In this document: in pieces, positions 1 to 64,000 of the stretch
Numbering within the stretch: position 1 is the stretch's first letter
How the letters are laid out: each line of letters opens with the position of its first letter
Source of the DNA: SAR86 cluster bacterium
GTDB lineage: Bacteria > Pseudomonadota > Gammaproteobacteria > Magnimaribacterales > AG-339-G14
DNA: 64,000 bases
Reading direction: 5' to 3'
NCBI GenBank assembly: GCA_023703675.1
Contig: CP097974.1
Coordinates: 85,288 to 149,287 of the forward strand
Notes under the pieces: generated by a model
Seen by the model: only the letters and a program-made list of their open reading frames with translations
Database searches by the model: none
Told to the model about the DNA's origin: nothing
Position numbers and translations under genes: made by a program

Positions 1-2136
<2,136 letters not shown>

Positions 2137-2189
2137 CTCTCTCATAACTACTCTGGGGCATTTATTCTAAATTACTTAAGTAAATAGAA

Positions 2190-2201
2190 TATAATACCCT
2201 T
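2190..2201 (+). promoter_or_regulatory. -10 element placing coaD start at +1
   Basis: TATAAT at 2190-2195 ends 6 bases before the GTG start of coaD, and there is no Shine-Dalgarno sequence. Transcription would start at or next to the start codon, giving a leaderless mRNA. No clear -35 is seen. Confidence 0.5.
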
Positions 2202-2681
2202 GTGAGTCAAAAAGCTATTTATCCTGGAACTTTTGATCCTATCACGAAAGGACATGTCGACTTAATCGAGCGCGCTTGTGAACTTTTTGATTCAGTTGTC
2301 ATAGCTATTGCTGCTAGTGAAGCCAAAAGTCCATTGTTTTCTCTGGATGAAAGAAAAGAAATAGCCAATAAGATCTTCTCAGATAACCCTAAAGTTACAG
2401 TTATTGGGTTTTCCGGTCTTTTGGTTGATCTCGCAAAAGACAATAACGCTAAAATATTGATTCGTGGATTGAGAGTGGTTGCTGATTTTGAGTATGAATT
2501 TCAATTGGCTAATATGAATCGTGCAATGATGCCTGAATTAGAAAGCGTATTTTTAACTCCAAAAGAAAAGTATTCTTATATCTCTTCAACCTTAGTTAAA
2601 GAGATTTGCAAAATGGGTGGCGATGTTTCCGAATTTGTTCATCCAGTATCACTTGAAGCCCTTAATTCTAAATATTCTTAA
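2202..2681 (+). CDS. coaD: Phosphopantetheine adenylyltransferase
   Basis: Transfers AMP from ATP to 4'-phosphopantetheine, the next-to-last step of coenzyme A synthesis in the cytoplasm. The nucleotidyltransferase signature [12 protein letters not shown] is at residues 7-18, and the conserved [11 protein letters not shown] stretch is near residues 124-134. At 159 aa it has the family's normal size. The start is GTG, chosen because [11 protein letters not shown] matches the family N-terminus. It ends 3 bases from the convergent mutM stop; coaD and mutM are also neighbours in enterobacteria. A second CoA gene, coaW, lies at 43683-44489. Confidence 0.96.
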
Positions 2682-2684
2682 AAA

Positions 2685-3500
2685 TCATTTTTGACAACTT
2701 GGACAATAAACAGTTTGTCTATTTGCTTGTCTTATAATTTTTAATTGAGTTCCACAGGTTAGGCATGGTTTGTTGCCCCGATCGTAAACTCTTAATTTCT
2801 TTTTAAAGTAACCAGGAGCTTCGTCGGCATTCGTATAATCTTTTAGAGTAGTCCCTCCAGCTTCTATTGCTTCTTGAAGAGTTTGGCGAATTGCTGAAAC
2901 CAAATCCTCGCAATTTAATTTGGTTAGTCTTCTAGATTGTTTTCTTGGCCTTATGCCGGCAAGAAATAAAGCTTCATTGGCATAAATATTTCCAACTCCA
3001 GTGACTACGTTTGCGTCCATAATTAGGTTTTTGATCGGACGCGTCCTCTTTCTAGTGCACTGAAATAGATACTCACTATTGAATTCATTACCAAGGGGTT
3101 CAGGACCTAGGTTTTTAAGCAAGTTATGTTCTTCAGGTTTTTCTTTTATTTTTACAAGAGCCCCAAATTTTCTTATATCTGTATATCTAAGTGTCCAGCC
3201 ATCAGTGAAAGATAAGTCCCAATGCTCATGTTTTTTTGGCGTTACCTGACCATCAAAGACTCTTAATTTTCCAGACATCCCAAGATGAATTAGAAGATGA
3301 CCTTCTGAAAGATTGAAAATAATATATTTTCCTCTTCGCCAAGCAGAGATAATGATTTTGTTTTTTAAGTAGCGACTAAGATCCCTATCTATAGGCCATC
3401 TAAGTTTCTGTGTTCTTGATTTAAAAGATTCAATCTTTTTATTTATTATTCTTTTTGAAATGCCGCGCAGAGTAGTTTCAACTTCAGGAAGCTCGGGCAT
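2685..3500 (-). CDS. mutM: Formamidopyrimidine-DNA glycosylase
   Basis: Base-excision repair enzyme that removes 8-oxoguanine and ring-opened purines and cuts the abasic site. The N-terminus PELPEVE supplies the catalytic Pro2 and Glu3. The C-terminus carries the four-cysteine zinc finger (CLTCG then CPSC in the last 30 residues). At 271 aa it is full length. One base separates its start from the upstream tolC-like stop, so both are probably read together from the tolC side. Its role fits the oxidative-damage genes elsewhere in the window (katG, peroxiredoxin, msrA). Confidence 0.97.
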   Translation of the reverse strand: MPELPEVETTLRGISKRIINKKIESFKSRTQKLRWPIDRDLSRYLKNKIIISAWRRGKYIIFNLSEGHLLIHLGMSGKLRVFDGQVTPKKHEHWDLSFTDGWTLRYTDIRKFGALVKIKEKPEEHNLLKNLGPEPLGNEFNSEYLFQCTRKRTRPIKNLIMDANVVTGVGNIYANEALFLAGIRPRKQSRRLTKLNCEDLVSAIRQTLQEAIEAGGTTLKDYTNADEAPGYFKKKLRVYDRGNKPCLTCGTQLKIIRQANRQTVYCPSCQK

Positions 3501-3501
3501 T

Positions 3502-4845
3502 TTATTTAGTCATAAAATTACTTATGTCGTAAATATCCATTGGCGTTAACGCACCTGCAGATAATTTAAGACCTAATTCAGCGATAATAAAATCATATTT
3601 TGAAGAATTGAAGTCTCTTTGCGCAGAGAAAAAATTTCTTTCGGCATTTAAAAGATCAACAATATTTCTCGTATCAGATTCATACCCAAACCTAGTTGCT
3701 TTGAGTGCTAATTCGGAAGATTTTAGTGCTTGTTCTCTAGCCTTCACGTTTGCCAAATTTGTTAAAACCGAGGAGTACATAGATTTTATTTGTTGCTTAG
3801 TTTTTCTCTCCATCAAAATTTCTTCCTGCTCAGCTTTTTCAAAATATGCGTAAGCCTCCCTCCTTTCAGAGCTTATCAAGCCTCCCGCCATCAAAGGCCA
3901 TGAAAACTGAAGGCTAAATTTTCTGTCCTCAATATAATTTTTTTCAAAACTAAAATTTCCACCTTCGAAAGATGGCTGTCTACTATTATTTCTAGTAATG
4001 TTAGCAACAAGGTCTACATCAGGAAAATGATCCGAAAGTTTACTTTGAGCATTTCGTTTAGAAGCTCTAGTTGCAAGTTTTGCTGCCTTAAGAGAGAAAT
4101 TATTCGTTAATCCTATACCAACCCATTCTTCTTGTGATTTTGGATTTGGAGAACTGATTGGAAAATCCGAATTTAGATCAGTTAAATTAGGAGCCTCTCC
4201 AATTATTGCTACCAACGCTTCTTTCGCGAATTCCAATTGACCTTCACTGGCTATTCTAGAAACTTTAGATAAATCATAAAAAGCTTGCGCTTCTTGAAAG
4301 TCAGTAACAGACGAAACGCCTTCTTCAAATAATCTTTTTGAAATGTCTCTTTGACGCTTTATTGCATTCTCTTCGGCCACTGCTACTTCAAGATTCTTAT
4401 TTGCTTTTAACAAGTTGAAGTAGGCTTGAGCCACCCTTGTAATAGTTTCTTGCTGAGCAAAAGCGAATTTTGCTTTTGCAACTTCACTCATTGCTTTGCC
4501 TTGACTAAATTGAAACCATCTATCTACACGAAAAATTGGCTGAATTAAATCAGCAGAATAACCATAGGTATTATTTCCAGTGCCATCAAAAAACGTAGAT
4601 TGCGGACCACGTAGCACTTCAGACTCATTCCAACTTGTAATTCCTCTAGTAGTGATGCTTGGCAATAGACCTGCAATTCCTTTAGCTTTAGCTTCTTTTT
4701 CAGCTTTAAAGGTAGCTTCGGCTATCTTAAGCTCTGGATCCTTTTTTAACGCTATTTCATAAACTTCAGCTAGGTTTAGAGATTCAGCTTTAACAAACAA
4801 TGAAAAAAAGATTAAAAAAAACGAAATTACAGCTCTTTTGTGCAT
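3502..4845 (-). CDS. tolC: TolC-family outer-membrane efflux channel
   Basis: Trimeric outer-membrane channel protein for export through tripartite efflux or type I secretion systems. The protein starts with a signal peptide (Met-His-Lys-Arg, a hydrophobic run, cleavage near VKA-ES) and then has the TolC repeats: LAEVYEIALKKDPEL at the start of repeat 1 and NLLKANKNLEVA-type helices. At about 447 aa it has the normal size. The frame opens 6 codons earlier (4863), but the ATG at 4845 gives a cleaner signal peptide and a TATAAT lies inside the longer version. The inner-membrane and adaptor partners are not in the window, so the substrate is unknown. Confidence 0.9.
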   Translation of the reverse strand: MHKRAVISFFLIFFSLFVKAESLNLAEVYEIALKKDPELKIAEATFKAEKEAKAKGIAGLLPSITTRGITSWNESEVLRGPQSTFFDGTGNNTYGYSADLIQPIFRVDRWFQFSQGKAMSEVAKAKFAFAQQETITRVAQAYFNLLKANKNLEVAVAEENAIKRQRDISKRLFEEGVSSVTDFQEAQAFYDLSKVSRIASEGQLEFAKEALVAIIGEAPNLTDLNSDFPISSPNPKSQEEWVGIGLTNNFSLKAAKLATRASKRNAQSKLSDHFPDVDLVANITRNNSRQPSFEGGNFSFEKNYIEDRKFSLQFSWPLMAGGLISSERREAYAYFEKAEQEEILMERKTKQQIKSMYSSVLTNLANVKAREQALKSSELALKATRFGYESDTRNIVDLLNAERNFFSAQRDFNSSKYDFIIAELGLKLSAGALTPMDIYDISNFMTK

Positions 4846-4882
4846 TTCTAAATTATAACTCAATTAAAGTTGACACTGTAAA
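4846..4882 (-). promoter_or_regulatory. Predicted tolC promoter, leaderless
   Basis: Read on the minus strand, TTTACA (4877-4882), a 19-base spacer and TATAAT (4852-4857) end exactly 6 bases before the ATG at 4845. This supports the shorter start and a leaderless transcript. Confidence 0.45.
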
Positions 4883-4939
4883 CATTATAAAATTGATTAT
4901 TTTCATATAAGAAAAAAAATTTTTTTTAATAAAACAATT

Positions 4940-6739
<1,800 letters not shown>

Positions 6740-6747
6740 GAGAAAAA

Positions 6748-7224
6748 ATGATTAAAGTGGGAGAGCAATTACCTTCAGCTAAGCTTTTTAAACTGGGGGA
6801 AAAAGGAGTAGATACCATTGAAAGTACCGAATATTTGGCTGACAAAAAAGTAGCTATAGTTTCAGTGCCGAGTGCATTTTCGTCAACTTGTTCAATTCAA
6901 CTTCCAGGATACATCGAAAAATCTGATGAAATTCTTTCCAAGGGTATTGATGAAATTGTTTGTTTAGCAGTAAACAATGCTTTTGTAATGAAAGCGTGGG
7001 AAAAGCACTTGGAAGCTGCTGATAAAGTAACTTTTCTTTCTGATGGAAATGGGGACTTCTCCAAGGCCATGGGCCTTTTGGCAGATGCTTCAATGATAGG
7101 TTTTGGAGAGATTTCAGCGAGATATGCTGCCGTTGCAAACGATAATGTTTTGGAATCAGTTTTCGTAGAAACGGGAACCGCCCTTGAAGTAAGTACAGCA
7201 GAAAATTTATTAAATAACCTTTAA
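6748..7224 (+). CDS. Peroxiredoxin, Prx5-like
   Basis: Thiol peroxidase of the AhpC/TSA superfamily, Prx5 group, reducing hydrogen peroxide or alkyl peroxides. The peroxidatic cysteine is C48 in VPSAFSSTCSIQLPGY, matching the family pattern with the conserved Pro, Thr and Cys. The family's ITLLSDxxxxF-like segment appears as VTFLSDGNGDF. The protein is 158 aa, full length. A clear ribosome-binding site (AGGAG) precedes the ATG, 8 bases after the thiC stop, so it is likely co-transcribed with thiC and parE/parC. A 154-codon antisense frame covers the same region and is rejected. Confidence 0.9.
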   Translation: MIKVGEQLPSAKLFKLGEKGVDTIESTEYLADKKVAIVSVPSAFSSTCSIQLPGYIEKSDEILSKGIDEIVCLAVNNAFVMKAWEKHLEAADKVTFLSDGNGDFSKAMGLLADASMIGFGEISARYAAVANDNVLESVFVETGTALEVSTAENLLNNL

Positions 7225-7226
7225 TT

Positions 7227-9122
7227 TTGGCCAACTCAAAATATACCGCTGAGTCAATTGAGGTCTTATCGGGTCTTGAGCCCGTTAGAAAAAGACCTGG
7301 TATGTATACCGACACCACCAGTCCTAATCACCTTGTCATGGAAGTTGTAGATAACAGCGTTGATGAAGCAATAGCTGGTCATGCAAAAGAGATATCAGTT
7401 TGTCTAAATAAAGATAATTCCATTACGGTAGAAGACGATGGAAGAGGTATGCCAGTTGACATGCATCCTGAAGAAAAAGTACCAGGCGTTGAACTAATCT
7501 TTTCAAGACTACATGCTGGAGCTAAATTTTCTAATAAAGAATACACTTTTTCGGGAGGCCTCCATGGAGTTGGAGTCTCAGTTGTAAACGCTTTATCTAC
7601 TCACTTAAAAGCAGAAATAAAAAGAGATGGTTCAAAATTTGCAATTGAATTTGCAGATAGTTTAAAGAAAAAAGACTTAAAAAAAATTGATGCAGTGGGA
7701 CAACGCAATACTGGTACAAAGATCTTTTTCAAGCCCGATCCTGTTTTTTTTGATACTGAAAAAATTTCTTCTAAACAACTTTCCAATGCTTTGAGAGCGA
7801 AAGCAGTTTTATGTTCAGGTCTTACAATAAAATACAAAGATGAAATTTCTAAAACCAAAGAAGAATGGTGTTACGTAGATGGTCTAGGAGACTATTTAAT
7901 AAATGAATTAGGAGACGGTTTATTTGTTCCAGAAAAACCCATTATTGGCGAACATCAAGACGAAGAATCAGGCTTATCTTGGGCATTAATGTGGGAGAGA
8001 GGCGATAAAGAAAAAATTTCAGAAAGCTATGTGAACCTAATTCCAACTTCGCAAGGAGGAACTCATGTCTCTGGAATGAAAAGTGGAATGACAGAAGCTT
8101 TAAAAGAATTTTGTGACTATAGAAAATTAATTCCTAGAGGAGTAAAAATCACATCAGACGATGTCTGGAAAAATTGTAACTTTGTATTGTCTGCCAAGCT
8201 CAAAGATCCTCAATTTAGTGGCCAAACCAAAGAGAAATTGTCTTCGAAAGAATTTCAAAACATTGCTTCTTCGATTTCAAAAGATAGTTTAGCCATTTGG
8301 TTGAATCAACACACTGAAGCCGCAGAGGAAATAGCCTTTATTTCAATTGAAAATGCTCAGGCACGAGTTAAAGCTAATCAAAAAGTCGAAAGAAAAAAGA
8401 TCACCAAAGGTATTACATTGCCAGGAAAATTGTCTGATTGTGTTTCTGGAGAAATATCTGAAACAGAACTATTTTTAGTGGAGGGAGAGTCGGCGGGAGG
8501 CTCAGCTAAACAGGCAAGAAATAGACAGTTTCAAGCTGTTATGTCTCTGAAGGGAAAAATATTAAACACTTGGGAAGTGGACACCGATGCCGTAACTCAA
8601 TCTCAAGAAGTTAAAGATATAGCCATGGCCTTAGGTTTAGATCCAGGATGTAAAACTTTAGATAATTTGAGATATGGAAAGATCTGCATTCTTGCCGACG
8701 CGGATACTGACGGAGCTCACATTGCCACTTTGATATGTGCGTTATTTTTAAAACATTTTAGACCTTTGGTAGAAGCAGGCCATGTCTTCATTGCTCAACC
8801 TCCATTATTTAGAATAGATCAAGGCAAAGAAGTTTTCTACGCTTTAGACGAAGATGAAAAAGACAAAATCGTTAAAGATCTGCAATCAAAAAATAAACAA
8901 AAAAAAATAGAAATACAAAGATTCAAAGGTTTGGGAGAAATGAATCCAAGTCAGCTTCGAGAGACGACTATGGAAATTGAAGGGAGAAGACTTCTGAAAC
9001 TTACTTTAGAAAAAGGAAATACTTCTACCTCTTTAATGGATATGTTGTTGTCTAAAAAAAGAGCTGGAGATAGAAAACATTGGCTAGAAACCAAAGGAGA
9101 CTTAGCTAACTTGAATGAGTAA
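7227..9122 (+). CDS. parE: DNA topoisomerase IV subunit B
   Basis: ATPase subunit of topoisomerase IV, which unlinks daughter chromosomes. GHKL ATPase motifs are present ([34 protein letters not shown]), followed by the TOPRIM domain (EGESAGGSA, and DADTDGAHI for Mg2+). At 631 aa it matches ParE rather than the longer GyrB. The start appears to be TTG, 2 bases after the peroxiredoxin stop; the following residues ([22 protein letters not shown]) match ParE N-termini, so the start is close. It overlaps parC by 8 bases, indicating one transcript. Confidence 0.96.
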
Positions 9123-11346
9123 AGAAGAAAGCCTACCGATTGGAGGTTACGCAGAAAAAGCATATTTGGAATACTCCATGTATGTAATTCTAGACCGAGC
9201 TTTACCTTTTGTAGGAGATGGATTAAAACCAGTTCAACGAAGGATTATATATGCCATGTCTGAATTGGGTCTTAAATCTTCGGCTAAATTCAAAAAAAGC
9301 GCTAGGACTGTAGGTGATGTTATCGGAAAATTTCATCCTCATGGCGACAGTGCAGCTTACGAAGCAATGGTTTTGATGGCTCAAAATTTTTCTACTAGAT
9401 ACCCATTAATAGAAGGACAAGGTAATTTTGGATCTTTGGATGACCCAAAAAGTTTTGCAGCAATGAGATACACAGAATGCAGACTATCAGCTTATTCACA
9501 GAATCTTTTAACTGAAATATCACAAGGTACAGTTGACTGGATGCCTAATTTTGATGGAACTTTGATTGAACCAAAATTTTTGCCTGCGAGATTACCGAAT
9601 GTACTTTTGAATGGAGCATCTGGCATTGCAGTTGGGATGGCCACGGATATACCGCCTCATAATCTCACCGATGTTGTAAAAGCTACAATTGCACTTTTAG
9701 AAAGTCCAAAAATGTCAATTAAAGAATTGATGAGATATATCCCTAGTCCGGATTTTCCCACCCAGGCAAAAATAATTTCAACTCCTGAAGACATTGAGGA
9801 AATTTATACGACTGGAAGGGGTTCTATAAAACTAAGAGCTACTTATGATATCGAAAATGGAGAAATCGTCATTAGCTCTTTGCCTTATCAAGTCTCATCT
9901 TCAAAAATCCTTGAACAAGTTGCGTCTCAAATTGAATCTAAAAAAATTAGTATGATTGAAGATCTAAGAGACGAAAGTGATGAAAATAATCCAGTGAGAT
10001 TAATTGTTGTTCCAAGATCTAACAGAATAGATAAAGATGCATTAATGAGTCATCTATTTGCTACTACAGAATTACAAAAAAATGTTCGGGTAAATTTTAA
10101 TGCCATCGGTTTAAACGGTAAGCCTAGAGTATTTGATTTAAAAGATATGCTCAAAGAATGGATAAAGTTTAGAACCGAGACAGTAAAAAGAAGACTGCAA
10201 CATCGTTTGGATTGGGTAAACGATCGATTGCACATTCTAGAAGGGTTGCTTAAAGCTTATTTAAATCTAGATGAAGTAATAAAAATTATAAGAACCCATG
10301 ACGATCCCAAAAAATCTTTAATGAAAAAATTTAAGTTATCCGAATTACAAGCAAACGCAATTTTGGACATACGTTTAAGGCAATTAGCTAAATTAGAAGA
10401 GGAGGCCATTCTGGAAGAAAAAAAATTGCTTGCTTCTGAAGCCAAAGATATTGAAAAAATTCTCAATTCATCTAGTAGATTAAAAACACTAATTAAAAAA
10501 GAGATGAATGAGGATCTTGAGGAATATGGAGATGAAAGAAACAGCAATATTGTCGAAGTTGAAGAAGCAAAAGCATTTGATGAAAAAGACCTTATCTCTA
10601 ATGATCCAATGACTGTAGTACTCTCAAAGAGAGGTTGGATTAGAGCTGCTAAAGGACACGATATTGATCCTCAAAGCCTGCAGTATAGAGAGGGAGACGA
10701 ATATCTTTCCTCTTCAACGGCTAGAAATAGTCAAAACGCAGTAATCATTGATAGTTTTGGAAAGGCTTTTACTTTACCTATTCATAAGTTACCTTCTGCT
10801 AGAGGTCAAGGCGATCCGGTGTCGGGCAGTATAAATTCTCAATCGGGCTCAACCTTTGCGGGCGTTGTTGCAGGGACCGATGACGACTATTGTTTGTTGG
10901 CGTCGACCAGTGGATATGGTTTTATTGCAAAAATAGCTGAATTACAAACAAAAAATAAGTCAGGCAAAACTGCACTCAACACCAAAGGAGCTATTCCATT
11001 AGGACCTGAAAAGGTGATTAAAATAAATGACTCTTACTTGGCTGCAATTACAGAGGAAGGAAAAATGCTATTAATTGAATCTTCGGATTTGCCGATTCTC
11101 TCAAAAGGGAAAGGAAATAAAATTATCAACATTGATAAAAAACAATTCGAAGCAAAAGAAAACAAATTAATTTTTCTGAAGTCACTAGCTAAAGGAAGTA
11201 GTCTTAAAATTTGCAGTGGAAAACAAAATTACACAATAAAATCCAAAGATTTAGAAAATTTTGTCGGCACCAGGGGTAGAAAGGGAAATTTTCTCCCCAA
11301 AGGGTACAGAAGAGTAGATGCAGTAGAAGTAATTGTTGAAGAATAA
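9115..11346 (+). CDS. parC: DNA topoisomerase IV subunit A
   Basis: DNA-cleaving subunit of topoisomerase IV. The breakage-reunion domain begins with [20 protein letters not shown], and the catalytic tyrosine is in [11 protein letters not shown] coiled-coil gate region with long Glu/Lys helices follows, then a short C-terminal beta-pinwheel (for example GYGFIAK and TRGRKG). At 743 aa it fits ParC, shorter than GyrA. Overlap with parE supports co-expression. The stop lies 1 base from the convergent M48 peptidase stop. Confidence 0.96.
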
Positions 11347-11347
11347 A

Positions 11348-12394
11348 CTAATCAGCAACTGTGTTCGGAATTAATTGCTGATTAGACTTTTTCTTTTCTT
11401 CAATTTCTTTAATAGCAGCATTAATTTCTAAAAATCTTTCAGGAGTAGCAGGATGAGTGGAAGTGTGGCTTTGATTGATACTCCCTGGATGTTCCACTGC
11501 CATATCTCGCCAAAAGTTTGCGACATTTTCCGTTGAGTATCCAGCTCTTTCCAAATAATAAATTCCAACATAGTCCGCTTCTGCTTCAAATTCTTGAGAA
11601 TACATTCTTGCTCCAGTCTGACCAAAAACGCCTTGGGTATTTACTCCATAGTAAGCGGCAGCTAAATCAACAATCGTTCCAAGAAGAGAATTAGTTCTTA
11701 ATTTAGAGATGTGGCCCATCATGTTATGACCCAGTTCATGTGCTATAACCAATCCAAGGTCTTCATCTCTTTGAGCAAACCTTATCATTCCTGTCGTTAT
11801 GCCAATTTGGCTTCCGTTAGCGAAAGCGTTAACAGAGTCGTTTTGAACCAACAAAATAGGGTAGTTACAAATCAAATCAGGATCAAAGGATACTGATTTT
11901 GATACTCCATCTCTCAAAAACTCTACCTTTAGGGTCTCTGATTTATTTCTAAATTTTTCTAAGCCTTTGTGAAATTTCTCTCTATCTGATGAAACCTCTA
12001 AGTTGTTAATTTTTAAGATTTCATCGTTTTTTCTTAGTCCACTTTTAAAAGCAGCTGAACTTGGAATAACGTATGTGACTTTTATTCCTTTTTCATCAAT
12101 TCCATATACTTCTTTTTCAATTTCAGAATATTTATCTGTAGCAACGTAAGCATTGAACATTACCCCGATGGAGTTCACAGTATTATCGCAAAGGTCACTC
12201 GAGTTCTTAAGAATTGGATAGCCTACTCGTTGCAAACGTTCGTATCTTTCCTTAATTTTTTGAAGCGCTAATGTTTGTTGAAGTTTTGTTTCAGCATCTA
12301 AAGCATCATTGTCAATGTTTAGTCTCTGAGTAGCAGGACCAGCACACGAAAAGATTAACGTAGATAAAATTAAAATTTTTAAAAATTTAACCAT
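11348..12394 (-). CDS. Lipoprotein M48 metallopeptidase with PDZ domain
   Basis: Probable envelope zinc protease. From the ATG at 12394 the protein opens with a lipoprotein signal (MVKFLKILILSTLIFSCAG, lipobox Cys17). A PDZ-like segment follows (VIPSSAAFKSGLRKNDEILKI), then the M48 core: HELGH zinc motif in VIAHELGHNMMGH and the third ligand in EFEAEADYVG. The frame opens earlier (12499), but the extra 35 residues would bury the lipobox and overlap argD. PDZ plus M48 resembles periplasmic quality-control proteases. The target is unknown. It is convergent with parC. Confidence 0.88.
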   Translation of the reverse strand: MVKFLKILILSTLIFSCAGPATQRLNIDNDALDAETKLQQTLALQKIKERYERLQRVGYPILKNSSDLCDNTVNSIGVMFNAYVATDKYSEIEKEVYGIDEKGIKVTYVIPSSAAFKSGLRKNDEILKINNLEVSSDREKFHKGLEKFRNKSETLKVEFLRDGVSKSVSFDPDLICNYPILLVQNDSVNAFANGSQIGITTGMIRFAQRDEDLGLVIAHELGHNMMGHISKLRTNSLLGTIVDLAAAYYGVNTQGVFGQTGARMYSQEFEAEADYVGIYYLERAGYSTENVANFWRDMAVEHPGSINQSHTSTHPATPERFLEINAAIKEIEEKKKSNQQLIPNTVAD

Positions 12395-12452
12395 CGTTAC
12401 TCTTATGATAAGTAAAAATTTTGTCAAGACAAGAATGCAAAGTAGGTTTTTC

Positions 12453-13652
12453 TTAAATGATATTTTTATATGCTTTTTCGAATCTCTTGAAGCCTTCATT
12501 GATTTCTTTGTCAGATATTATTAAAGAAGGAGCGAGGCGAATAGTTTTTTCTCTAGCAGCTTGGACAACAATTAGTCCTTCATTATATGCAGCTTGAATA
12601 AAATCAGATGACTTTACTTTTTTAAAATCACAACCAATCCAAAGTCCCGCAGATCTAATATCAGAAAAAATGTCATATTTTTCAGAAAGAAGATTTAATT
12701 TTTTAGTAAAAGATATTGTTTTTTTCATCACTCCAGATAAAACTTTCCGTGAAGAAATTATTTCAATTACCTTTTTAGCGACAATGCATGCCAATGGATT
12801 TCCTCCGAAGGTACTACCATGAGTTCCAGGTTGAAAGGCCTTTGCAATATGATTTTTTGCTAGAGTTGCACCAATCGGAATTCCTCCACCAAGACCTTTA
12901 GCTAAGGTTGATATGTCTGGGACAACTCCGTAACCCATATAAGCCATCAAAGTTCCAGTTCTACCGATACCACTTTGCACTTCATCAAAAATAAGCAAAA
13001 TGTTATTTTTGTCCGCCAATTTTCTTAATCCCATTAGAAACGGATTTGAGGCTCTAATAATGCCCGACTCTCCCAAAATGGGTTCCACAAAAATAGCTGC
13101 AGTGTTCTTGGTGATAACTTTTTCTACTGATTTAAGATCATTAAACTTAGCTCTTTTGAATCCTTTGAGAAGCGGACCAAATCCAGTTTTTTGAGGTTTA
13201 GAATCACCCGCACTTATGTTCAACATAGACCGTCCGTGGAAAGCATCTGTAAAGACGACAACTTCATATTTTTCAGGTTTACCCTTGTCATAAAAATATC
13301 TTCTTGCAAGTTTTATAGCTGCTTCGTTCGCCTCGTTTCCAGAATTTGAAAAAAATACTTTGTCGGCAAAGGTTTTTTTAGCCAATAGACTACTTAGCTC
13401 TAGGGCTGGTTCGTTATACAAATAATTACTTACATGCCAAAGTTTGGTGGACTGATCCTTTAAAACTTTTATAAGCTCTGGATGAGAATGGCCCAGGCAA
13501 GTCACAGCAATTCCGCCACCGAAATCTACATAGTCATTCCCTTCTTCATCCCATAAAATTGACTTTTTCCCCTTGACTGGAGTGAACCATGCGGGTGCAT
13601 AATTTGGAGTAAGGGCAGTTCTATCAATAGAATTAATTTTTTTCTTTGTCAT
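12453..13652 (-). CDS. argD: Acetylornithine aminotransferase
   Basis: Class III PLP-dependent aminotransferase, most likely N-acetylornithine/succinyldiaminopimelate aminotransferase of arginine and lysine synthesis. Motifs are FFSNSGNEANEAAIKLAR (cofactor phosphate pocket), IFDEVQSGIGRTG (the Asp contacting the PLP ring) and the PLP lysine in STLAKGLGGGIPIGA. At 399 aa it is full length. Closely related enzymes (AstC, other ornithine or GABA aminotransferases) cannot be excluded from motifs alone. argC at 33.5 kb supports an arginine pathway. It is divergent from the DUF2244 gene, with a 45-base gap. Confidence 0.88.
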   Translation of the reverse strand: MTKKKINSIDRTALTPNYAPAWFTPVKGKKSILWDEEGNDYVDFGGGIAVTCLGHSHPELIKVLKDQSTKLWHVSNYLYNEPALELSSLLAKKTFADKVFFSNSGNEANEAAIKLARRYFYDKGKPEKYEVVVFTDAFHGRSMLNISAGDSKPQKTGFGPLLKGFKRAKFNDLKSVEKVITKNTAAIFVEPILGESGIIRASNPFLMGLRKLADKNNILLIFDEVQSGIGRTGTLMAYMGYGVVPDISTLAKGLGGGIPIGATLAKNHIAKAFQPGTHGSTFGGNPLACIVAKKVIEIISSRKVLSGVMKKTISFTKKLNLLSEKYDIFSDIRSAGLWIGCDFKKVKSSDFIQAAYNEGLIVVQAAREKTIRLAPSLIISDKEINEGFKRFEKAYKNII

Positions 13653-13683
13653 CTAGAAATTTAAATAAAAAATTTTGGTTTAA

Positions 13684-13697
13684 TATAACAATTAATT
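13684..13697 (+). promoter_or_regulatory. -10 element close to DUF2244 gene start
   Basis: TATAAC (13684-13689) ends 8 bases before the ATG at 13698. There is no Shine-Dalgarno sequence. The predicted transcript has no more than one or two leader bases. Confidence 0.4.
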
Positions 13698-14186
13698 ATG
13701 GTTACTGCAGATCGTCTCGAAGCCAATAATACATTTAGATTAACTTTAAAGCCAAATCGTTCGATTTCTTGGAGGGGAAATTTAATTTTTCTATTGTTGA
13801 TTTCGACTCCCATACTAATTATTGCTTTTGGTTTTTTATACGTTGGAGCACCAATTATTCTGCCTTTTGCTGGCCTCGAAATTTTGATAGTTTTGCTAGC
13901 GTCTTATTACGTTTACCAAAAAACAAACAAGCAGGAGATAATTACTATTTCTCCAGAAAAATTAATTATAGAAAAAGGAAAATTTAGACCTGAAACTTCA
14001 ATAGAATTTATTAGAGAATGGGCTTATGTTTTTGTAGAAAGGGCTAAACATCCTTGGTATCCAGTACACATAGTGATTTCATCCAAGGGACAAAGAGTTC
14101 CAGTCGGAGAATTTTTAACAGATGACGATAAAAAAATTTTTATTGAGAAAATGGATGAAATTATCAGAGAAATAAGAGTTATTTAG
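13698..14186 (+). CDS. DUF2244 membrane protein
   Basis: Member of the uncharacterised DUF2244 family. Two adjacent hydrophobic spans (about residues 25-48 and 52-70) are followed by a soluble C-terminal part with the family-like pattern HPWYPVHIVISSKGQRVPVG and then EFLTDDDK. The 162-residue length is typical. In many proteobacteria this family is found near cytochrome oxidase genes, but none are visible here. The last 8 bases overlap the convergent acyl-CoA dehydrogenase gene. Function is unknown. Confidence 0.8.
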   Translation: MVTADRLEANNTFRLTLKPNRSISWRGNLIFLLLISTPILIIAFGFLYVGAPIILPFAGLEILIVLLASYYVYQKTNKQEIITISPEKLIIEKGKFRPETSIEFIREWAYVFVERAKHPWYPVHIVISSKGQRVPVGEFLTDDDKKIFIEKMDEIIREIRVI

Positions 14187-15345
14187 CTCTTTGATTAAAT
14201 CGTCTGCCTATCATCGCAGAAGCAATATTTACCTTTTGAACATCGATTGTTCCCCCCGCAATACCCCAACCAAATGCATCACGAACTTTTCTCTCCATTC
14301 CATATTCCTTATTGAAACCATACCCGCCCATAAGTTGCATAGCGGTTGTAGTGACTTCTCTGGCAATTTCGTTTGCAAAACATTTTGCACTACTAGATTC
14401 TAATATGTCTGGAAGACCATTGGCTGCATTGAAGACTGCTCTGTGAATTAAGAGCCTAGAAGCTTCAACTTTCATTAGCATGTCTGCCAACTTAATTTGA
14501 ACCGCTTGAAAATCTACAATAGGTTTACCAAACTGTTCACGTTCTTGGACGTATTGTTTCACATAATCTAATGCCGAGGATGCTTGAGCAAGCGCCATAG
14601 TTGCGTTACCACACCTTTCCAAATCAAAGGTCTCCATAAGTTTTTTAAAACCATCTTCAGGCTCAACCAATAAGTTTTCTAAGGGAACCTCTACGTTATC
14701 GAAATAAATATCAGCGGATGGAATTCCTCGCCAACCCATTAATCGCTCACTATTTCCAAAAGTTAATCCAGGGGTATCTAGGTCAACAAATACAGCACCT
14801 ATTCCTTTAGCGGCGGGAGCATCTGACATTTTTGCATAAACAACATATCCGTCTGAGTGACCAGCTCCTGAACACCACCTTTTATTGCCATTGATGATAA
14901 TTTTATCGCCTTTAATTTCCGCTTTAGTTTTAAGATCTGTTAAGCCTGTCCCTGCTCCTGGTTCCGACATGCTCACGGCAACAACTTTTTCTCCACTACA
15001 TACCTTTGGAATTATTCTTTTCTTTAAAGCTTCGGTGCCAAAGTGCTCTATAACTTTAACTGGACCCGCATTAGCTTCAAACACTGGCCAGCCGACTGCG
15101 GACGAAATCTTTCCAAATTCTTCTAAAATAATGATGGCGTCAAGATTGGATAGACCTTGACCTCCATATTCTGTTGGCGCATTAATTCCAAGAAAACCTA
15201 ATTCTCCAATTTTCATTAATACTTCTTTGGGAACAGGATTACAGGATTCTTCCATCTCATCTGCTAAAGATACTAGTTCTTTATTTGCAAAATCTCGTGC
15301 AACTTTTTGTAACTCTTGCTGATCTGAAGTTAGTTTAAAATCCAT
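14179..15345 (-). CDS. Acyl-CoA dehydrogenase, IVD-like catalytic site
   Basis: FAD flavoprotein that introduces an alpha-beta double bond in an acyl-CoA. FAD and substrate motifs are AVSMSEPGAGTGLTDLKT, CSGAGHSDGYV and QLMGGYGFNKEYGMERKVRD. The usual C-terminal catalytic Glu position (YEGT) reads IAGGT, as in isovaleryl-CoA dehydrogenase (GAGT). Glu243 in DLERCGNA sits where isovaleryl- and long-chain enzymes place their base instead. Substrate is therefore probably branched or long-chain acyl-CoA (inference). 388 aa, full length. A TATAAT lies 14 bases upstream of the ATG on the minus strand. Confidence 0.9.
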   Translation of the reverse strand: MDFKLTSDQQELQKVARDFANKELVSLADEMEESCNPVPKEVLMKIGELGFLGINAPTEYGGQGLSNLDAIIILEEFGKISSAVGWPVFEANAGPVKVIEHFGTEALKKRIIPKVCSGEKVVAVSMSEPGAGTGLTDLKTKAEIKGDKIIINGNKRWCSGAGHSDGYVVYAKMSDAPAAKGIGAVFVDLDTPGLTFGNSERLMGWRGIPSADIYFDNVEVPLENLLVEPEDGFKKLMETFDLERCGNATMALAQASSALDYVKQYVQEREQFGKPIVDFQAVQIKLADMLMKVEASRLLIHRAVFNAANGLPDILESSSAKCFANEIAREVTTTAMQLMGGYGFNKEYGMERKVRDAFGWGIAGGTIDVQKVNIASAMIGRRFNQRAK

Positions 15346-15375
15346 AATTTAGGAAGTTAATTATACACATTAGGG

Positions 15376-15388
15376 TAAAATCATCATT
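15376..15388 (+). promoter_or_regulatory. -10 element placing thioesterase start near +1
   Basis: TAAAAT (15376-15381) ends 7 bases before the ATG at 15389, with no Shine-Dalgarno sequence. This predicts a leaderless transcript. The gap to the divergent acyl-CoA dehydrogenase gene is only 43 bases. Confidence 0.42.
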
Positions 15389-15811
15389 ATGATTAAGGAC
15401 AATTTTTCAGTTCCTGAAGGCTTTAAAATTATAGATCAAACAGAGAACCATATTGCTCACATTGGGCAAGGTTTCTATAAAAGAAATGATAATGGAAGCT
15501 TAGTAATGGCTTTTTGGATTCGCTCAGAAAATAGTAATTCGGCAGGTGTTGCGCACGGTGGAATGCTTATGAGTGTTGCGGATTATTGTTTGTGTTCTTT
15601 GGCAATGGACTCTAAAGAAAATTACGCTGCAACAGTAAGCTTTAGAGGTGAATTTATTGCTCCGGCCAAAACAGGATCTCTTCTAGAAATTCATCCAAAA
15701 ATAGATAAAGAAACTAAAAGTTTAGTTTTTGGCCAGGGTCAAATTCTCTGTGAAGACAAAGTAGTTTTTAATTTTTCAGGTGCCGTAAAAAAAATTTTAA
15801 AAACTTCTTAA
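15389..15811 (+). CDS. PaaI-like hotdog thioesterase
   Basis: Small hotdog-fold protein that probably hydrolyses acyl-CoA thioesters. The PaaI signature HGGMLMSVADYC (about residues 52-63) contains the HGG segment and the Asp expected in the active site. At 140 aa it is a single hotdog domain, expected to work as a dimer or tetramer. It is divergent from an acyl-CoA dehydrogenase, fitting a role in acyl-CoA turnover. The substrate cannot be told from sequence. The 3' end overlaps the convergent pfp gene by 15 bases. Confidence 0.85.
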   Translation: MIKDNFSVPEGFKIIDQTENHIAHIGQGFYKRNDNGSLVMAFWIRSENSNSAGVAHGGMLMSVADYCLCSLAMDSKENYAATVSFRGEFIAPAKTGSLLEIHPKIDKETKSLVFGQGQILCEDKVVFNFSGAVKKILKTS

Positions 15812-17047
15812 TTTTTTTTGTACAGGAATATTTTTTAAACGGGCTATGTCAGGTATCCCTTGGTGATATTTAATTGTACTTTCTCCCTGTATCAAAGGCC
15901 TGAGATACCTTCTCCCAACATTGGTTATTTTAAAACCGTCTTTTGAAATGTATGCAGCTGGCATTTTCTTTTCAACATTAGCAACGTTTTTCAAAGATAC
16001 TTCAGATAATGTCCATTTGTAAGGTTTTTCGCTTACTCTTCTGATGGTCGGCATCAATCCGGTTTTTCCTGCCAAAGCTAATTGGACAGCATATTTGCCT
16101 ACAGCATAAGCTTGGTCAAGATCGGTTTTTGAAGCAATATGTCTCGCCGAGCGTTGCAAATAATCTGCAACTGCCCAATGATTTTTCAGACCAAGTTTAG
16201 TAACCATTTCAGCTAAAAAAGGCGCTACTCCCCCTAGTTGTTTATGTCCAAATGCGTCAACAGAACCGGCATCCGCTAAAAATTTTCCTTTTTTGTCTCT
16301 TACTCCTTCCGAAGCGACTATGACACAGTACCCATATCTCTTTACAGTATTTTTAACAGCCGCTTTAAATTTATTTTTCTCAAAAGCTACTTCTGGAAGA
16401 AGAATGATATGCGGTGGATCTTCTATTTCGTTGCTAGCTAAACAAGACGAGGCAGCAATCCACCCAGCGTGACGCCCCATAACTTCCAAAATAAACACTT
16501 TTGTGGAGGTTTCTGACATGCTTTTGACATCCAATCCAGCTTCAAGAGTAGAAGTAGCAACGTACTTCGCTACGGAACCAAAGCCTGGAGAGCAATCAGT
16601 AAAGGGTAAGTCATTATCTACTGTTTTTGGAATACCAATGCATTGAAGAGGAAAATTAAGTTTTTTTGCCATTTCAGATATCTTGAAAGTTGTGTCTTGG
16701 CTGTCACCACCTCCGTTGTAGAAAAAAAATCCAATGTTATGTGCTTCAAATACTTCAAAAAGCCTTTCATATTCTTTTTTTTGTTTGATTGGGTCTTGCA
16801 ATTTAAAACGGCATGAACCAAAGGCTCCTCCAGGTGTTTGTTTTAATTTTGCAATGGTTGATTTTGACTCTCTTGAGGTGTCAATAAGTTCCTCATTCAA
16901 GGCTCCTAAAATTCCATTTTTACCAGCTAAAACTTTATTAATTTTATAAGATTTATTAGCGGCCTCTATAACACCACAGGCAGATGCATTAATTACCGAG
17001 GTGACACCTCCTGATTGGGCATAAAAGGCGTTTTTTTTTGCTGCCAT
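15797..17047 (-). CDS. pfp: Pyrophosphate-type 6-phosphofructokinase
   Basis: Phosphorylates fructose 6-phosphate, probably with pyrophosphate, making the step reversible. Nucleotide/PPi loop NGGGDSQDTT and the substrate motif PKTVDND are visible; ATP-type enzymes usually read PGTIDND, and the Lys after Pro is the PPi-type mark. EVMGRHAGWIAA is the conserved sugar-phosphate site. 416 aa from the ATG at 17047; a TTG one codon earlier is also possible. It is divergent from mpl with back-to-back promoters. Phosphate-donor choice is inferred from motifs, not proven. Confidence 0.88.
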   Translation of the reverse strand: MAAKKNAFYAQSGGVTSVINASACGVIEAANKSYKINKVLAGKNGILGALNEELIDTSRESKSTIAKLKQTPGGAFGSCRFKLQDPIKQKKEYERLFEVFEAHNIGFFFYNGGGDSQDTTFKISEMAKKLNFPLQCIGIPKTVDNDLPFTDCSPGFGSVAKYVATSTLEAGLDVKSMSETSTKVFILEVMGRHAGWIAASSCLASNEIEDPPHIILLPEVAFEKNKFKAAVKNTVKRYGYCVIVASEGVRDKKGKFLADAGSVDAFGHKQLGGVAPFLAEMVTKLGLKNHWAVADYLQRSARHIASKTDLDQAYAVGKYAVQLALAGKTGLMPTIRRVSEKPYKWTLSEVSLKNVANVEKKMPAAYISKDGFKITNVGRRYLRPLIQGESTIKYHQGIPDIARLKNIPVQKKLRSF

Positions 17048-17082
17048 CAATCAAATATAACTGAAAAAAGTATTTCTGTGAA
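17048..17082 (-). promoter_or_regulatory. Predicted pfp promoter, leaderless
   Basis: On the minus strand, TTCACA (17077-17082), a 17-base spacer and TATATT (17054-17059) end 6 bases before the ATG. There is no Shine-Dalgarno sequence. The element lies back to back with the mpl promoter. Confidence 0.55.
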
Positions 17083-17087
17083 AAGGA

Positions 17088-17099
17088 TATAATTTATTT
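17088..17099 (+). promoter_or_regulatory. -10 element placing mpl start at +1
   Basis: TATAAT (17088-17093) ends 6 bases before the mpl ATG. There is no Shine-Dalgarno sequence. No good -35 is seen; the region overlaps the pfp -35. Confidence 0.5.
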
Positions 17100-18446
17100 A
17101 TGAATATTTATGTTTTGGGAATTTGTGGAACTTTTATGAGTGGTATAGCCCAACTTGCAATTCAAAAAGGCTTCAAAGTATCTGGATGTGACGAAAATAT
17201 TTATCCCCCCATAAGCAATGTCCTTAAGGAATTAGAAATCAAGGTTGATCAGGGTTTTGAAACGAAAAATTATTCTAAAAATATTGACTTATTTATTGTT
17301 GGAAATGTCGTAAGCAGAGGAAATCCTTTAATGGAAAAAATATTAAATAATAAAAATGAATATCTTTCAGGTCCTGAATTTCTCTACCAATACATCCTGA
17401 AAGATAGGCATGTCATTTCAGTTTCAGGAACACATGGGAAGACTACTACATCTGCAATGATCTCTAAAATTTTAATGGATGCCAAAGTTGATACTGGATA
17501 TCTCATTGCTGGGAAAGTCAATGGATTTGATACTTCCGCAAAGCTTGGCAACAATGATTTTTTTGTGGTTGAGTCTGACGAATATGACACTTCCTTTTTC
17601 GATAAAAGATCAAAGTTTGTTCACTATCGACCCTCAACCTTATTAATCAACAATTTAGAATTTGATCACGCTGATATTTTTGATAATTTGGATAGCATCA
17701 AAAAGCAATTTCATAATTTAATTAGGTCGATGCCTTCTAACGCAAAGGTAATCTTTCCTGAGGATGATGAAAATGTTGAATCTTTAATCAATCAAGGACT
17801 TTACTCCAAAAAAGAAACTTTCAATTATCAATTTTCACCAAAGGGTTGGTCTGTCAAACCGAATGAAAGTTGTGATGATAATTTTGAAATTTACTTTGAT
17901 GGCAAACTCAGAGGCAAAATAAGCTGGCATTTATTTGGTGAGCACAACCTTAGGAACGCCTTAGCAGCTTTTGTCACTGCCTCGTCTTTAGGAATTGATG
18001 ATGAAATTATCACAAAAGCTTTGTCGTCTTTTAAAGGAGTTTCAAGACGAATGGAATTAAAAGGCCAGAATGATTCTGTGAGTGTTTATGATGATTTTGC
18101 CCATCATCCAACGTCGATTAAATACTCATTAGAAGGTTTGAGGAAAAAAGTAGGAGATCAAAAAATAATTTGTCTGCTCGAAATGCGTTCCAATACTATG
18201 TCTGCTGGACATCATGACAAAGTCATACCCAAATCTTTAGAATGCGCTGACAAAGTCTTTTTATTTTCAAAAAATGAAAAACAAATCAAAAAAATTGCCT
18301 TGAAAAGTGAAAAATTTTCGATTTGTTCTGGAACCGAAGAGCTTCTAAAAATATTACCTAAAGAATTAGTATCCGATACTCATATAATCTGCTTATCAAA
18401 CGGGTCTTTTGGCCAAATCTATCAAAAGATTCTAGAAAGTTTTTAA
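17100..18446 (+). CDS. mpl: Murein tripeptide ligase Mpl
   Basis: Recycling ligase that joins L-Ala-gamma-D-Glu-diaminopimelate to UDP-MurNAc using ATP, returning wall fragments to peptidoglycan synthesis. The N-terminal Rossmann part MNIYVLGICGTFMSGIAQLA is typical of Mpl rather than MurC. The P-loop GTHGKTTT is at residues 110-117. VESDEYDTSFFDKRSKFVHY and YDDFAHHP are Mur-ligase metal and substrate motifs. 448 aa, full length. anmK at 34862-35998 belongs to the same recycling route. Its stop interlocks with that of typA in a shared TTAA. Confidence 0.95.
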   Translation: MNIYVLGICGTFMSGIAQLAIQKGFKVSGCDENIYPPISNVLKELEIKVDQGFETKNYSKNIDLFIVGNVVSRGNPLMEKILNNKNEYLSGPEFLYQYILKDRHVISVSGTHGKTTTSAMISKILMDAKVDTGYLIAGKVNGFDTSAKLGNNDFFVVESDEYDTSFFDKRSKFVHYRPSTLLINNLEFDHADIFDNLDSIKKQFHNLIRSMPSNAKVIFPEDDENVESLINQGLYSKKETFNYQFSPKGWSVKPNESCDDNFEIYFDGKLRGKISWHLFGEHNLRNALAAFVTASSLGIDDEIITKALSSFKGVSRRMELKGQNDSVSVYDDFAHHPTSIKYSLEGLRKKVGDQKIICLLEMRSNTMSAGHHDKVIPKSLECADKVFLFSKNEKQIKKIALKSEKFSICSGTEELLKILPKELVSDTHIICLSNGSFGQIYQKILESF

Positions 18447-20230
18447 AAAGTAAAAGTTTTTTTTCTAAGTCTTATTGCACTAGGAGTAACTTCAACAAGT
18501 TCATCTTCCTCTATGAATTCAAGAGCTTGTTCCAAGGAGTGCTGAATATGAGGGGTTAAAATTAAATTCTCATCCGTTCCAGATGCTCTTACATTAGTAA
18601 GTTGTTTTGCTTTGGTTGGATTTACAGGAAGGTCGTTGTCTCTAGAGTGAAGGCCAACAATTTGTCCTTTGTAGATATCCAATCCATGACCAACAAATAA
18701 TTTACCTCGATTTTGTAAATTAAATAAGGAGTAAGATAAAGTTTTACCATTTGTCATTGAAACTAAAACTCCATTTTGTCTATTAGTTACTTCACCTTTT
18801 TTTGCAGGACCATAATGATCAAAAACGCTTGTTAAAATTCCTGAGCCACTAGTGAGAGTTAAAAAGTGTGATCTGAATCCAATCATTCCTCTGGAAGGTG
18901 CAATAAATTCGAGCTTTATTCTTCCTTTTCCATCCGGCTCCATATTTTTAAGCTCAGCTTTTCTTAAACCCATTTCTTCCATTATTGAGCCTTGATGTTC
19001 TTCTTCTAGGTCAATAACAATTTGTTCAAAGGGCTCGTGAATCTCTCCATTAACTTCTTTTTGGATTACTTCAGGTTTTGATACGCCTAATTCAAAACCA
19101 TCTCTCCTCATGCTTTCTATTAAGACAGATAAATGTAGTTCTCCTCTTCCAGAAACTTTAAATTTATCTGATGAATCTCCTGGTTCAACTCGAAGGGCAA
19201 CATTACTTAGCAATTCTTGCTCGAGCCGTTCCTTTATATTTCTTGAAGTGACAAATTTTCCTTCTTGTCCTGCAAAGGGCGAATCATTTACTTGAAAGGT
19301 CATACTTACTGTTGGCTCGTCTACCGATAAAGGGGGCAGGGCTTCAATTTTTAATGGATCGCATAAGGTATCCGAAATGTACAAATTTTCTATTCCAGTG
19401 ATACAAACAATATCTCCTGCTTCTGCTTCAGAAACTTCTATTCTTTCCAGTCCATCATGACTCATAACTTGTAAAATCTTTCCCTTTCTATGTTTTTCAT
19501 GAGCGTCAATAACAACTACTTGATCGTTTGGTTTTAATTTTCCGCAGGTAATTCTCCCAATACCAATTACACCCACATAACTATTGCTATCCAAAGCACT
19601 TATCTGCATTTGAAAAGGCTTTTCAGTATCTACTTCAGGAGGGCTTACTTTTTCTAATACCAAATCTAAAAGAGGAGACATATCTTCTCTAATATCTTCA
19701 AGTTCGTTGCCTGCCACTCCATTTAACGCAGAAGAATAGATAACAGGAAAATCCATCTGAGTGTCGTTGCCACCAAGCCTATCAAAAAGATCAAATACCT
19801 GATCTAAAACCCAATCCGGTCTGGCTCCAGGTCTATCAATTTTATTTATAACTAAAATAGGATTTAAACCTTGCTCAAATGCCTTTTCAGTGACAAATCT
19901 CGTTTGAGGCATTGGACCGTCGACAGCATCTACTAGAAGAAGCACAGAATCTACCATAGATAATACTCTTTCGACTTCTCCGCCAAAGTCGGCGTGACCA
20001 GGAGTATCAACAATATTTATTTTATGATCCTTCCATTTTATTGCTGTATTTTTAGCAAGGATTGTAATGCCTCTTTCTTTTTCTTGATCATTGGAATCCA
20101 TGATCCTCTCTGAACCAATATCTTTTCTATTTAGGGTTCCAGATTGTTGCAATAATTTATCAACCAATGTCGTCTTTCCATGATCGACATGGGCAATAAT
20201 TGCAATATTTCTAATATCTTTTGGATTCAT
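18443..20230 (-). CDS. typA: Ribosome-associated GTPase TypA/BipA
   Basis: Translational GTPase of the EF-G superfamily that binds the ribosome and helps assembly and stress adaptation. G motifs are visible: AHVDHGKTTL (G1), DTPGHADFGGE (G3), NKIDRPGARPDW (G4). The C-terminal BipA domain has RGMIGFRSHFLTLT and SRDNDLPVNPTKAKQLTN. The start at MNPKDIRNIAIIAHVDHGK (20230) matches the family; the frame opens 11 codons earlier but that part is not family-like. About 595 aa, normal length. Sits downstream of rpmE on the minus strand. Confidence 0.95.
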   Translation of the reverse strand: MNPKDIRNIAIIAHVDHGKTTLVDKLLQQSGTLNRKDIGSERIMDSNDQEKERGITILAKNTAIKWKDHKINIVDTPGHADFGGEVERVLSMVDSVLLLVDAVDGPMPQTRFVTEKAFEQGLNPILVINKIDRPGARPDWVLDQVFDLFDRLGGNDTQMDFPVIYSSALNGVAGNELEDIREDMSPLLDLVLEKVSPPEVDTEKPFQMQISALDSNSYVGVIGIGRITCGKLKPNDQVVVIDAHEKHRKGKILQVMSHDGLERIEVSEAEAGDIVCITGIENLYISDTLCDPLKIEALPPLSVDEPTVSMTFQVNDSPFAGQEGKFVTSRNIKERLEQELLSNVALRVEPGDSSDKFKVSGRGELHLSVLIESMRRDGFELGVSKPEVIQKEVNGEIHEPFEQIVIDLEEEHQGSIMEEMGLRKAELKNMEPDGKGRIKLEFIAPSRGMIGFRSHFLTLTSGSGILTSVFDHYGPAKKGEVTNRQNGVLVSMTNGKTLSYSLFNLQNRGKLFVGHGLDIYKGQIVGLHSRDNDLPVNPTKAKQLTNVRASGTDENLILTPHIQHSLEQALEFIEEDELVEVTPSAIRLRKKTFTF

Positions 20231-20295
20231 ATAAGTTTTTAGTCCAAAGAATGTTCTAAGCACGAATAACTTTGCTAAGAATTAATTAAGATTTA

Positions 20296-20772
20296 TTATT
20301 TGTCTTTTGGATTTTTTTCTTCAACAGTTTCTTCTGTTGGAATTTCAGTCGCGTCAGATTTAGCTTCTTTAGAAATATCTTCTTTTACGTCAAGGATTGC
20401 ATCTTCTTTTTGAGTTTCGTTGACGTCCATTTTTTCTGATTTTGAAGAAGTCTCAGCTTCTGCTTTCTCAGAAACCTGATCTTGGGTTTCTTTGTTTGTT
20501 GGATTATTTGGCTCTATCTTTGACGCTCCCTTTTTAGCGAATCTTTTCTTAAATCTGTCTACTCTTCCTCCTGTATCAATAATTTTTTGCTGGCCAGTAT
20601 AAAAAGGGTGAGAGGCAGAAGAGACATCTAAAGGGCAATACGGGTAAGTTTTTCCATCTTTCCATTCTTTAGTTTGATCTGTGCTTAAAGTAGACGGAAT
20701 CAAAAAGTATTCGTCAACGCTAACGTCATGGAAAAGTACCTGTCTATATTCTGGATGAATTCCTTTTTTCAT
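20296..20772 (-). CDS. rpmE2: Ribosomal protein bL31 type B with acidic tail
   Basis: Large-subunit protein bL31 of the type B (zinc-independent) form: residues 1-82 follow YkgM closely ([39 protein letters not shown]). Normal type B proteins are 80-90 residues. This one continues to 158 with a low-complexity Glu/Lys/Thr/Ser tail (from about residue 85) that has no recognisable domain. No bL31 type A gene is visible in the window. It has its own predicted leaderless promoter. Confidence 0.9.
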
Positions 20773-20784
20773 AATCTTAGTTTA
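20773..20784 (-). promoter_or_regulatory. -10 element placing rpmE2 start at +1
   Basis: On the minus strand TAAACT (20779-20784) ends 6 bases before the ATG, with no Shine-Dalgarno sequence. The arrangement is almost identical to that before cysE (TAAACT, AAG, one variable base, TT, ATG). Confidence 0.4.
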
Positions 20785-20828
20785 GAGCGCGAATGATATC
20801 AGAACTTTTTTTTTGAAGAAATATAATT

Positions 20829-21296
20829 TTAGGATTTCTTAGATTGTTTTTTTAATCTTTTATCAGAAATGCTTACGACCTTTTTAGCTCCATAAACTTC
20901 AGTATATTTTTTTCCATTTAGATAATAAAAACCTTTAGATGATAAATACCATTTAGACGTCTCTTTTCTTTCATGTTCTGGAACCCAAGAAATGTCATTC
21001 AAAGATTCTTCTATATTAGAATGGCCTTCCTTTTGGTTAAAGCTTAGAGGACTACCTTTCAACTTATGTGCCTTTGAAAGCCAAGCATTGAGAAATCTTT
21101 TGACACCTCTCAGAGTTTTACGTCTTGATGGGTTTGCCTCACACCATTCTGCTGCAGCTTTTACCTCATGAAAAACATTACAATCTTTATAAGTTCTACT
21201 CCAAGCGATAAGGTCACTTTCTTTTACCTCATAAAAACTGCCATCTTTAAGTTTTATTTCCATCGAAGTAAGCCTATCGACTATTTCTGATAACAT
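20829..21296 (-). CDS. Phage-type hypothetical protein
   Basis: Function not assigned. The stretch around residues 50-75 (AEWCEANPSRRKTL, RGVKRFLNAWL) resembles a segment common in phage and prophage replication-associated proteins (ANPxxRKTxxGxxRFxxxWL), preceded by a LKDGSFYEVKESDLIAW lead-in also typical of those proteins. The C-terminal part is basic and unrecognised. About 155 aa from the ATG at 21296; a TTG one codon earlier is possible. Divergent from a MazG-like gene with a 34-base gap. Could be a captured phage gene; no integrase or att site was seen. Confidence 0.55.
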   Translation of the reverse strand: MLSEIVDRLTSMEIKLKDGSFYEVKESDLIAWSRTYKDCNVFHEVKAAAEWCEANPSRRKTLRGVKRFLNAWLSKAHKLKGSPLSFNQKEGHSNIEESLNDISWVPEHERKETSKWYLSSKGFYYLNGKKYTEVYGAKKVVSISDKRLKKQSKKS

Positions 21297-21330
21297 CAAT
21301 TATTGATTCTAATTTGTAGGGAGGAATCTT

Positions 21331-21708
21331 ATGTCTTATCAAAGCGATGTTGAAAAATTTATGAGAGCTGGTGATCAGCCAATTAGTAAAGAGTTGTCTA
21401 TTGATTCCAAAGAAGCCGATCTTTATGTGAACTTAATCACCGAAGAATATAAGGAAACAATCGAAGCTTTTGAGAACAAAGATATTATTGAATTAGCAGA
21501 CGGACTGATAGACATGGTTTGGGTAATCATGGGTATGTGCAATAGCTGCGGTATAAATTTTGAAAAAGTTTGGCAAGAAGTAAAGGCATCTAACATGAGT
21601 AAGTTCGTTGATGGAAAAGCAATAAAAAATGAAAAAGGGAAAATTATGAAGCCCGAGTCATATTTCAAACCTAATATAAAACAGGTTTTGGGGTTAATTA
21701 AAGATTAA
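21331..21708 (+). CDS. MazG-like/PRA-PH-like nucleotide pyrophosphohydrolase
   Basis: Small all-alpha NTP pyrophosphohydrolase-like protein, 125 aa. Metal-binding pattern EEYKETIEAF followed by the ELADGLIDMVWVI helix (E..E ... D..D) is the MazG/phosphoribosyl-ATP pyrophosphohydrolase signature. C-terminal SKFVDGKAIKNEKGKIMKP resembles dATP/dUTP-type phage enzymes. Likely hydrolyses non-canonical or excess (d)NTPs; the exact substrate is unknown. It has a strong ribosome-binding site (GGGAGG), in contrast to the leaderless genes. Divergent partner is phage-like, so joint transfer is possible. Confidence 0.72.
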   Translation: MSYQSDVEKFMRAGDQPISKELSIDSKEADLYVNLITEEYKETIEAFENKDIIELADGLIDMVWVIMGMCNSCGINFEKVWQEVKASNMSKFVDGKAIKNEKGKIMKPESYFKPNIKQVLGLIKD

Positions 21709-21764
21709 AAAATGGATAGAATAACTCTCTAGAACAACTCAATTTAAAAGATAAGGAGAAAATT

Positions 21765-22943
21765 ATGGGTAACGCTTATATTGTTGGTGCAGTAAGAACA
21801 CCTGGCGGAAAAAAAGATGGAAAGTTAAAAAATTGGCATCCTTCAGATCTAGGAGCTTTAGTTTTAGATGAGTTAGTTGAAAGAACAGGCGCGAAAGGCG
21901 AAATGATAGATGACGTAATATTTGGTTGCGTTAGTCAATCTGGAGCTCAAGCAGGAAACGTTGCAAGAAATGCTGTTTTAAGTTCTAAACTACCAGAGTC
22001 AGTACCTGGTACTTCTGTCGACCGTCAGTGCGGCTCATCACAACAAGCAATTCACTTTGCAGCTCAAGCTGTTATGTCAGAAACTCAAGACATAGTTATT
22101 GCTGGAGGAGTAGAGGTAATGAGTCAAGTTCCAATAGGCTCGAATATTATTGACAGTTTCAAAGAAGGACATGGACAACCATTTAATGGAAAAGGTATGA
22201 CGGAGAGATATCCCGGTGTTCAATTCAGCCAATTCGCTGGAGCTGAGATGATGGCAAAAAGATGGAAATTTTCTCGTGATGATTTGGATACTTTTGCTTA
22301 TGCAAGTCACAAAAAAGCCATTGCGGCGACTGAGTCAGGCTTTTTTGACAAAGAAATCGTTCCTGTGGAAGGTGATTTGCCTTCAGGGGAAAAAGAAATG
22401 GTCACAGTAGATGAGGGTATAAGATTTGATGCTTCCTTAGAAAGTCTTTCGGGTTTAAAAACATTATCTGAGGACGGAGTTCTTACAGCTGGAAGTTCAA
22501 GTCAGATTTGTGACGGTGCAGCTGCAGTAATGATAGTTAACGATGCAGGATTAAAGAAGTTGGGAATTCAACCTAGGGCAAAAATCGTTTCCTTGGCACT
22601 TGCGGGAGATGACCCGGTGATAATGTTGACTGGACCAATTCCAGCTTCAAAGAGTGTTTTGGAAAAAGCAAACTTATCCATAAGTGATATAGACATTTAT
22701 GAAGTTAATGAAGCTTTTGCTCCAGTTCCTTTAGCCTGGGCTCACGAGTTAAAAGCAGATAAAGAAAGGCTTAATGTCAATGGTGGAGCAATGGCTTTGG
22801 GACATCCGCTAGGAGGAACTGGGGCTAAATTGATGACTACATTACTTCATGAGCTTGAGAGAAGAGATGGCAAGTATGGTCTTCAAGCCATATGTGAGGG
22901 TGGTGGAACAGCCAACGCGATGGTGATAGAAAGATTAAGCTAA
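21765..22943 (+). CDS. Acetyl-CoA C-acyltransferase (thiolase)
   Basis: Thiolase that cleaves 3-ketoacyl-CoA with CoA or condenses two acyl-CoAs. Nucleophile Cys89 in VDRQCGSSQQA, His in NVNGGAMALGHPLGGTGA, and Cys377 in AICEGGGTANA complete the catalytic set. 392 aa, normal length. A good ribosome-binding site (AAGGAG) precedes the ATG. No fadB partner is adjacent, so the choice between beta-oxidation thiolase and acetoacetyl-CoA synthesis is open. The next gene (SRPBCC) starts 4 bases later. Confidence 0.93.
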   Translation: MGNAYIVGAVRTPGGKKDGKLKNWHPSDLGALVLDELVERTGAKGEMIDDVIFGCVSQSGAQAGNVARNAVLSSKLPESVPGTSVDRQCGSSQQAIHFAAQAVMSETQDIVIAGGVEVMSQVPIGSNIIDSFKEGHGQPFNGKGMTERYPGVQFSQFAGAEMMAKRWKFSRDDLDTFAYASHKKAIAATESGFFDKEIVPVEGDLPSGEKEMVTVDEGIRFDASLESLSGLKTLSEDGVLTAGSSSQICDGAAAVMIVNDAGLKKLGIQPRAKIVSLALAGDDPVIMLTGPIPASKSVLEKANLSISDIDIYEVNEAFAPVPLAWAHELKADKERLNVNGGAMALGHPLGGTGAKLMTTLLHELERRDGKYGLQAICEGGGTANAMVIERLS

Positions 22944-22947
22944 AGTA

Positions 22948-23337
22948 TTGAAAGTTCTCTCGGAATCAAAAGTTTTTGCTTGCCCAGCTGAGGAGCTTTG
23001 GGAAATCCTTTCTGATGTTTCAAGATGTGATTGGGTTCCAAGTGTTGAAAAAATTTCCTTAGAAGGTGTCTCTAGAACATTTGAAATGGAAGGCATTGGG
23101 AAAGTAAGAGAAAATATATTGTCTCTAGACAATGTAAATATGGAATTACAATATTCTGCTGTCGAAACACCCAATCCTATAGAGCATCATCTTGCGACAA
23201 TGCGAGTAATTAAGTTGGATAATAATAGTTGCGAATTACTGTGGACCACTGAGATTAAACCTGAGATTTTTTCTGAAGCAGTTCATCATGGAATGTTAAT
23301 TTCAATCAAAGGAATAGAAGAAGTTTTAAAGACTTAA
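22948..23337 (+). CDS. SRPBCC-family (polyketide cyclase-like) protein
   Basis: Small 129-residue START/SRPBCC-fold protein, likely binding a hydrophobic ligand in a deep pocket. The N-terminus (FACPAEELWEILSDVSRCDWV) has the classic beta-strand, then helix with Trp and Asp pattern of this fold. TTG start 4 bases after the thiolase stop, so it is probably co-transcribed and could act on a thiolase-linked substrate (inference). No catalytic residues can be named. Confidence 0.75.
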   Translation: MKVLSESKVFACPAEELWEILSDVSRCDWVPSVEKISLEGVSRTFEMEGIGKVRENILSLDNVNMELQYSAVETPNPIEHHLATMRVIKLDNNSCELLWTTEIKPEIFSEAVHHGMLISIKGIEEVLKT

Positions 23338-23345
23338 ATAAAATT

Positions 23346-23792
23346 TTAAGATTTCTCAATAATCAATTCTCTGGAAAACTCGTTTATATGACTTAAACGG
23401 ATCTTAAGATCGTATTCACTGAAAAATCCTTCAGCTTTTTCAGGCCATTCTATAAATATTAAACAATCGTTTTCCGCTGAATATTCCTCAATGCCAAGGA
23501 CTTCCAACTCTTTTCTACTTTCAATTCTATATAGATCAATATGATAAATTTTTTTATCTTTTATTAAGTAAGGTTCAATAATTGTGAATGTTGGACTAGT
23601 TACGGGCTCAGATAATCCAAGAGATTTTAAAATTTCTTTTACAAGAGTTGTTTTACCTGTACCCAGATCACCCTCTAAAAAGATAATTGATGCCTTATTT
23701 TTTGGATACTTTTCAAGCTTACTAGCAATTTCTTTAGCAATATCTGCAGTATCATCCAATGAATTTAGGATTATTTTTTTATTAAAATTCAT
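23346..23792 (-). CDS. tsaE: tRNA t6A ATPase TsaE
   Basis: ATPase partner of TsaB and TsaD in making the t6A modification at tRNA position 37. Walker A reads GDLGTGKTTL; SPTFTIIEPY is the switch region, and HIDLYRIESRKELEVLGIEEY is the typical TsaE segment. The start is taken at MNFNKK (23792); the frame opens 8 codons earlier inside nnrD. About 148 aa, normal. Overlaps the 3' end of nnrD by 11 bases, the same neighbour as in E. coli (nnr-tsaE). Confidence 0.95.
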   Translation of the reverse strand: MNFNKKIILNSLDDTADIAKEIASKLEKYPKNKASIIFLEGDLGTGKTTLVKEILKSLGLSEPVTSPTFTIIEPYLIKDKKIYHIDLYRIESRKELEVLGIEEYSAENDCLIFIEWPEKAEGFFSEYDLKIRLSHINEFSRELIIEKS

Positions 23793-24624
23793 CAATAATG
23801 CTGGGTAGAAAGTCAATAATATCGGTTGGCATTAATGAAAGTTGATTAAATTTTTTGGCGTATGCTTCGCCGGCTAAAGAGTGTAATTCAACTCCTAAAC
23901 ACGAAGCATCAAATAAGTTTAATTTTTGAGCAACTAGGCTACTTACAATGCCGCTAAGCACATCTCCCATGCCTGCTGTTGCCATGCCGGGATTAGCTCT
24001 ATCGCAGATACAGATATTTTCTCCTTTACAAATTAATGTCTGATGACTCTTAAGAACTACAACGGCATTAAATTTTTTGGATATTCGCTTTGCAGCTGAA
24101 ACTTTATTCTTCTTTATTGCTTCAACAGAGGTATTTAACAAAGCTGCAGCCTCTCCCAAGTGAGGAGTTAAGATAATTTTCTTCGGTAATTTTAGTTTTT
24201 TAAAAAATTTAGGTAGTAAATTCAATCCGTCAGCGTCAATCAACATGGGAATATTTCTTTTATAAGCGTTTTCGATCGACTTAAAAATCATCTGTTCACT
24301 CCAATAGTCTTTTCCTAATCCTGGACCAAGACAAACAACAGAAGGTAAGTTCAAATAATTCTCTAAAGTCTGTCCTGTGTCTACTTTTTTAGTCATTACT
24401 TCCGGACAAAAACTCAACGCCGCCTGTAAATGATCTGACCTAGTTGCTAAAGAAACAAGACCAGCACCACTTTTCATGGCGGCTTTAGAAGAGAGAAGAG
24501 CTGCTCCTCCGAAGCCAAGATTACCCGCGATAACCAAAAGATGACCATAATCTCCTTTGTGTGAATCAGGATTTCTTGATAATTTTTTCATCAAGGTTTC
24601 TGTTTTTATGTTTCGCGGTTTCAT
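23782..24624 (-). CDS. nnrD: ADP-dependent NAD(P)H-hydrate dehydratase
   Basis: Repairs damaged NADH/NADPH hydrates using ADP. KGDYGHLLVIAG (substrate and ADP binding), SKAAMKSGAGLVSLAT and the C-terminal GMATAGMGDVLSGIV motif with the catalytic Asp are all present. 280 aa, only the dehydratase domain. In most gammaproteobacteria it is fused to an N-terminal epimerase (NnrE); here that domain is absent. Overlaps tsaE downstream, so the pair is one transcript. Confidence 0.92.
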   Translation of the reverse strand: MKPRNIKTETLMKKLSRNPDSHKGDYGHLLVIAGNLGFGGAALLSSKAAMKSGAGLVSLATRSDHLQAALSFCPEVMTKKVDTGQTLENYLNLPSVVCLGPGLGKDYWSEQMIFKSIENAYKRNIPMLIDADGLNLLPKFFKKLKLPKKIILTPHLGEAAALLNTSVEAIKKNKVSAAKRISKKFNAVVVLKSHQTLICKGENICICDRANPGMATAGMGDVLSGIVSSLVAQKLNLFDASCLGVELHSLAGEAYAKKFNQLSLMPTDIIDFLPSIIDEF

Positions 24625-24731
24625 CAGTTAAAGTCCTAAAAAAATTTTGTTTTTTTGTTATCTTCTCATTGCTAAAAGGGCTAGGAAAGAGATAGAGTAC
24701 GTAGATTAAATTATTTTTAAAGGAGAGGAAA

Positions 24732-25709
24732 ATGATCAAAACAAAAATTACCGAAATGTTTGAAATTGAACATCCAATTATTCAAGGAGGAATGCATTAT
24801 GTTGGTTTTGCAGAGATGGCTTCTGCGGTCGCTAATGCTGGCGGGCTTGGAATTATTACAGGCTTAACACAAAAGACTCCGGATGATTTGGCTAAAGAAA
24901 TCGCGAAATGTCATGAAATGACGGATAAACCTTTTGGAGTCAATTTGACCTTCTTGCCTGGGTTTGAAGAGCCTGACTATCCTGGTTACATCGAAGCTAT
25001 TGTTAAAGGAGGAGTAAAAATTGTTGAGACTGCTGGTAGAAGTCCAGAAGCTTACATGCCTGATTTGAAAGGAGCTGGAATTAAAGTCATCCATAAATGT
25101 ACATCAGTGAGACATTCTCTAAAAGCTGAAAAAATTGGTTGTGACGCTGTCAGTGTTGATGGTTTTGAATGTGGTGGTCATCCCGGAGAAGATGACATTC
25201 CAAATATGATCCTCTTGCCAAGAGCTGCAGAAGAATTATCTATTCCTTTTGTTGCGTCAGGAGGAATGGGAAACGGACAGCAACTTGCTGCAGCATTATC
25301 AATGGGAGCGGATGGAATTAACATGGGAACTAGATTCATTGCAACCAAAGAGGCTCCAGTGCATCAAAATGTAAAAGACGCTTTAGTTGCTGCTTCAGAA
25401 TTGGATACCGAACTCATTATGAGACCTTTGCGAAATACTGAAAGAGTTTTAGCAAATGGCGCAGTGAATAAAATTTTAGAAAAAGAAAAAGCTCTTGGTG
25501 ACGAAATTCAGATTACAGACATCATAGAAGAAGTTGCAGGGGTTTATCCAAAAATCATGCAGGAAGGAACCATGGATGCTGGGGCTTGGAGCTGCGGGAT
25601 GGTTGCTGGATTAATTCACGATGTACCAACATGTAAGGATTTAGTTGAAAGAATAGTCTCTGATGCCGAAGAAATCATCAAAAGTAGACTTTCAAAATTT
25701 GTTGCTTAA
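24732..25709 (+). CDS. Nitronate monooxygenase-like flavoprotein
   Basis: FMN TIM-barrel protein of the 2-nitropropane dioxygenase/nitronate monooxygenase family. EHPIIQGGMHYVGFAEMAS at the N-terminus, VDGFECGGHPGEDD with the catalytic-type His, and GGMGNGQQLAAAL/MGADGINMGTRF for phosphate binding are present. 325 aa, full length. A strong ribosome-binding site (AAAGGAGAGG) precedes the ATG. The family includes nitronate oxidases, enoyl-ACP reductase FabK-like and other flavoproteins, so the reaction is not certain. The Nudix gene follows after 2 bases. Confidence 0.85.
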   Translation: MIKTKITEMFEIEHPIIQGGMHYVGFAEMASAVANAGGLGIITGLTQKTPDDLAKEIAKCHEMTDKPFGVNLTFLPGFEEPDYPGYIEAIVKGGVKIVETAGRSPEAYMPDLKGAGIKVIHKCTSVRHSLKAEKIGCDAVSVDGFECGGHPGEDDIPNMILLPRAAEELSIPFVASGGMGNGQQLAAALSMGADGINMGTRFIATKEAPVHQNVKDALVAASELDTELIMRPLRNTERVLANGAVNKILEKEKALGDEIQITDIIEEVAGVYPKIMQEGTMDAGAWSCGMVAGLIHDVPTCKDLVERIVSDAEEIIKSRLSKFVA

Positions 25710-25711
25710 CT

Positions 25712-26584
25712 ATGTCTGAAGAATCTAGTTCTAAGCCTCCTTTCCCGGAGAAATATGAATCTTCGATAAACATAAAAAAAGGCTCAGAAGAAGAACCTGC
25801 TGAGCCTAGACCAGCTGCTACAGTTCTACTTGTCAGGGCGCCAAAAGACGAAGTTGAAGTTTTCATGATTCAAAGAAACGCTAAGACTAATTTTGGCAAT
25901 GCATGGGTTTTTCCGGGTGGAAAACTTGATGAGGAAGATGGCACTGATGAATCTAATAAATTTTGTTATGGTCTCACCGACGAAATGGCTTCCCAGATCT
26001 TAGGGATTGAAAAAGGCGGTTTGAACTATTGGGTTGCTTGTATCAGAGAATGTTTTGAAGAATGTGGAGTGCTTTTAGCCTATAGAGAAAATGGAGACCT
26101 TTTTGACGACCCCAATAGCGATGAGTTAAAGATTCTTAATGAATACAGAAATCTTCTAAACGAGGGCAAGCCCGTCTTGTACAAATTGTGTGGAATTTTA
26201 AAGCTAAGATTAGCAGTTGATAGACTGGCTTATATTTCTCATTGGGTCACTCCGAAATTTGAAATGAGACGCTACAGCACTAGATTCTTTATTGCTTTAG
26301 CTCCAGAAAAACAAATTGCTGAACACGACGGAGGAGAAGGCGTTGAAAGCATTTGGATTTCACCTGAAAGCGCTTTAGAAAAGGGAAAGAAAGGAGAATT
26401 TCCAATAATTCTCCCTACAATTAAAAATTTAGAATCGATAGAAGGTTTTTCTAACACTCAGGATCTTATGGAAGCTAAAATAAATTATCAAAACGAAGTT
26501 TCATGTATTGAGCCAAAGTTTTTTATGAAAGATGGAAAAATGGTGGGACTTCTTCCTGGAGATGAAGGATATGAAGATCACTGA
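25712..26584 (+). CDS. Nudix hydrolase, NUDT19-like architecture
   Basis: Nudix-fold hydrolase, 290 aa. The Nudix box is split by an insertion: GGKLDEEDG opens it, about 38 residues follow, and it resumes as RECFEECGVLLAY carrying the catalytic REXXEE. This inserted form is known in the NUDT19 group, which cleaves CoA and acyl-CoA derivatives; that substrate is only a suggestion. The gene sits between a flavoprotein and a metallo-beta-lactamase-fold gene in what looks like a three-gene operon. Its end overlaps the next start by 14 bases. Confidence 0.82.
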   Translation: MSEESSSKPPFPEKYESSINIKKGSEEEPAEPRPAATVLLVRAPKDEVEVFMIQRNAKTNFGNAWVFPGGKLDEEDGTDESNKFCYGLTDEMASQILGIEKGGLNYWVACIRECFEECGVLLAYRENGDLFDDPNSDELKILNEYRNLLNEGKPVLYKLCGILKLRLAVDRLAYISHWVTPKFEMRRYSTRFFIALAPEKQIAEHDGGEGVESIWISPESALEKGKKGEFPIILPTIKNLESIEGFSNTQDLMEAKINYQNEVSCIEPKFFMKDGKMVGLLPGDEGYEDH

Positions 26585-27386
26585 GCTGTCTCCCTTAATT
26601 AGAAGAATTACAGCTGATAATTCAGGTGTCTTTACTGGCCCTGGGACGAATACCTACTTGATAGGACATGATGAAATTACAGTAATTGATCCTGGTCCAG
26701 CATCAAAAGAACATATAGAAAATATTGTTAAAGTTTGTGGAGAAGACATCAAGCAAATTTTAGTCACTCACACTCACAATGATCATTCACCTGGTGCGAA
26801 GTTGTTGCATCAGAGAACTGCTGCACCGGTAAAAGGCATGAAAGCATTACATAATGAGATGCAGGATCCTACTTTCAAGCCTCAAGCGATATTGAAGGAT
26901 GGTGATGTCATCGAGCAAGTGGATTACACTTTGAGAGTGATTCATACGCCTGGACATGCTTCCAACCATTTGTGTTATTTTTTAGAGGAGGAGAAAACAA
27001 TATTCACTGGAGATCACATTATGGATGGTTCGACAGTTGTTATAGCTCCCCCAGATGGAAGCATGAGTCAATATATAGATTCTCTTCAAATGCTAAAAGA
27101 TGAAGATTTAAAGTACATTGCCCCTGGGCACGGAGACTTAATGGAAAATCCTCATGCTGTTGTCGATTGGATTATTGGGCATAGGATGTTTAGAGAGAAA
27201 AAAGTAATTGACGCGATTACCGAATTAAATAGAGCCTCCTTAGATGTCCTGTTAAATAAAGTTTACGATGATGTAGATCCGAGATTATTAAGCATTGCTA
27301 AATATTCCCTTCAAGCACACTTAATAAAGTTAGTTGAAGAAGAGAGAGTAACTCAGGATAAGTCAGAGTTTGTTTGGAATCATTAA
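26571..27386 (+). CDS. Metallo-beta-lactamase-fold hydrolase, LACTB2-like
   Basis: Zinc hydrolase with the HxHxDH motif (THTHNDHSPGA) and further ligands in HTPGHASNHLCY, FTGDHIM and APGHGD. 271 aa from the ATG at 26571, which is preceded by an AAGGA site inside the Nudix gene; the frame opens 13 codons earlier but the family starts at KITELSPLIRRI. LACTB2-type enzymes act on RNA or thioesters; the substrate here is not known. Convergent with msrA; their stop codons interlock in one TTAA. Confidence 0.85.
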   Translation: MKITELSPLIRRITADNSGVFTGPGTNTYLIGHDEITVIDPGPASKEHIENIVKVCGEDIKQILVTHTHNDHSPGAKLLHQRTAAPVKGMKALHNEMQDPTFKPQAILKDGDVIEQVDYTLRVIHTPGHASNHLCYFLEEEKTIFTGDHIMDGSTVVIAPPDGSMSQYIDSLQMLKDEDLKYIAPGHGDLMENPHAVVDWIIGHRMFREKKVIDAITELNRASLDVLLNKVYDDVDPRLLSIAKYSLQAHLIKLVEEERVTQDKSEFVWNH

Positions 27387-28024
27387 TCAAGATTTAATTT
27401 AATTCCACAACCGCCATGGCCACAATATCCACCAGGATTCTTGGCCAAATATTGCTGATGATATTCTTCTGCAAAGAAGAAATTATTGATTTCCTTGATA
27501 TCAGTTGTTATGGATTTAAAACCGTTTTTGACGAGAATTGATCCATAGGCATCTTTAGTTTCCCTTGCCTGTTGCATTTGCACTTCATTAGTTATGTAAA
27601 TTCCAGATCTATATTGAGTGCCAACATCATAACCTTGTCTCATACCTTGAGTTGGATCATGATTTTCCCAGAAAACTTTAAGTAATAACGAAAATTTTAT
27701 TTTTTTAGGATCATATATAACTTCGACGATTTCATTGTGAGCTGTTTGGCCAGAGCAGACTTCTTCATAAGTCGGATTTCTGGTGAAACCGTCTCCATAA
27801 CCCACAGAAGTAAATAAAACTCCTTCCAATTCCCACAAATATTTTTCAGCTCCCCAGAAACATCCCATTCCAAAATAAACTTTTTCAAAATTTGAAGTAT
27901 TCACTGGGTATTCGTTTTTATTAACATAGTGAATTCTGGGCTCAAAGATTATTTCTTCTCTTCCAGCAAGAGCGTCTTGTTCTTTGGGTAATTCTGTTTT
28001 CGTGAGAAAAGATAAAAGTGACAT
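27383..28024 (-). CDS. msrA: Peptide-methionine (S)-S-oxide reductase
   Basis: Repairs oxidised methionine in proteins using thioredoxin. Catalytic Cys55 lies in GMGCFWGAEKYLWEL; further motifs are VGYGDGFTRNPTYEEVCSG and WENHDPTQGMRQGYDVGTQY. C-terminal cysteines in NPGGYCGHGGCG can act in recycling. 213 aa, full length. Starts on the last base of the acs stop codon (TAATG), showing tight coupling with acs upstream. Fits the other oxidative-stress genes of the window. Confidence 0.95.
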   Translation of the reverse strand: MSLLSFLTKTELPKEQDALAGREEIIFEPRIHYVNKNEYPVNTSNFEKVYFGMGCFWGAEKYLWELEGVLFTSVGYGDGFTRNPTYEEVCSGQTAHNEIVEVIYDPKKIKFSLLLKVFWENHDPTQGMRQGYDVGTQYRSGIYITNEVQMQQARETKDAYGSILVKNGFKSITTDIKEINNFFFAEEYHQQYLAKNPGGYCGHGGCGIKLNLD

Positions 28025-29952
28025 TATTTATTCAGCCTATTATTTATTAACTCGTCGACAATACTTGGATCAGCTAAAGTGGAAGTATCTCCAAGATTAT
28101 CAAGATCATTAGAAGCAATTTTTCTAAGAATTCTTCTCATAATCTTACCAGATCTAGTCTTGGGAAGGTCATTAGTAAAATGAATTAAATCCGGTTTCGC
28201 TATAGCTCCAATTTCTTTGTTTACCAGCTCTGTTAATTCTTCTTTTAGCTCAATGCTTGGAATTGAACTTTTCATCATGTTTACATAACAATAGATTCCT
28301 TGGCCCTTTATAGGATGTTCAAAACCTACTACCGCAGCTTCTGCAACTTCTTCGTGCAAGACCAAAGCGCTTTCAACTTCAGCTGTTCCTAATCTATGGC
28401 CTGAGACATTTAAGACGTCGTCAACCCTTCCAGTTATCCAGTAGTAGCCGTCTTCGTCTCTTCGCGCACCATCGCCAGTAAAATAATATCCTGGGTAAGT
28501 TGAATAATATGTATCAACACATCTTTGATGATCTCCAAAAACTGTTCTAATTTGCGAGGGCCAAGATTTCTTTATCGCCAAATTACCAGAGCCAGGTCCA
28601 TTTATTTCTTTTCCATTCTCATCCAGAAGAACAGGAAGAACTCCAAAAAAGGGTTTGCAAGCGCTTCCAGGTTTTTGATCAGAAAATCCAGCTAAACCTG
28701 AAATCAAAATGCTTCCTGTTTCCGTCTGCCACCATGTATCAACAATAGGACATTTTTTATTACCCACATTTTCAAAGTACCATTCCCAAGCTTCAGGATT
28801 GATGGGCTCTCCAACGGTTCCCAAAACTTTTAAGGACTTTCTAGAAGAGGCCCTTAAAGGTTCATTACCAAAAGCCATAAGAGCCCTAATTGCAGTCGGA
28901 GCGGTGTAGAAGATATTAACTTGATGTTTATCAATTATTTCCCAAAATCTCGATGCGTCAGGATAAGTAGGCACTCCTTCAAACATTAGGGTTGTGGCCC
29001 CATTACAAAGTGGTCCATAAACTATATAAGAATGGCCTGTAACCCATCCTACATCCGCAGTACACCAATAAATATCGCCATCGGAATAATTAAAAATATG
29101 TTTATGTGTAATAGCTGATCCAAGTAAATAGCCTCCGGTCGTATGTAAAACCCCTTTTGGTTTTCCAGTAGAACCTGAGGTATACAAAATAAACAAAGGA
29201 TCTTCTGACTTCATCGGTTCACAACCACAATGAGCTTCAAATTTTTCTTTTTCAATCAAGTAATCTACATCAACTTTATTAATTAAATTTAATTCTTCTC
29301 CGGTTCTTTTCACAACAATTACTGAATGCACATTAGGGCAAGACTTAATTGCTTTATCAACATTTTCTTTCAGAGGAATTCTTTTACCCCCTCTAATTCC
29401 CTCATTAGCGGTAATAACAGTTTCGCAGTTTGAATCTAGAATTCGATCCTTTAATGACTCAACAGAAAATCCTCCAAACACTACAGAGTGAATTGCTCCA
29501 ATTCTCGCGCATGCCAACATTGCATAAGTTGCCTCAGGTATCATCGGCATATAGATGCAGACTCTGTCACCTTTTTTTATTCCTCTGCTTTTTAATAAAT
29601 TAGCAAATTTACAAACTTCATCATGAAGATGCCCGTAGGAAATTTTTTTATCTTCAGAAGGATCATCGCTCTCCCAAATTATTGCTACAGCATCAGGATT
29701 GCTCAAATGCCTATCGATACAATTAAAAGATGCATTGAGTATTCCGTCATTGAACCACTCAATTTTACCTTTCTCCATTTCGATCGAGCTAATATGATTT
29801 GGTTCTTCAATCCAAGTAATGTGTTTTGACGCTTGAGTTGCCCAGAAAGATTCAGGATTATTTATAGAATCTAGATACATAGAATCAAAAGAAGCCTCAT
29901 CAAGGTGAGTTTTTAATTTTATCGATTCTGGAACAGAATATCTTTTAGTCAT
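28024..29952 (-). CDS. acs: Acetyl-CoA synthetase
   Basis: Makes acetyl-CoA from acetate, ATP and CoA by an acetyl-AMP intermediate. ANL-family motifs: phosphate loop [22 protein letters not shown], the hinge-region [20 protein letters not shown], and the acetylatable Lys in [10 protein letters not shown]. 642 aa, normal for Acs. Lies 8 bases after folK and shares one base with msrA, so it is part of the minus-strand run from thiD. Gives the cell an acetate-use route. Confidence 0.96.
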
Positions 29953-29960
29953 AAATTTTT

Positions 29961-30422
29961 TTAAAATTTTTGAGAAGCTTTTAAGTTGAGCTCAGAAACC
30001 TCATTTTGAACATGCTCACAGTTAATCTCTAATAAAGGCTTTATAAAAAAGTCTCTATTTTTCCAATCATAATGCGGAATAGTTAATTTAGGTTTTTTTA
30101 TTTGAAGATCATCAAAAAAAATTATGTCGATATCTATTGTTCGCGGTTTCATATGAGAATTCTTTTCCCTTTTTAACTTTTTTTCAACTTTCTGAAGATG
30201 CTTGAGCAAAGAAATAGGAGAAAGTTGTGTTTTGATTTTTAAAGCTAGGTTGAAAAAAAAGGGCTGTTCAATAGGGCCATAAAAAGAAGATTTATAGATT
30301 TTGCTTTTTTTTAGTATTTTTGTTTCCGGAAGATTATTTATCTCAGATCTGGCATTTGATAAGTTTTTATATCTGTTGCCAAGATTAGTTCCTAATACCA
30401 AATAAACAGTATGCTCAGACAT
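29961..30422 (-). CDS. folK: HPPK, folate synthesis
   Basis: Transfers pyrophosphate from ATP to 6-hydroxymethyl-dihydropterin, a step in folate synthesis. Family pattern: [16 protein letters not shown] at the start, [26 protein letters not shown] (metal-binding Asp residues) and [21 protein letters not shown]. 153 aa from the ATG at 30422, which shares a base with the dksA stop (TGATG). Normal length and all motifs present. Confidence 0.94.
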
Positions 30423-31009
30423 CAACCGAATTGCTGCTTTTCTTTTATTTCGTCTACCGTTTTACAATCTATGCACTGAGTAGCTGTGGGCCTTGCTTCA
30501 AGTCGTTTTATACCAATCTCTACCCCACAAGTTTCACAATAACCATAAAGATCATCGTCAATATCTTTTAGAGACAGTTCAATTTTAGAAATTAATTTTC
30601 GTTCGCGCTCTCTTTTTCTTAGCTCCAACATGAATTCTTCTTCTTTCGCTGCACGATCTAATGAATCAGGAAAATTACTTTGGTCTTGCTGAATGAGCTG
30701 TTCTGTTTTCTCTTGTTCTGAATCAAGCGCCTCCTTCCAAGCATTGAGTATCGAAATAAAATGTTTTTTTTGAGATTTATTCATGTACTTCTCTGTTTTA
30801 TTAGGACGGTAGGGAATAAATGTTTTAGCAAATGATTCAAAATCGGAAGGATTTGAAATTACCTGAGGCTTAAGAACTTTCTTTTTAGCAGGTTTCTTTT
30901 TTGCTAGAGGTTTTTTTGCTGGTTGCTTTTTTGCCTTTGGTTTAGCAGACGGTTTTGTCTTTACTTTAGCTTTTTTTGTTGCAGATTTTGGTTTCTTTTT
31001 GATAGCCAT
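30422..31009 (-). CDS. dksA: DksA with lysine-rich N-terminal extension
   Basis: RNA polymerase secondary-channel factor that works with ppGpp to control rRNA and amino-acid promoters. From about residue 60 it follows DksA: YRPNKTEKYMNKSQ, LDRAAKEEEF at the coiled-coil tip, and the zinc finger CETCGVEIGIKRLEARPT with CIDC. The first 50 residues are a Lys/Ala/Pro tract like histone H1 tails, absent from E. coli DksA. 195 aa in total. Located between a PfkB-type kinase and folK; the same dksA-folK-type neighbourhood is seen in other gammaproteobacteria. Confidence 0.94.
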   Translation of the reverse strand: MAIKKKPKSATKKAKVKTKPSAKPKAKKQPAKKPLAKKKPAKKKVLKPQVISNPSDFESFAKTFIPYRPNKTEKYMNKSQKKHFISILNAWKEALDSEQEKTEQLIQQDQSNFPDSLDRAAKEEEFMLELRKRERERKLISKIELSLKDIDDDLYGYCETCGVEIGIKRLEARPTATQCIDCKTVDEIKEKQQFG

Positions 31010-31056
31010 TGATAAAATTTGAAGGTGAGAAATTTATCAAAACCTAGAGGAACTTG

Positions 31057-32058
31057 CTAGTCTAATTTGCAAAATAATTCATAAATTTCTAGATATTTTT
31101 TGTGTTCTAATCTCGGGCCAATATTTTCAACACCCTTAGATGCTAAAAAACATCCAAATTTTGCAGCTTTTTCTGGATTTTGACCCTTGGCAAGTAAATA
31201 CAATGCTCCTCCAGCAAACATGTCACCGGCTCCATTGCTATCAATTGCATTTGCAGTAAACCCACCCACTTCACAAGAAGATTTATGGTCAAAAATTAAT
31301 GCTCCTTCACTTCCTTTAGTAATGAAAATATTTTGTGCAAATTTTAATAAAGAGCTTTTTATTAATTCTTCATCATTTGTCTTACAAAATGCTTTTGCTT
31401 CTTCAAAGTTACAAAATAAATAATCAATTGGCTCTTTGAGCCAATCAAGTAACCTTTCTCTGAAAGCATTTACTACGTTCGGATCTGATAGGCTAATAGC
31501 TATTTTAGCCTCTTTGCTTCTACCAACTTCTATAATTTTTTTACTCGTCAAGTTGCATTCGTCTGAACTCACAAGGTAGCCTTCTAGATAAATTATTTCC
31601 GACTTTTCTATTAAGTCTTCATCTATGTCTGAAGGCTTCAAATTAGCGCTGATGCCTAGACATGTGCTCATGGTTCTTTCTGCGTCTTCAGAAATCATAA
31701 TTAAACAAGTACCTGTGTCTCCTTTATCATTAGAAATCACGTCGTTTATAATTCCTACGTCTTCAAGATCTTTCTTGTAAAATGAACCATTTTCATCATT
31801 CGCCACTTTTCCAAAAAAACCACATTTACTTCCCAAAGATGCCAAGGCAAAGATAGTATTGGTGGCTGAACCTCCACAAGCATCTTCACTTTTTTTATAA
31901 TTTTCAGATAATTTTTTATAGAAAACATTTTGGGATTCACTATCGCATAAACCCATAGTTCCTTTTTCTATTGAAATCTCCTTTAAAATGTCGTCTTCAA
32001 TAAGAAATTGTTTATCAACTAAAGCATTTCCAACGCCAAGAACGTTAATTTCCTTCAT
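31057..32058 (-). CDS. PfkB-family sugar/nucleoside kinase
   Basis: Ribokinase-superfamily kinase, most like adenosine kinase or related PfkB proteins. GGSATNTIFALASLGSKCGF (substrate lid region) and the catalytic GAGDMFAGGALYLLA with the general-base Asp are intact. 333 aa. The start overlaps thiE by 14 bases, so it may be translated with the thiamine genes, but the family fits adenosine or sugar phosphorylation rather than a known thiamine step. Substrate undetermined. Confidence 0.85.
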   Translation of the reverse strand: MKEINVLGVGNALVDKQFLIEDDILKEISIEKGTMGLCDSESQNVFYKKLSENYKKSEDACGGSATNTIFALASLGSKCGFFGKVANDENGSFYKKDLEDVGIINDVISNDKGDTGTCLIMISEDAERTMSTCLGISANLKPSDIDEDLIEKSEIIYLEGYLVSSDECNLTSKKIIEVGRSKEAKIAISLSDPNVVNAFRERLLDWLKEPIDYLFCNFEEAKAFCKTNDEELIKSSLLKFAQNIFITKGSEGALIFDHKSSCEVGGFTANAIDSNGAGDMFAGGALYLLAKGQNPEKAAKFGCFLASKGVENIGPRLEHKKYLEIYELFCKLD

Positions 32059-32686
32059 TATTTATTTTAATTATATTTTTAATTTCATGGTCTTCAAAAG
32101 CGTAAACTCCGTTCGAGATAGCGAATTTCTTATATCCCATTTTTTTTAAATTGATAATGTTTTCGTTATTGATTCCACCAATAGAATACAGAGGTTTTTT
32201 TGTTTTTAACAAAACTTCTTCCAAAACCATATCTGTACTCGCTAACGAGACATCTTTCTTAGTTTGGCTTTTAAAAAAAGATCCTACCGCTAGATAATCC
32301 CAATCTAAAATATCTTCCGGAGGATTTGAAACTAACTCTAAATTCCACTTACAAGAAAGGCCTTTAATATAATTGTCTTTAATCAGATTTAAGTGCGTTT
32401 TTAAAAAATTTTGATTTCTTTTCTTTTGATAGTCTTCAAATCCCAAATGAAATCCATCCGCTCCAATTTCTAATGCTATTTCTGGGTAATCGTTAATTAT
32501 TAACTCCCCTCCATTTTCTTTGATGAGTTCTAAAAGAATTTTTGCATTTTTTTTTATGATATTTAAATCATCATTCTTGTCTCTGTATTGATAAGTTTTA
32601 ATTCCTAGTTCCAATAAATTAGATGTTTTAGAAATTATTTCTTCTAGGCTTAAATTAACTGGAGTTATGGCATAAATAGAATTCAT
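32045..32686 (-). CDS. thiE: Thiamine-phosphate synthase
   Basis: Couples HMP-pyrophosphate with thiazole phosphate to make thiamine phosphate. TIM-barrel family features: IYAITPVNLSLEEII, YQYRDK, INDYPEIALEIGADGFHLG, YLAVGSFFKSQTKKD, IGGINNENI. 213 aa, normal. The lysine-rich, AT-driven composition makes it divergent but the order of motifs is that of ThiE. TenI-like proteins share this fold, so a small doubt remains. Adjacent thiD supports the call. Overlaps thiD by one base. Confidence 0.85.
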   Translation of the reverse strand: MNSIYAITPVNLSLEEIISKTSNLLELGIKTYQYRDKNDDLNIIKKNAKILLELIKENGGELIINDYPEIALEIGADGFHLGFEDYQKKRNQNFLKTHLNLIKDNYIKGLSCKWNLELVSNPPEDILDWDYLAVGSFFKSQTKKDVSLASTDMVLEEVLLKTKKPLYSIGGINNENIINLKKMGYKKFAISNGVYAFEDHEIKNIIKINNEGN

Positions 32687-33447
32687 CAGCTGAAATTAAT
32701 AAAATCTTGATTTTTTGTTTTAATAGAATTTTTTAAAATTTTTCTCATGTATTCATTGGCATTTAAGCAACTTTCTTTTAGATCTTTCGTTTTGATAAAG
32801 TTGCATAAAATCGAGGTAGATAGTGCGCAACCAGATCCATGAAATGTTTTGGAGATTTTTTTTGCTTTTACATCTAATTCTTTAATACCATTTACAAACA
32901 GCGTGCTTATAACTTCATTTTTTCTTGATTTGCCAGTTACAAAAATATTTTTAATATCTAGATCCAAAAGAGAGTTGATAGAATCTTTTTCAGTTTTATA
33001 TCCGCTTAAGATTTTTAATTCATTTAAATTTGGAGTTAGCAGTGTTGCCTTAGGATATAACTTTGTAATAGAAAAATTAATATTTTGTTTTTTTATGAAT
33101 TTCCCACCTCCACCGGCTTCTATTATTGGATCAATCACTACAGGAATTTTTTTAAATTTATCTAGAAACTTTGACGCGGATTCAACAATTTTATTTGAAG
33201 AAATTGCTCCAATCTTTATGCCTGATATATTGAAATTTTCATTAAGGTTTTTGAGATTTTTTTGAAAAAAGTTTTCGTTGACATCTTCAACTTTGCGCAA
33301 CTTTTCTGCATCCTGAATGGTCAAATTAGTAATAGATGACAGGCAATGAAAATTATGTTGATTCGCTACTAATATATCTAAGCTATTACCAGCTCCATTA
33401 GTCGGATCTTGACCAGATATGGATAAAATATATTTTTTATGTCTCAT
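32686..33447 (-). CDS. thiD: HMP/HMP-phosphate kinase
   Basis: Phosphorylates hydroxymethylpyrimidine (phosphate) to the pyrophosphate used by ThiE. Ribokinase-like fold with ILSISGQDPTNGAG at the N-terminus, ISGIKIGAISS, VIDPIIEAGGGGKF and the anion-hole GSGCALSTSI. 253 aa, normal. First gene of the minus-strand run thiD-thiE-kinase-dksA-folK-acs-msrA. Divergent from argC across 55 bases. Confidence 0.9.
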   Translation of the reverse strand: MRHKKYILSISGQDPTNGAGNSLDILVANQHNFHCLSSITNLTIQDAEKLRKVEDVNENFFQKNLKNLNENFNISGIKIGAISSNKIVESASKFLDKFKKIPVVIDPIIEAGGGGKFIKKQNINFSITKLYPKATLLTPNLNELKILSGYKTEKDSINSLLDLDIKNIFVTGKSRKNEVISTLFVNGIKELDVKAKKISKTFHGSGCALSTSILCNFIKTKDLKESCLNANEYMRKILKNSIKTKNQDFINFS

Positions 33448-33502
33448 ATTATATTAAAGTCATTATAATGCTGCGTTCAGTCAATCCAAGTTATTAAAAA
33501 AA

Positions 33503-34525
33503 ATGGAAGAGTACAAGATAGGTTTGGTAGGAGCTACAGGTTATGTTGGAGTCGAGCTACTGAAGTTGTTCGATGAAATGGATAATCTTGAAGTATCCTT
33601 CGTGTCATCATCTGGAAGCATAGGCAAAAATCTTTACGAACAAATTAATGAATTTAAAAGAATTCCAAATCTTCAATTGTCTTCAGTTGAAGATATTAAG
33701 GAGCAGGACCTTGATTATGTTTTTTTTGCTACTCAACACAATTTTTCTATGGACTATGTCCCTTTTTTGTTGGAGAAAGATATCAAAATTATTGATTTAT
33801 CGGCAGACTTCAGAATAAGCGACGCATCATTGTGGGCTGAAGCTTATGAAGATGAACATAGGGCAAAAAATTTACTAAGTTCTGCTGTTTATGGGTTACC
33901 CGAAAAAGAAAGAAATAAAATAAAAGAAGCAAATTTAGTAGCTGTTCCTGGTTGTTACCCTACAGCTTCTATTTTAGGACTCCTTCCTATTGCTGATAAC
34001 ATAAAAGCAAGTTCAAACATCATATTAGACGTTAAATCTGGTATCAGCGGTGCAGGAAGAAATAAAGTAGAATCAGACTTATCGGATGATATTGTTGAAA
34101 ATTTTAAAGCCTACTCGGCGCAGTCTCACCGTCATCAATTTGAAATAGGCCATTTTTTTAAAAAAAATTACAAGCTTGATAATAAAATAGTTTTTACTCC
34201 TCATTTATTACCTATTTTTAGAGGAGAATATGTAACTTGTTATGTTGAAACTTCGAATTTCGAAGATTCGATCCAAGAAACTTATGAAAACTTTTATAAA
34301 AATGAAAAATTTGTTAGAGTATTATCAAAAGGTACTGTTCCTGAGTTAAAAAAGGTACAAAATACAAATTTTTGTGACATTTCTGTGTTCATGAAAGAAA
34401 ATATTTTAACCATTCATATTGCAATAGATAATTTAATGAAAGGTGCTGCATCCCAGGCAATTCAATGTTTTAATTTGATGAGTGGTGCAAACGAATATGA
34501 AGGAGTGACATTAAAAGATGATTGA
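33503..34525 (+). CDS. argC: N-acetyl-gamma-glutamyl-phosphate reductase
   Basis: NADPH-dependent reductase of arginine synthesis that makes N-acetylglutamate semialdehyde. Rossmann start GLVGATGYVGVELLKLF and catalytic Cys151 in AVPGCYPTASI are intact; SGISGAGRN and HRHQFEI follow. 340 aa. A TATAAT at 33464-33469 would give a leader of about 25 bases, so this gene is not leaderless. Overlaps erpA by 8 bases. First gene of the block that matches Pseudomonas gene order up to the rRNA operon. Confidence 0.95.
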   Translation: MEEYKIGLVGATGYVGVELLKLFDEMDNLEVSFVSSSGSIGKNLYEQINEFKRIPNLQLSSVEDIKEQDLDYVFFATQHNFSMDYVPFLLEKDIKIIDLSADFRISDASLWAEAYEDEHRAKNLLSSAVYGLPEKERNKIKEANLVAVPGCYPTASILGLLPIADNIKASSNIILDVKSGISGAGRNKVESDLSDDIVENFKAYSAQSHRHQFEIGHFFKKNYKLDNKIVFTPHLLPIFRGEYVTCYVETSNFEDSIQETYENFYKNEKFVRVLSKGTVPELKKVQNTNFCDISVFMKENILTIHIAIDNLMKGAASQAIQCFNLMSGANEYEGVTLKDD

Positions 34526-34865
34526 AAAATATACGCCTCAAGAATTAACCATTTCTGACGCTGCTTTAGAGCGCATCGGAAAGTTAGTCTCGGATGAAGT
34601 AGATAAGAAAGTTTCTCTTAGAGTTTTTGTTACAGGTGGAGGATGCTCAGGCTTTCAATATGGCTTTAAACTTGAAGATCATTTCGAAGATGATGATACC
34701 TTTCTTAAAAAAGAAGAGTTTTCAGTAGTAATTGACTCGTTAAGCATGCAGTATATTTTTGGGTCTACTTTGGATTACAAAGAAGATTTGGAAGGTTCAA
34801 GATTCGTTATAGATAATCCAAACGCAGTTACAACCTGTGGATGTGGATCATCTTTCTCAATTTAA
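34518..34865 (+). CDS. erpA: Iron-sulfur carrier protein ErpA
   Basis: A-type carrier that delivers iron-sulfur clusters to target proteins such as isoprenoid-synthesis enzymes. Cluster ligands Cys43 (GGGCSGFQYGF), Cys107 and Cys109 (TTCGCGSSF) are present. 115 aa, full length. Encoded downstream of argC with an 8-base overlap. The stop interlocks with the anmK stop in one TTAA. Orthologue choice ErpA over IscA rests on the gene neighbourhood. Confidence 0.92.
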   Translation: MIEKYTPQELTISDAALERIGKLVSDEVDKKVSLRVFVTGGGCSGFQYGFKLEDHFEDDDTFLKKEEFSVVIDSLSMQYIFGSTLDYKEDLEGSRFVIDNPNAVTTCGCGSSFSI

Positions 34866-35998
34866 CCTTTGAAAATTTCGCCGGTCAAAGAGATTTCAGC
34901 ATTTGTTGAAGAACGAAGATTTATTTTTCTATTTTCAATTCTCTGTTTGGCAAGCCAAGCAAAAGTAGAAGTTTCTACTAACATGGGATCTATCCCTAAG
35001 GCCTCAGTAGTATAAAGCTTCCATTTTTCTGGCAATTTCGACCTTATTAAATCCATTAAAAATAAGTTTTTACTGCCCCCTCCACAAACATAAATTCCCA
35101 ACTCCTTAACATTACAGTTTTCTTTAAGAGAATTAAAAATTGATTTAGCAGTAATTTCAGTCATTGCTGAAATCCAATCAAATTTGGAAAGTTGTATTTC
35201 TCTTGAGTAAATTTCAGAAAAATTATAATTTTCGGTTGAGTCACTTTTTGGAGGCTTTCGACGAAAATATACTCTAGAAAGGAATTTATTTATTAACTTA
35301 TCTAATTTTTTTAAATCTCCTTTCTTCCCCCAACGACCATTCTTGTCAAATGAATTTTCTCCGTTAGAGAAATACTTTACGCTTTGATCTATCAGACAGT
35401 TTCCTGGCCCAGAATCCCAACCCATGATTTTTTGGTTTTTGAGCAATAAAGTGAGATTCGATATACCACCAATGTTAATTATTGCTCTATTTTGCTTTTT
35501 ATTTCTTAGAAATTTTTGATGAAATGCTGGTGTCAGTGGCGCTCCGCTACCTCCATTCATAATATTGGTCTGTCTAAAATTGCCGATCGTAGTTATGCCA
35601 GTTTGAATTGCAATCAAGTCTGGACTTCCAATTTGTAAAGAGTATGGTTTTTTTGAAAAAGGAGAATGCTGAATCGTTTGTCCATGAGAACCAATAGCTG
35701 TTATATCTGAACTACTAAGACCTGATTTTTTAATCAATCTCTTGATAGTCTTCACAGTAATTTTAGTGAACTCATCATCTGCTTGCTTAAGAGCTTTTGT
35801 AGGATTTTTAAACAGATTTTTTTTACTTTTTGATAAAGAGAATAATTTAGCTTTTAGATCTTTAGGCATCTTGTGGGATATAGAATCAACTAGTTTTATT
35901 TTATTGGTAATTTTGTAAATAGACGCATCAATTGCGTCCATGCTCGTTCCGGAAAGCGTTCCAATAAAATAATTATCTTTTTTACTGATTGATTGCAT
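34862..35998 (-). CDS. anmK: Anhydro-N-acetylmuramic acid kinase
   Basis: Opens and phosphorylates 1,6-anhydroMurNAc released from the wall, yielding MurNAc-6-phosphate for recycling. Motifs: GTLSGTSMDAIDAS at the N-terminus, GSHGQTIQH, INIGGISNLTLL, GWDSGPGNCLID. 378 aa, normal length. Starts inside the 3' end of the M23 peptidase gene (17-base overlap), so the two are co-transcribed. Works in the same recycling route as mpl. Confidence 0.95.
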   Translation of the reverse strand: MQSISKKDNYFIGTLSGTSMDAIDASIYKITNKIKLVDSISHKMPKDLKAKLFSLSKSKKNLFKNPTKALKQADDEFTKITVKTIKRLIKKSGLSSSDITAIGSHGQTIQHSPFSKKPYSLQIGSPDLIAIQTGITTIGNFRQTNIMNGGSGAPLTPAFHQKFLRNKKQNRAIINIGGISNLTLLLKNQKIMGWDSGPGNCLIDQSVKYFSNGENSFDKNGRWGKKGDLKKLDKLINKFLSRVYFRRKPPKSDSTENYNFSEIYSREIQLSKFDWISAMTEITAKSIFNSLKENCNVKELGIYVCGGGSKNLFLMDLIRSKLPEKWKLYTTEALGIDPMLVETSTFAWLAKQRIENRKINLRSSTNAEISLTGEIFKG

Positions 35999-37271
35999 AA
36001 ATTTGTAAATAAAGATTATCTATTCGGTTGATCATTTGGATAGCTACTCTCTTAAATTTATCTTTTTCTGACTCAATAATCGGTTCTGCGTCTGGAAGTT
36101 TTACAGTTAACGGATCGGTGTGCATACCGTTTACTCTAAATTCATAATGAAGGTGATAGCCTGTCGCAAGACCCGACTTTCCCACATAACCTATTACTTC
36201 TCCTTGGTCCACTTTATCCCCTAGATTCAATCCTTTTTTGTATTTAAATAAATGTGCATATCTAGTTGAATAATCTTCAGTATGTTTTATTTCAATTAAT
36301 TTTCCATACCCTCCTTTATTTCCAATAAAAGCAACTGTACCAGAGCTAGTGGATATAATAGGAGTGCCCTTAGGAGCAGCGTAATCAACCCCTGTATGCG
36401 CTCTAATTTTATTTAAAACAGGATGTTTCCTATTCAGATTATATTTTGAACTTATGTAACTAAATTCAACGGGCGTTCTTAAAAAAGCTTTTTTTACATT
36501 TTTTCCTCTTGTTGAGAAATACTCTTTCGTTCCATCTTTGTAATAATATCTTATGGCTGTGAAAACTTTATTTCCCCTGATAAATCTTGCTGCCTTGATA
36601 TCTGAATTCTTTACCTGAATACCATTCCAATAAAAATCTTCATACAGAACATCAAATTTGTCTCCCGGTCTTATATCAAATATAAAATCGATATCCCATC
36701 CAAAAATATAAACCAAGTCCATAATTAGACTATCTGAGAGCCCTTCGTTTAAAGCGGATTCATATAAAGAATCCTCAATGATTACAGATGCAAATCTCTC
36801 CAATTTCTCTAGAGGCCTTGAGAATCTTTGAATAGTAAATATATTATTTTCAAATTTAGCTAAAACGCCTTCAAAACCATTCGAAGTTAAAAAGATTTCT
36901 TTAGGTTCTCCAGATATTTTTTTTGAAATTTCCAAGGTGTCTCCAATTTTTATTCGTGCCAATTTTTCAGAGCCTTTAGTTTTGATTAACGCTCTAATGA
37001 AGCTATCTTTGAAGCCGGACTGCTTTAGAAGATTCAAAAGGGTATCATTTTTTTTTATTTCAAAAATTTGTATTGAATTATTAAACTCATTGCTTAAGGT
37101 AAAATTGCTATTTTTAACCTCAATTTTTTCTCTTGTAACTTCAGAGATTTCATAATCAGCGCTGTTTGAATCATAAGAGAAGCTCGGAAAAAAAATTAGA
37201 CTTAAAAAAGCGACAATAAATATTATTAAAATAATTAGGTAATACCTGAGTTCAAAAAAAACCTTTCCCAT
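35982..37271 (-). CDS. M23 murein endopeptidase, MepM-like
   Basis: Envelope hydrolase that cuts peptidoglycan cross-links. One N-terminal membrane anchor (about residues 10-30), a LysM/OapA-like region (residues 65-125), then the zinc peptidase domain with ligands in HTGVDYAAPKGTPI and HLHYEFRVNG. 429 aa, typical for MepM-type proteins. Gene order argC-erpA-anmK-this-tyrS-rRNA copies that of Pseudomonas. Divergent from tyrS by 65 bases. Confidence 0.92.
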   Translation of the reverse strand: MGKVFFELRYYLIILIIFIVAFLSLIFFPSFSYDSNSADYEISEVTREKIEVKNSNFTLSNEFNNSIQIFEIKKNDTLLNLLKQSGFKDSFIRALIKTKGSEKLARIKIGDTLEISKKISGEPKEIFLTSNGFEGVLAKFENNIFTIQRFSRPLEKLERFASVIIEDSLYESALNEGLSDSLIMDLVYIFGWDIDFIFDIRPGDKFDVLYEDFYWNGIQVKNSDIKAARFIRGNKVFTAIRYYYKDGTKEYFSTRGKNVKKAFLRTPVEFSYISSKYNLNRKHPVLNKIRAHTGVDYAAPKGTPIISTSSGTVAFIGNKGGYGKLIEIKHTEDYSTRYAHLFKYKKGLNLGDKVDQGEVIGYVGKSGLATGYHLHYEFRVNGMHTDPLTVKLPDAEPIIESEKDKFKRVAIQMINRIDNLYLQIYAINQ

Positions 37272-37336
37272 TTTTTATTATCAATAATTTTTATCTGTTA
37301 AAGTTATAAATACTATTTTATGACATCTTAACTTTC

Positions 37337-38560
37337 ATGAGCATACTTCAAGAAAAAATTGAAATACTTCTCAGAGGGGTAGAAGAAGTAATACCTAAAA
37401 AGGATTTTATATCTTTGATAGAAAAGAAACAAAAACTTACTATCAAGGCTGGTTTTGATCCCACTTCTCCAGATTTACATCTCGGCCATACTGTCTTAAT
37501 TAATAAATTAAAACAATTTCAGGATCTTGGGCACAAAATTGTTTTTTTGATTGGAGATTTTACCGGCTCTATAGGTGATCCTTCTGGAGTTAGCGAAACT
37601 AGACCTGTTCTTTCAGGAAAAGATTTAAAAAAGAATGCTAAAACATACGAAAAACAGATTTTCAAAATTTTAGATCCGAAGAAAACTGAAATTAAATTCA
37701 ATTCGACTTGGTTCAAAAAGATGTCTCCTGAAGATTTTATAAAGTTGGCCTCATCTATGACAGTTGCAAGAATGTTAGAAAGAGATGATTTTAGTAAGCG
37801 ATATAAAAATAACCAACCAATTTCTGTTCATGAGTTTCTCTACCCTTTAGTTCAAGGATATGACTCTTTTCAATTAAAAGCTGATGTAGAGTTAGGCGGA
37901 ACCGACCAAAAATTTAACCTTCTTGTGGGAAGAGATATTCAGAGAATCAACGGTATGAAAGAACAAATAATTATGACTCTGCCAATCTTGGAAGGCCTTG
38001 ACGGTGTAAAAAAAATGTCTAAATCTTTAAATAATTACGTAGGATTAACTGACAACAGAGACGAAATGTTCGGAAAGTTAATGTCAATCTCAGATGAGAT
38101 GATGTGGAGATATTACGATTTGTTGAGTTTTAAGACTAATAAAGAAATAAATAAATTAAAAAAACTTTCTAAAACTGGAAGCAGTTTGATGGAGGCAAAA
38201 TTTTTATTAGGCTCTGAGATTGTAGAAAGATTTCATGGAAAAAATAACGCTATTAAAGCATTAAACGAATTTAAAAATAGATTTAGTCAAAAAAACAATC
38301 CGACAGAAATTCCTGCAGTAGATTTGAAAGTTAAGGGTAATTCTTTAGATTTGATAGAAGTTCTTAGTCATCCAGATCTCAAAGAAAGAAGGCTTTGTAA
38401 GAGTAAGTCGGAAGCAAAAAGATTGATAAATCAATCTGCCGTAAGAGTAGATGGAAAAAGAACAACAGATGAAAATTTTAGGATAAAAATAAACTCAAAA
38501 ACTCTTTTCCAAGTTGGTAAAAAGAGGTTTTTGAAAATAACTTTAAAAAGCATAAATTAA
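37337..38560 (+). CDS. tyrS: Tyrosyl-tRNA synthetase
   Basis: Charges tRNA-Tyr. Class I signatures are HLGH (in [15 protein letters not shown]) and KMSKS ([10 protein letters not shown]). The S4 RNA-binding domain is at the C-terminus ([20 protein letters not shown]). 407 aa, normal for this TyrRS group. Lies just upstream of the rRNA operon as in Pseudomonas. No convincing intrinsic terminator other than the boxB-like hairpin separates it from the rRNA leader. Confidence 0.96.
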
Positions 38561-38585
38561 TGCTTTTATAAAGCCGATACCTATG

Positions 38586-38591
38586 TATAAT
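38586..38591 (+). promoter_or_regulatory. Candidate rRNA promoter -10
   Basis: TATAAT 26 bases after the tyrS stop. It is the best -10 upstream of the 16S processing stem, with no good -35 (region 38563-38568 is weak). The predicted start falls at the boxB-like hairpin. Confidence 0.35.
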
Positions 38592-38599
38592 CGCAAATT

Positions 38600-38637
38600 C
38601 CTGTGCTGTAATTTTTAGCACAGGGTGTTTTTTAACA
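38600..38637 (+). promoter_or_regulatory. rRNA antitermination site: boxB-like hairpin plus boxA
   Basis: CCTGTGCT (38600-38607) pairs perfectly with AGCACAGG (38617-38624). TGTTTTTTAACA (38626-38637) follows directly and matches the E. coli rrn boxA (TGCTCTTTAACA) at 10 of 12 bases. Hairpin then boxA is the order in rrn leaders, so this is read as the Nus antitermination site rather than a tyrS terminator, although the T6 run would also fit a terminator. Confidence 0.5.
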
Positions 38638-38640
38638 GAT

Positions 38641-38666
38641 TAGTTCATGTAATTCGTGCGGACACT
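38641..38666 (+). other. 16S processing stem, 5' strand
   Basis: Complementary over about 26 bases to 40316-40341 with few mismatches. The two strands would pair around 16S to form the RNase III processing stem. Confidence 0.75.
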
Positions 38667-38756
38667 TGCCTTGTAAATAGAGGTATGTGTCATTTTTTGA
38701 ATATTTATATTCAAAACCCTTTTTTGATATTTTTTGAGAAAAATATCCGTTTAATT

Positions 38757-40290
<1,534 letters not shown>

Positions 40291-40315
40291 CTATAAATAC
40301 ACTATCTTTGTTGTG

Positions 40316-40341
40316 AGTGTTCGCTCGAATTACATGAATTA
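40316..40341 (+). other. 16S processing stem, 3' strand
   Basis: Partner of 38641-38666. Lies 25 bases after 16S in the spacer. Confidence 0.75.
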
Positions 40342-40555
40342 ATTTCAGACCTTAAATGGGTCTTGAGAGTTTTTTAAAAGTATTGTGATCCAAATGTTAA
40401 TAATTATTGTTATCAATTATTAATAATTATTTAAAAGTTTTATAACTTTTAAACATCAAGTTCAAGAATCGAATTCAATTCGATTCTGAATGCTAATGGC
40501 AAATAAAATTAGGCGCTTATTATTCAAAGAAACTTAACTTTCAAACATTTTTTTG

Positions 40556-40567
40556 TTTAGAAACATT
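40556..40567 (+). other. 23S processing stem, 5' strand
   Basis: TTTAGAAACATT is the exact reverse complement of AATGTTTCTAAA found twice after 23S (43471-43482 and 43493-43504). Confidence 0.7.
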
Positions 40568-43468
<2,901 letters not shown>

Positions 43469-43470
<2 letters not shown>

Positions 43471-43512
43471 AATGTTTCTAAATTTGAAATCTAATGTTTC
43501 TAAATTTGAAAT
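43469..43512 (+). repeat. Exact 22-base tandem duplication after 23S
   Basis: CTAATGTTTCTAAATTTGAA plus AT occurs at 43469-43490 and again at 43491-43512 with no mismatch. Each copy contains the 12 bases that pair with the 23S 5' flank, so the 3' half of the processing stem is doubled. Confidence 0.9.
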
Positions 43513-43555
43513 AAAGACCTAATTTTTTTGGATCGCAATAATGAACAAGAATTTT

Positions 43556-43671
43556 GTCCGATGACAATAGCAAGTGTGACCCACCTGATTCCATATCGAA
43601 CTCAGAAGTGAAACCACTTAGCGCCGATGGTAGTGTAGTTTTTTCTATGCGAGAGTAGGACATCGTCGGAC
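43556..43671 (+). rRNA. rrf: 5S ribosomal RNA
   Basis: About 116 bases with the conserved core CACCTGATTCCATATCGAAC and TCAGAAGTGAAAC, and ends GTCCGATG/CATCGTCGGAC that close helix I. Just outside, AACAAGAA (43544-43551) is complementary to TTCTTGTT (43672-43679), extending the stem as a likely processing site. The coaW stop codon begins 11 bases after 5S on the other strand. Confidence 0.95.
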
Positions 43672-43682
43672 TTCTTGTTAAA

Positions 43683-44489
43683 TCAGATAGTCCCCACACA
43701 AATTGCGTACTCACCGTTTTCGTGGAAAAGAGGCTCTATATTAATTACTCTAAATCCATCAATTAGCATTTCTCTGAGAAGATCGTATTTATAAGATCTT
43801 CCAATTACGTATACTTTTTTTATGTCGTTTATAGAAGCTATTGTAATAGCTGTTTTTAAAATTGTTTGTCCTACCATGCTTATTATTCCGGCAGCTAAAT
43901 CTTCTTTGTTGCAATCTGAATAATCTATTTTTCCAAAATTCACTGCGCTTGCAGATTCTGGTAGATTTCCAATAGGACCTGAAATTACATCTTTCAATAA
44001 AAGGTCTACTTTTTCTCTCTTCCCTTTAGAGGAGAGAGAATTTATTATTTTTGGATCGTCTTCACCAATAATCAATTTACTTAAACCCCTTATGGTTCCT
44101 CCACCTAATCCAGTTCCTCCGGCGTGGAGAATGTCACCTTCATTAAAGATTGCGCATGCTGAACCAGACCCAAGACTCATGACCATAAATCTCTCCTCTT
44201 TAGGATGAAAAGTATTCATTGCTCCTTTAACAATTGCTTCGACTTCGTTGTAATGTTTTATTTCAATTCCTTTATAAGACGAACCTAAAGCTTCGTGCTT
44301 ACCTCCGGTAACCCCAATTATTTGTAAATTAGAAACATCATCTGTACAGGATGAGATTAATTCTTTCAAAAAATCTACAGAAGTATTTTTTGAGAAAAAA
44401 GTTTTAAATTTAAAATTAGCTCCATCAACTATAACTACATCGGTATTAGTTATACCAAAGTCGATTCCTAACTTAATAGATTTGGACAT
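43683..44489 (-). CDS. coaW: Type II pantothenate kinase-like
   Basis: Phosphorylates pantothenate, the first step of CoA synthesis. ASKHA-fold motifs: LGIDFGITNTDVVIVD (phosphate 1), GVTGGKHEAL, MSLGSGSACAI (phosphate 2), AGGTGLGGGTIRGLSKL. These match type II PanK (eukaryotic/Staphylococcus type) rather than CoaA or CoaX, the usual bacterial forms. 268 aa. Lies tail to tail with the rRNA operon. A related BadF-type ATPase is possible but less likely. Confidence 0.85.
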   Translation of the reverse strand: MSKSIKLGIDFGITNTDVVIVDGANFKFKTFFSKNTSVDFLKELISSCTDDVSNLQIIGVTGGKHEALGSSYKGIEIKHYNEVEAIVKGAMNTFHPKEERFMVMSLGSGSACAIFNEGDILHAGGTGLGGGTIRGLSKLIIGEDDPKIINSLSSKGKREKVDLLLKDVISGPIGNLPESASAVNFGKIDYSDCNKEDLAAGIISMVGQTILKTAITIASINDIKKVYVIGRSYKYDLLREMLIDGFRVINIEPLFHENGEYAICVGTI

Positions 44490-44527
44490 GCGCTGTCTGT
44501 CATGAACAGCTTAATTTTTATCAAAAA

Positions 44528-45679
44528 CTAAGCGTTAGCTTGCGCTTCTTGAATTGTAGCAAGCATTTCATCAGAATCTTTTTTAACTTGATCTGAGGAT
44601 TCTAGAGGCTTGGAAATTTCAGCCCAGTCAATCTCATAATCACTTGCAGCATTTTCATACTCAAGAATACCAAGTTCTTCGTATTTAGGTCTTACAGAGT
44701 CAGTAAGCAAACCAATTCTTTTTAGATTTGGCATAACTCTTGAAAATAAAAAGCTTCTGAATTGGTCTAAACCACCATTATTTAATTGAAATATTCTGGC
44801 TTCTTCATGAGACATTTTTAGAAACTTAGTCATCGCACCAGTGTTTATTAATCTATCTTTAGAAACTACACAGGCTTCAAAAGCGAACTCGGCTCTTTCT
44901 TCAATTTCATCAGGAGATAGAGTTTTAACAAAATCCTCTAAATAATTAATTCCAAAAGTTACGTGACGCGCCTCGTCTCTGATGATGTAATGAAGAAGAG
45001 TTTGCAAAAGAGGGTCTCGGGCAGAGAGCTTCATGTTAGTAAAGGCCGCAAGAGCAAGTCCCTCAATAATAATTTGCATTCCAATGAATTTTAAATCCCA
45101 TCTTTCATCAGTAAGTATTTTGTCTAATAAAGCTTTTAAATTAGGGTTTATAGGATAGTGAAAACCAATTTTTTCTTGTAAATAACGATTGAAAACTTCA
45201 ACGTGTCTAGCTTCGTCAAAAGTTTGAGAAGCAGCGTACATTTTTGCGTTAAAAGTTGGAGCACAACTTGCTATTTGTGAAGCTACTAGTAGCGCACCTT
45301 GTTCACCGTGAAGAAATTGGCATAGAACCTCAGCAGTTTCATGCCTGTCAAATTCAATTTTTTCTTCTTCAGACAATGCTTTGTAAGCATCTAGTTGTTC
45401 GTGAGGAAATTCAACTCCATCTATTCCTACAAGAGGTTCGTCGGATGGATGGGTATAACTCCAATCCAGATCTATTGAGCCATTCCAATTTAGTTCTTTT
45501 CCAAGTTCGTAAAGTTTTTTTATTCTATTTTCTGCTACTGTGTAGTCCCAATTATAAGAACCGGTAAGAGGCGTGTTAAAGATTTCTACAACATCTTCAA
45601 CATCTTTTTCTTTAAGATCTAGTTCGTCGTCAAAATAAACTAAATCTTCGGGGGGACCCTGTCTTTTTGTAATTTTCAT
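44528..45679 (-). CDS. Ferritin-like diiron protein
   Basis: Four-helix diiron protein of unknown reaction, 383 aa. The full ligand set of the fold is visible: Glu126 (HGEQGA), Glu156 and His159 (DEARHVEVF), Glu206 (IIIEGLAL), Glu236 and His239 (DEARHVTFG). It resembles ribonucleotide-reductase-like and ferritin-like oxidases rather than a true R2 subunit; no R1 partner lies nearby. It is on the same strand just downstream of cobT-like and cobS-like genes (59-base gap) and has its own leaderless-type promoter. Likely an O2-using oxidase or oxygenase. Confidence 0.82.
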   Translation of the reverse strand: MKITKRQGPPEDLVYFDDELDLKEKDVEDVVEIFNTPLTGSYNWDYTVAENRIKKLYELGKELNWNGSIDLDWSYTHPSDEPLVGIDGVEFPHEQLDAYKALSEEEKIEFDRHETAEVLCQFLHGEQGALLVASQIASCAPTFNAKMYAASQTFDEARHVEVFNRYLQEKIGFHYPINPNLKALLDKILTDERWDLKFIGMQIIIEGLALAAFTNMKLSARDPLLQTLLHYIIRDEARHVTFGINYLEDFVKTLSPDEIEERAEFAFEACVVSKDRLINTGAMTKFLKMSHEEARIFQLNNGGLDQFRSFLFSRVMPNLKRIGLLTDSVRPKYEELGILEYENAASDYEIDWAEISKPLESSDQVKKDSDEMLATIQEAQANA

Positions 45680-45714
45680 AATGGTAAATTATTCCTTTGA
45701 GCTCTTAAAGTCAA
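45680..45714 (-). promoter_or_regulatory. Predicted promoter of the diiron gene, leaderless
   Basis: On the minus strand TTGACT (45709-45714), a 17-base spacer and TAATTT (45686-45691) end 6 bases before the ATG. No Shine-Dalgarno sequence at working distance. This is the best -35/-10 pair among the leaderless candidates. Confidence 0.6.
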
Positions 45715-45738
45715 CATTTTTAATGTGTAATATTTTCC

Positions 45739-47487
45739 TTATCTTTCGGCAAATAATTCGGTTAGTTGCTCCAACATAACACCACCTAATTCTTCTGCTC
45801 TATGAATTGTTACGGCCTTGGAATAATACCTTGTTACATCATGACCAATGCCAATTGCAATGAGATCAATATCTGTTTTATTTTCAATATCTTTTATAAC
45901 TGATTTCAAATGATTGTCTAAATAGCTTGTTGAATTAGTAGATAAAGTGCTGTCATCGACAGGCGCTCCATCGGAAATCACCATAAGAATTTGTCTTTGC
46001 TCTGGTCTTTTAAATAACCTACTACAAGCCCAAAGAAGCGCTTCTCCGTCAACGTTTTCTTTGAGCAATCCCTCCCGCAGCATTAATCCTAGGTTTTTTT
46101 TTGCTCTTCTCCAGGCGAGATCTGCAGGTTTAAAAATAATATGACTGAGATCGTTAAGCCTCCCTGGATTGCTTGGTTTTCCGCATTCAACCCATAACTT
46201 ACGGCTGTCTCCGCCTTTCCAATGTTTTGTTGTGAAACCTAAGATTTCTGTTTTTATGTTACACCTGTCTAATGTCGCCCCAATGATATCTGCTGAAATT
46301 GCGGCTGTTGTCATGGATCTACCTCTCATTGAGCCAGAACTATCTACAAGAATAGTCACAACAGTGTCTTTAAATTTTGTGTCTTTTTCTTGTTTAAAGC
46401 TTAAAGGCGTTAAAGGGTCGGTTATTATTTTGGTTAATTTTGATGTATCCAATATCCCTTCATCTTTATCGTACTCCCAAGATCTATTTTGTTGAGCTAA
46501 AAGTAATCTCTGAAGTCTATTAGCTAATTTAGCAATTACACTTTTGCTTGGATCTATTAATTGATCTAATCTTATCCTAAGTCTCTTGAGCTCTTCTTGT
46601 GCGCATAGATCTTCTGCATCGACAATTTCATCAAAGTCTCTACAAAAAACTTTGTATTCTTGATTATTTTCGACATTAAATAATTCCTCTAATTTGGATC
46701 TATTTTCGACCCAATTTTCATCTGAGTCTTCGACCTCTTCTTCTTCAAATTCCATTTCTTCTGAAGATTCAGAATCAGTTGGAGACTCTTCCGAAGAACC
46801 TTCTTCTTGAGGCTCTTCATCTTGATTTTCCTCATCTGATTCTTCGTCTTCATTATCGTCGTCATCCGATGAACTTTCTTCTTTTTGTTCTTCCTCTTCA
46901 AATTTAATGTTTAGTTCCTTAAGAAGATTTTGAATGCTTTCAAGATATAACTCCTTGTCCTTAATATTTTTTTTTAGTTCAGGAATAAATTTTTTCTCTA
47001 CTTTTTTTAAATCCTCACTGAATGGTTCCAAAATTTTTTCTTCAAGAGCTGTAAATTTATTTCCTAATATTTTCCCTTTGATCCAAATATCTAGAATTTT
47101 GTTGATACTCTCAATCGCTGACTCTGGTTTAAACGCTTCAAGTTCTTCAACGAAATTATTTCTAAGATTGCTCTTGAGACCTTTATATTGAAGCGAACCT
47201 AAGACTTCGATCCGTACGCTGTTTTGCACCGAGAGGCTTTGATCTAATTCATTAATACCTGTTATTTCACTTCTTGATTCGTTAGAAAATTTCTCTTTCA
47301 AAGCTATCTTGTCAGCTTTCGCTCTGCTTAAGCTTAATCCACGTAAAGAGCTTTCTGGAAGAGGAATTGAATTAGAATGAATTGAATCACTTCCAAAATT
47401 AAGTTCTAAGTCAGTTTTAGAGGAAATTGCTCTTGAAGAGGAAGAGAGCGCTTCCTTTAATATTTGTTCTTTTGATCTATCACTCAA
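45739..47487 (-). CDS. cobT: CobT-like VWA protein
   Basis: Similar to cobaltochelatase subunit CobT. N-terminal helical region, a strongly acidic Asp/Glu/Ser linker (about residues 195-260), then a C-terminal von Willebrand A domain with the MIDAS motif DSSGS at residues 382-386 and [10 protein letters not shown]. 582 aa, close to classical CobT. The TTG start overlaps the cobS stop by 4 bases. The CobN subunit that binds the corrin ring is not in the window. Could serve as a metal-insertion or remodelling partner. Confidence 0.85.
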
Positions 47488-48476
47488 TCTTGATCTATCA
47501 GATTGCTTATTGAATCAGATGTTTCTTGATCAAAACATCTTTGAAAATATTCAGCAATGATTGGTTTTTCAGTTTCATCGCACTTATTTAGGAAGCTTAA
47601 TTCAAAAGAAGAAACTAAATCAGAAAAAATTTGATAATTTTCCGCCCAACTTATTACTGTTCTGGGCGACATCAAATTGGAGATGTCACCATTTTTGAAG
47701 CCTTCTCGAGTAAGGTTTGCTAGCTCGATCATATTTTTTACAATTTCCGAGCCTTTTTTATTGTCTAAACCCTTTACTTTTGACAAGACTACTTTCGTTT
47801 CCAATTCGACGCTCAAATAATTTAAACATGAGACTATTTGCCATCTGTCCATTTGACCTTGGTTGATTTGTTGGGTGCCGTGGTAGAGACCAGTGCTGTC
47901 CCCAAGGCCGACAGTGTTTGCGGTAGCAAAAAGTCTGAAGAAAGGATTAGGGGTTAGGACTCTGTTTTGATCTAAGAGAGTTAACCTTCCGTCAACTTCG
48001 AGCACACGCTGAATTACGAACATTACATCAGGTCTACCAGCATCGTACTCGTCAAAAACCAAGGCGGTTGGATTCTGAATGGCCCAAGGAAGGATACCCT
48101 CTTGAAACTTTGTGACTTGTTTGTCTTTTTCTAAAGTAATAGCGTCTTTACCTAAGAGATCCAATCTGCTGATGTGTGAATCTAAATTGATTCTGACACA
48201 AGGCCAATTTAACCTAGCCGCAACTTGCTCAATATGAGTAGATTTTCCAGAGCCATGAAGACCTTGGATCATGACTCTTCGGTTGTCAGAAAAGCCAGCT
48301 AAAATTGCGAGGGTTGTGCTTTTATCGAAACAATAAGTATCGTCAACATCTGGAACGTATTCGTTAGCTTCCGCAAAGGCAGGTACTTCAAAATCAGCGT
48401 CTATACCGAAAGTGTTCCCAACGTTTAGTGAAATATCGGGTTTATTTTTAGAGAAGTTGCTATATGTTGTTGCCAT
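47484..48476 (-). CDS. cobS: CobS-like AAA+ ATPase
   Basis: AAA+ ATPase of the MoxR/CobS group. Walker [10 protein letters not shown] is at residues 72-80, Walker [11 protein letters not shown] at 138-147, and [19 protein letters not shown] is the sensor-1 region of CobS. 330 aa, normal. In classical systems CobS and CobT form a ring that powers cobalt insertion by CobN. Divergent from cysE across 103 bases. A TATACT sits directly against its ATG and a GATAAT 17 bases upstream, so the promoter is uncertain. Confidence 0.88.
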
Positions 48477-48567
48477 AGTATAGAAGGTTACTTATTATCC
48501 TTTTTTCATTTAAAACAGCAAGATAATATACTTACGATCTAGTAAACTATTCGATTTCAAATCTATC

Positions 48568-48579
48568 TAAACTAAGCTT
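48568..48579 (+). promoter_or_regulatory. -10 element placing cysE start at +1
   Basis: TAAACT (48568-48573) ends 6 bases before the ATG, and there is no Shine-Dalgarno sequence. Nearly identical to the rpmE2 arrangement. Confidence 0.42.
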
Positions 48580-49368
48580 ATGACGGAAAAAGAAATCTGG
48601 TTAGAAATCCAGGAAGAGGCCAAATCATTGTCTAAGGATCAATCATTGTCTGATTCTTACTTAGACGAATATGTTGCTGATTTCGACAAGTTGTCTGACA
48701 GCATAGGTTTCAAAATTGCCAATGATTTAGGTCAAGATGTTTCGTCAAAAGCTTTTTCGAATAAATTTCTTTTCGCTGAATTAAAAAAAGTTTACGAAGA
48801 TTCTAATATTTTGGATGGATTGGTTTTGGATCTACTTGCAGTAAAACAAAGAGATCCGGCATCTACTGGATATTTATCAACTCTGCTGTTTTCCAAAGGC
48901 TTTCTAGCATTACAAACGCACAGAGCAAGTCATTACTTTTTAAAAAGTGGAGAAACTTTGTTGGCTAGTTTTCTTCACAGTCAAGCATCGAAAATATATA
49001 GCGTAGATATTCACCCAGCTGCAAGGATTGGAGTCGGGGTGATGCTAGATCACGCGACCGGAATTGTGATTGGTGAAACCAGTGTAATCGAAAATGATGT
49101 ATCAATCTTTCAAGGAGTAACCCTTGGTGGAACTGGAAAAATTACCGGAGATAGGCACCCTAAGGTTAGGAAAGGAGTATTGATTAGCGCGGGAGCTAAA
49201 ATTTTGGGAAATGTTGAAATCGGTCAAGGTGCCAAAGTAGCTGCTGGAAGCGTCGTTCTTGATGACGTCGAAATGAATACAACAGTAGCAGGTGTTCCCG
49301 CAATTGCTGTTGGCAAGCCAAGTTCTGATTCTCCTGCTAAAACAGTTGACCATTCAATCAAAGAATAA
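48580..49368 (+). CDS. cysE: Serine O-acetyltransferase
   Basis: Makes O-acetylserine, the carbon acceptor for cysteine synthesis. N-terminal helical CysE domain, then a left-handed beta-helix of hexapeptide repeats. The active region DIHPAARIGVGVMLDHATGI carries the catalytic Asp and His; DRHPKVRKGVLISAGAKILG follows. 262 aa, normal. Predicted leaderless promoter. One base separates it from tesB, so they may be transcribed together. Confidence 0.95.
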   Translation: MTEKEIWLEIQEEAKSLSKDQSLSDSYLDEYVADFDKLSDSIGFKIANDLGQDVSSKAFSNKFLFAELKKVYEDSNILDGLVLDLLAVKQRDPASTGYLSTLLFSKGFLALQTHRASHYFLKSGETLLASFLHSQASKIYSVDIHPAARIGVGVMLDHATGIVIGETSVIENDVSIFQGVTLGGTGKITGDRHPKVRKGVLISAGAKILGNVEIGQGAKVAAGSVVLDDVEMNTTVAGVPAIAVGKPSSDSPAKTVDHSIKE

Positions 49369-49369
49369 A

Positions 49370-50242
49370 ATGTCAGATCAAAAGCTACTAGATGAATTAA
49401 TCAAGACTTTGAATCTTGAGAAACTCGAAGAAAATTTATTTCGAGGACAAAGTGAACAAACTGCTTGGGGCAGAGTTTTTGGTGGGCAGGTAATAGGTCA
49501 GGCACTTAGCGCAACTCAAGAAACTGTAGACAATTCAAGAAAAGCTCATTCTTTGCATGCTTATTTTTTAAGACCTGGAAGAATTGATATGCCCATTCTT
49601 TACGACGTGCAAAGAATTAGAGATGGGAAAAGCTTTACCACACGAACAGTCAATGCGATTCAAAACGGAGAGTATATTTTTAATATGTCCGTTTCATTCA
49701 AAATATCCGAAGAAGGTCTAGAGCATCAATTTGAAATGCCAGATGTTCCGAGTCCTGAAGAATTAAAGAGCGATAGGGAGTTTAGAGAAGAAATGAAAGA
49801 CAAAATCCCTAAAGCAATGCTTGAGGGGTTTTTGAGAGACAAACCAATTGAAATTAGAAACGTAGAAAATTTAAATCCATTTGATAATGAGAAGGGCGAA
49901 CCTTTCAAAAATATGTGGATTAAAGCCTCTGGGAAATTACCGGACAATCATTTAATTCATCAAGGAGTTTTAGCTTATGCATCGGATATGGGCTTGCTTG
50001 GAACTTCTCAGCGACCGCATGGATTTAGTTTTGGAGCTTATGAAAAACTTCAAGTAGCCAGTCTTGACCATGCGATGTGGTTTCACCGAGAGTTTAGGGC
50101 CGATGAGTGGTTGCTATATTCTTTAGATAGCCCATCAGCCAGCAATGCAAACGGATTCAATAGAGGAAATATTTTTACTCAAGACGGTAAATTAGTTGCG
50201 TCAGCAGTTCAAGAAGGATTAATAAGAGTTAAAGACAAATGA
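49370..50242 (+). CDS. tesB: Acyl-CoA thioesterase II
   Basis: Double-hotdog thioesterase that frees fatty acids from acyl-CoA. FRGQSEQTAWGRVFGGQVIGQ near residue 22 is the family start, and LDHAMWFHREFRADEWLLY with the catalytic Asp is in the second hotdog. 290 aa from ATG 49370; the frame opens 26 codons earlier inside cysE, which is not family-like. Its stop overlaps the next start (ATGA), linking it to the P19-like gene. Confidence 0.93.
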   Translation: MSDQKLLDELIKTLNLEKLEENLFRGQSEQTAWGRVFGGQVIGQALSATQETVDNSRKAHSLHAYFLRPGRIDMPILYDVQRIRDGKSFTTRTVNAIQNGEYIFNMSVSFKISEEGLEHQFEMPDVPSPEELKSDREFREEMKDKIPKAMLEGFLRDKPIEIRNVENLNPFDNEKGEPFKNMWIKASGKLPDNHLIHQGVLAYASDMGLLGTSQRPHGFSFGAYEKLQVASLDHAMWFHREFRADEWLLYSLDSPSASNANGFNRGNIFTQDGKLVASAVQEGLIRVKDK

Positions 50243-50769
50243 AACAATTTCTTCAGTTAGTATTTATTTTTTTTTGTATTAATGTTTCAACAGAAGAAAT
50301 GATCATTGGATCAGAAAGAATAGATCCTGGAATTAAAATAGTTTTTGAAGCTGCTCCAAAAGACACAGTTTTTCCTGAAAAATTTTACTTAGCAGAATCA
50401 GAGACAGATATACATATTGAAATGCTGGCCAACTGGTCAGAAGATAATCTTGTTTCAGTGCCCTCAGGCGGTTTTGTTGCTTATCTCAAAGTGAAAGCTA
50501 TCATTTCAAACGAAAAAGGAGCAATTATCGAAACCGATTTAACCCCACATTTAAATTTAGTGGACAATTTACATTACGCTCAGAATATTAAGTTACCTGG
50601 TAGCATCAAAGATCTTTACGACGTGACTTTCATTATTGAGCCTCCTGATAGCAAGTCTTTTGGAATACATTACGATTGGCACGAAAAGTTTGGAGGCTTA
50701 ATTCAAGAAAGTTTTTTTACGTATAAAAATTTAAATTTTGAGCAAATAGCAATTAAACAGAGAAGATAA
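50239..50769 (+). CDS. P19/Tp34-like periplasmic metal-binding protein
   Basis: Secreted protein (N-terminal signal up to about residue 18) that resembles the P19/Tp34 family of periplasmic iron/copper-binding proteins. Matching blocks: ETDIHIEMLAN (His59, Glu61), VAYLKVKAI, DNLHYAQNIKLPG (His112), YDVTFIIEPPDSKSFGIHYD (His144). The P19 copper-ligand Met aligns with His104. 176 aa. P19 usually sits beside the FTR1 iron permease, which is not visible here. Overlaps tesB by 4 bases. Function inferred: Fe/Cu capture or delivery. Confidence 0.72.
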   Translation: MKQFLQLVFIFFCINVSTEEMIIGSERIDPGIKIVFEAAPKDTVFPEKFYLAESETDIHIEMLANWSEDNLVSVPSGGFVAYLKVKAIISNEKGAIIETDLTPHLNLVDNLHYAQNIKLPGSIKDLYDVTFIIEPPDSKSFGIHYDWHEKFGGLIQESFFTYKNLNFEQIAIKQRR

Positions 50770-50772
50770 AAG

Positions 50773-50982
50773 ATGAATTTCGGAATGTTTGTTATTGGCG
50801 CAGTGGTATTTTTGATTAGTTTTACTTTTTTTAAAATAAGCGCTTTTTTGAAAACTAAAGATCTCGAAGTTTCATGGAAAAAACTTTTTATGGTGTTTTT
50901 TGTGGACTATTTTATTTTAGTAGTTGGCGTCTTGGGGACTGGCATAATTTTTGTGTCTTTATTTAATTCTTTTCATGGATAA
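50773..50982 (+). CDS. Small two-span membrane protein
   Basis: 69 aa with two hydrophobic spans (about residues 4-24 and 38-64) joined by a charged loop (KTKDLEVSWKK). I do not recognise the family. It starts 3 bases after the P19-like gene and 9 bases before the AhpD-like gene, in the same direction, so it is most likely translated with them. It could be a partner of the periplasmic metal protein, but nothing in the sequence proves this. Confidence 0.6.
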   Translation: MNFGMFVIGAVVFLISFTFFKISAFLKTKDLEVSWKKLFMVFFVDYFILVVGVLGTGIIFVSLFNSFHG

Positions 50983-50991
50983 AATTAAGTA

Positions 50992-51567
50992 ATGAACATT
51001 TCTTATATCGATACAAAAAAGAGAGAGGATTTTCCTGAGTTTGAAAGATTATTTAAATTAGTTGAATCTTTTATGGGGTATCTACCAAACTCGTATTTAC
51101 TTATGGCTGATAAGCCTGAGCTGCTTGAAGCTTTCGCAAAAATGTCCGCCGCGGTCTTTAATACTGTTTCCTTGGATATGCAGTCAAAACAGTTGATTGC
51201 CCTAGCTTCCAGCTTAAGTTCCGGATGCAAATATTGCCAGTCGCATACCTCTCATGGCGCGGAACGGGCAGGAGTTGCTAATGAAAAAATAGCCGATATT
51301 CTTAACTACCAAAATAGCGAGCATTATCAACCAAAAGAAAAAGCGCTTTTAGATCTTGCCTTCGCTTCAGGAGAGGTTCCAAACGGCGCAACAAAAACTC
51401 ACTTTGATAATTTGAGAAAATATTTTTCAAAACAGCAAATTATAGACATGGTTTCTGTGATTGCTTTCTTCGGGTTTTTAAATCGGTGGAACGATACTTT
51501 TGGTACCGAAATAGAAGCAGTACCGGCAGAATATATTAACGAAATTTTAAAGCCAAAAAATTGGTAA
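50992..51567 (+). CDS. AhpD/carboxymuconolactone decarboxylase-like protein
   Basis: 191-residue all-alpha protein of the AhpD-like superfamily. The redox motif CKYCQSH (Cys79, Cys82, His85) within SSGCKYCQSHTSHGA is the classic CxxC-x2-H peroxidase/disulfide-reductase site. Such proteins reduce peroxides or regenerate thiol carriers. Its position after the P19-like gene and before a TonB receptor suggests a link between metal uptake and oxidative protection, an inference from context only. Confidence 0.85.
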   Translation: MNISYIDTKKREDFPEFERLFKLVESFMGYLPNSYLLMADKPELLEAFAKMSAAVFNTVSLDMQSKQLIALASSLSSGCKYCQSHTSHGAERAGVANEKIADILNYQNSEHYQPKEKALLDLAFASGEVPNGATKTHFDNLRKYFSKQQIIDMVSVIAFFGFLNRWNDTFGTEIEAVPAEYINEILKPKNW

Positions 51568-51680
51568 TAAAAAATTTTTTTTTAGCTTCCTTTCATTCTA
51601 GATGTAAATTAAAAAATTCGAGGACTTTTGAAAAAAAAATGTTATAAAAATAGTATTAATTAAACATTATGGGGGAGATT

Positions 51681-54600
51681 ATGTTTAAAAAATTAAGTTT
51701 TATTATTTTTATTTCTTCTGCTTTGGTATTTGCTCAAGAAGAAGAGGTTCAAGTAATCGGTTCCTTGATTAAAGGAACGCCAATTGATTCGGGTTCTCCG
51801 ATCACAGTATTAGATTCTGCAGATATTGCCGCACAAGGTAATTTAAACATCGTGGAATTGATAAAAATGGTTCCTGGTAGTACTGGTATGGATGGTGAAT
51901 CTAACCAGTTTGGATCGAATGCTGCTGAGGGAATTTCAAATATTAATTTAAGAGGTCTTGGTACCCAGCGAACTTTGGTGTTAGTAAACGGAAAAAGACA
52001 AGTTACCGCGCCATTGAGTACGGGAGCTGGAAGATCCGTTAATCTGCATGATTTTCCATTGTCTGCGATCAGTAGAATTGAAATTCTAAAAGAGGGTGCA
52101 GCTGCAACGTATGGATCGGATGCGATTTCAGGTGTGGTGAATTTTATTACCGATGGAACTTTTGAAGGCTTAAGAATGAATGTTGCTGGAAAAGGTATAC
52201 CAAATGCTCAAGACGATGGTAGAGAATTTTCAATCACTTACGGAACAATGTTGCCTAATGACGCCAATTTACTTGTTTCTTTCGGGCATCAATTTAAGCC
52301 TGAATTAAGAGCGGCAGATACTGTCTATGGTTTAAAGTCTTATGCTGCTAACACTAGAGGTGGATATTCTTCCATGGGTAATCCAGGAACTTTTACGAGT
52401 GATAGTACTGAAGGAGCGCCTGCAAACGCAGCCTTAGGTTTCGGCGGAAATTACTTCTTGGCAGATCCTGGTTGTAACGCAGCTGGCGGTACTTTTACTG
52501 CGCTAGGGGCGTATGGAACAGATGTAGAAGCTGACGTGGCACTCGCAGGATTTTGTAGGTATCAGTACACCTACTTTGATAACGTTCAAGAAGAGCAAGA
52601 GAATAACCAATTGTGGTTAGAGCTCAATGGGTCAATTAATGATAACGATTACCGTGTGGAATTTGCTTACAGTACTACTGAAGTGCCTCATTATGCTACT
52701 TCGCCGTCCTATCCGCCAAGTAATCCTAAAACTAATACCATTCCTGACAATCACCCAGGTATGGCTGTGCTTTGCGCAGACTATCCAACTTTTTGTGATG
52801 CACTTACTGATGAAAATTATGGCGGGGATGGAACCAACAGAGCGGCATTGCATGGTATCAGAACCAGATCGATGGGAGCTTCAGGAAACCCATTTGGTAA
52901 TTCTCAAGGAGCTCAAACAGAGCACAGAGAATACGATACCTACAGGTTTGCTTTCAATTTTGAGGGCAATTTGACCGATGACGTTCAATATTCAACAAGT
53001 TTTAATCTTTCTAACAGTGAAGGGGAGCTTTCTTCATCAGACACTCAACAAAGTAAATTTTTGGCAGCTCTCTGGGGCTATGGTGGTCCAGACTGTGATG
53101 CTGAGCTTACCGGCTTGACAACTAGTGCAACCGACAGAACTCCAACATTTAAAGTAAGTTCTACTGGCGCTGCAATTGCAGCTTCGGTAGTTCAATCAAC
53201 TACTCGACCAGCGGGTTGTCTTTATGTGAATCCTCTTTCTAACGCTGTGCAACAAGCGATGCAAAGAGATCATAGCACTGCTGATGGAGCAAGAATGGGA
53301 GTTAATCCTAATTATGATGCCTCAGTTGCCAACTCTACTGCGTTACTTAGATACTTAACTGATCAGAGAATAACTCTATCAGAATCAGAATTAATGACTT
53401 TTGATTTTATCGCGCAAGGAACTTTGCCAAGCATCTCATTCGATGCTGGAGAAGCTGCCTGGGCTGTGGGTTACGAAAGAAGAGATTACAATCTTAAAAC
53501 TTCGACTCCAGCAAGAGCTGGACCAACAGCAACTAACGCTATGACTAATATTCATAATGGAGACTTGTATCCATGTTTGATTCCTGAGCAAAATGAGACC
53601 GCTGCTGGAAGAGCTGCTTGTGCTTCAAATCCAGTGGGACTCTTCATGTTCTTGGCACCAACTTTTGATAGCGACCAAGATCAAGACGTTGACTCTTTAT
53701 TCGCTGAATTGGCCTTGCCGGTCAGTGATGATCTAGACGTTCAGCTCGCTATTAGATATGAAGATTATGGCACTGTTGATTCAATAGACCCGAAAGTAGT
53801 AGTTAGATATTCTCCTACCGATACGGTCACATTGAGATTTACTGGGCAAACTACCTTTAGAGCGCCTCATCCAGACGAAACTTCTAGAACTAGGGTTACT
53901 GCACTTCAGTACGTAAACCAAACCGGTGCTTTTAAAGCTGTCGACTTAACTGGAAACACCAATTTGGAGCCAGAAGAAGCTACCACTTATAACATTGGTT
54001 TAATAACTGATTTTGGAACCGACAATTGGACGGCGACTTTAGATTACTATAACTTTGAGTTTGATAATCCAATTATTAACGAAAACCACCAGCAATTAGC
54101 CAATGCTTATGGAGCTGGCGGTGCTGGTAAAGCTGCCATTCAAAGCCAAATCTTTGGTGGAACTAACCTAGTGAACGATGGTTCCTTTGGAGTCGGAGAT
54201 ATCGCTAGAATTCAATCAAATTACGTTAACGGTCCAAAAACTGAAACCGACGGATTGGATTTATTTATTAAGTATGATACTGATGTTGGTAACGGAACTT
54301 TATCAACAGGTTTAGAAGCTAACGCTATATTGGGGTATTCTGTCGCAGATTATAATGTTGGCGGAGCATTAGTAGCTGCAGCTTACGAGTGCGCTGGGTT
54401 CTTCAACATCAACAATACTTGCAGACCAATGCCTGAACAAAAAGGTAAAGGTTTTGTAAATTATGTGGATGCTAAACATAATTTCTATGGTGCTGTAAAT
54501 TACATTTCAAGCTATTACAACCGAAGAGATTCTGGAAGAGTAGCTGAACACAGGACTTTCGATGCCACTTATACTTACAGTATGAACGATTCGACAGACC

Positions 54601-54731
54601 TGTCATTCTCCGTTTATAACATTGCAGATAAATTGCCACCTTTTGTAAATTGGGAGATGAACTATGACGCTTATACTCATAGTCCACTCGGAAGATTTGT
54701 TAAAGCTGGTTTCACTTATAGATTGCAATAA
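51681..54731 (+). CDS. TonB-dependent outer-membrane receptor
   Basis: Large 22-stranded-type uptake receptor, 1016 aa. Signal peptide (MFKKLSFIIFISSALVFAQ), TonB-box-like EEVQVIGSLI, plug domain with NLRGLGTQRTLVLVNGKR and EILKEGAAATYGSDAISGVVNFI, then the barrel ending in an aromatic-rich strand (GRFVKAGFTYRLQ). Several paired cysteines in the barrel part may form disulfides in surface loops. ATG 51681 is chosen because GGGGGAG just upstream is a ribosome-binding site; the earlier ATG (51669) would include it. Substrate unknown. Confidence 0.93.
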   Translation: MFKKLSFIIFISSALVFAQEEEVQVIGSLIKGTPIDSGSPITVLDSADIAAQGNLNIVELIKMVPGSTGMDGESNQFGSNAAEGISNINLRGLGTQRTLVLVNGKRQVTAPLSTGAGRSVNLHDFPLSAISRIEILKEGAAATYGSDAISGVVNFITDGTFEGLRMNVAGKGIPNAQDDGREFSITYGTMLPNDANLLVSFGHQFKPELRAADTVYGLKSYAANTRGGYSSMGNPGTFTSDSTEGAPANAALGFGGNYFLADPGCNAAGGTFTALGAYGTDVEADVALAGFCRYQYTYFDNVQEEQENNQLWLELNGSINDNDYRVEFAYSTTEVPHYATSPSYPPSNPKTNTIPDNHPGMAVLCADYPTFCDALTDENYGGDGTNRAALHGIRTRSMGASGNPFGNSQGAQTEHREYDTYRFAFNFEGNLTDDVQYSTSFNLSNSEGELSSSDTQQSKFLAALWGYGGPDCDAELTGLTTSATDRTPTFKVSSTGAAIAASVVQSTTRPAGCLYVNPLSNAVQQAMQRDHSTADGARMGVNPNYDASVANSTALLRYLTDQRITLSESELMTFDFIAQGTLPSISFDAGEAAWAVGYERRDYNLKTSTPARAGPTATNAMTNIHNGDLYPCLIPEQNETAAGRAACASNPVGLFMFLAPTFDSDQDQDVDSLFAELALPVSDDLDVQLAIRYEDYGTVDSIDPKVVVRYSPTDTVTLRFTGQTTFRAPHPDETSRTRVTALQYVNQTGAFKAVDLTGNTNLEPEEATTYNIGLITDFGTDNWTATLDYYNFEFDNPIINENHQQLANAYGAGGAGKAAIQSQIFGGTNLVNDGSFGVGDIARIQSNYVNGPKTETDGLDLFIKYDTDVGNGTLSTGLEANAILGYSVADYNVGGALVAAAYECAGFFNINNTCRPMPEQKGKGFVNYVDAKHNFYGAVNYISSYYNRRDSGRVAEHRTFDATYTYSMNDSTDLSFSVYNIADKLPPFVNWEMNYDAYTHSPLGRFVKAGFTYRLQ

Positions 54732-54741
54732 AAACTAATTT

Positions 54742-54768
54742 CATGAGGCTCATTATGTGGGCCTCATG
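54742..54768. terminator. Hairpin between TonB receptor and gltD
   Basis: CATGAGGC (54742-54749) pairs perfectly with GCCTCATG (54761-54768) across an 11-base loop. No strong T-run follows on either strand, so it may end both convergent transcripts only weakly or protect their 3' ends. Confidence 0.55.
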
Positions 54769-54796
54769 GGATGATAAATCTTAATTAAATATTATT

Positions 54797-56248
54797 TTAT
54801 TCTAAAGTGGTTTGACCCATTAACTCTTGGTCAATCTCACGTGCTGCAGCTCTACCCTCATTAATCGCCCAGACAACTAATGATTGGCCACGACGACAGT
54901 CGCCCGCGGCAAAAACTTTTGGGTGAGAAGTTTTGTGAATGTTATGCTCGGCTTTGAAATTGGATCTTTCGTCTAGATCTAAATTTAAGTTTTCATTCAG
55001 ATAATGCTCTGGTCCTAAAAACCCCATTGCTAAAAGCACTAAATCTGCTCTCCAGATTTTTTCTGTTCCCGGAATTTCTTTAAAATCCTTATCTACCTTG
55101 ACTGTTTTTATTCCAGTTAATTTTCCATTCTTATCTCTCAAGAATTCTTTTCCAGAGACTGAATACTCTCTTGGATCCTTACCAAATACTTCCCTTGATT
55201 CTTCATGTCCGTAATCCACTTTATAGATTCTTGGAAATAGTGGCCAAGGATTGTTGTCCATTCTGTCCTGAGGAAGCTCTGGCATAATTTCAAAATTGGT
55301 CAGAGACTTACATCCGTGTCTTAGAGAAGTTCCTAAGCAATCATTTCCGGTGTCTCCACCTCCAATAACAATTACATTTTTACCTTTGGCGTTAATATAG
55401 TTTTCATCGCTTAGTTTGCTGTCTAGAAGACTTTTAGTGTTTTGTCCCAAAAACTCCATTGCAAAATAGACGCCATCTCCTTCTCGATTAGGAATTGGCA
55501 AGTCTCTTGGTTTAGTTGCTCCGGTAGTAAGCAGCACAATATCATTAGATTCAACTAATTCATCTACTGATATGTCATTTATTTCGCTTCCACCTATGTT
55601 GCAACCAGTATGGAACTTAATACCTTCTTTCTCCATGATATCTATGCGCATATCTATAATAGACTTGTCTAATTTCATGTTTGGAATTCCGTACATCATG
55701 AGGCCGCCAATTCTATCGGCTCGCTCATAGACTTCAACAGAGTGACCGACGCTATTAAGTTGTTGCGCAGCTGATAGTCCTGCTGGACCAGAACCAACGA
55801 TGGCTATTTTTTTATTTGTTCTGACTTTTGGTATAACAGGTTTCAGCCATCCGGATTCAATACCTTTGTCCGCAATAGCGAATTCAAGATTTTTTATGGT
55901 GACTGGAGATTCAGTAATACCCAAAACACATGCGCCTTCACAAACTGCAGGACAAACTCTTCCAGTAACTTCTGGGAAATTATTAGTTTTTAAAAGTCTA
56001 TTAAATGCTTCTTCCCATTTTTCGTTATAAACCAAGTCATTCCACTCTGGAATTAGATTATAAACTGGGCAACCTTCTCCTGATTGACAAAAGGGCACTC
56101 CACAATTCATGCATCGAGATGCTTGAGTATTTAGAAGAGATTCATCATGATCGGTATAAATCTCTTTGAAATCAATTATTCTCTCTTTTGCCGGCCTATA
56201 AGGCTCAACGACTCGCTCGTGTTCTTTAAATCCTGTAACCTTTCCCAT
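54797..56248 (-). CDS. gltD: Glutamate synthase small subunit
   Basis: NADPH-oxidising subunit of glutamate synthase, feeding electrons to GltB. Iron-sulfur cysteines 46, 49, 54, 60 (CMNCGVPFC...C) and 99, 103, 107 (CPAVCEGAC); FAD site [13 protein letters not shown] with [16 protein letters not shown] site [11 protein letters not shown]. 483 aa, normal. Its ATG follows directly after the gltB stop with no spacer. Confidence 0.96.
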
Positions 56249-59200
56249 TTAACTTACCTTTAATTTTTGTTCATCCATTTCTTGGAGAACTCTTTTAAAA
56301 TCAGTGGGCATAACTTTCACAAAATTATGTGTCTCTCTCTTCCAATTATCCAGAATTTTTTTTGCAACACTAGACCCAGTGTATCTGAAATGTTTTTCTA
56401 ATAATTCTTTTAACTCATCTAAGTCCTCTTTTATTTTCAATTTTTCTAACTCAAAGGTGCTCAAATTACATTTTTTTTCAAAAGACTTGTCTTGGTCATA
56501 AACGTAAGCAATACCGCCACTCATGCCGGCACCAAAGTTTCGACCAGTTTTGCCAAGGATTACAGCTCTTCCACCAGTCATGTATTCGCAGCCATGATCA
56601 CCAATGCCTTCAACGACTACTCTGGCTCCACTGTTTCTTACACAAAATCTTTCTGCCGCAATACCTCGAAAATAAGCCTCTCCACCTGTAGCTCCATACA
56701 AAGCGACATTACCTAACAAGATGTTTTCTTCAGGGACGAATTTACTATCCTTGGGAGGATAAATTATTATTTTTCCTCCAGAGAGTCCTTTTCCAACATA
56801 ATCGTTAGCGTCTCCTTCTAAGGAGATGGTCATTCCTTTGGTAATCCAAGCTCCGAGGCTTTGTCCCGCAGAGCCCTTCAGATTAAGATTAATTGTGTCG
56901 TTGGGAAGACCGTTAGCGCCCCAAATTTTAGAAATCTCATTTGAAAGAATTGTTCCAAATACTCTATTGGTGTTACCGATGTTTAGGTTCACGGTAATTT
57001 TTTGTTTGGTCTCAATATTGTTTTTAATTGTCTTAACTAAAGCCATATCCATTGATTTCTGCAGGTTATGATTTTGTTCTTGAGTGTTATAGACTTCTGT
57101 ATTCTCAAAGACTTTTTTTGCTGGAGTAAGAATTTTTGATAGGTCAAGGCCGTCTCTTTTCCAATGATTGATAGCATCTTCCATTTCAAGTAAATCCACT
57201 CTTCCAATCAAATCATTTAGGTTCTTTATTCCAAGTTTCGCCATAATCATCCTTAATTCTTTGGCAACCATGAATAAATAGTTCACGACATTTTCAGGAC
57301 TTCCATGAAACTTTTTTCTTAGCTCTTTGTCTTGTGTCGCAATACCAACAGGACAAGTATTTAAATGACATTTTCTCATCATGATGCACCCTAAAGTAAC
57401 GAGTGGGGCTGTAGAAAAACCAAATTCCTCGGCACCAAGAATGGCCGCAATTGCCACATCTCTTCCAGTTTTGAGTTGTCCATCCGTTTGCAGAACTACT
57501 CTTGAACGTAAATTATTCATCACAAGTGTTTGATGAGTTTCAGCAATGCCTAATTCCCAGGGTAGCCCGGCGTGTTTGATGGAAGTCAAAGGAGATGCTC
57601 CAGTTCCGCCGTCATGACCAGCTATAACAAGATGGTCTGTTTTTGCTTTAACTACTCCAGCAGCAATGGTTCCAACTCCAATTTCAGAGACCAATTTCAC
57701 ACTGATTCTAGAGCTACGATTGGCATTTTTCAAATCATGAATAAGTTGAGCAATGTCTTCGATGGAATAAATATCATGATGAGGTGGAGGACTGATAAGG
57801 CCTACTCCAGGAGTAGAATGTCTTATCTTTGCGATGTAGTCATCGACCTTTGTTCCCGGTAGTTCTCCACCTTCTCCGGGTTTAGCGCCCTGAGCAATTT
57901 TTATTTGAAGTTCATCTGAATTGGTAAGGTACCACATGGTCACTCCAAATCTTCCCGAGGCTACTTGTTTGATGGCCGATCTTTTTGAATCTCCATTCTC
58001 AAGAGGTTTAAATCTAATAGGATCCTCACCACCTTCGCCAGTATTGGATTTACCTCCTAGTTTATTCATTGCAAGAGCGAGAGATTCATGTGCTTCCGTA
58101 GAGATAGAGCCAAGCGACATAGCGCCAGTAGCAAATCTTTTCACTATTTCCTTTTCGGGCTCAACTTCCTCTAGAGGTAATTCAGAATCAGAAAATTTAA
58201 ATTTCATTAAACCTCTTAAGGTACTATTTTTTGTCGTCTGTTCATTAGCATGATCAGCGAATTTCCAATAAGCAGTTTCGTCGTTGTTTCTGGAAGCAAG
58301 TTGCAAAGCAGAAATAGTTTTAGGATCCCACATGTGGCTGTCGCCTCCATTTCTCCAATGAAAATCTCCGGGATTAGGAAGAGTGCTAACTTTGTTTTGA
58401 CTTATTTCAGGAAAACCGATTTCGTGTCGTCTTTCAATCTCTTTAGTGAGAACTTGAAAATCAATTCCTTGAACTCTGCTAGGAGTGCCTGGAAAAGAGA
58501 ACTCAATAATTTCATCCGCTAAGCCTACTGCTTCAAATATTTGGGCACCTTTATAAGATTGGAGAGTGGAAATTCCCATTTTTGCCATAACTTTTAGCAT
58601 GCCTTTGGCCACACCTTTTTTATAGGCATTGACAAGATCTTTTATACCTTTAAGGTTTTCATCTTTCAGCAATCCATCTTTTAAAGATTTTGCGAGTACA
58701 TCAAATGCTAGATAGGGATTGATTGCGTCTGCACCATAGCCAACAAGCAAACAATGATGATGAACTTCTCTAGCTTCTCCTGTTTCTATAATTATTCCAA
58801 TTTGTGTACGCTTTTCTCCTTTTACTAGATGATGATGCACGGTAGAGCACGCAAGCAAGGAACTTAGAGCAATATTTTTCTGAGAGATATTTCTGTCAGA
58901 AAGAACTATAAAGGAATAACCCTCATTAATTGCTTCTTCTGCTTCTCTACAAATTCTAGATAAAGCAGCTTTTAAACCTTTTTCCCCTTTTCCTCTAGGA
59001 TATGTAATGTCTATAGTTTTGGTTTTCCAACCAAAGTTCTTAATGTCTTTAATTTTTGCTAATTCAAGGTTGGATAGTATCGGATGCTCAAGGTTAAGTC
59101 GGTTTACATTTTTCTCATGATTTTCCAGTAAGTTACCTTCAGGGCCAATAAGACATTTAAGTGACATGATCACTTCTTCTCTTATTGAGTCAATTGGAGG

Positions 59201-60802
59201 ATTTGTAATTTGTGCGAAAAGTTGCTTGAAGTAATCATAGATCATCCTTGGCTTGTCTGACAAGCAGGCCAATGCCGCATCATTGCCCATAGAGCCAAGT
59301 GGGTCTCTTAGTTCAGTAACAAGTGGTAAGAGCATAAATTCAAGTGTTTCGGTGGTGTAACCAAAAGCCTGCATTTTCGGGATTAGATTTTCTTCTTTTG
59401 GATTTTTTCTTGTGGTTTTGAGATCTTTAAGATTAACTATTTGATTTTTATTCCATTCTTTATATGGTAATTGAGAGGCAACTTCTTTTTTGATTTCTTC
59501 GTCAGAAATTAATTTTCCTTTTTCAAAATCGATTAAAAACATTTTACCCGGTTGAAGCCTGCCCTTAGTAACAACGCTTTTAGAATCCACTGGAAGGACT
59601 CCAACTTCTGAGGCCATAATAACTTTGTCGTCATCGGTAACATAAAACCTACTGGGCCTGAGACCATTCCTATCTAGAACGGCGCCAACCATTTTTCCAT
59701 CAGTAAAAACAATTGAAGCTGGCCCGTCCCAAGGCTCCATAAAAGAAGAAGCGTATTCATAAAAAGCTTTTTTCTTTTGTGACATCTCTTTATCGTTTTG
59801 CCAAGCTTCTGGAATCATCATCATTATCGCTTCTGGAATTTTTCTTCCTGACATAATTAGAAATTCAAGTACATTATCGAAACTGCCAGAATCAGAACAA
59901 TCAGGTTCGGCAATGGGGAAGAGTTTTTTTAGGTTTTTTCCAAAAAGCTGGCTCTCTGCCATACCTTGCCTGGCTCTCATAAGATTTATGTTTCCTTTCA
60001 GAGTATTAATTTCTCCGTTGTGACACATGTATCTGCAGGGTTGAGCCCTGTCCCACGAAGGAAAAGTATTAGTGCTAAACCTTGAATGCACCATTGCGAG
60101 ATGTGTTTTGAGCTCTTTGTTCTCAAGGTCAGGGAAAAAAGGGAATAACTGCGCAGGAGTTAACATTCCTTTATAAATTATTAGTCTTGAAGAAAGAGAG
60201 GAGGCATAAAACATCAAACCTTGAGAAAGATTTTCTTCAAATCTCAATCTCTTGCTAAAGATTTTTCTGCAAAGATAAAGTTTTCTTTCAAACTCGTCCT
60301 GTGAAATTTTTCCTTTAGAACCGATGAAAATTTGTTCTATTTCAGGCTGACAGCTTAGAGCGGCAGGACCCACGTTAGCTTTTTTTTGATTTATGGGAAC
60401 TTTTCTCCAGCCTATAAAGCTTAATCCTTCTCTAGCAACTGTTTCCTCTACTATTTTTTTACATAGGTCATACTCTTTTTTGATTTGAGGTAAAAAAAGG
60501 TTTCCAACTGCATATTTGCCTTCTTCTGGCAGAATTAAATCTAAAGCTTTAGCTTCTTTTTGAAAAAATGAGTCCGGCAGGGCTAGGAGAATACCAGCAC
60601 CATCTCCAGTATTTTCTTCAAAGCCACAACCCCCTCTATGGTCCATTCTGGAGTTAATTAAATAAGCGTTATCCATGATTTCTCTGGAGGGAACTCCTTT
60701 CACATTTGCAACAAGACCAACTCCACACGAGTCTCTTTCAAAGTCTGGATCGTAAAGTCCCTTTTTTTTGGGTCTGTCTAAAAAATATCTATTTTTTGGC
60801 AC
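56249..60802 (-). CDS. gltB: Glutamate synthase large subunit
   Basis: Converts glutamine and 2-oxoglutarate into two glutamates. After a 25-residue propeptide, Cys26 in RDSCGVGLVANV becomes the N-terminal nucleophile of the glutaminase domain. FMN domain includes GAKPGEGGELPG and GHDGGTGASPLTSIKHAG; the 3Fe-4S motif is CIMMRKCHLNTCPVGIAT; the C-terminal beta-helix has SGGIAYVYD. 1517 aa, full length. GTG start. Forms an operon with gltD; aroB lies 122 bases upstream on the same strand. Confidence 0.97.
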   Translation of the reverse strand: MPKNRYFLDRPKKKGLYDPDFERDSCGVGLVANVKGVPSREIMDNAYLINSRMDHRGGCGFEENTGDGAGILLALPDSFFQKEAKALDLILPEEGKYAVGNLFLPQIKKEYDLCKKIVEETVAREGLSFIGWRKVPINQKKANVGPAALSCQPEIEQIFIGSKGKISQDEFERKLYLCRKIFSKRLRFEENLSQGLMFYASSLSSRLIIYKGMLTPAQLFPFFPDLENKELKTHLAMVHSRFSTNTFPSWDRAQPCRYMCHNGEINTLKGNINLMRARQGMAESQLFGKNLKKLFPIAEPDCSDSGSFDNVLEFLIMSGRKIPEAIMMMIPEAWQNDKEMSQKKKAFYEYASSFMEPWDGPASIVFTDGKMVGAVLDRNGLRPSRFYVTDDDKVIMASEVGVLPVDSKSVVTKGRLQPGKMFLIDFEKGKLISDEEIKKEVASQLPYKEWNKNQIVNLKDLKTTRKNPKEENLIPKMQAFGYTTETLEFMLLPLVTELRDPLGSMGNDAALACLSDKPRMIYDYFKQLFAQITNPPIDSIREEVIMSLKCLIGPEGNLLENHEKNVNRLNLEHPILSNLELAKIKDIKNFGWKTKTIDITYPRGKGEKGLKAALSRICREAEEAINEGYSFIVLSDRNISQKNIALSSLLACSTVHHHLVKGEKRTQIGIIIETGEAREVHHHCLLVGYGADAINPYLAFDVLAKSLKDGLLKDENLKGIKDLVNAYKKGVAKGMLKVMAKMGISTLQSYKGAQIFEAVGLADEIIEFSFPGTPSRVQGIDFQVLTKEIERRHEIGFPEISQNKVSTLPNPGDFHWRNGGDSHMWDPKTISALQLASRNNDETAYWKFADHANEQTTKNSTLRGLMKFKFSDSELPLEEVEPEKEIVKRFATGAMSLGSISTEAHESLALAMNKLGGKSNTGEGGEDPIRFKPLENGDSKRSAIKQVASGRFGVTMWYLTNSDELQIKIAQGAKPGEGGELPGTKVDDYIAKIRHSTPGVGLISPPPHHDIYSIEDIAQLIHDLKNANRSSRISVKLVSEIGVGTIAAGVVKAKTDHLVIAGHDGGTGASPLTSIKHAGLPWELGIAETHQTLVMNNLRSRVVLQTDGQLKTGRDVAIAAILGAEEFGFSTAPLVTLGCIMMRKCHLNTCPVGIATQDKELRKKFHGSPENVVNYLFMVAKELRMIMAKLGIKNLNDLIGRVDLLEMEDAINHWKRDGLDLSKILTPAKKVFENTEVYNTQEQNHNLQKSMDMALVKTIKNNIETKQKITVNLNIGNTNRVFGTILSNEISKIWGANGLPNDTINLNLKGSAGQSLGAWITKGMTISLEGDANDYVGKGLSGGKIIIYPPKDSKFVPEENILLGNVALYGATGGEAYFRGIAAERFCVRNSGARVVVEGIGDHGCEYMTGGRAVILGKTGRNFGAGMSGGIAYVYDQDKSFEKKCNLSTFELEKLKIKEDLDELKELLEKHFRYTGSSVAKKILDNWKRETHNFVKVMPTDFKRVLQEMDEQKLKVS

Positions 60803-60924
60803 AAATTACACCTAATTCGGTAAATTGAAGTCCTTAACGCTTGGACTTAGCGTCACTTTTCGAGCATGTGAAATGCAGTTCATTAAGATATTAGTAAAAA
60901 AACCGCTAAAAGTGAATTATTTGC
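60803..60924 (-). promoter_or_regulatory. Region between aroB and gltB with inverted repeats
   Basis: 122 bases upstream of gltB. AAGTCC (60828-60833) pairs with GGACTT (60843-60848) around a 9-base loop. TCACTTTT (60853-60860) and AAAAGTGA (60908-60915) form a wider inverted repeat. These could be an operator or leader structure for gltBD. No tRNA or known riboswitch is recognised. Confidence 0.4.
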
Positions 60925-62004
60925 TTATATCTTTAAGCTTTCCTTGAGAAGATTTTCGTCAACTTCGTTCGAAATTTCAGCTCTTCCAACAGAATTTAAG
61001 ATAATAAACCTTAATTTATTTGAAAGAATTTTTTTATCTCTACTCATTGCCTCTCTAAAGTCGCTATATTTAAAATTTTTTGGTAGCTTAGTTGGCAATC
61101 CAGCTGATTTTATAAGTTTTTTAATGCGATCGAACTCATTTTTAGAGATTTTTTTCATTAAGAAAGACAAATTAGAAGCACAAACCATACCCAATCCGAC
61201 AGCTTGCCCGTGGGAAAACCCTTCTAACGCCATAGCTGACTCAAACGCATGACCATAAGTATGTCCAAAATTTAAAAGGGCGCGGTCGCCAAGTTCTTTT
61301 TCATCATTTGATACTATTGAGGATTTGATTAATGAAGACTCATAAATTATTTGAATCAAACTTTCTTTATCACCAGCAATTTTATTTATAATTTTTTTCT
61401 CTAACTCTTCAAACAGAGATTTATTAGCGATAAGCGAATGTTTGATAATTTCTGCCATTCCCTCTGCTATTTCAACTTCTCCAAGACTTGATAAAAGGTC
61501 AATATCTATTAGTACTAGATTGGGTTGATAAAAAGCTCCAATATTATTTTTAGCACCTTGAAAATTAATCCCCGTTTTTCCTCCTATTGCAGCGTCTACT
61601 TGAGCCAGCAGAGTAGAAGGAATTTGAATAAGATTCACGCCCCTTAAATAAGTTGAGGCTGCAAAGCCAACCATGTCTGTCGTTATTCCACCACCTAAAG
61701 AAATTAAAACACAGTCTCTATTAAACTTTTCTTCGTTTAAGACTTCAAAGATCGGTTGAAGACCCTCTAAACTTTTATTTTTTTCATTGGTCTTAATTTT
61801 AATCGAAATTAGCTTACTTGGATTAGATTTTGATAAGTTTGTTTTTAAGTCATCTAGAAATTCTTTTGGAACGTTTGAGTCTTTTATAATCAGAACTTGT
61901 TTACCCTCAACGAGCCACTTGAAATTATAGTTTTTAATAAGAGCCTGATTTATAACGAGCTCATAATTTGAAGATGCAGTTTTAACTTGGATTGATTTAT
62001 TCAT
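60925..62004 (-). CDS. aroB: 3-Dehydroquinate synthase
   Basis: Second step of the shikimate route to aromatic amino acids. NAD and metal motifs: SLGGGITTDMVGFAAS, GGKTGINFQGAKNNIGAFYQP, zinc His in LLNFGHTYGHAFES, and GFSHGQAVGLGM. 359 aa, normal. Overlaps the 3' end of aroK by 8 bases, so aroK-aroB is one unit, as in most gammaproteobacteria. Confidence 0.96.
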   Translation of the reverse strand: MNKSIQVKTASSNYELVINQALIKNYNFKWLVEGKQVLIIKDSNVPKEFLDDLKTNLSKSNPSKLISIKIKTNEKNKSLEGLQPIFEVLNEEKFNRDCVLISLGGGITTDMVGFAASTYLRGVNLIQIPSTLLAQVDAAIGGKTGINFQGAKNNIGAFYQPNLVLIDIDLLSSLGEVEIAEGMAEIIKHSLIANKSLFEELEKKIINKIAGDKESLIQIIYESSLIKSSIVSNDEKELGDRALLNFGHTYGHAFESAMALEGFSHGQAVGLGMVCASNLSFLMKKISKNEFDRIKKLIKSAGLPTKLPKNFKYSDFREAMSRDKKILSNKLRFIILNSVGRAEISNEVDENLLKESLKI

Positions 62005-62500
62005 TAAAAATACTGACTATTTTATTAGCCAACTCTTCATTAGACATTGAATCTGAAAAAAATTCCATTTTCGCTATCTTTTTATATTTATTAATTCTCT
62101 TGTCATAAAGTTTTTGAAGAATTTCTTTTGGATTAGATGAATTAAGCAAAGGTCTTTTATCTGAACCTTTAGTGTTCTTGAATTGGCTATCAACTTTACT
62201 GTTTAAAAAGATCACATATTTTTCGTTCTTAAGTATATTAAGATTCTCTTCACTTTCTACTATCCCCCCTCCTGTGGAAACAATACAATTTTTTAATTCT
62301 AAAGATTTCTTTAAATACTCTGTCTCTATACTTCTGAAGTAAGCTTCACCATTAATTTCAAAGATTTTCTTTATAGACAAGTTAAAATCTTTTTCAATTT
62401 CCTTGTCCAAGTCAAATAGATCTTTATTTAACTCAGAACTTAAAATTTTTCCTATTTTTGATTTACCAGATCCCATCGGGCCAATTAGAAATATTTTCAT
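61997..62500 (-). CDS. aroK: Shikimate kinase
   Basis: Phosphorylates shikimate with ATP. P-loop GPMGSGKSKIGK is at residues 7-18; DLDKEIE holds the Mg2+/shikimate Asp, STGGGIVE the substrate GGG motif, and DKRPLL the lid arginine. 167 aa, normal. Divergent from mrcA by 51 bases. Paired with aroB. Confidence 0.95.
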   Translation of the reverse strand: MKIFLIGPMGSGKSKIGKILSSELNKDLFDLDKEIEKDFNLSIKKIFEINGEAYFRSIETEYLKKSLELKNCIVSTGGGIVESEENLNILKNEKYVIFLNSKVDSQFKNTKGSDKRPLLNSSNPKEILQKLYDKRINKYKKIAKMEFFSDSMSNEELANKIVSIFNE

Positions 62501-62551
62501 TAAGCGCTCTTAAATATTAAAATACATTTTATCTTATTGCAGTCTTAGACA

Positions 62552-64000
62552 ATGTTTTTCAATAAATATTTTTTTTCATTATTAATTATTTTTTTGCTAC
62601 CAATTCAATTTGGTCTGGGCCTATTCATTTATTTATCGCACGATCTCCCTTCGACTGCAGACGTTAGGAAAGTCGAATTACAAATTCCTTTAAAAATATT
62701 TACATCTGATGGAAAGCTAATTGGAGAATATGGAGAAATACATCGTACAAAATTATCTTTCGATCAAATACCTGAAAATATAGTCAACGCTTTTTTAGCG
62801 GCAGAGGACAGCGACTTTTTTTCTCACAGCGGTGTGGATTTTCTTAGCTTGTTAAGAGCAACCTATCAATTTGTGAAAGAAGGAGAAATTATTAGCGGTG
62901 GGGGAACCATTACTATGCAAGTAGCAAGAAACTATGTGCTTACAAAAGAACAGACCTTTGAAAGAAAGTTAAAGGAAATTTTTATGGCTTTTAAATTGGA
63001 CTTATCTTTTACAAAAGAAGAAATTTTTGAGCTCTACGTAAATCAAATATTTTTAGGAAACCGTGCCTACGGCATAGCAGCCGCTTCTGAAATTTACTAC
63101 GGCAAGGACCTTAGCGATTTGTCAATTGCACAATCAGCTATGATAGCCAGTCTTCCAAAAGCCCCGTCCAGAATTAACCCTATCGCAAATCCTGAAAGAG
63201 CTCTACTAAGAAGAAATTGGGTTTTAAGTAGAATGGAATCATTAGGGTTCATTCAAGAAAAAGTTTTTGAGGAAGCTTTTAATGAGCCGATTTCTGCATC
63301 GTTTTATGGAATAGGTTCTGAAGTTGAGGCAGATTATTTGTCTGAACAAATTAGAAGATACATGATTGAAAACTATGGGCTTTCATCATACAAGGAAGGA
63401 TACAAAGTTTATTCTACAATCAGCTCTTCGAAACAATCGGCCGCGGTAAATTCTCTACGCAGGGGTATTGAAGAATACGAATTCAGGCATGGGTTTAGGA
63501 AACCTAATAATTTTAAGGAACTTATTCCTAAAGAGTTCAATCAAAGAAGTGATCTCTTTTATAGAATTGGCTACGACCCAAGAAATTTTAAGGACTCCTT
63601 TGGCCTTAAAAAGGATCTTCTTAACCCTTTGGACGATTTGCTCGACTTTCTGTCAGATCAGCCAAGATTTAATTCATTTGATCCTGTTTTAATTCTGTCG
63701 GTTGATTCATCAAAAATTTCAGTACTAAAAAGGAATTCAGAAATTGAAACAATTTATCTGAATAATCTAAGTTCAAATATTAGACCTAGAATTGATGAGA
63801 ATAAAAAAGGTAAAAACTTGACGAGTTTCTCAAGTTTTTTTGAAACAGGAGACTTAATTTGGTTCAAAGAAATTTCGGAAAAGACATTTGAGTTAGCCAT
63901 GCATCCAGAGGTTCAAAGCGCACTTGTGAGCATCGATCCAAATTCCGGGAAAATTTTGGCTTTAGTTGGCGGTTATAATTTTGATTCAAGTAAATTTAAT
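62552..64000 (+). CDS. mrcA: Penicillin-binding protein 1A, 3' end outside window
   Basis: Bifunctional murein synthase: an N-terminal membrane anchor (residues 6-28), a GT51 glycosyltransferase domain, then a transpeptidase domain. GT51 motifs are AAEDSDFFSHSGVDFLSLL with the catalytic Glu, GGGTITMQVARN, KLKEIFMAFKLD and LGNRAYGIAAAS. The start of the transpeptidase part reads ALVSIDPNSGKILALVGGYN, where the window ends after 483 codons with no stop. It is divergent from aroK; in many gammaproteobacteria mrcA flanks pilM-Q and aroK, but no pil genes are present here. Confidence 0.95.
   Translation, partial: MFFNKYFFSLLIIFLLPIQFGLGLFIYLSHDLPSTADVRKVELQIPLKIFTSDGKLIGEYGEIHRTKLSFDQIPENIVNAFLAAEDSDFFSHSGVDFLSLLRATYQFVKEGEIISGGGTITMQVARNYVLTKEQTFERKLKEIFMAFKLDLSFTKEEIFELYVNQIFLGNRAYGIAAASEIYYGKDLSDLSIAQSAMIASLPKAPSRINPIANPERALLRRNWVLSRMESLGFIQEKVFEEAFNEPISASFYGIGSEVEADYLSEQIRRYMIENYGLSSYKEGYKVYSTISSSKQSAAVNSLRRGIEEYEFRHGFRKPNNFKELIPKEFNQRSDLFYRIGYDPRNFKDSFGLKKDLLNPLDDLLDFLSDQPRFNSFDPVLILSVDSSKISVLKRNSEIETIYLNNLSSNIRPRIDENKKGKNLTSFSSFFETGDLIWFKEISEKTFELAMHPEVQSALVSIDPNSGKILALVGGYNFDSSKFN

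Follow-up and report, generated by a model that had tools for sequence, protein, structure and literature searches.

A minority of the transcript-leading genes of SAR86, a group of marine Gammaproteobacteria that is among the most abundant bacteria of the surface ocean, probably have leaderless-type promoters, with transcription starting on or beside the start codon; we put the probability of this reading at roughly 0.8. At these genes, a -10 box ending 6 to 7 bases before the start codon would direct RNA polymerase to begin about 7 bases past the box, so that +1 would fall on the initial base of the start codon (AUG or GUG) or one base ahead of it. The resulting mRNA would have neither a leader nor a Shine-Dalgarno (SD) site and would be translated through leaderless initiation on its 5'-terminal start codon. 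Both the transcript start and the translation mode at these genes are what we infer from the sequence. This is the best reading because a peak of -10-like hexamers at this distance is seen genome-wide and in a pool of five genomes, is strongest in divergent genes, is absent from overlapping ones, and is kept at mpl.

The window, that is, the whole stretch analyzed, comprises 64,000 nt of a SAR86 cluster bacterium (GCA_023703675.1, contig CP097974.1, 85,288 to 149,287, forward strand). A first-pass annotation had listed ten hexamers in it, all of which were confirmed by coordinate, and we rechecked their letters and those of the diiron -35-like element. The relevant features are as follows.

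2190..2195, plus strand: coaD, -10-like TATAAT, 6 bases before the GTG at 2202
4852..4857, minus strand: tolC, -10-like TATAAT, 6 before the ATG at 4845
4961..4966, plus strand: thiC, -10-like TAAAAT, 6 before the GTG at 4973
13684..13689, plus strand: DUF2244 gene, TATAAC at 8, doubtful
15376..15381, plus strand: thioesterase, -10-like TAAAAT, 7 before the ATG at 15389
17054..17059, minus strand: pfp, -10-like TATATT, 6 before the ATG at 17047
17088..17093, plus strand: mpl, -10 TATAAT, 6 before the ATG at 17100
20779..20784, minus strand: rpmE2, TAAACT at 6, doubtful
20793..20798, minus strand: rpmE2, alternative -10 TATCAT (TATTAT in relatives), 20 before the ATG, leadered
40283..40287, plus strand: 16S anti-SD CCTCC, rechecked by coordinate
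45686..45691, minus strand: diiron gene, -10-like TAATTT, 6 before the ATG at 45679
45709..45714, minus strand: diiron gene, -35-like TTGACT, spacer 17
48568..48573, plus strand: cysE, TAAACT, 6 before the ATG at 48580, weak
50980..50985, plus strand: eleventh site, absent from the earlier list, TAAAAT in the own sequence, 6 before the ATG at 50992

Ten proteins, nine of the listed genes plus a CobS-like neighbor, were run against Pfam, which agreed with the annotated names of those nine (every listed gene but mpl): CoaD-type cytidylyltransferase, OEP/TolC, ThiC, DUF2244, thioesterase, PFK, L31, AurF-like diiron, and SATase_N.

A genome-wide distance count had been named in the first-pass annotation as the refutation test of its reading, and this count gave a peak. 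Among 178 held-out divergently transcribed genes of the own genome, all outside the window and with start codons picked blind to the upstream sequence, TATAAT-like hexamers lay at distance 6 in 17 and at distance 7 in 9, against a background of 3.87 per position; for distance 6, the Poisson p is about 7e-7. Pooling the own genome with four further SAR86 genomes (one more genus and three more families) gave 550 divergent genes, with 50 + 29 = 79 hexamers at distances 6 and 7 where 27 were expected (13.3 per position) and a depletion at distances 0 to 5 (42 versus 80 expected). Overlapping same-strand genes had only 9/526 at 6 to 7 (Fisher p 1e-15 against the divergent genes), and same-strand genes with gaps of 0 to 14 were intermediate, with the hexamer at 6 in 22/433; of the 40 matches at 5 to 7 in this class, 22 share bases with the stop codon of the preceding gene and 18 are clear of it. 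Outside SAR86, the 39 loci below 50% GC (15 low and 24 mid) among a total of 76 had 5/196 divergent genes at 6 to 7, a difference from SAR86 (Fisher p 1e-6) that is indicative only, as the GC contents differ.

The pooled peak persisted under two other start rules and was abolished when the next internal start was deliberately used, and for 66/79 matches at 6 to 7 there is no in-frame alternative start upstream. When four genomes were used to train a position model, it beat flat or rotated positions on the fifth in 5/5 cases, narrowly for G007 and G041; G041 by itself had no significant peak (9 versus 5.4, shuffle maximum 12). Whole-genome counts of TATAAT-N(6,7)-ATG against N(10,11) showed no significant excess in the own genome (41 versus 31, p 0.29), 36 versus 20 in SAR86 G039 (p 0.04), and 5140 versus 4656 summed over the 138 other genomes of the class (140 counted in all), and we set them aside as too blunt a measure. 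The backward-read pattern was also dropped as a control, as it gives 66 versus 167 in G143 though N(10,11) gives 200. Outliers among the 138 genomes compared were G177 (80 versus 37), G151 (51 versus 23), and G175 (17 versus 2), figures that carry no correction for the 138 tests.

A free-position motif learned from a TATAAT seed in the pooled SAR86 genes was the -10 consensus, with most of its mass at 6 to 7 (93.7 genes, versus a maximum of 56.2 for any two-position bin over 30 shuffles). The base of the extended -10, G at -14, was present in 29/79 sites at 6 to 7, compared with 90/518 at distances 8 to 44 (p 2e-4); against the nearest distances, the excess was not significant (10/42 at 0 to 5, p 0.16; 18/80 at 8 to 13, p 0.06), and the full TGn occurred in only 9/79. 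Taken together, the -10 match, the G at -14 excess, and the scarcity of hexamers closer than 6 fit promoters that would have +1 at the start codon.

Site-by-site conservation is patchy. Row counts were made in four SAR86 families, f1 to f4, with the own genome in f1, leaving out thiC L249 to L251 (fragments or a second piece), coaD L275 to L279 and cysE L298 to L309 (weak matches to other proteins), and diiron L345 to L349 (second copies). The site is kept in three of the four families at mpl and in two each at coaD and pfp. The mpl hexamer lies at 6 to 7 in 30/31 f1 rows, at 5 to 7 in 8/8 f2 rows, and at 7 in 6/8 f3 rows, with 0/3 in f4 by the rule used; in the 76 non-SAR86 loci, it lies at 5 to 8 in 5. 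For pfp, the counts at 6 to 7 are 25/31, 5/8, 0/8, and 0/3 in f1 to f4. The coaD hexamer is at 6 in 10/10 f1 rows and at 6 to 8 in 5/5 f3 and 1/3 f4 rows, while all five f2 rows have an SD and no such hexamer. Within f1, hexamers were found in 4/10 tolC rows (the f3 orthologue of G041 has TAAAAT at 6), at 6 to 7 in 7/10 thiC rows, as TAAAAT at 6 to 7 in all five other thioesterase rows compared, and, by a loose rule, at 6 to 8 in 7/9 diiron rows. At the diiron gene, two g2 genomes have TATAAT at 6. The rpmE2, DUF2244, and cysE sites are doubtful or weak: the rpmE2 TAAACT is present at 7 in L030 and missing in L029, a similar DUF2244 hexamer (TATAGC) is at 8 in only one of five other rows (L030; L029 has TATTAT at 6), and cysE TAAACT or TAACCT is restricted to the four same-genus rows. 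Orthologue pairs shared the hexamer modestly more often than expected (12 versus 4.5 of 277), with mpl and pfp contributing three pairs each; for the own genome and G007 by themselves, the figures were 3 versus 1.75 of 67. Setting a high motif threshold in this paired test yielded too few matches, and the test was redone with the plain rule.

The earlier statement that no SD accompanies the ten sites held for eight when judged by a plain tetramer criterion; the two exceptions, mpl and the diiron gene, have AGGA 12 to 13 bases ahead of the start, a longer distance than is usual. SD-like tetramers were found at 4/78 leaderless-like genes versus 111/550 overall, a difference to be expected in part, since the box takes up the place of the SD, and for that reason we do not count SD absence as independent evidence. 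The 16S rRNA retains CCTCC at its 3' end, as had been noted. Since SD-led genes are retained in the genome along with the anti-SD, bS1, and bS21, leaderless and SD-led modes would coexist in it.

Might the hexamers simply be what AT-rich DNA yields to a selective eye? The looser TAnnnT is indeed common, with some 10.7 occurrences per position across 198 divergent genes, and about one-third of the strict matches at 6 to 7 are attributable to chance, yet the held-out peak, the five-genome pool, the shuffles, and the start-rule controls all oppose this explanation, which we regard as scarcely credible. Another scenario, for which we see very little probability, takes the element to act in translation, as an AT-rich ribosome site of the non-SD kind described for Bacteroides and the FCB group. 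The element does occupy the usual SD position, SD-like tetramers are found at just 19 to 27% of SAR86 genes, depending on gene class, and some same-strand genes with gaps of 0 to 14 carry the element. However, overlapping same-strand genes would need such a site as well, yet the hexamer is rare there and the motif model finds no such element, and the learned A2/T6 pattern and the G at -14 fit sigma-70 contacts.

A third explanation, improbable although less so than the other two, takes the hexamers as true but minor or nonfunctional -10s, with the main promoter farther upstream and a short leader mostly lacking an SD. Its case starts from the lack of a -35 consensus: at spacers of 15 to 19, TTGAC occurs in 0/79 sites and TTGA in 1/79, and the mean TTGACA match at spacers of 16 to 18 is no better than at other hexamers. 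Exceptions exist, among them the diiron gene in g1 and g4, and TTGACT with a spacer of 16 to 17 is found in 5/15 diiron rows, the own counted. Additional motif mass lies at 20 to 22 and beyond, AGGA precedes the mpl box in 18/31 f1 rows, and both rpmE2 and the CobS-like gene have conserved boxes farther upstream; for rpmE2, TATnAT 20 to 24 bases upstream is common to the own genome, L029, and L030, being TATTAT in both relatives (at 20 and 24). What an upstream promoter does not predict is the sharp peak at 6 to 7 with depletion below 6, or the nearly fixed distance from the mpl box to its start amid changing intervening bases.

The leaderless reading of the first-pass annotation is partly supported, in a narrower form: three of its ten sites are doubtful or weak, and the leaderless-type share is estimated at about 10 to 15% of divergent leading genes. 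Going further, it is possible, though we offer this only tentatively, that the arrangement is an old, order-wide SAR86 trait kept through streamlining, with promoters made of a -10 and G at -14 without a -35, with individual genes changing from leaderless to SD-led initiation or back, and with ribosomes able to start at a 5'-terminal GUG in addition to AUG, in contrast to the usual case in Escherichia coli. If at least a tenth of SAR86 leading genes are leaderless, gene-start annotation, promoter reading, and the interpretation of metatranscriptomes in this clade need a leaderless model. Because the apparent switch at coaD, leaderless-type in f1 and f3 and SD-led in f2, lies inside a single order, it opens the evolution of initiation mode to testing.

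The arrangement is already known in kind and uncommon in Gammaproteobacteria, with SAR86 as a probable new case; a full-text literature search found no earlier report of leaderless genes in SAR86. The rarity in this class had been somewhat overstated in the first-pass annotation, as some leaderless genes were already reported there (Zheng 2011, PMC3160421). That work describes a subset of genes, found alongside SD-led ones, that have a TA-like -10 signal roughly 10 bases ahead of the start, with the fuller TAtAAT form in low-GC groups; for the Gammaproteobacteria, its section 7 names Xanthomonadales and Legionellales and does not mention SAR86. SAR86 resembles these TA-led genes in having a -10-like signal near the start in a subset beside SD-led genes. 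Among other Gammaproteobacteria, mapped leaderless mRNAs number 33 in Salmonella, 16 of them exact (PMC3293720), and 14 in Yersinia pseudotuberculosis (PMC4376681), and Alteromonas macleodii has 10 beside 1315 gene transcription start sites (TSSs) (PMC5864184). As in these three, transcription in SAR86 would start at or a few bases from the start codon without an SD, here as predicted from sequence; their cases are measured and few, whereas the predicted SAR86 share of divergent leading genes is larger, with denominators that differ. In Prochlorococcus MED4, 6 to 8% of primary TSSs fall within 10 nt (PMC5607370); like SAR86, it is oceanic, and it is thought to use several initiation modes, but it is a cyanobacterium and its starts were mapped experimentally.

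Our counts support the proposal, made in the first-pass annotation, that hexamers resembling a -10 box recur 6 to 8 bases before start codons in the window, at genes lacking a Shine-Dalgarno (SD) sequence. All ten hexamers that it listed, at coaD, tolC, thiC, a DUF2244 gene, a thioesterase gene, pfp, mpl, rpmE2, a diiron gene and cysE, are present at their reported distances, and Pfam fits the gene names for the nine proteins compared, those of all the genes except mpl. Two of these genes, mpl and the diiron gene, have AGGA 12 to 13 bases ahead of their start codons. The window (bases 85288-149287, GC 37%) belongs to a single-contig genome of 1,194,046 bases with 97.46% completeness, and its mpl shares 53 to 64% identity with its best named relatives, the SAR86 cluster genomes L029 to L032. 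Further sites were seen in the window and in two retrieved stretches, L326 and L325:

Before the gene starting at 50992: TAAAAT at distance 6, an eleventh site in the window, from the sequence
L326:1025-1618, minus strand: coaE (dephospho-CoA kinase), hexamer at distance 6, like coaD
L325:10069-10542: smpB, likewise with a hexamer at distance 6

Genes were called with a coding-score model blind to upstream sequence and then classed by neighbor; the main test set comprised genes that diverge from their upstream neighbor across a gap no smaller than 25. A hexamer was counted if it differed from TATAAT in no more than one base and kept A2 and T6. The expected genome-wide peak appeared in a held-out sample of the source genome (40 stretches outside the window, 800 kb, 178 divergent genes), with 17 hexamers at distance 6 and 9 at distance 7 against a background of 3.87 per position. 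A first 464-kb sample of this genome had given 14 of 112 genes at 6 to 7 (4.8 in shuffles), and three further SAR86 genomes behaved similarly: G007 (18/94 versus 3.4), G040 (11/106 versus 3.8) and G042 (10/68 versus 3.2). G041 alone was not significant, with 9/84 versus 5.4 and a shuffle maximum of 12. Across all five genomes, with the larger sample standing for the source genome, a hexamer at 6 to 7 preceded 79/550 genes, where 26.6 were expected, and hexamers were depleted at distances 0 to 5 (42 versus 80 expected). The peak persists under two other start rules and is lost in a control in which starts were deliberately shifted to the next internal start.

Expectation-maximization from a TATAAT seed with flat starting positions yielded the motif T (.87), A (.93), T/A, A (.71), A (.74), T (.87), placed at 6 in 64 genes and at 7 in 30, with only 6.5 summed over 0 to 5. 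By this fit, 106 genes fell at 5 to 8, compared with a mean of 26.6 and a maximum of 63.1 in 30 dinucleotide shuffles; the resulting excess of about 80/550, together with about 52/550 under strict counting, puts the share at 10 to 15% of divergent genes. The held-out position model beat the flat and all rotated versions in 5/5 genomes, with a narrow margin in G007 (15.7 versus 15.1) and G041 (3.5 versus 2.1). G at -14 occurred in 29/79 genes at distances 6 to 7, 90/518 at 8 to 44 and 96/942 matching places without a hexamer; compared with only 0 to 5 (10/42) or only 8 to 13 (18/80), the difference was not significant. No -35 consensus was found at the hexamer sites.

Gene class also bears on whether the signal is a promoter or a ribosome site. 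Among overlapping same-strand genes, 9/526 had a hexamer at 6 to 7 and the motif model found no motif, while same-strand genes with a gap of at least 40 gave 24/429 versus 13.3. With gaps of 0 to 14, 22/433 lay at distance 6; the 40 matches at 5 to 7 in this class include 22 that overlap the stop codon of the preceding gene and 18 that are clear of it, so that internal promoters or another cause may be at work. The hexamer-distance signal is real in pooled SAR86 data, and it is best explained by putative leaderless-type promoters at a minority of transcript-leading genes.

With the box at distance 6, transcription would usually begin on the first base of the start codon, A for ATG and G for GTG, and the mRNA would be leaderless. 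GTG starts are somewhat commoner in leaderless-like genes (6/78 versus 11/472, p 0.02) and TTG starts are not (2/78 versus 27/472). Leaderless GUG is described as poor in E. coli and better in mycobacteria in a review (PMC9031893). The 16S rRNA retains its anti-SD, as the initial reading held, rpsA is present in the source genome, and bS21 occurs in 56/61 SAR86 genomes, including this one; these ribosomal parts therefore look normal. The 16S-23S-5S operon (38757-43671) has no tRNA gene in its spacer, and ARAGORN found none in the whole window. In 198 divergent genes of the source genome (window, L009-L028 and L310-L329), a second -10-like bump stands at 20 to 21 (11 and 9 versus a background of 4.3), which could mean that leaders of roughly 14 bases are common.

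Conservation was followed across four SAR86 families, f1 to f4, labeled from genome searches; f1 contains near-identical genomes (23 distinct mpl upstreams among 31). At mpl, the hexamer lies at 6 to 7 in 30/31 f1 rows, and the lone exception (L120) has TATAAT at 7 before the aligned GTG start, the script having picked an ATG farther up. It is found in f2 in 8/8 (at 5 to 7), in f3 in 6/8 (at 7) and in f4 in 0/3, where TATAAC at 7 is excluded by the fixed T6. AGGA precedes the mpl box in 18/31 f1 rows, and outside SAR86 only 5/76 mpl loci have a hexamer at 5 to 8. For pfp, the counts are 25/31, 5/8, 0/8 and 0/3 in f1 to f4. The coaD hexamer occurs in 10/10 f1, 5/5 f3 (at 6 to 8) and 1/3 f4 rows; f2 rows have an SD in 5/5 and a hexamer at 5 to 8 in 0/5. 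Under a loose rule at 6 to 8, the diiron gene scores 7/9, 0/3, 0/2 and 1/1 in f1 to f4, with an SD in 2/2 f3 rows and TTGACT at a spacer of 16 to 17 in 5 rows. Within f1, thiC has the hexamer in 7/10 rows and tolC in 4/10; cysE has it in 1/10 f1, 2/5 f2 and 1/3 f3, the TAAACT of the source genome lying outside the rule. Sampled orthologue pairs share 12/277 sites versus 4.5 expected, half being mpl and pfp counted repeatedly, and the source genome and G007 share 3/67 versus 1.75. Given these patchy rows and modest sharing, leaderless-type sites seem to turn over.

Two -10 boxes facing opposite ways lie in the 52-base mpl-pfp spacer (17048-17099), which looks similar across f1 genera far past the boxes; the predicted promoters would overlap each other and so may be coupled in use. 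At 48477-48579, a CobS-like gene divergent from cysE keeps GATAAT in 15/15 f1 and f2 rows, some 11 to 30 bases ahead of its start codon. TTGCTG often lies about 16 bases farther up, and the arrangement is a predicted conserved leadered promoter.

We found no report on leaderless genes or transcription start sites in SAR86, most subscription journals lying outside our coverage, and SAR86 is in that sense a new lineage for a phenomenon that is itself of known kind. In our class survey, TATAAT-N(6,7)-ATG exceeds N(10,11) in three other Gammaproteobacteria (G177, G151 and G175), candidates for other leaderless-using lineages. Nakagawa 2017 (PMC5397173) discusses AT-rich upstream bias as a leaderless or S1 signal. 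Zheng 2011 (PMC3160421) reports leaderless genes in 207/953 bacterial genomes, the Gammaproteobacteria among them being mostly Xanthomonadales and Legionellales, and the StartLink+ paper (PMC9581028) cites a figure of 21.6% for the bacterial species predicted to use them. Mapped leaderless mRNAs number 33 in Salmonella (PMC3293720), 14 in Y. pseudotuberculosis (PMC4376681) and 10 in Alteromonas, alongside 1315 gene TSSs with a median leader of 63 (PMC5864184), and in Prochlorococcus 6 to 8% of primary TSSs lie at most 10 nt from the start (PMC5607370).
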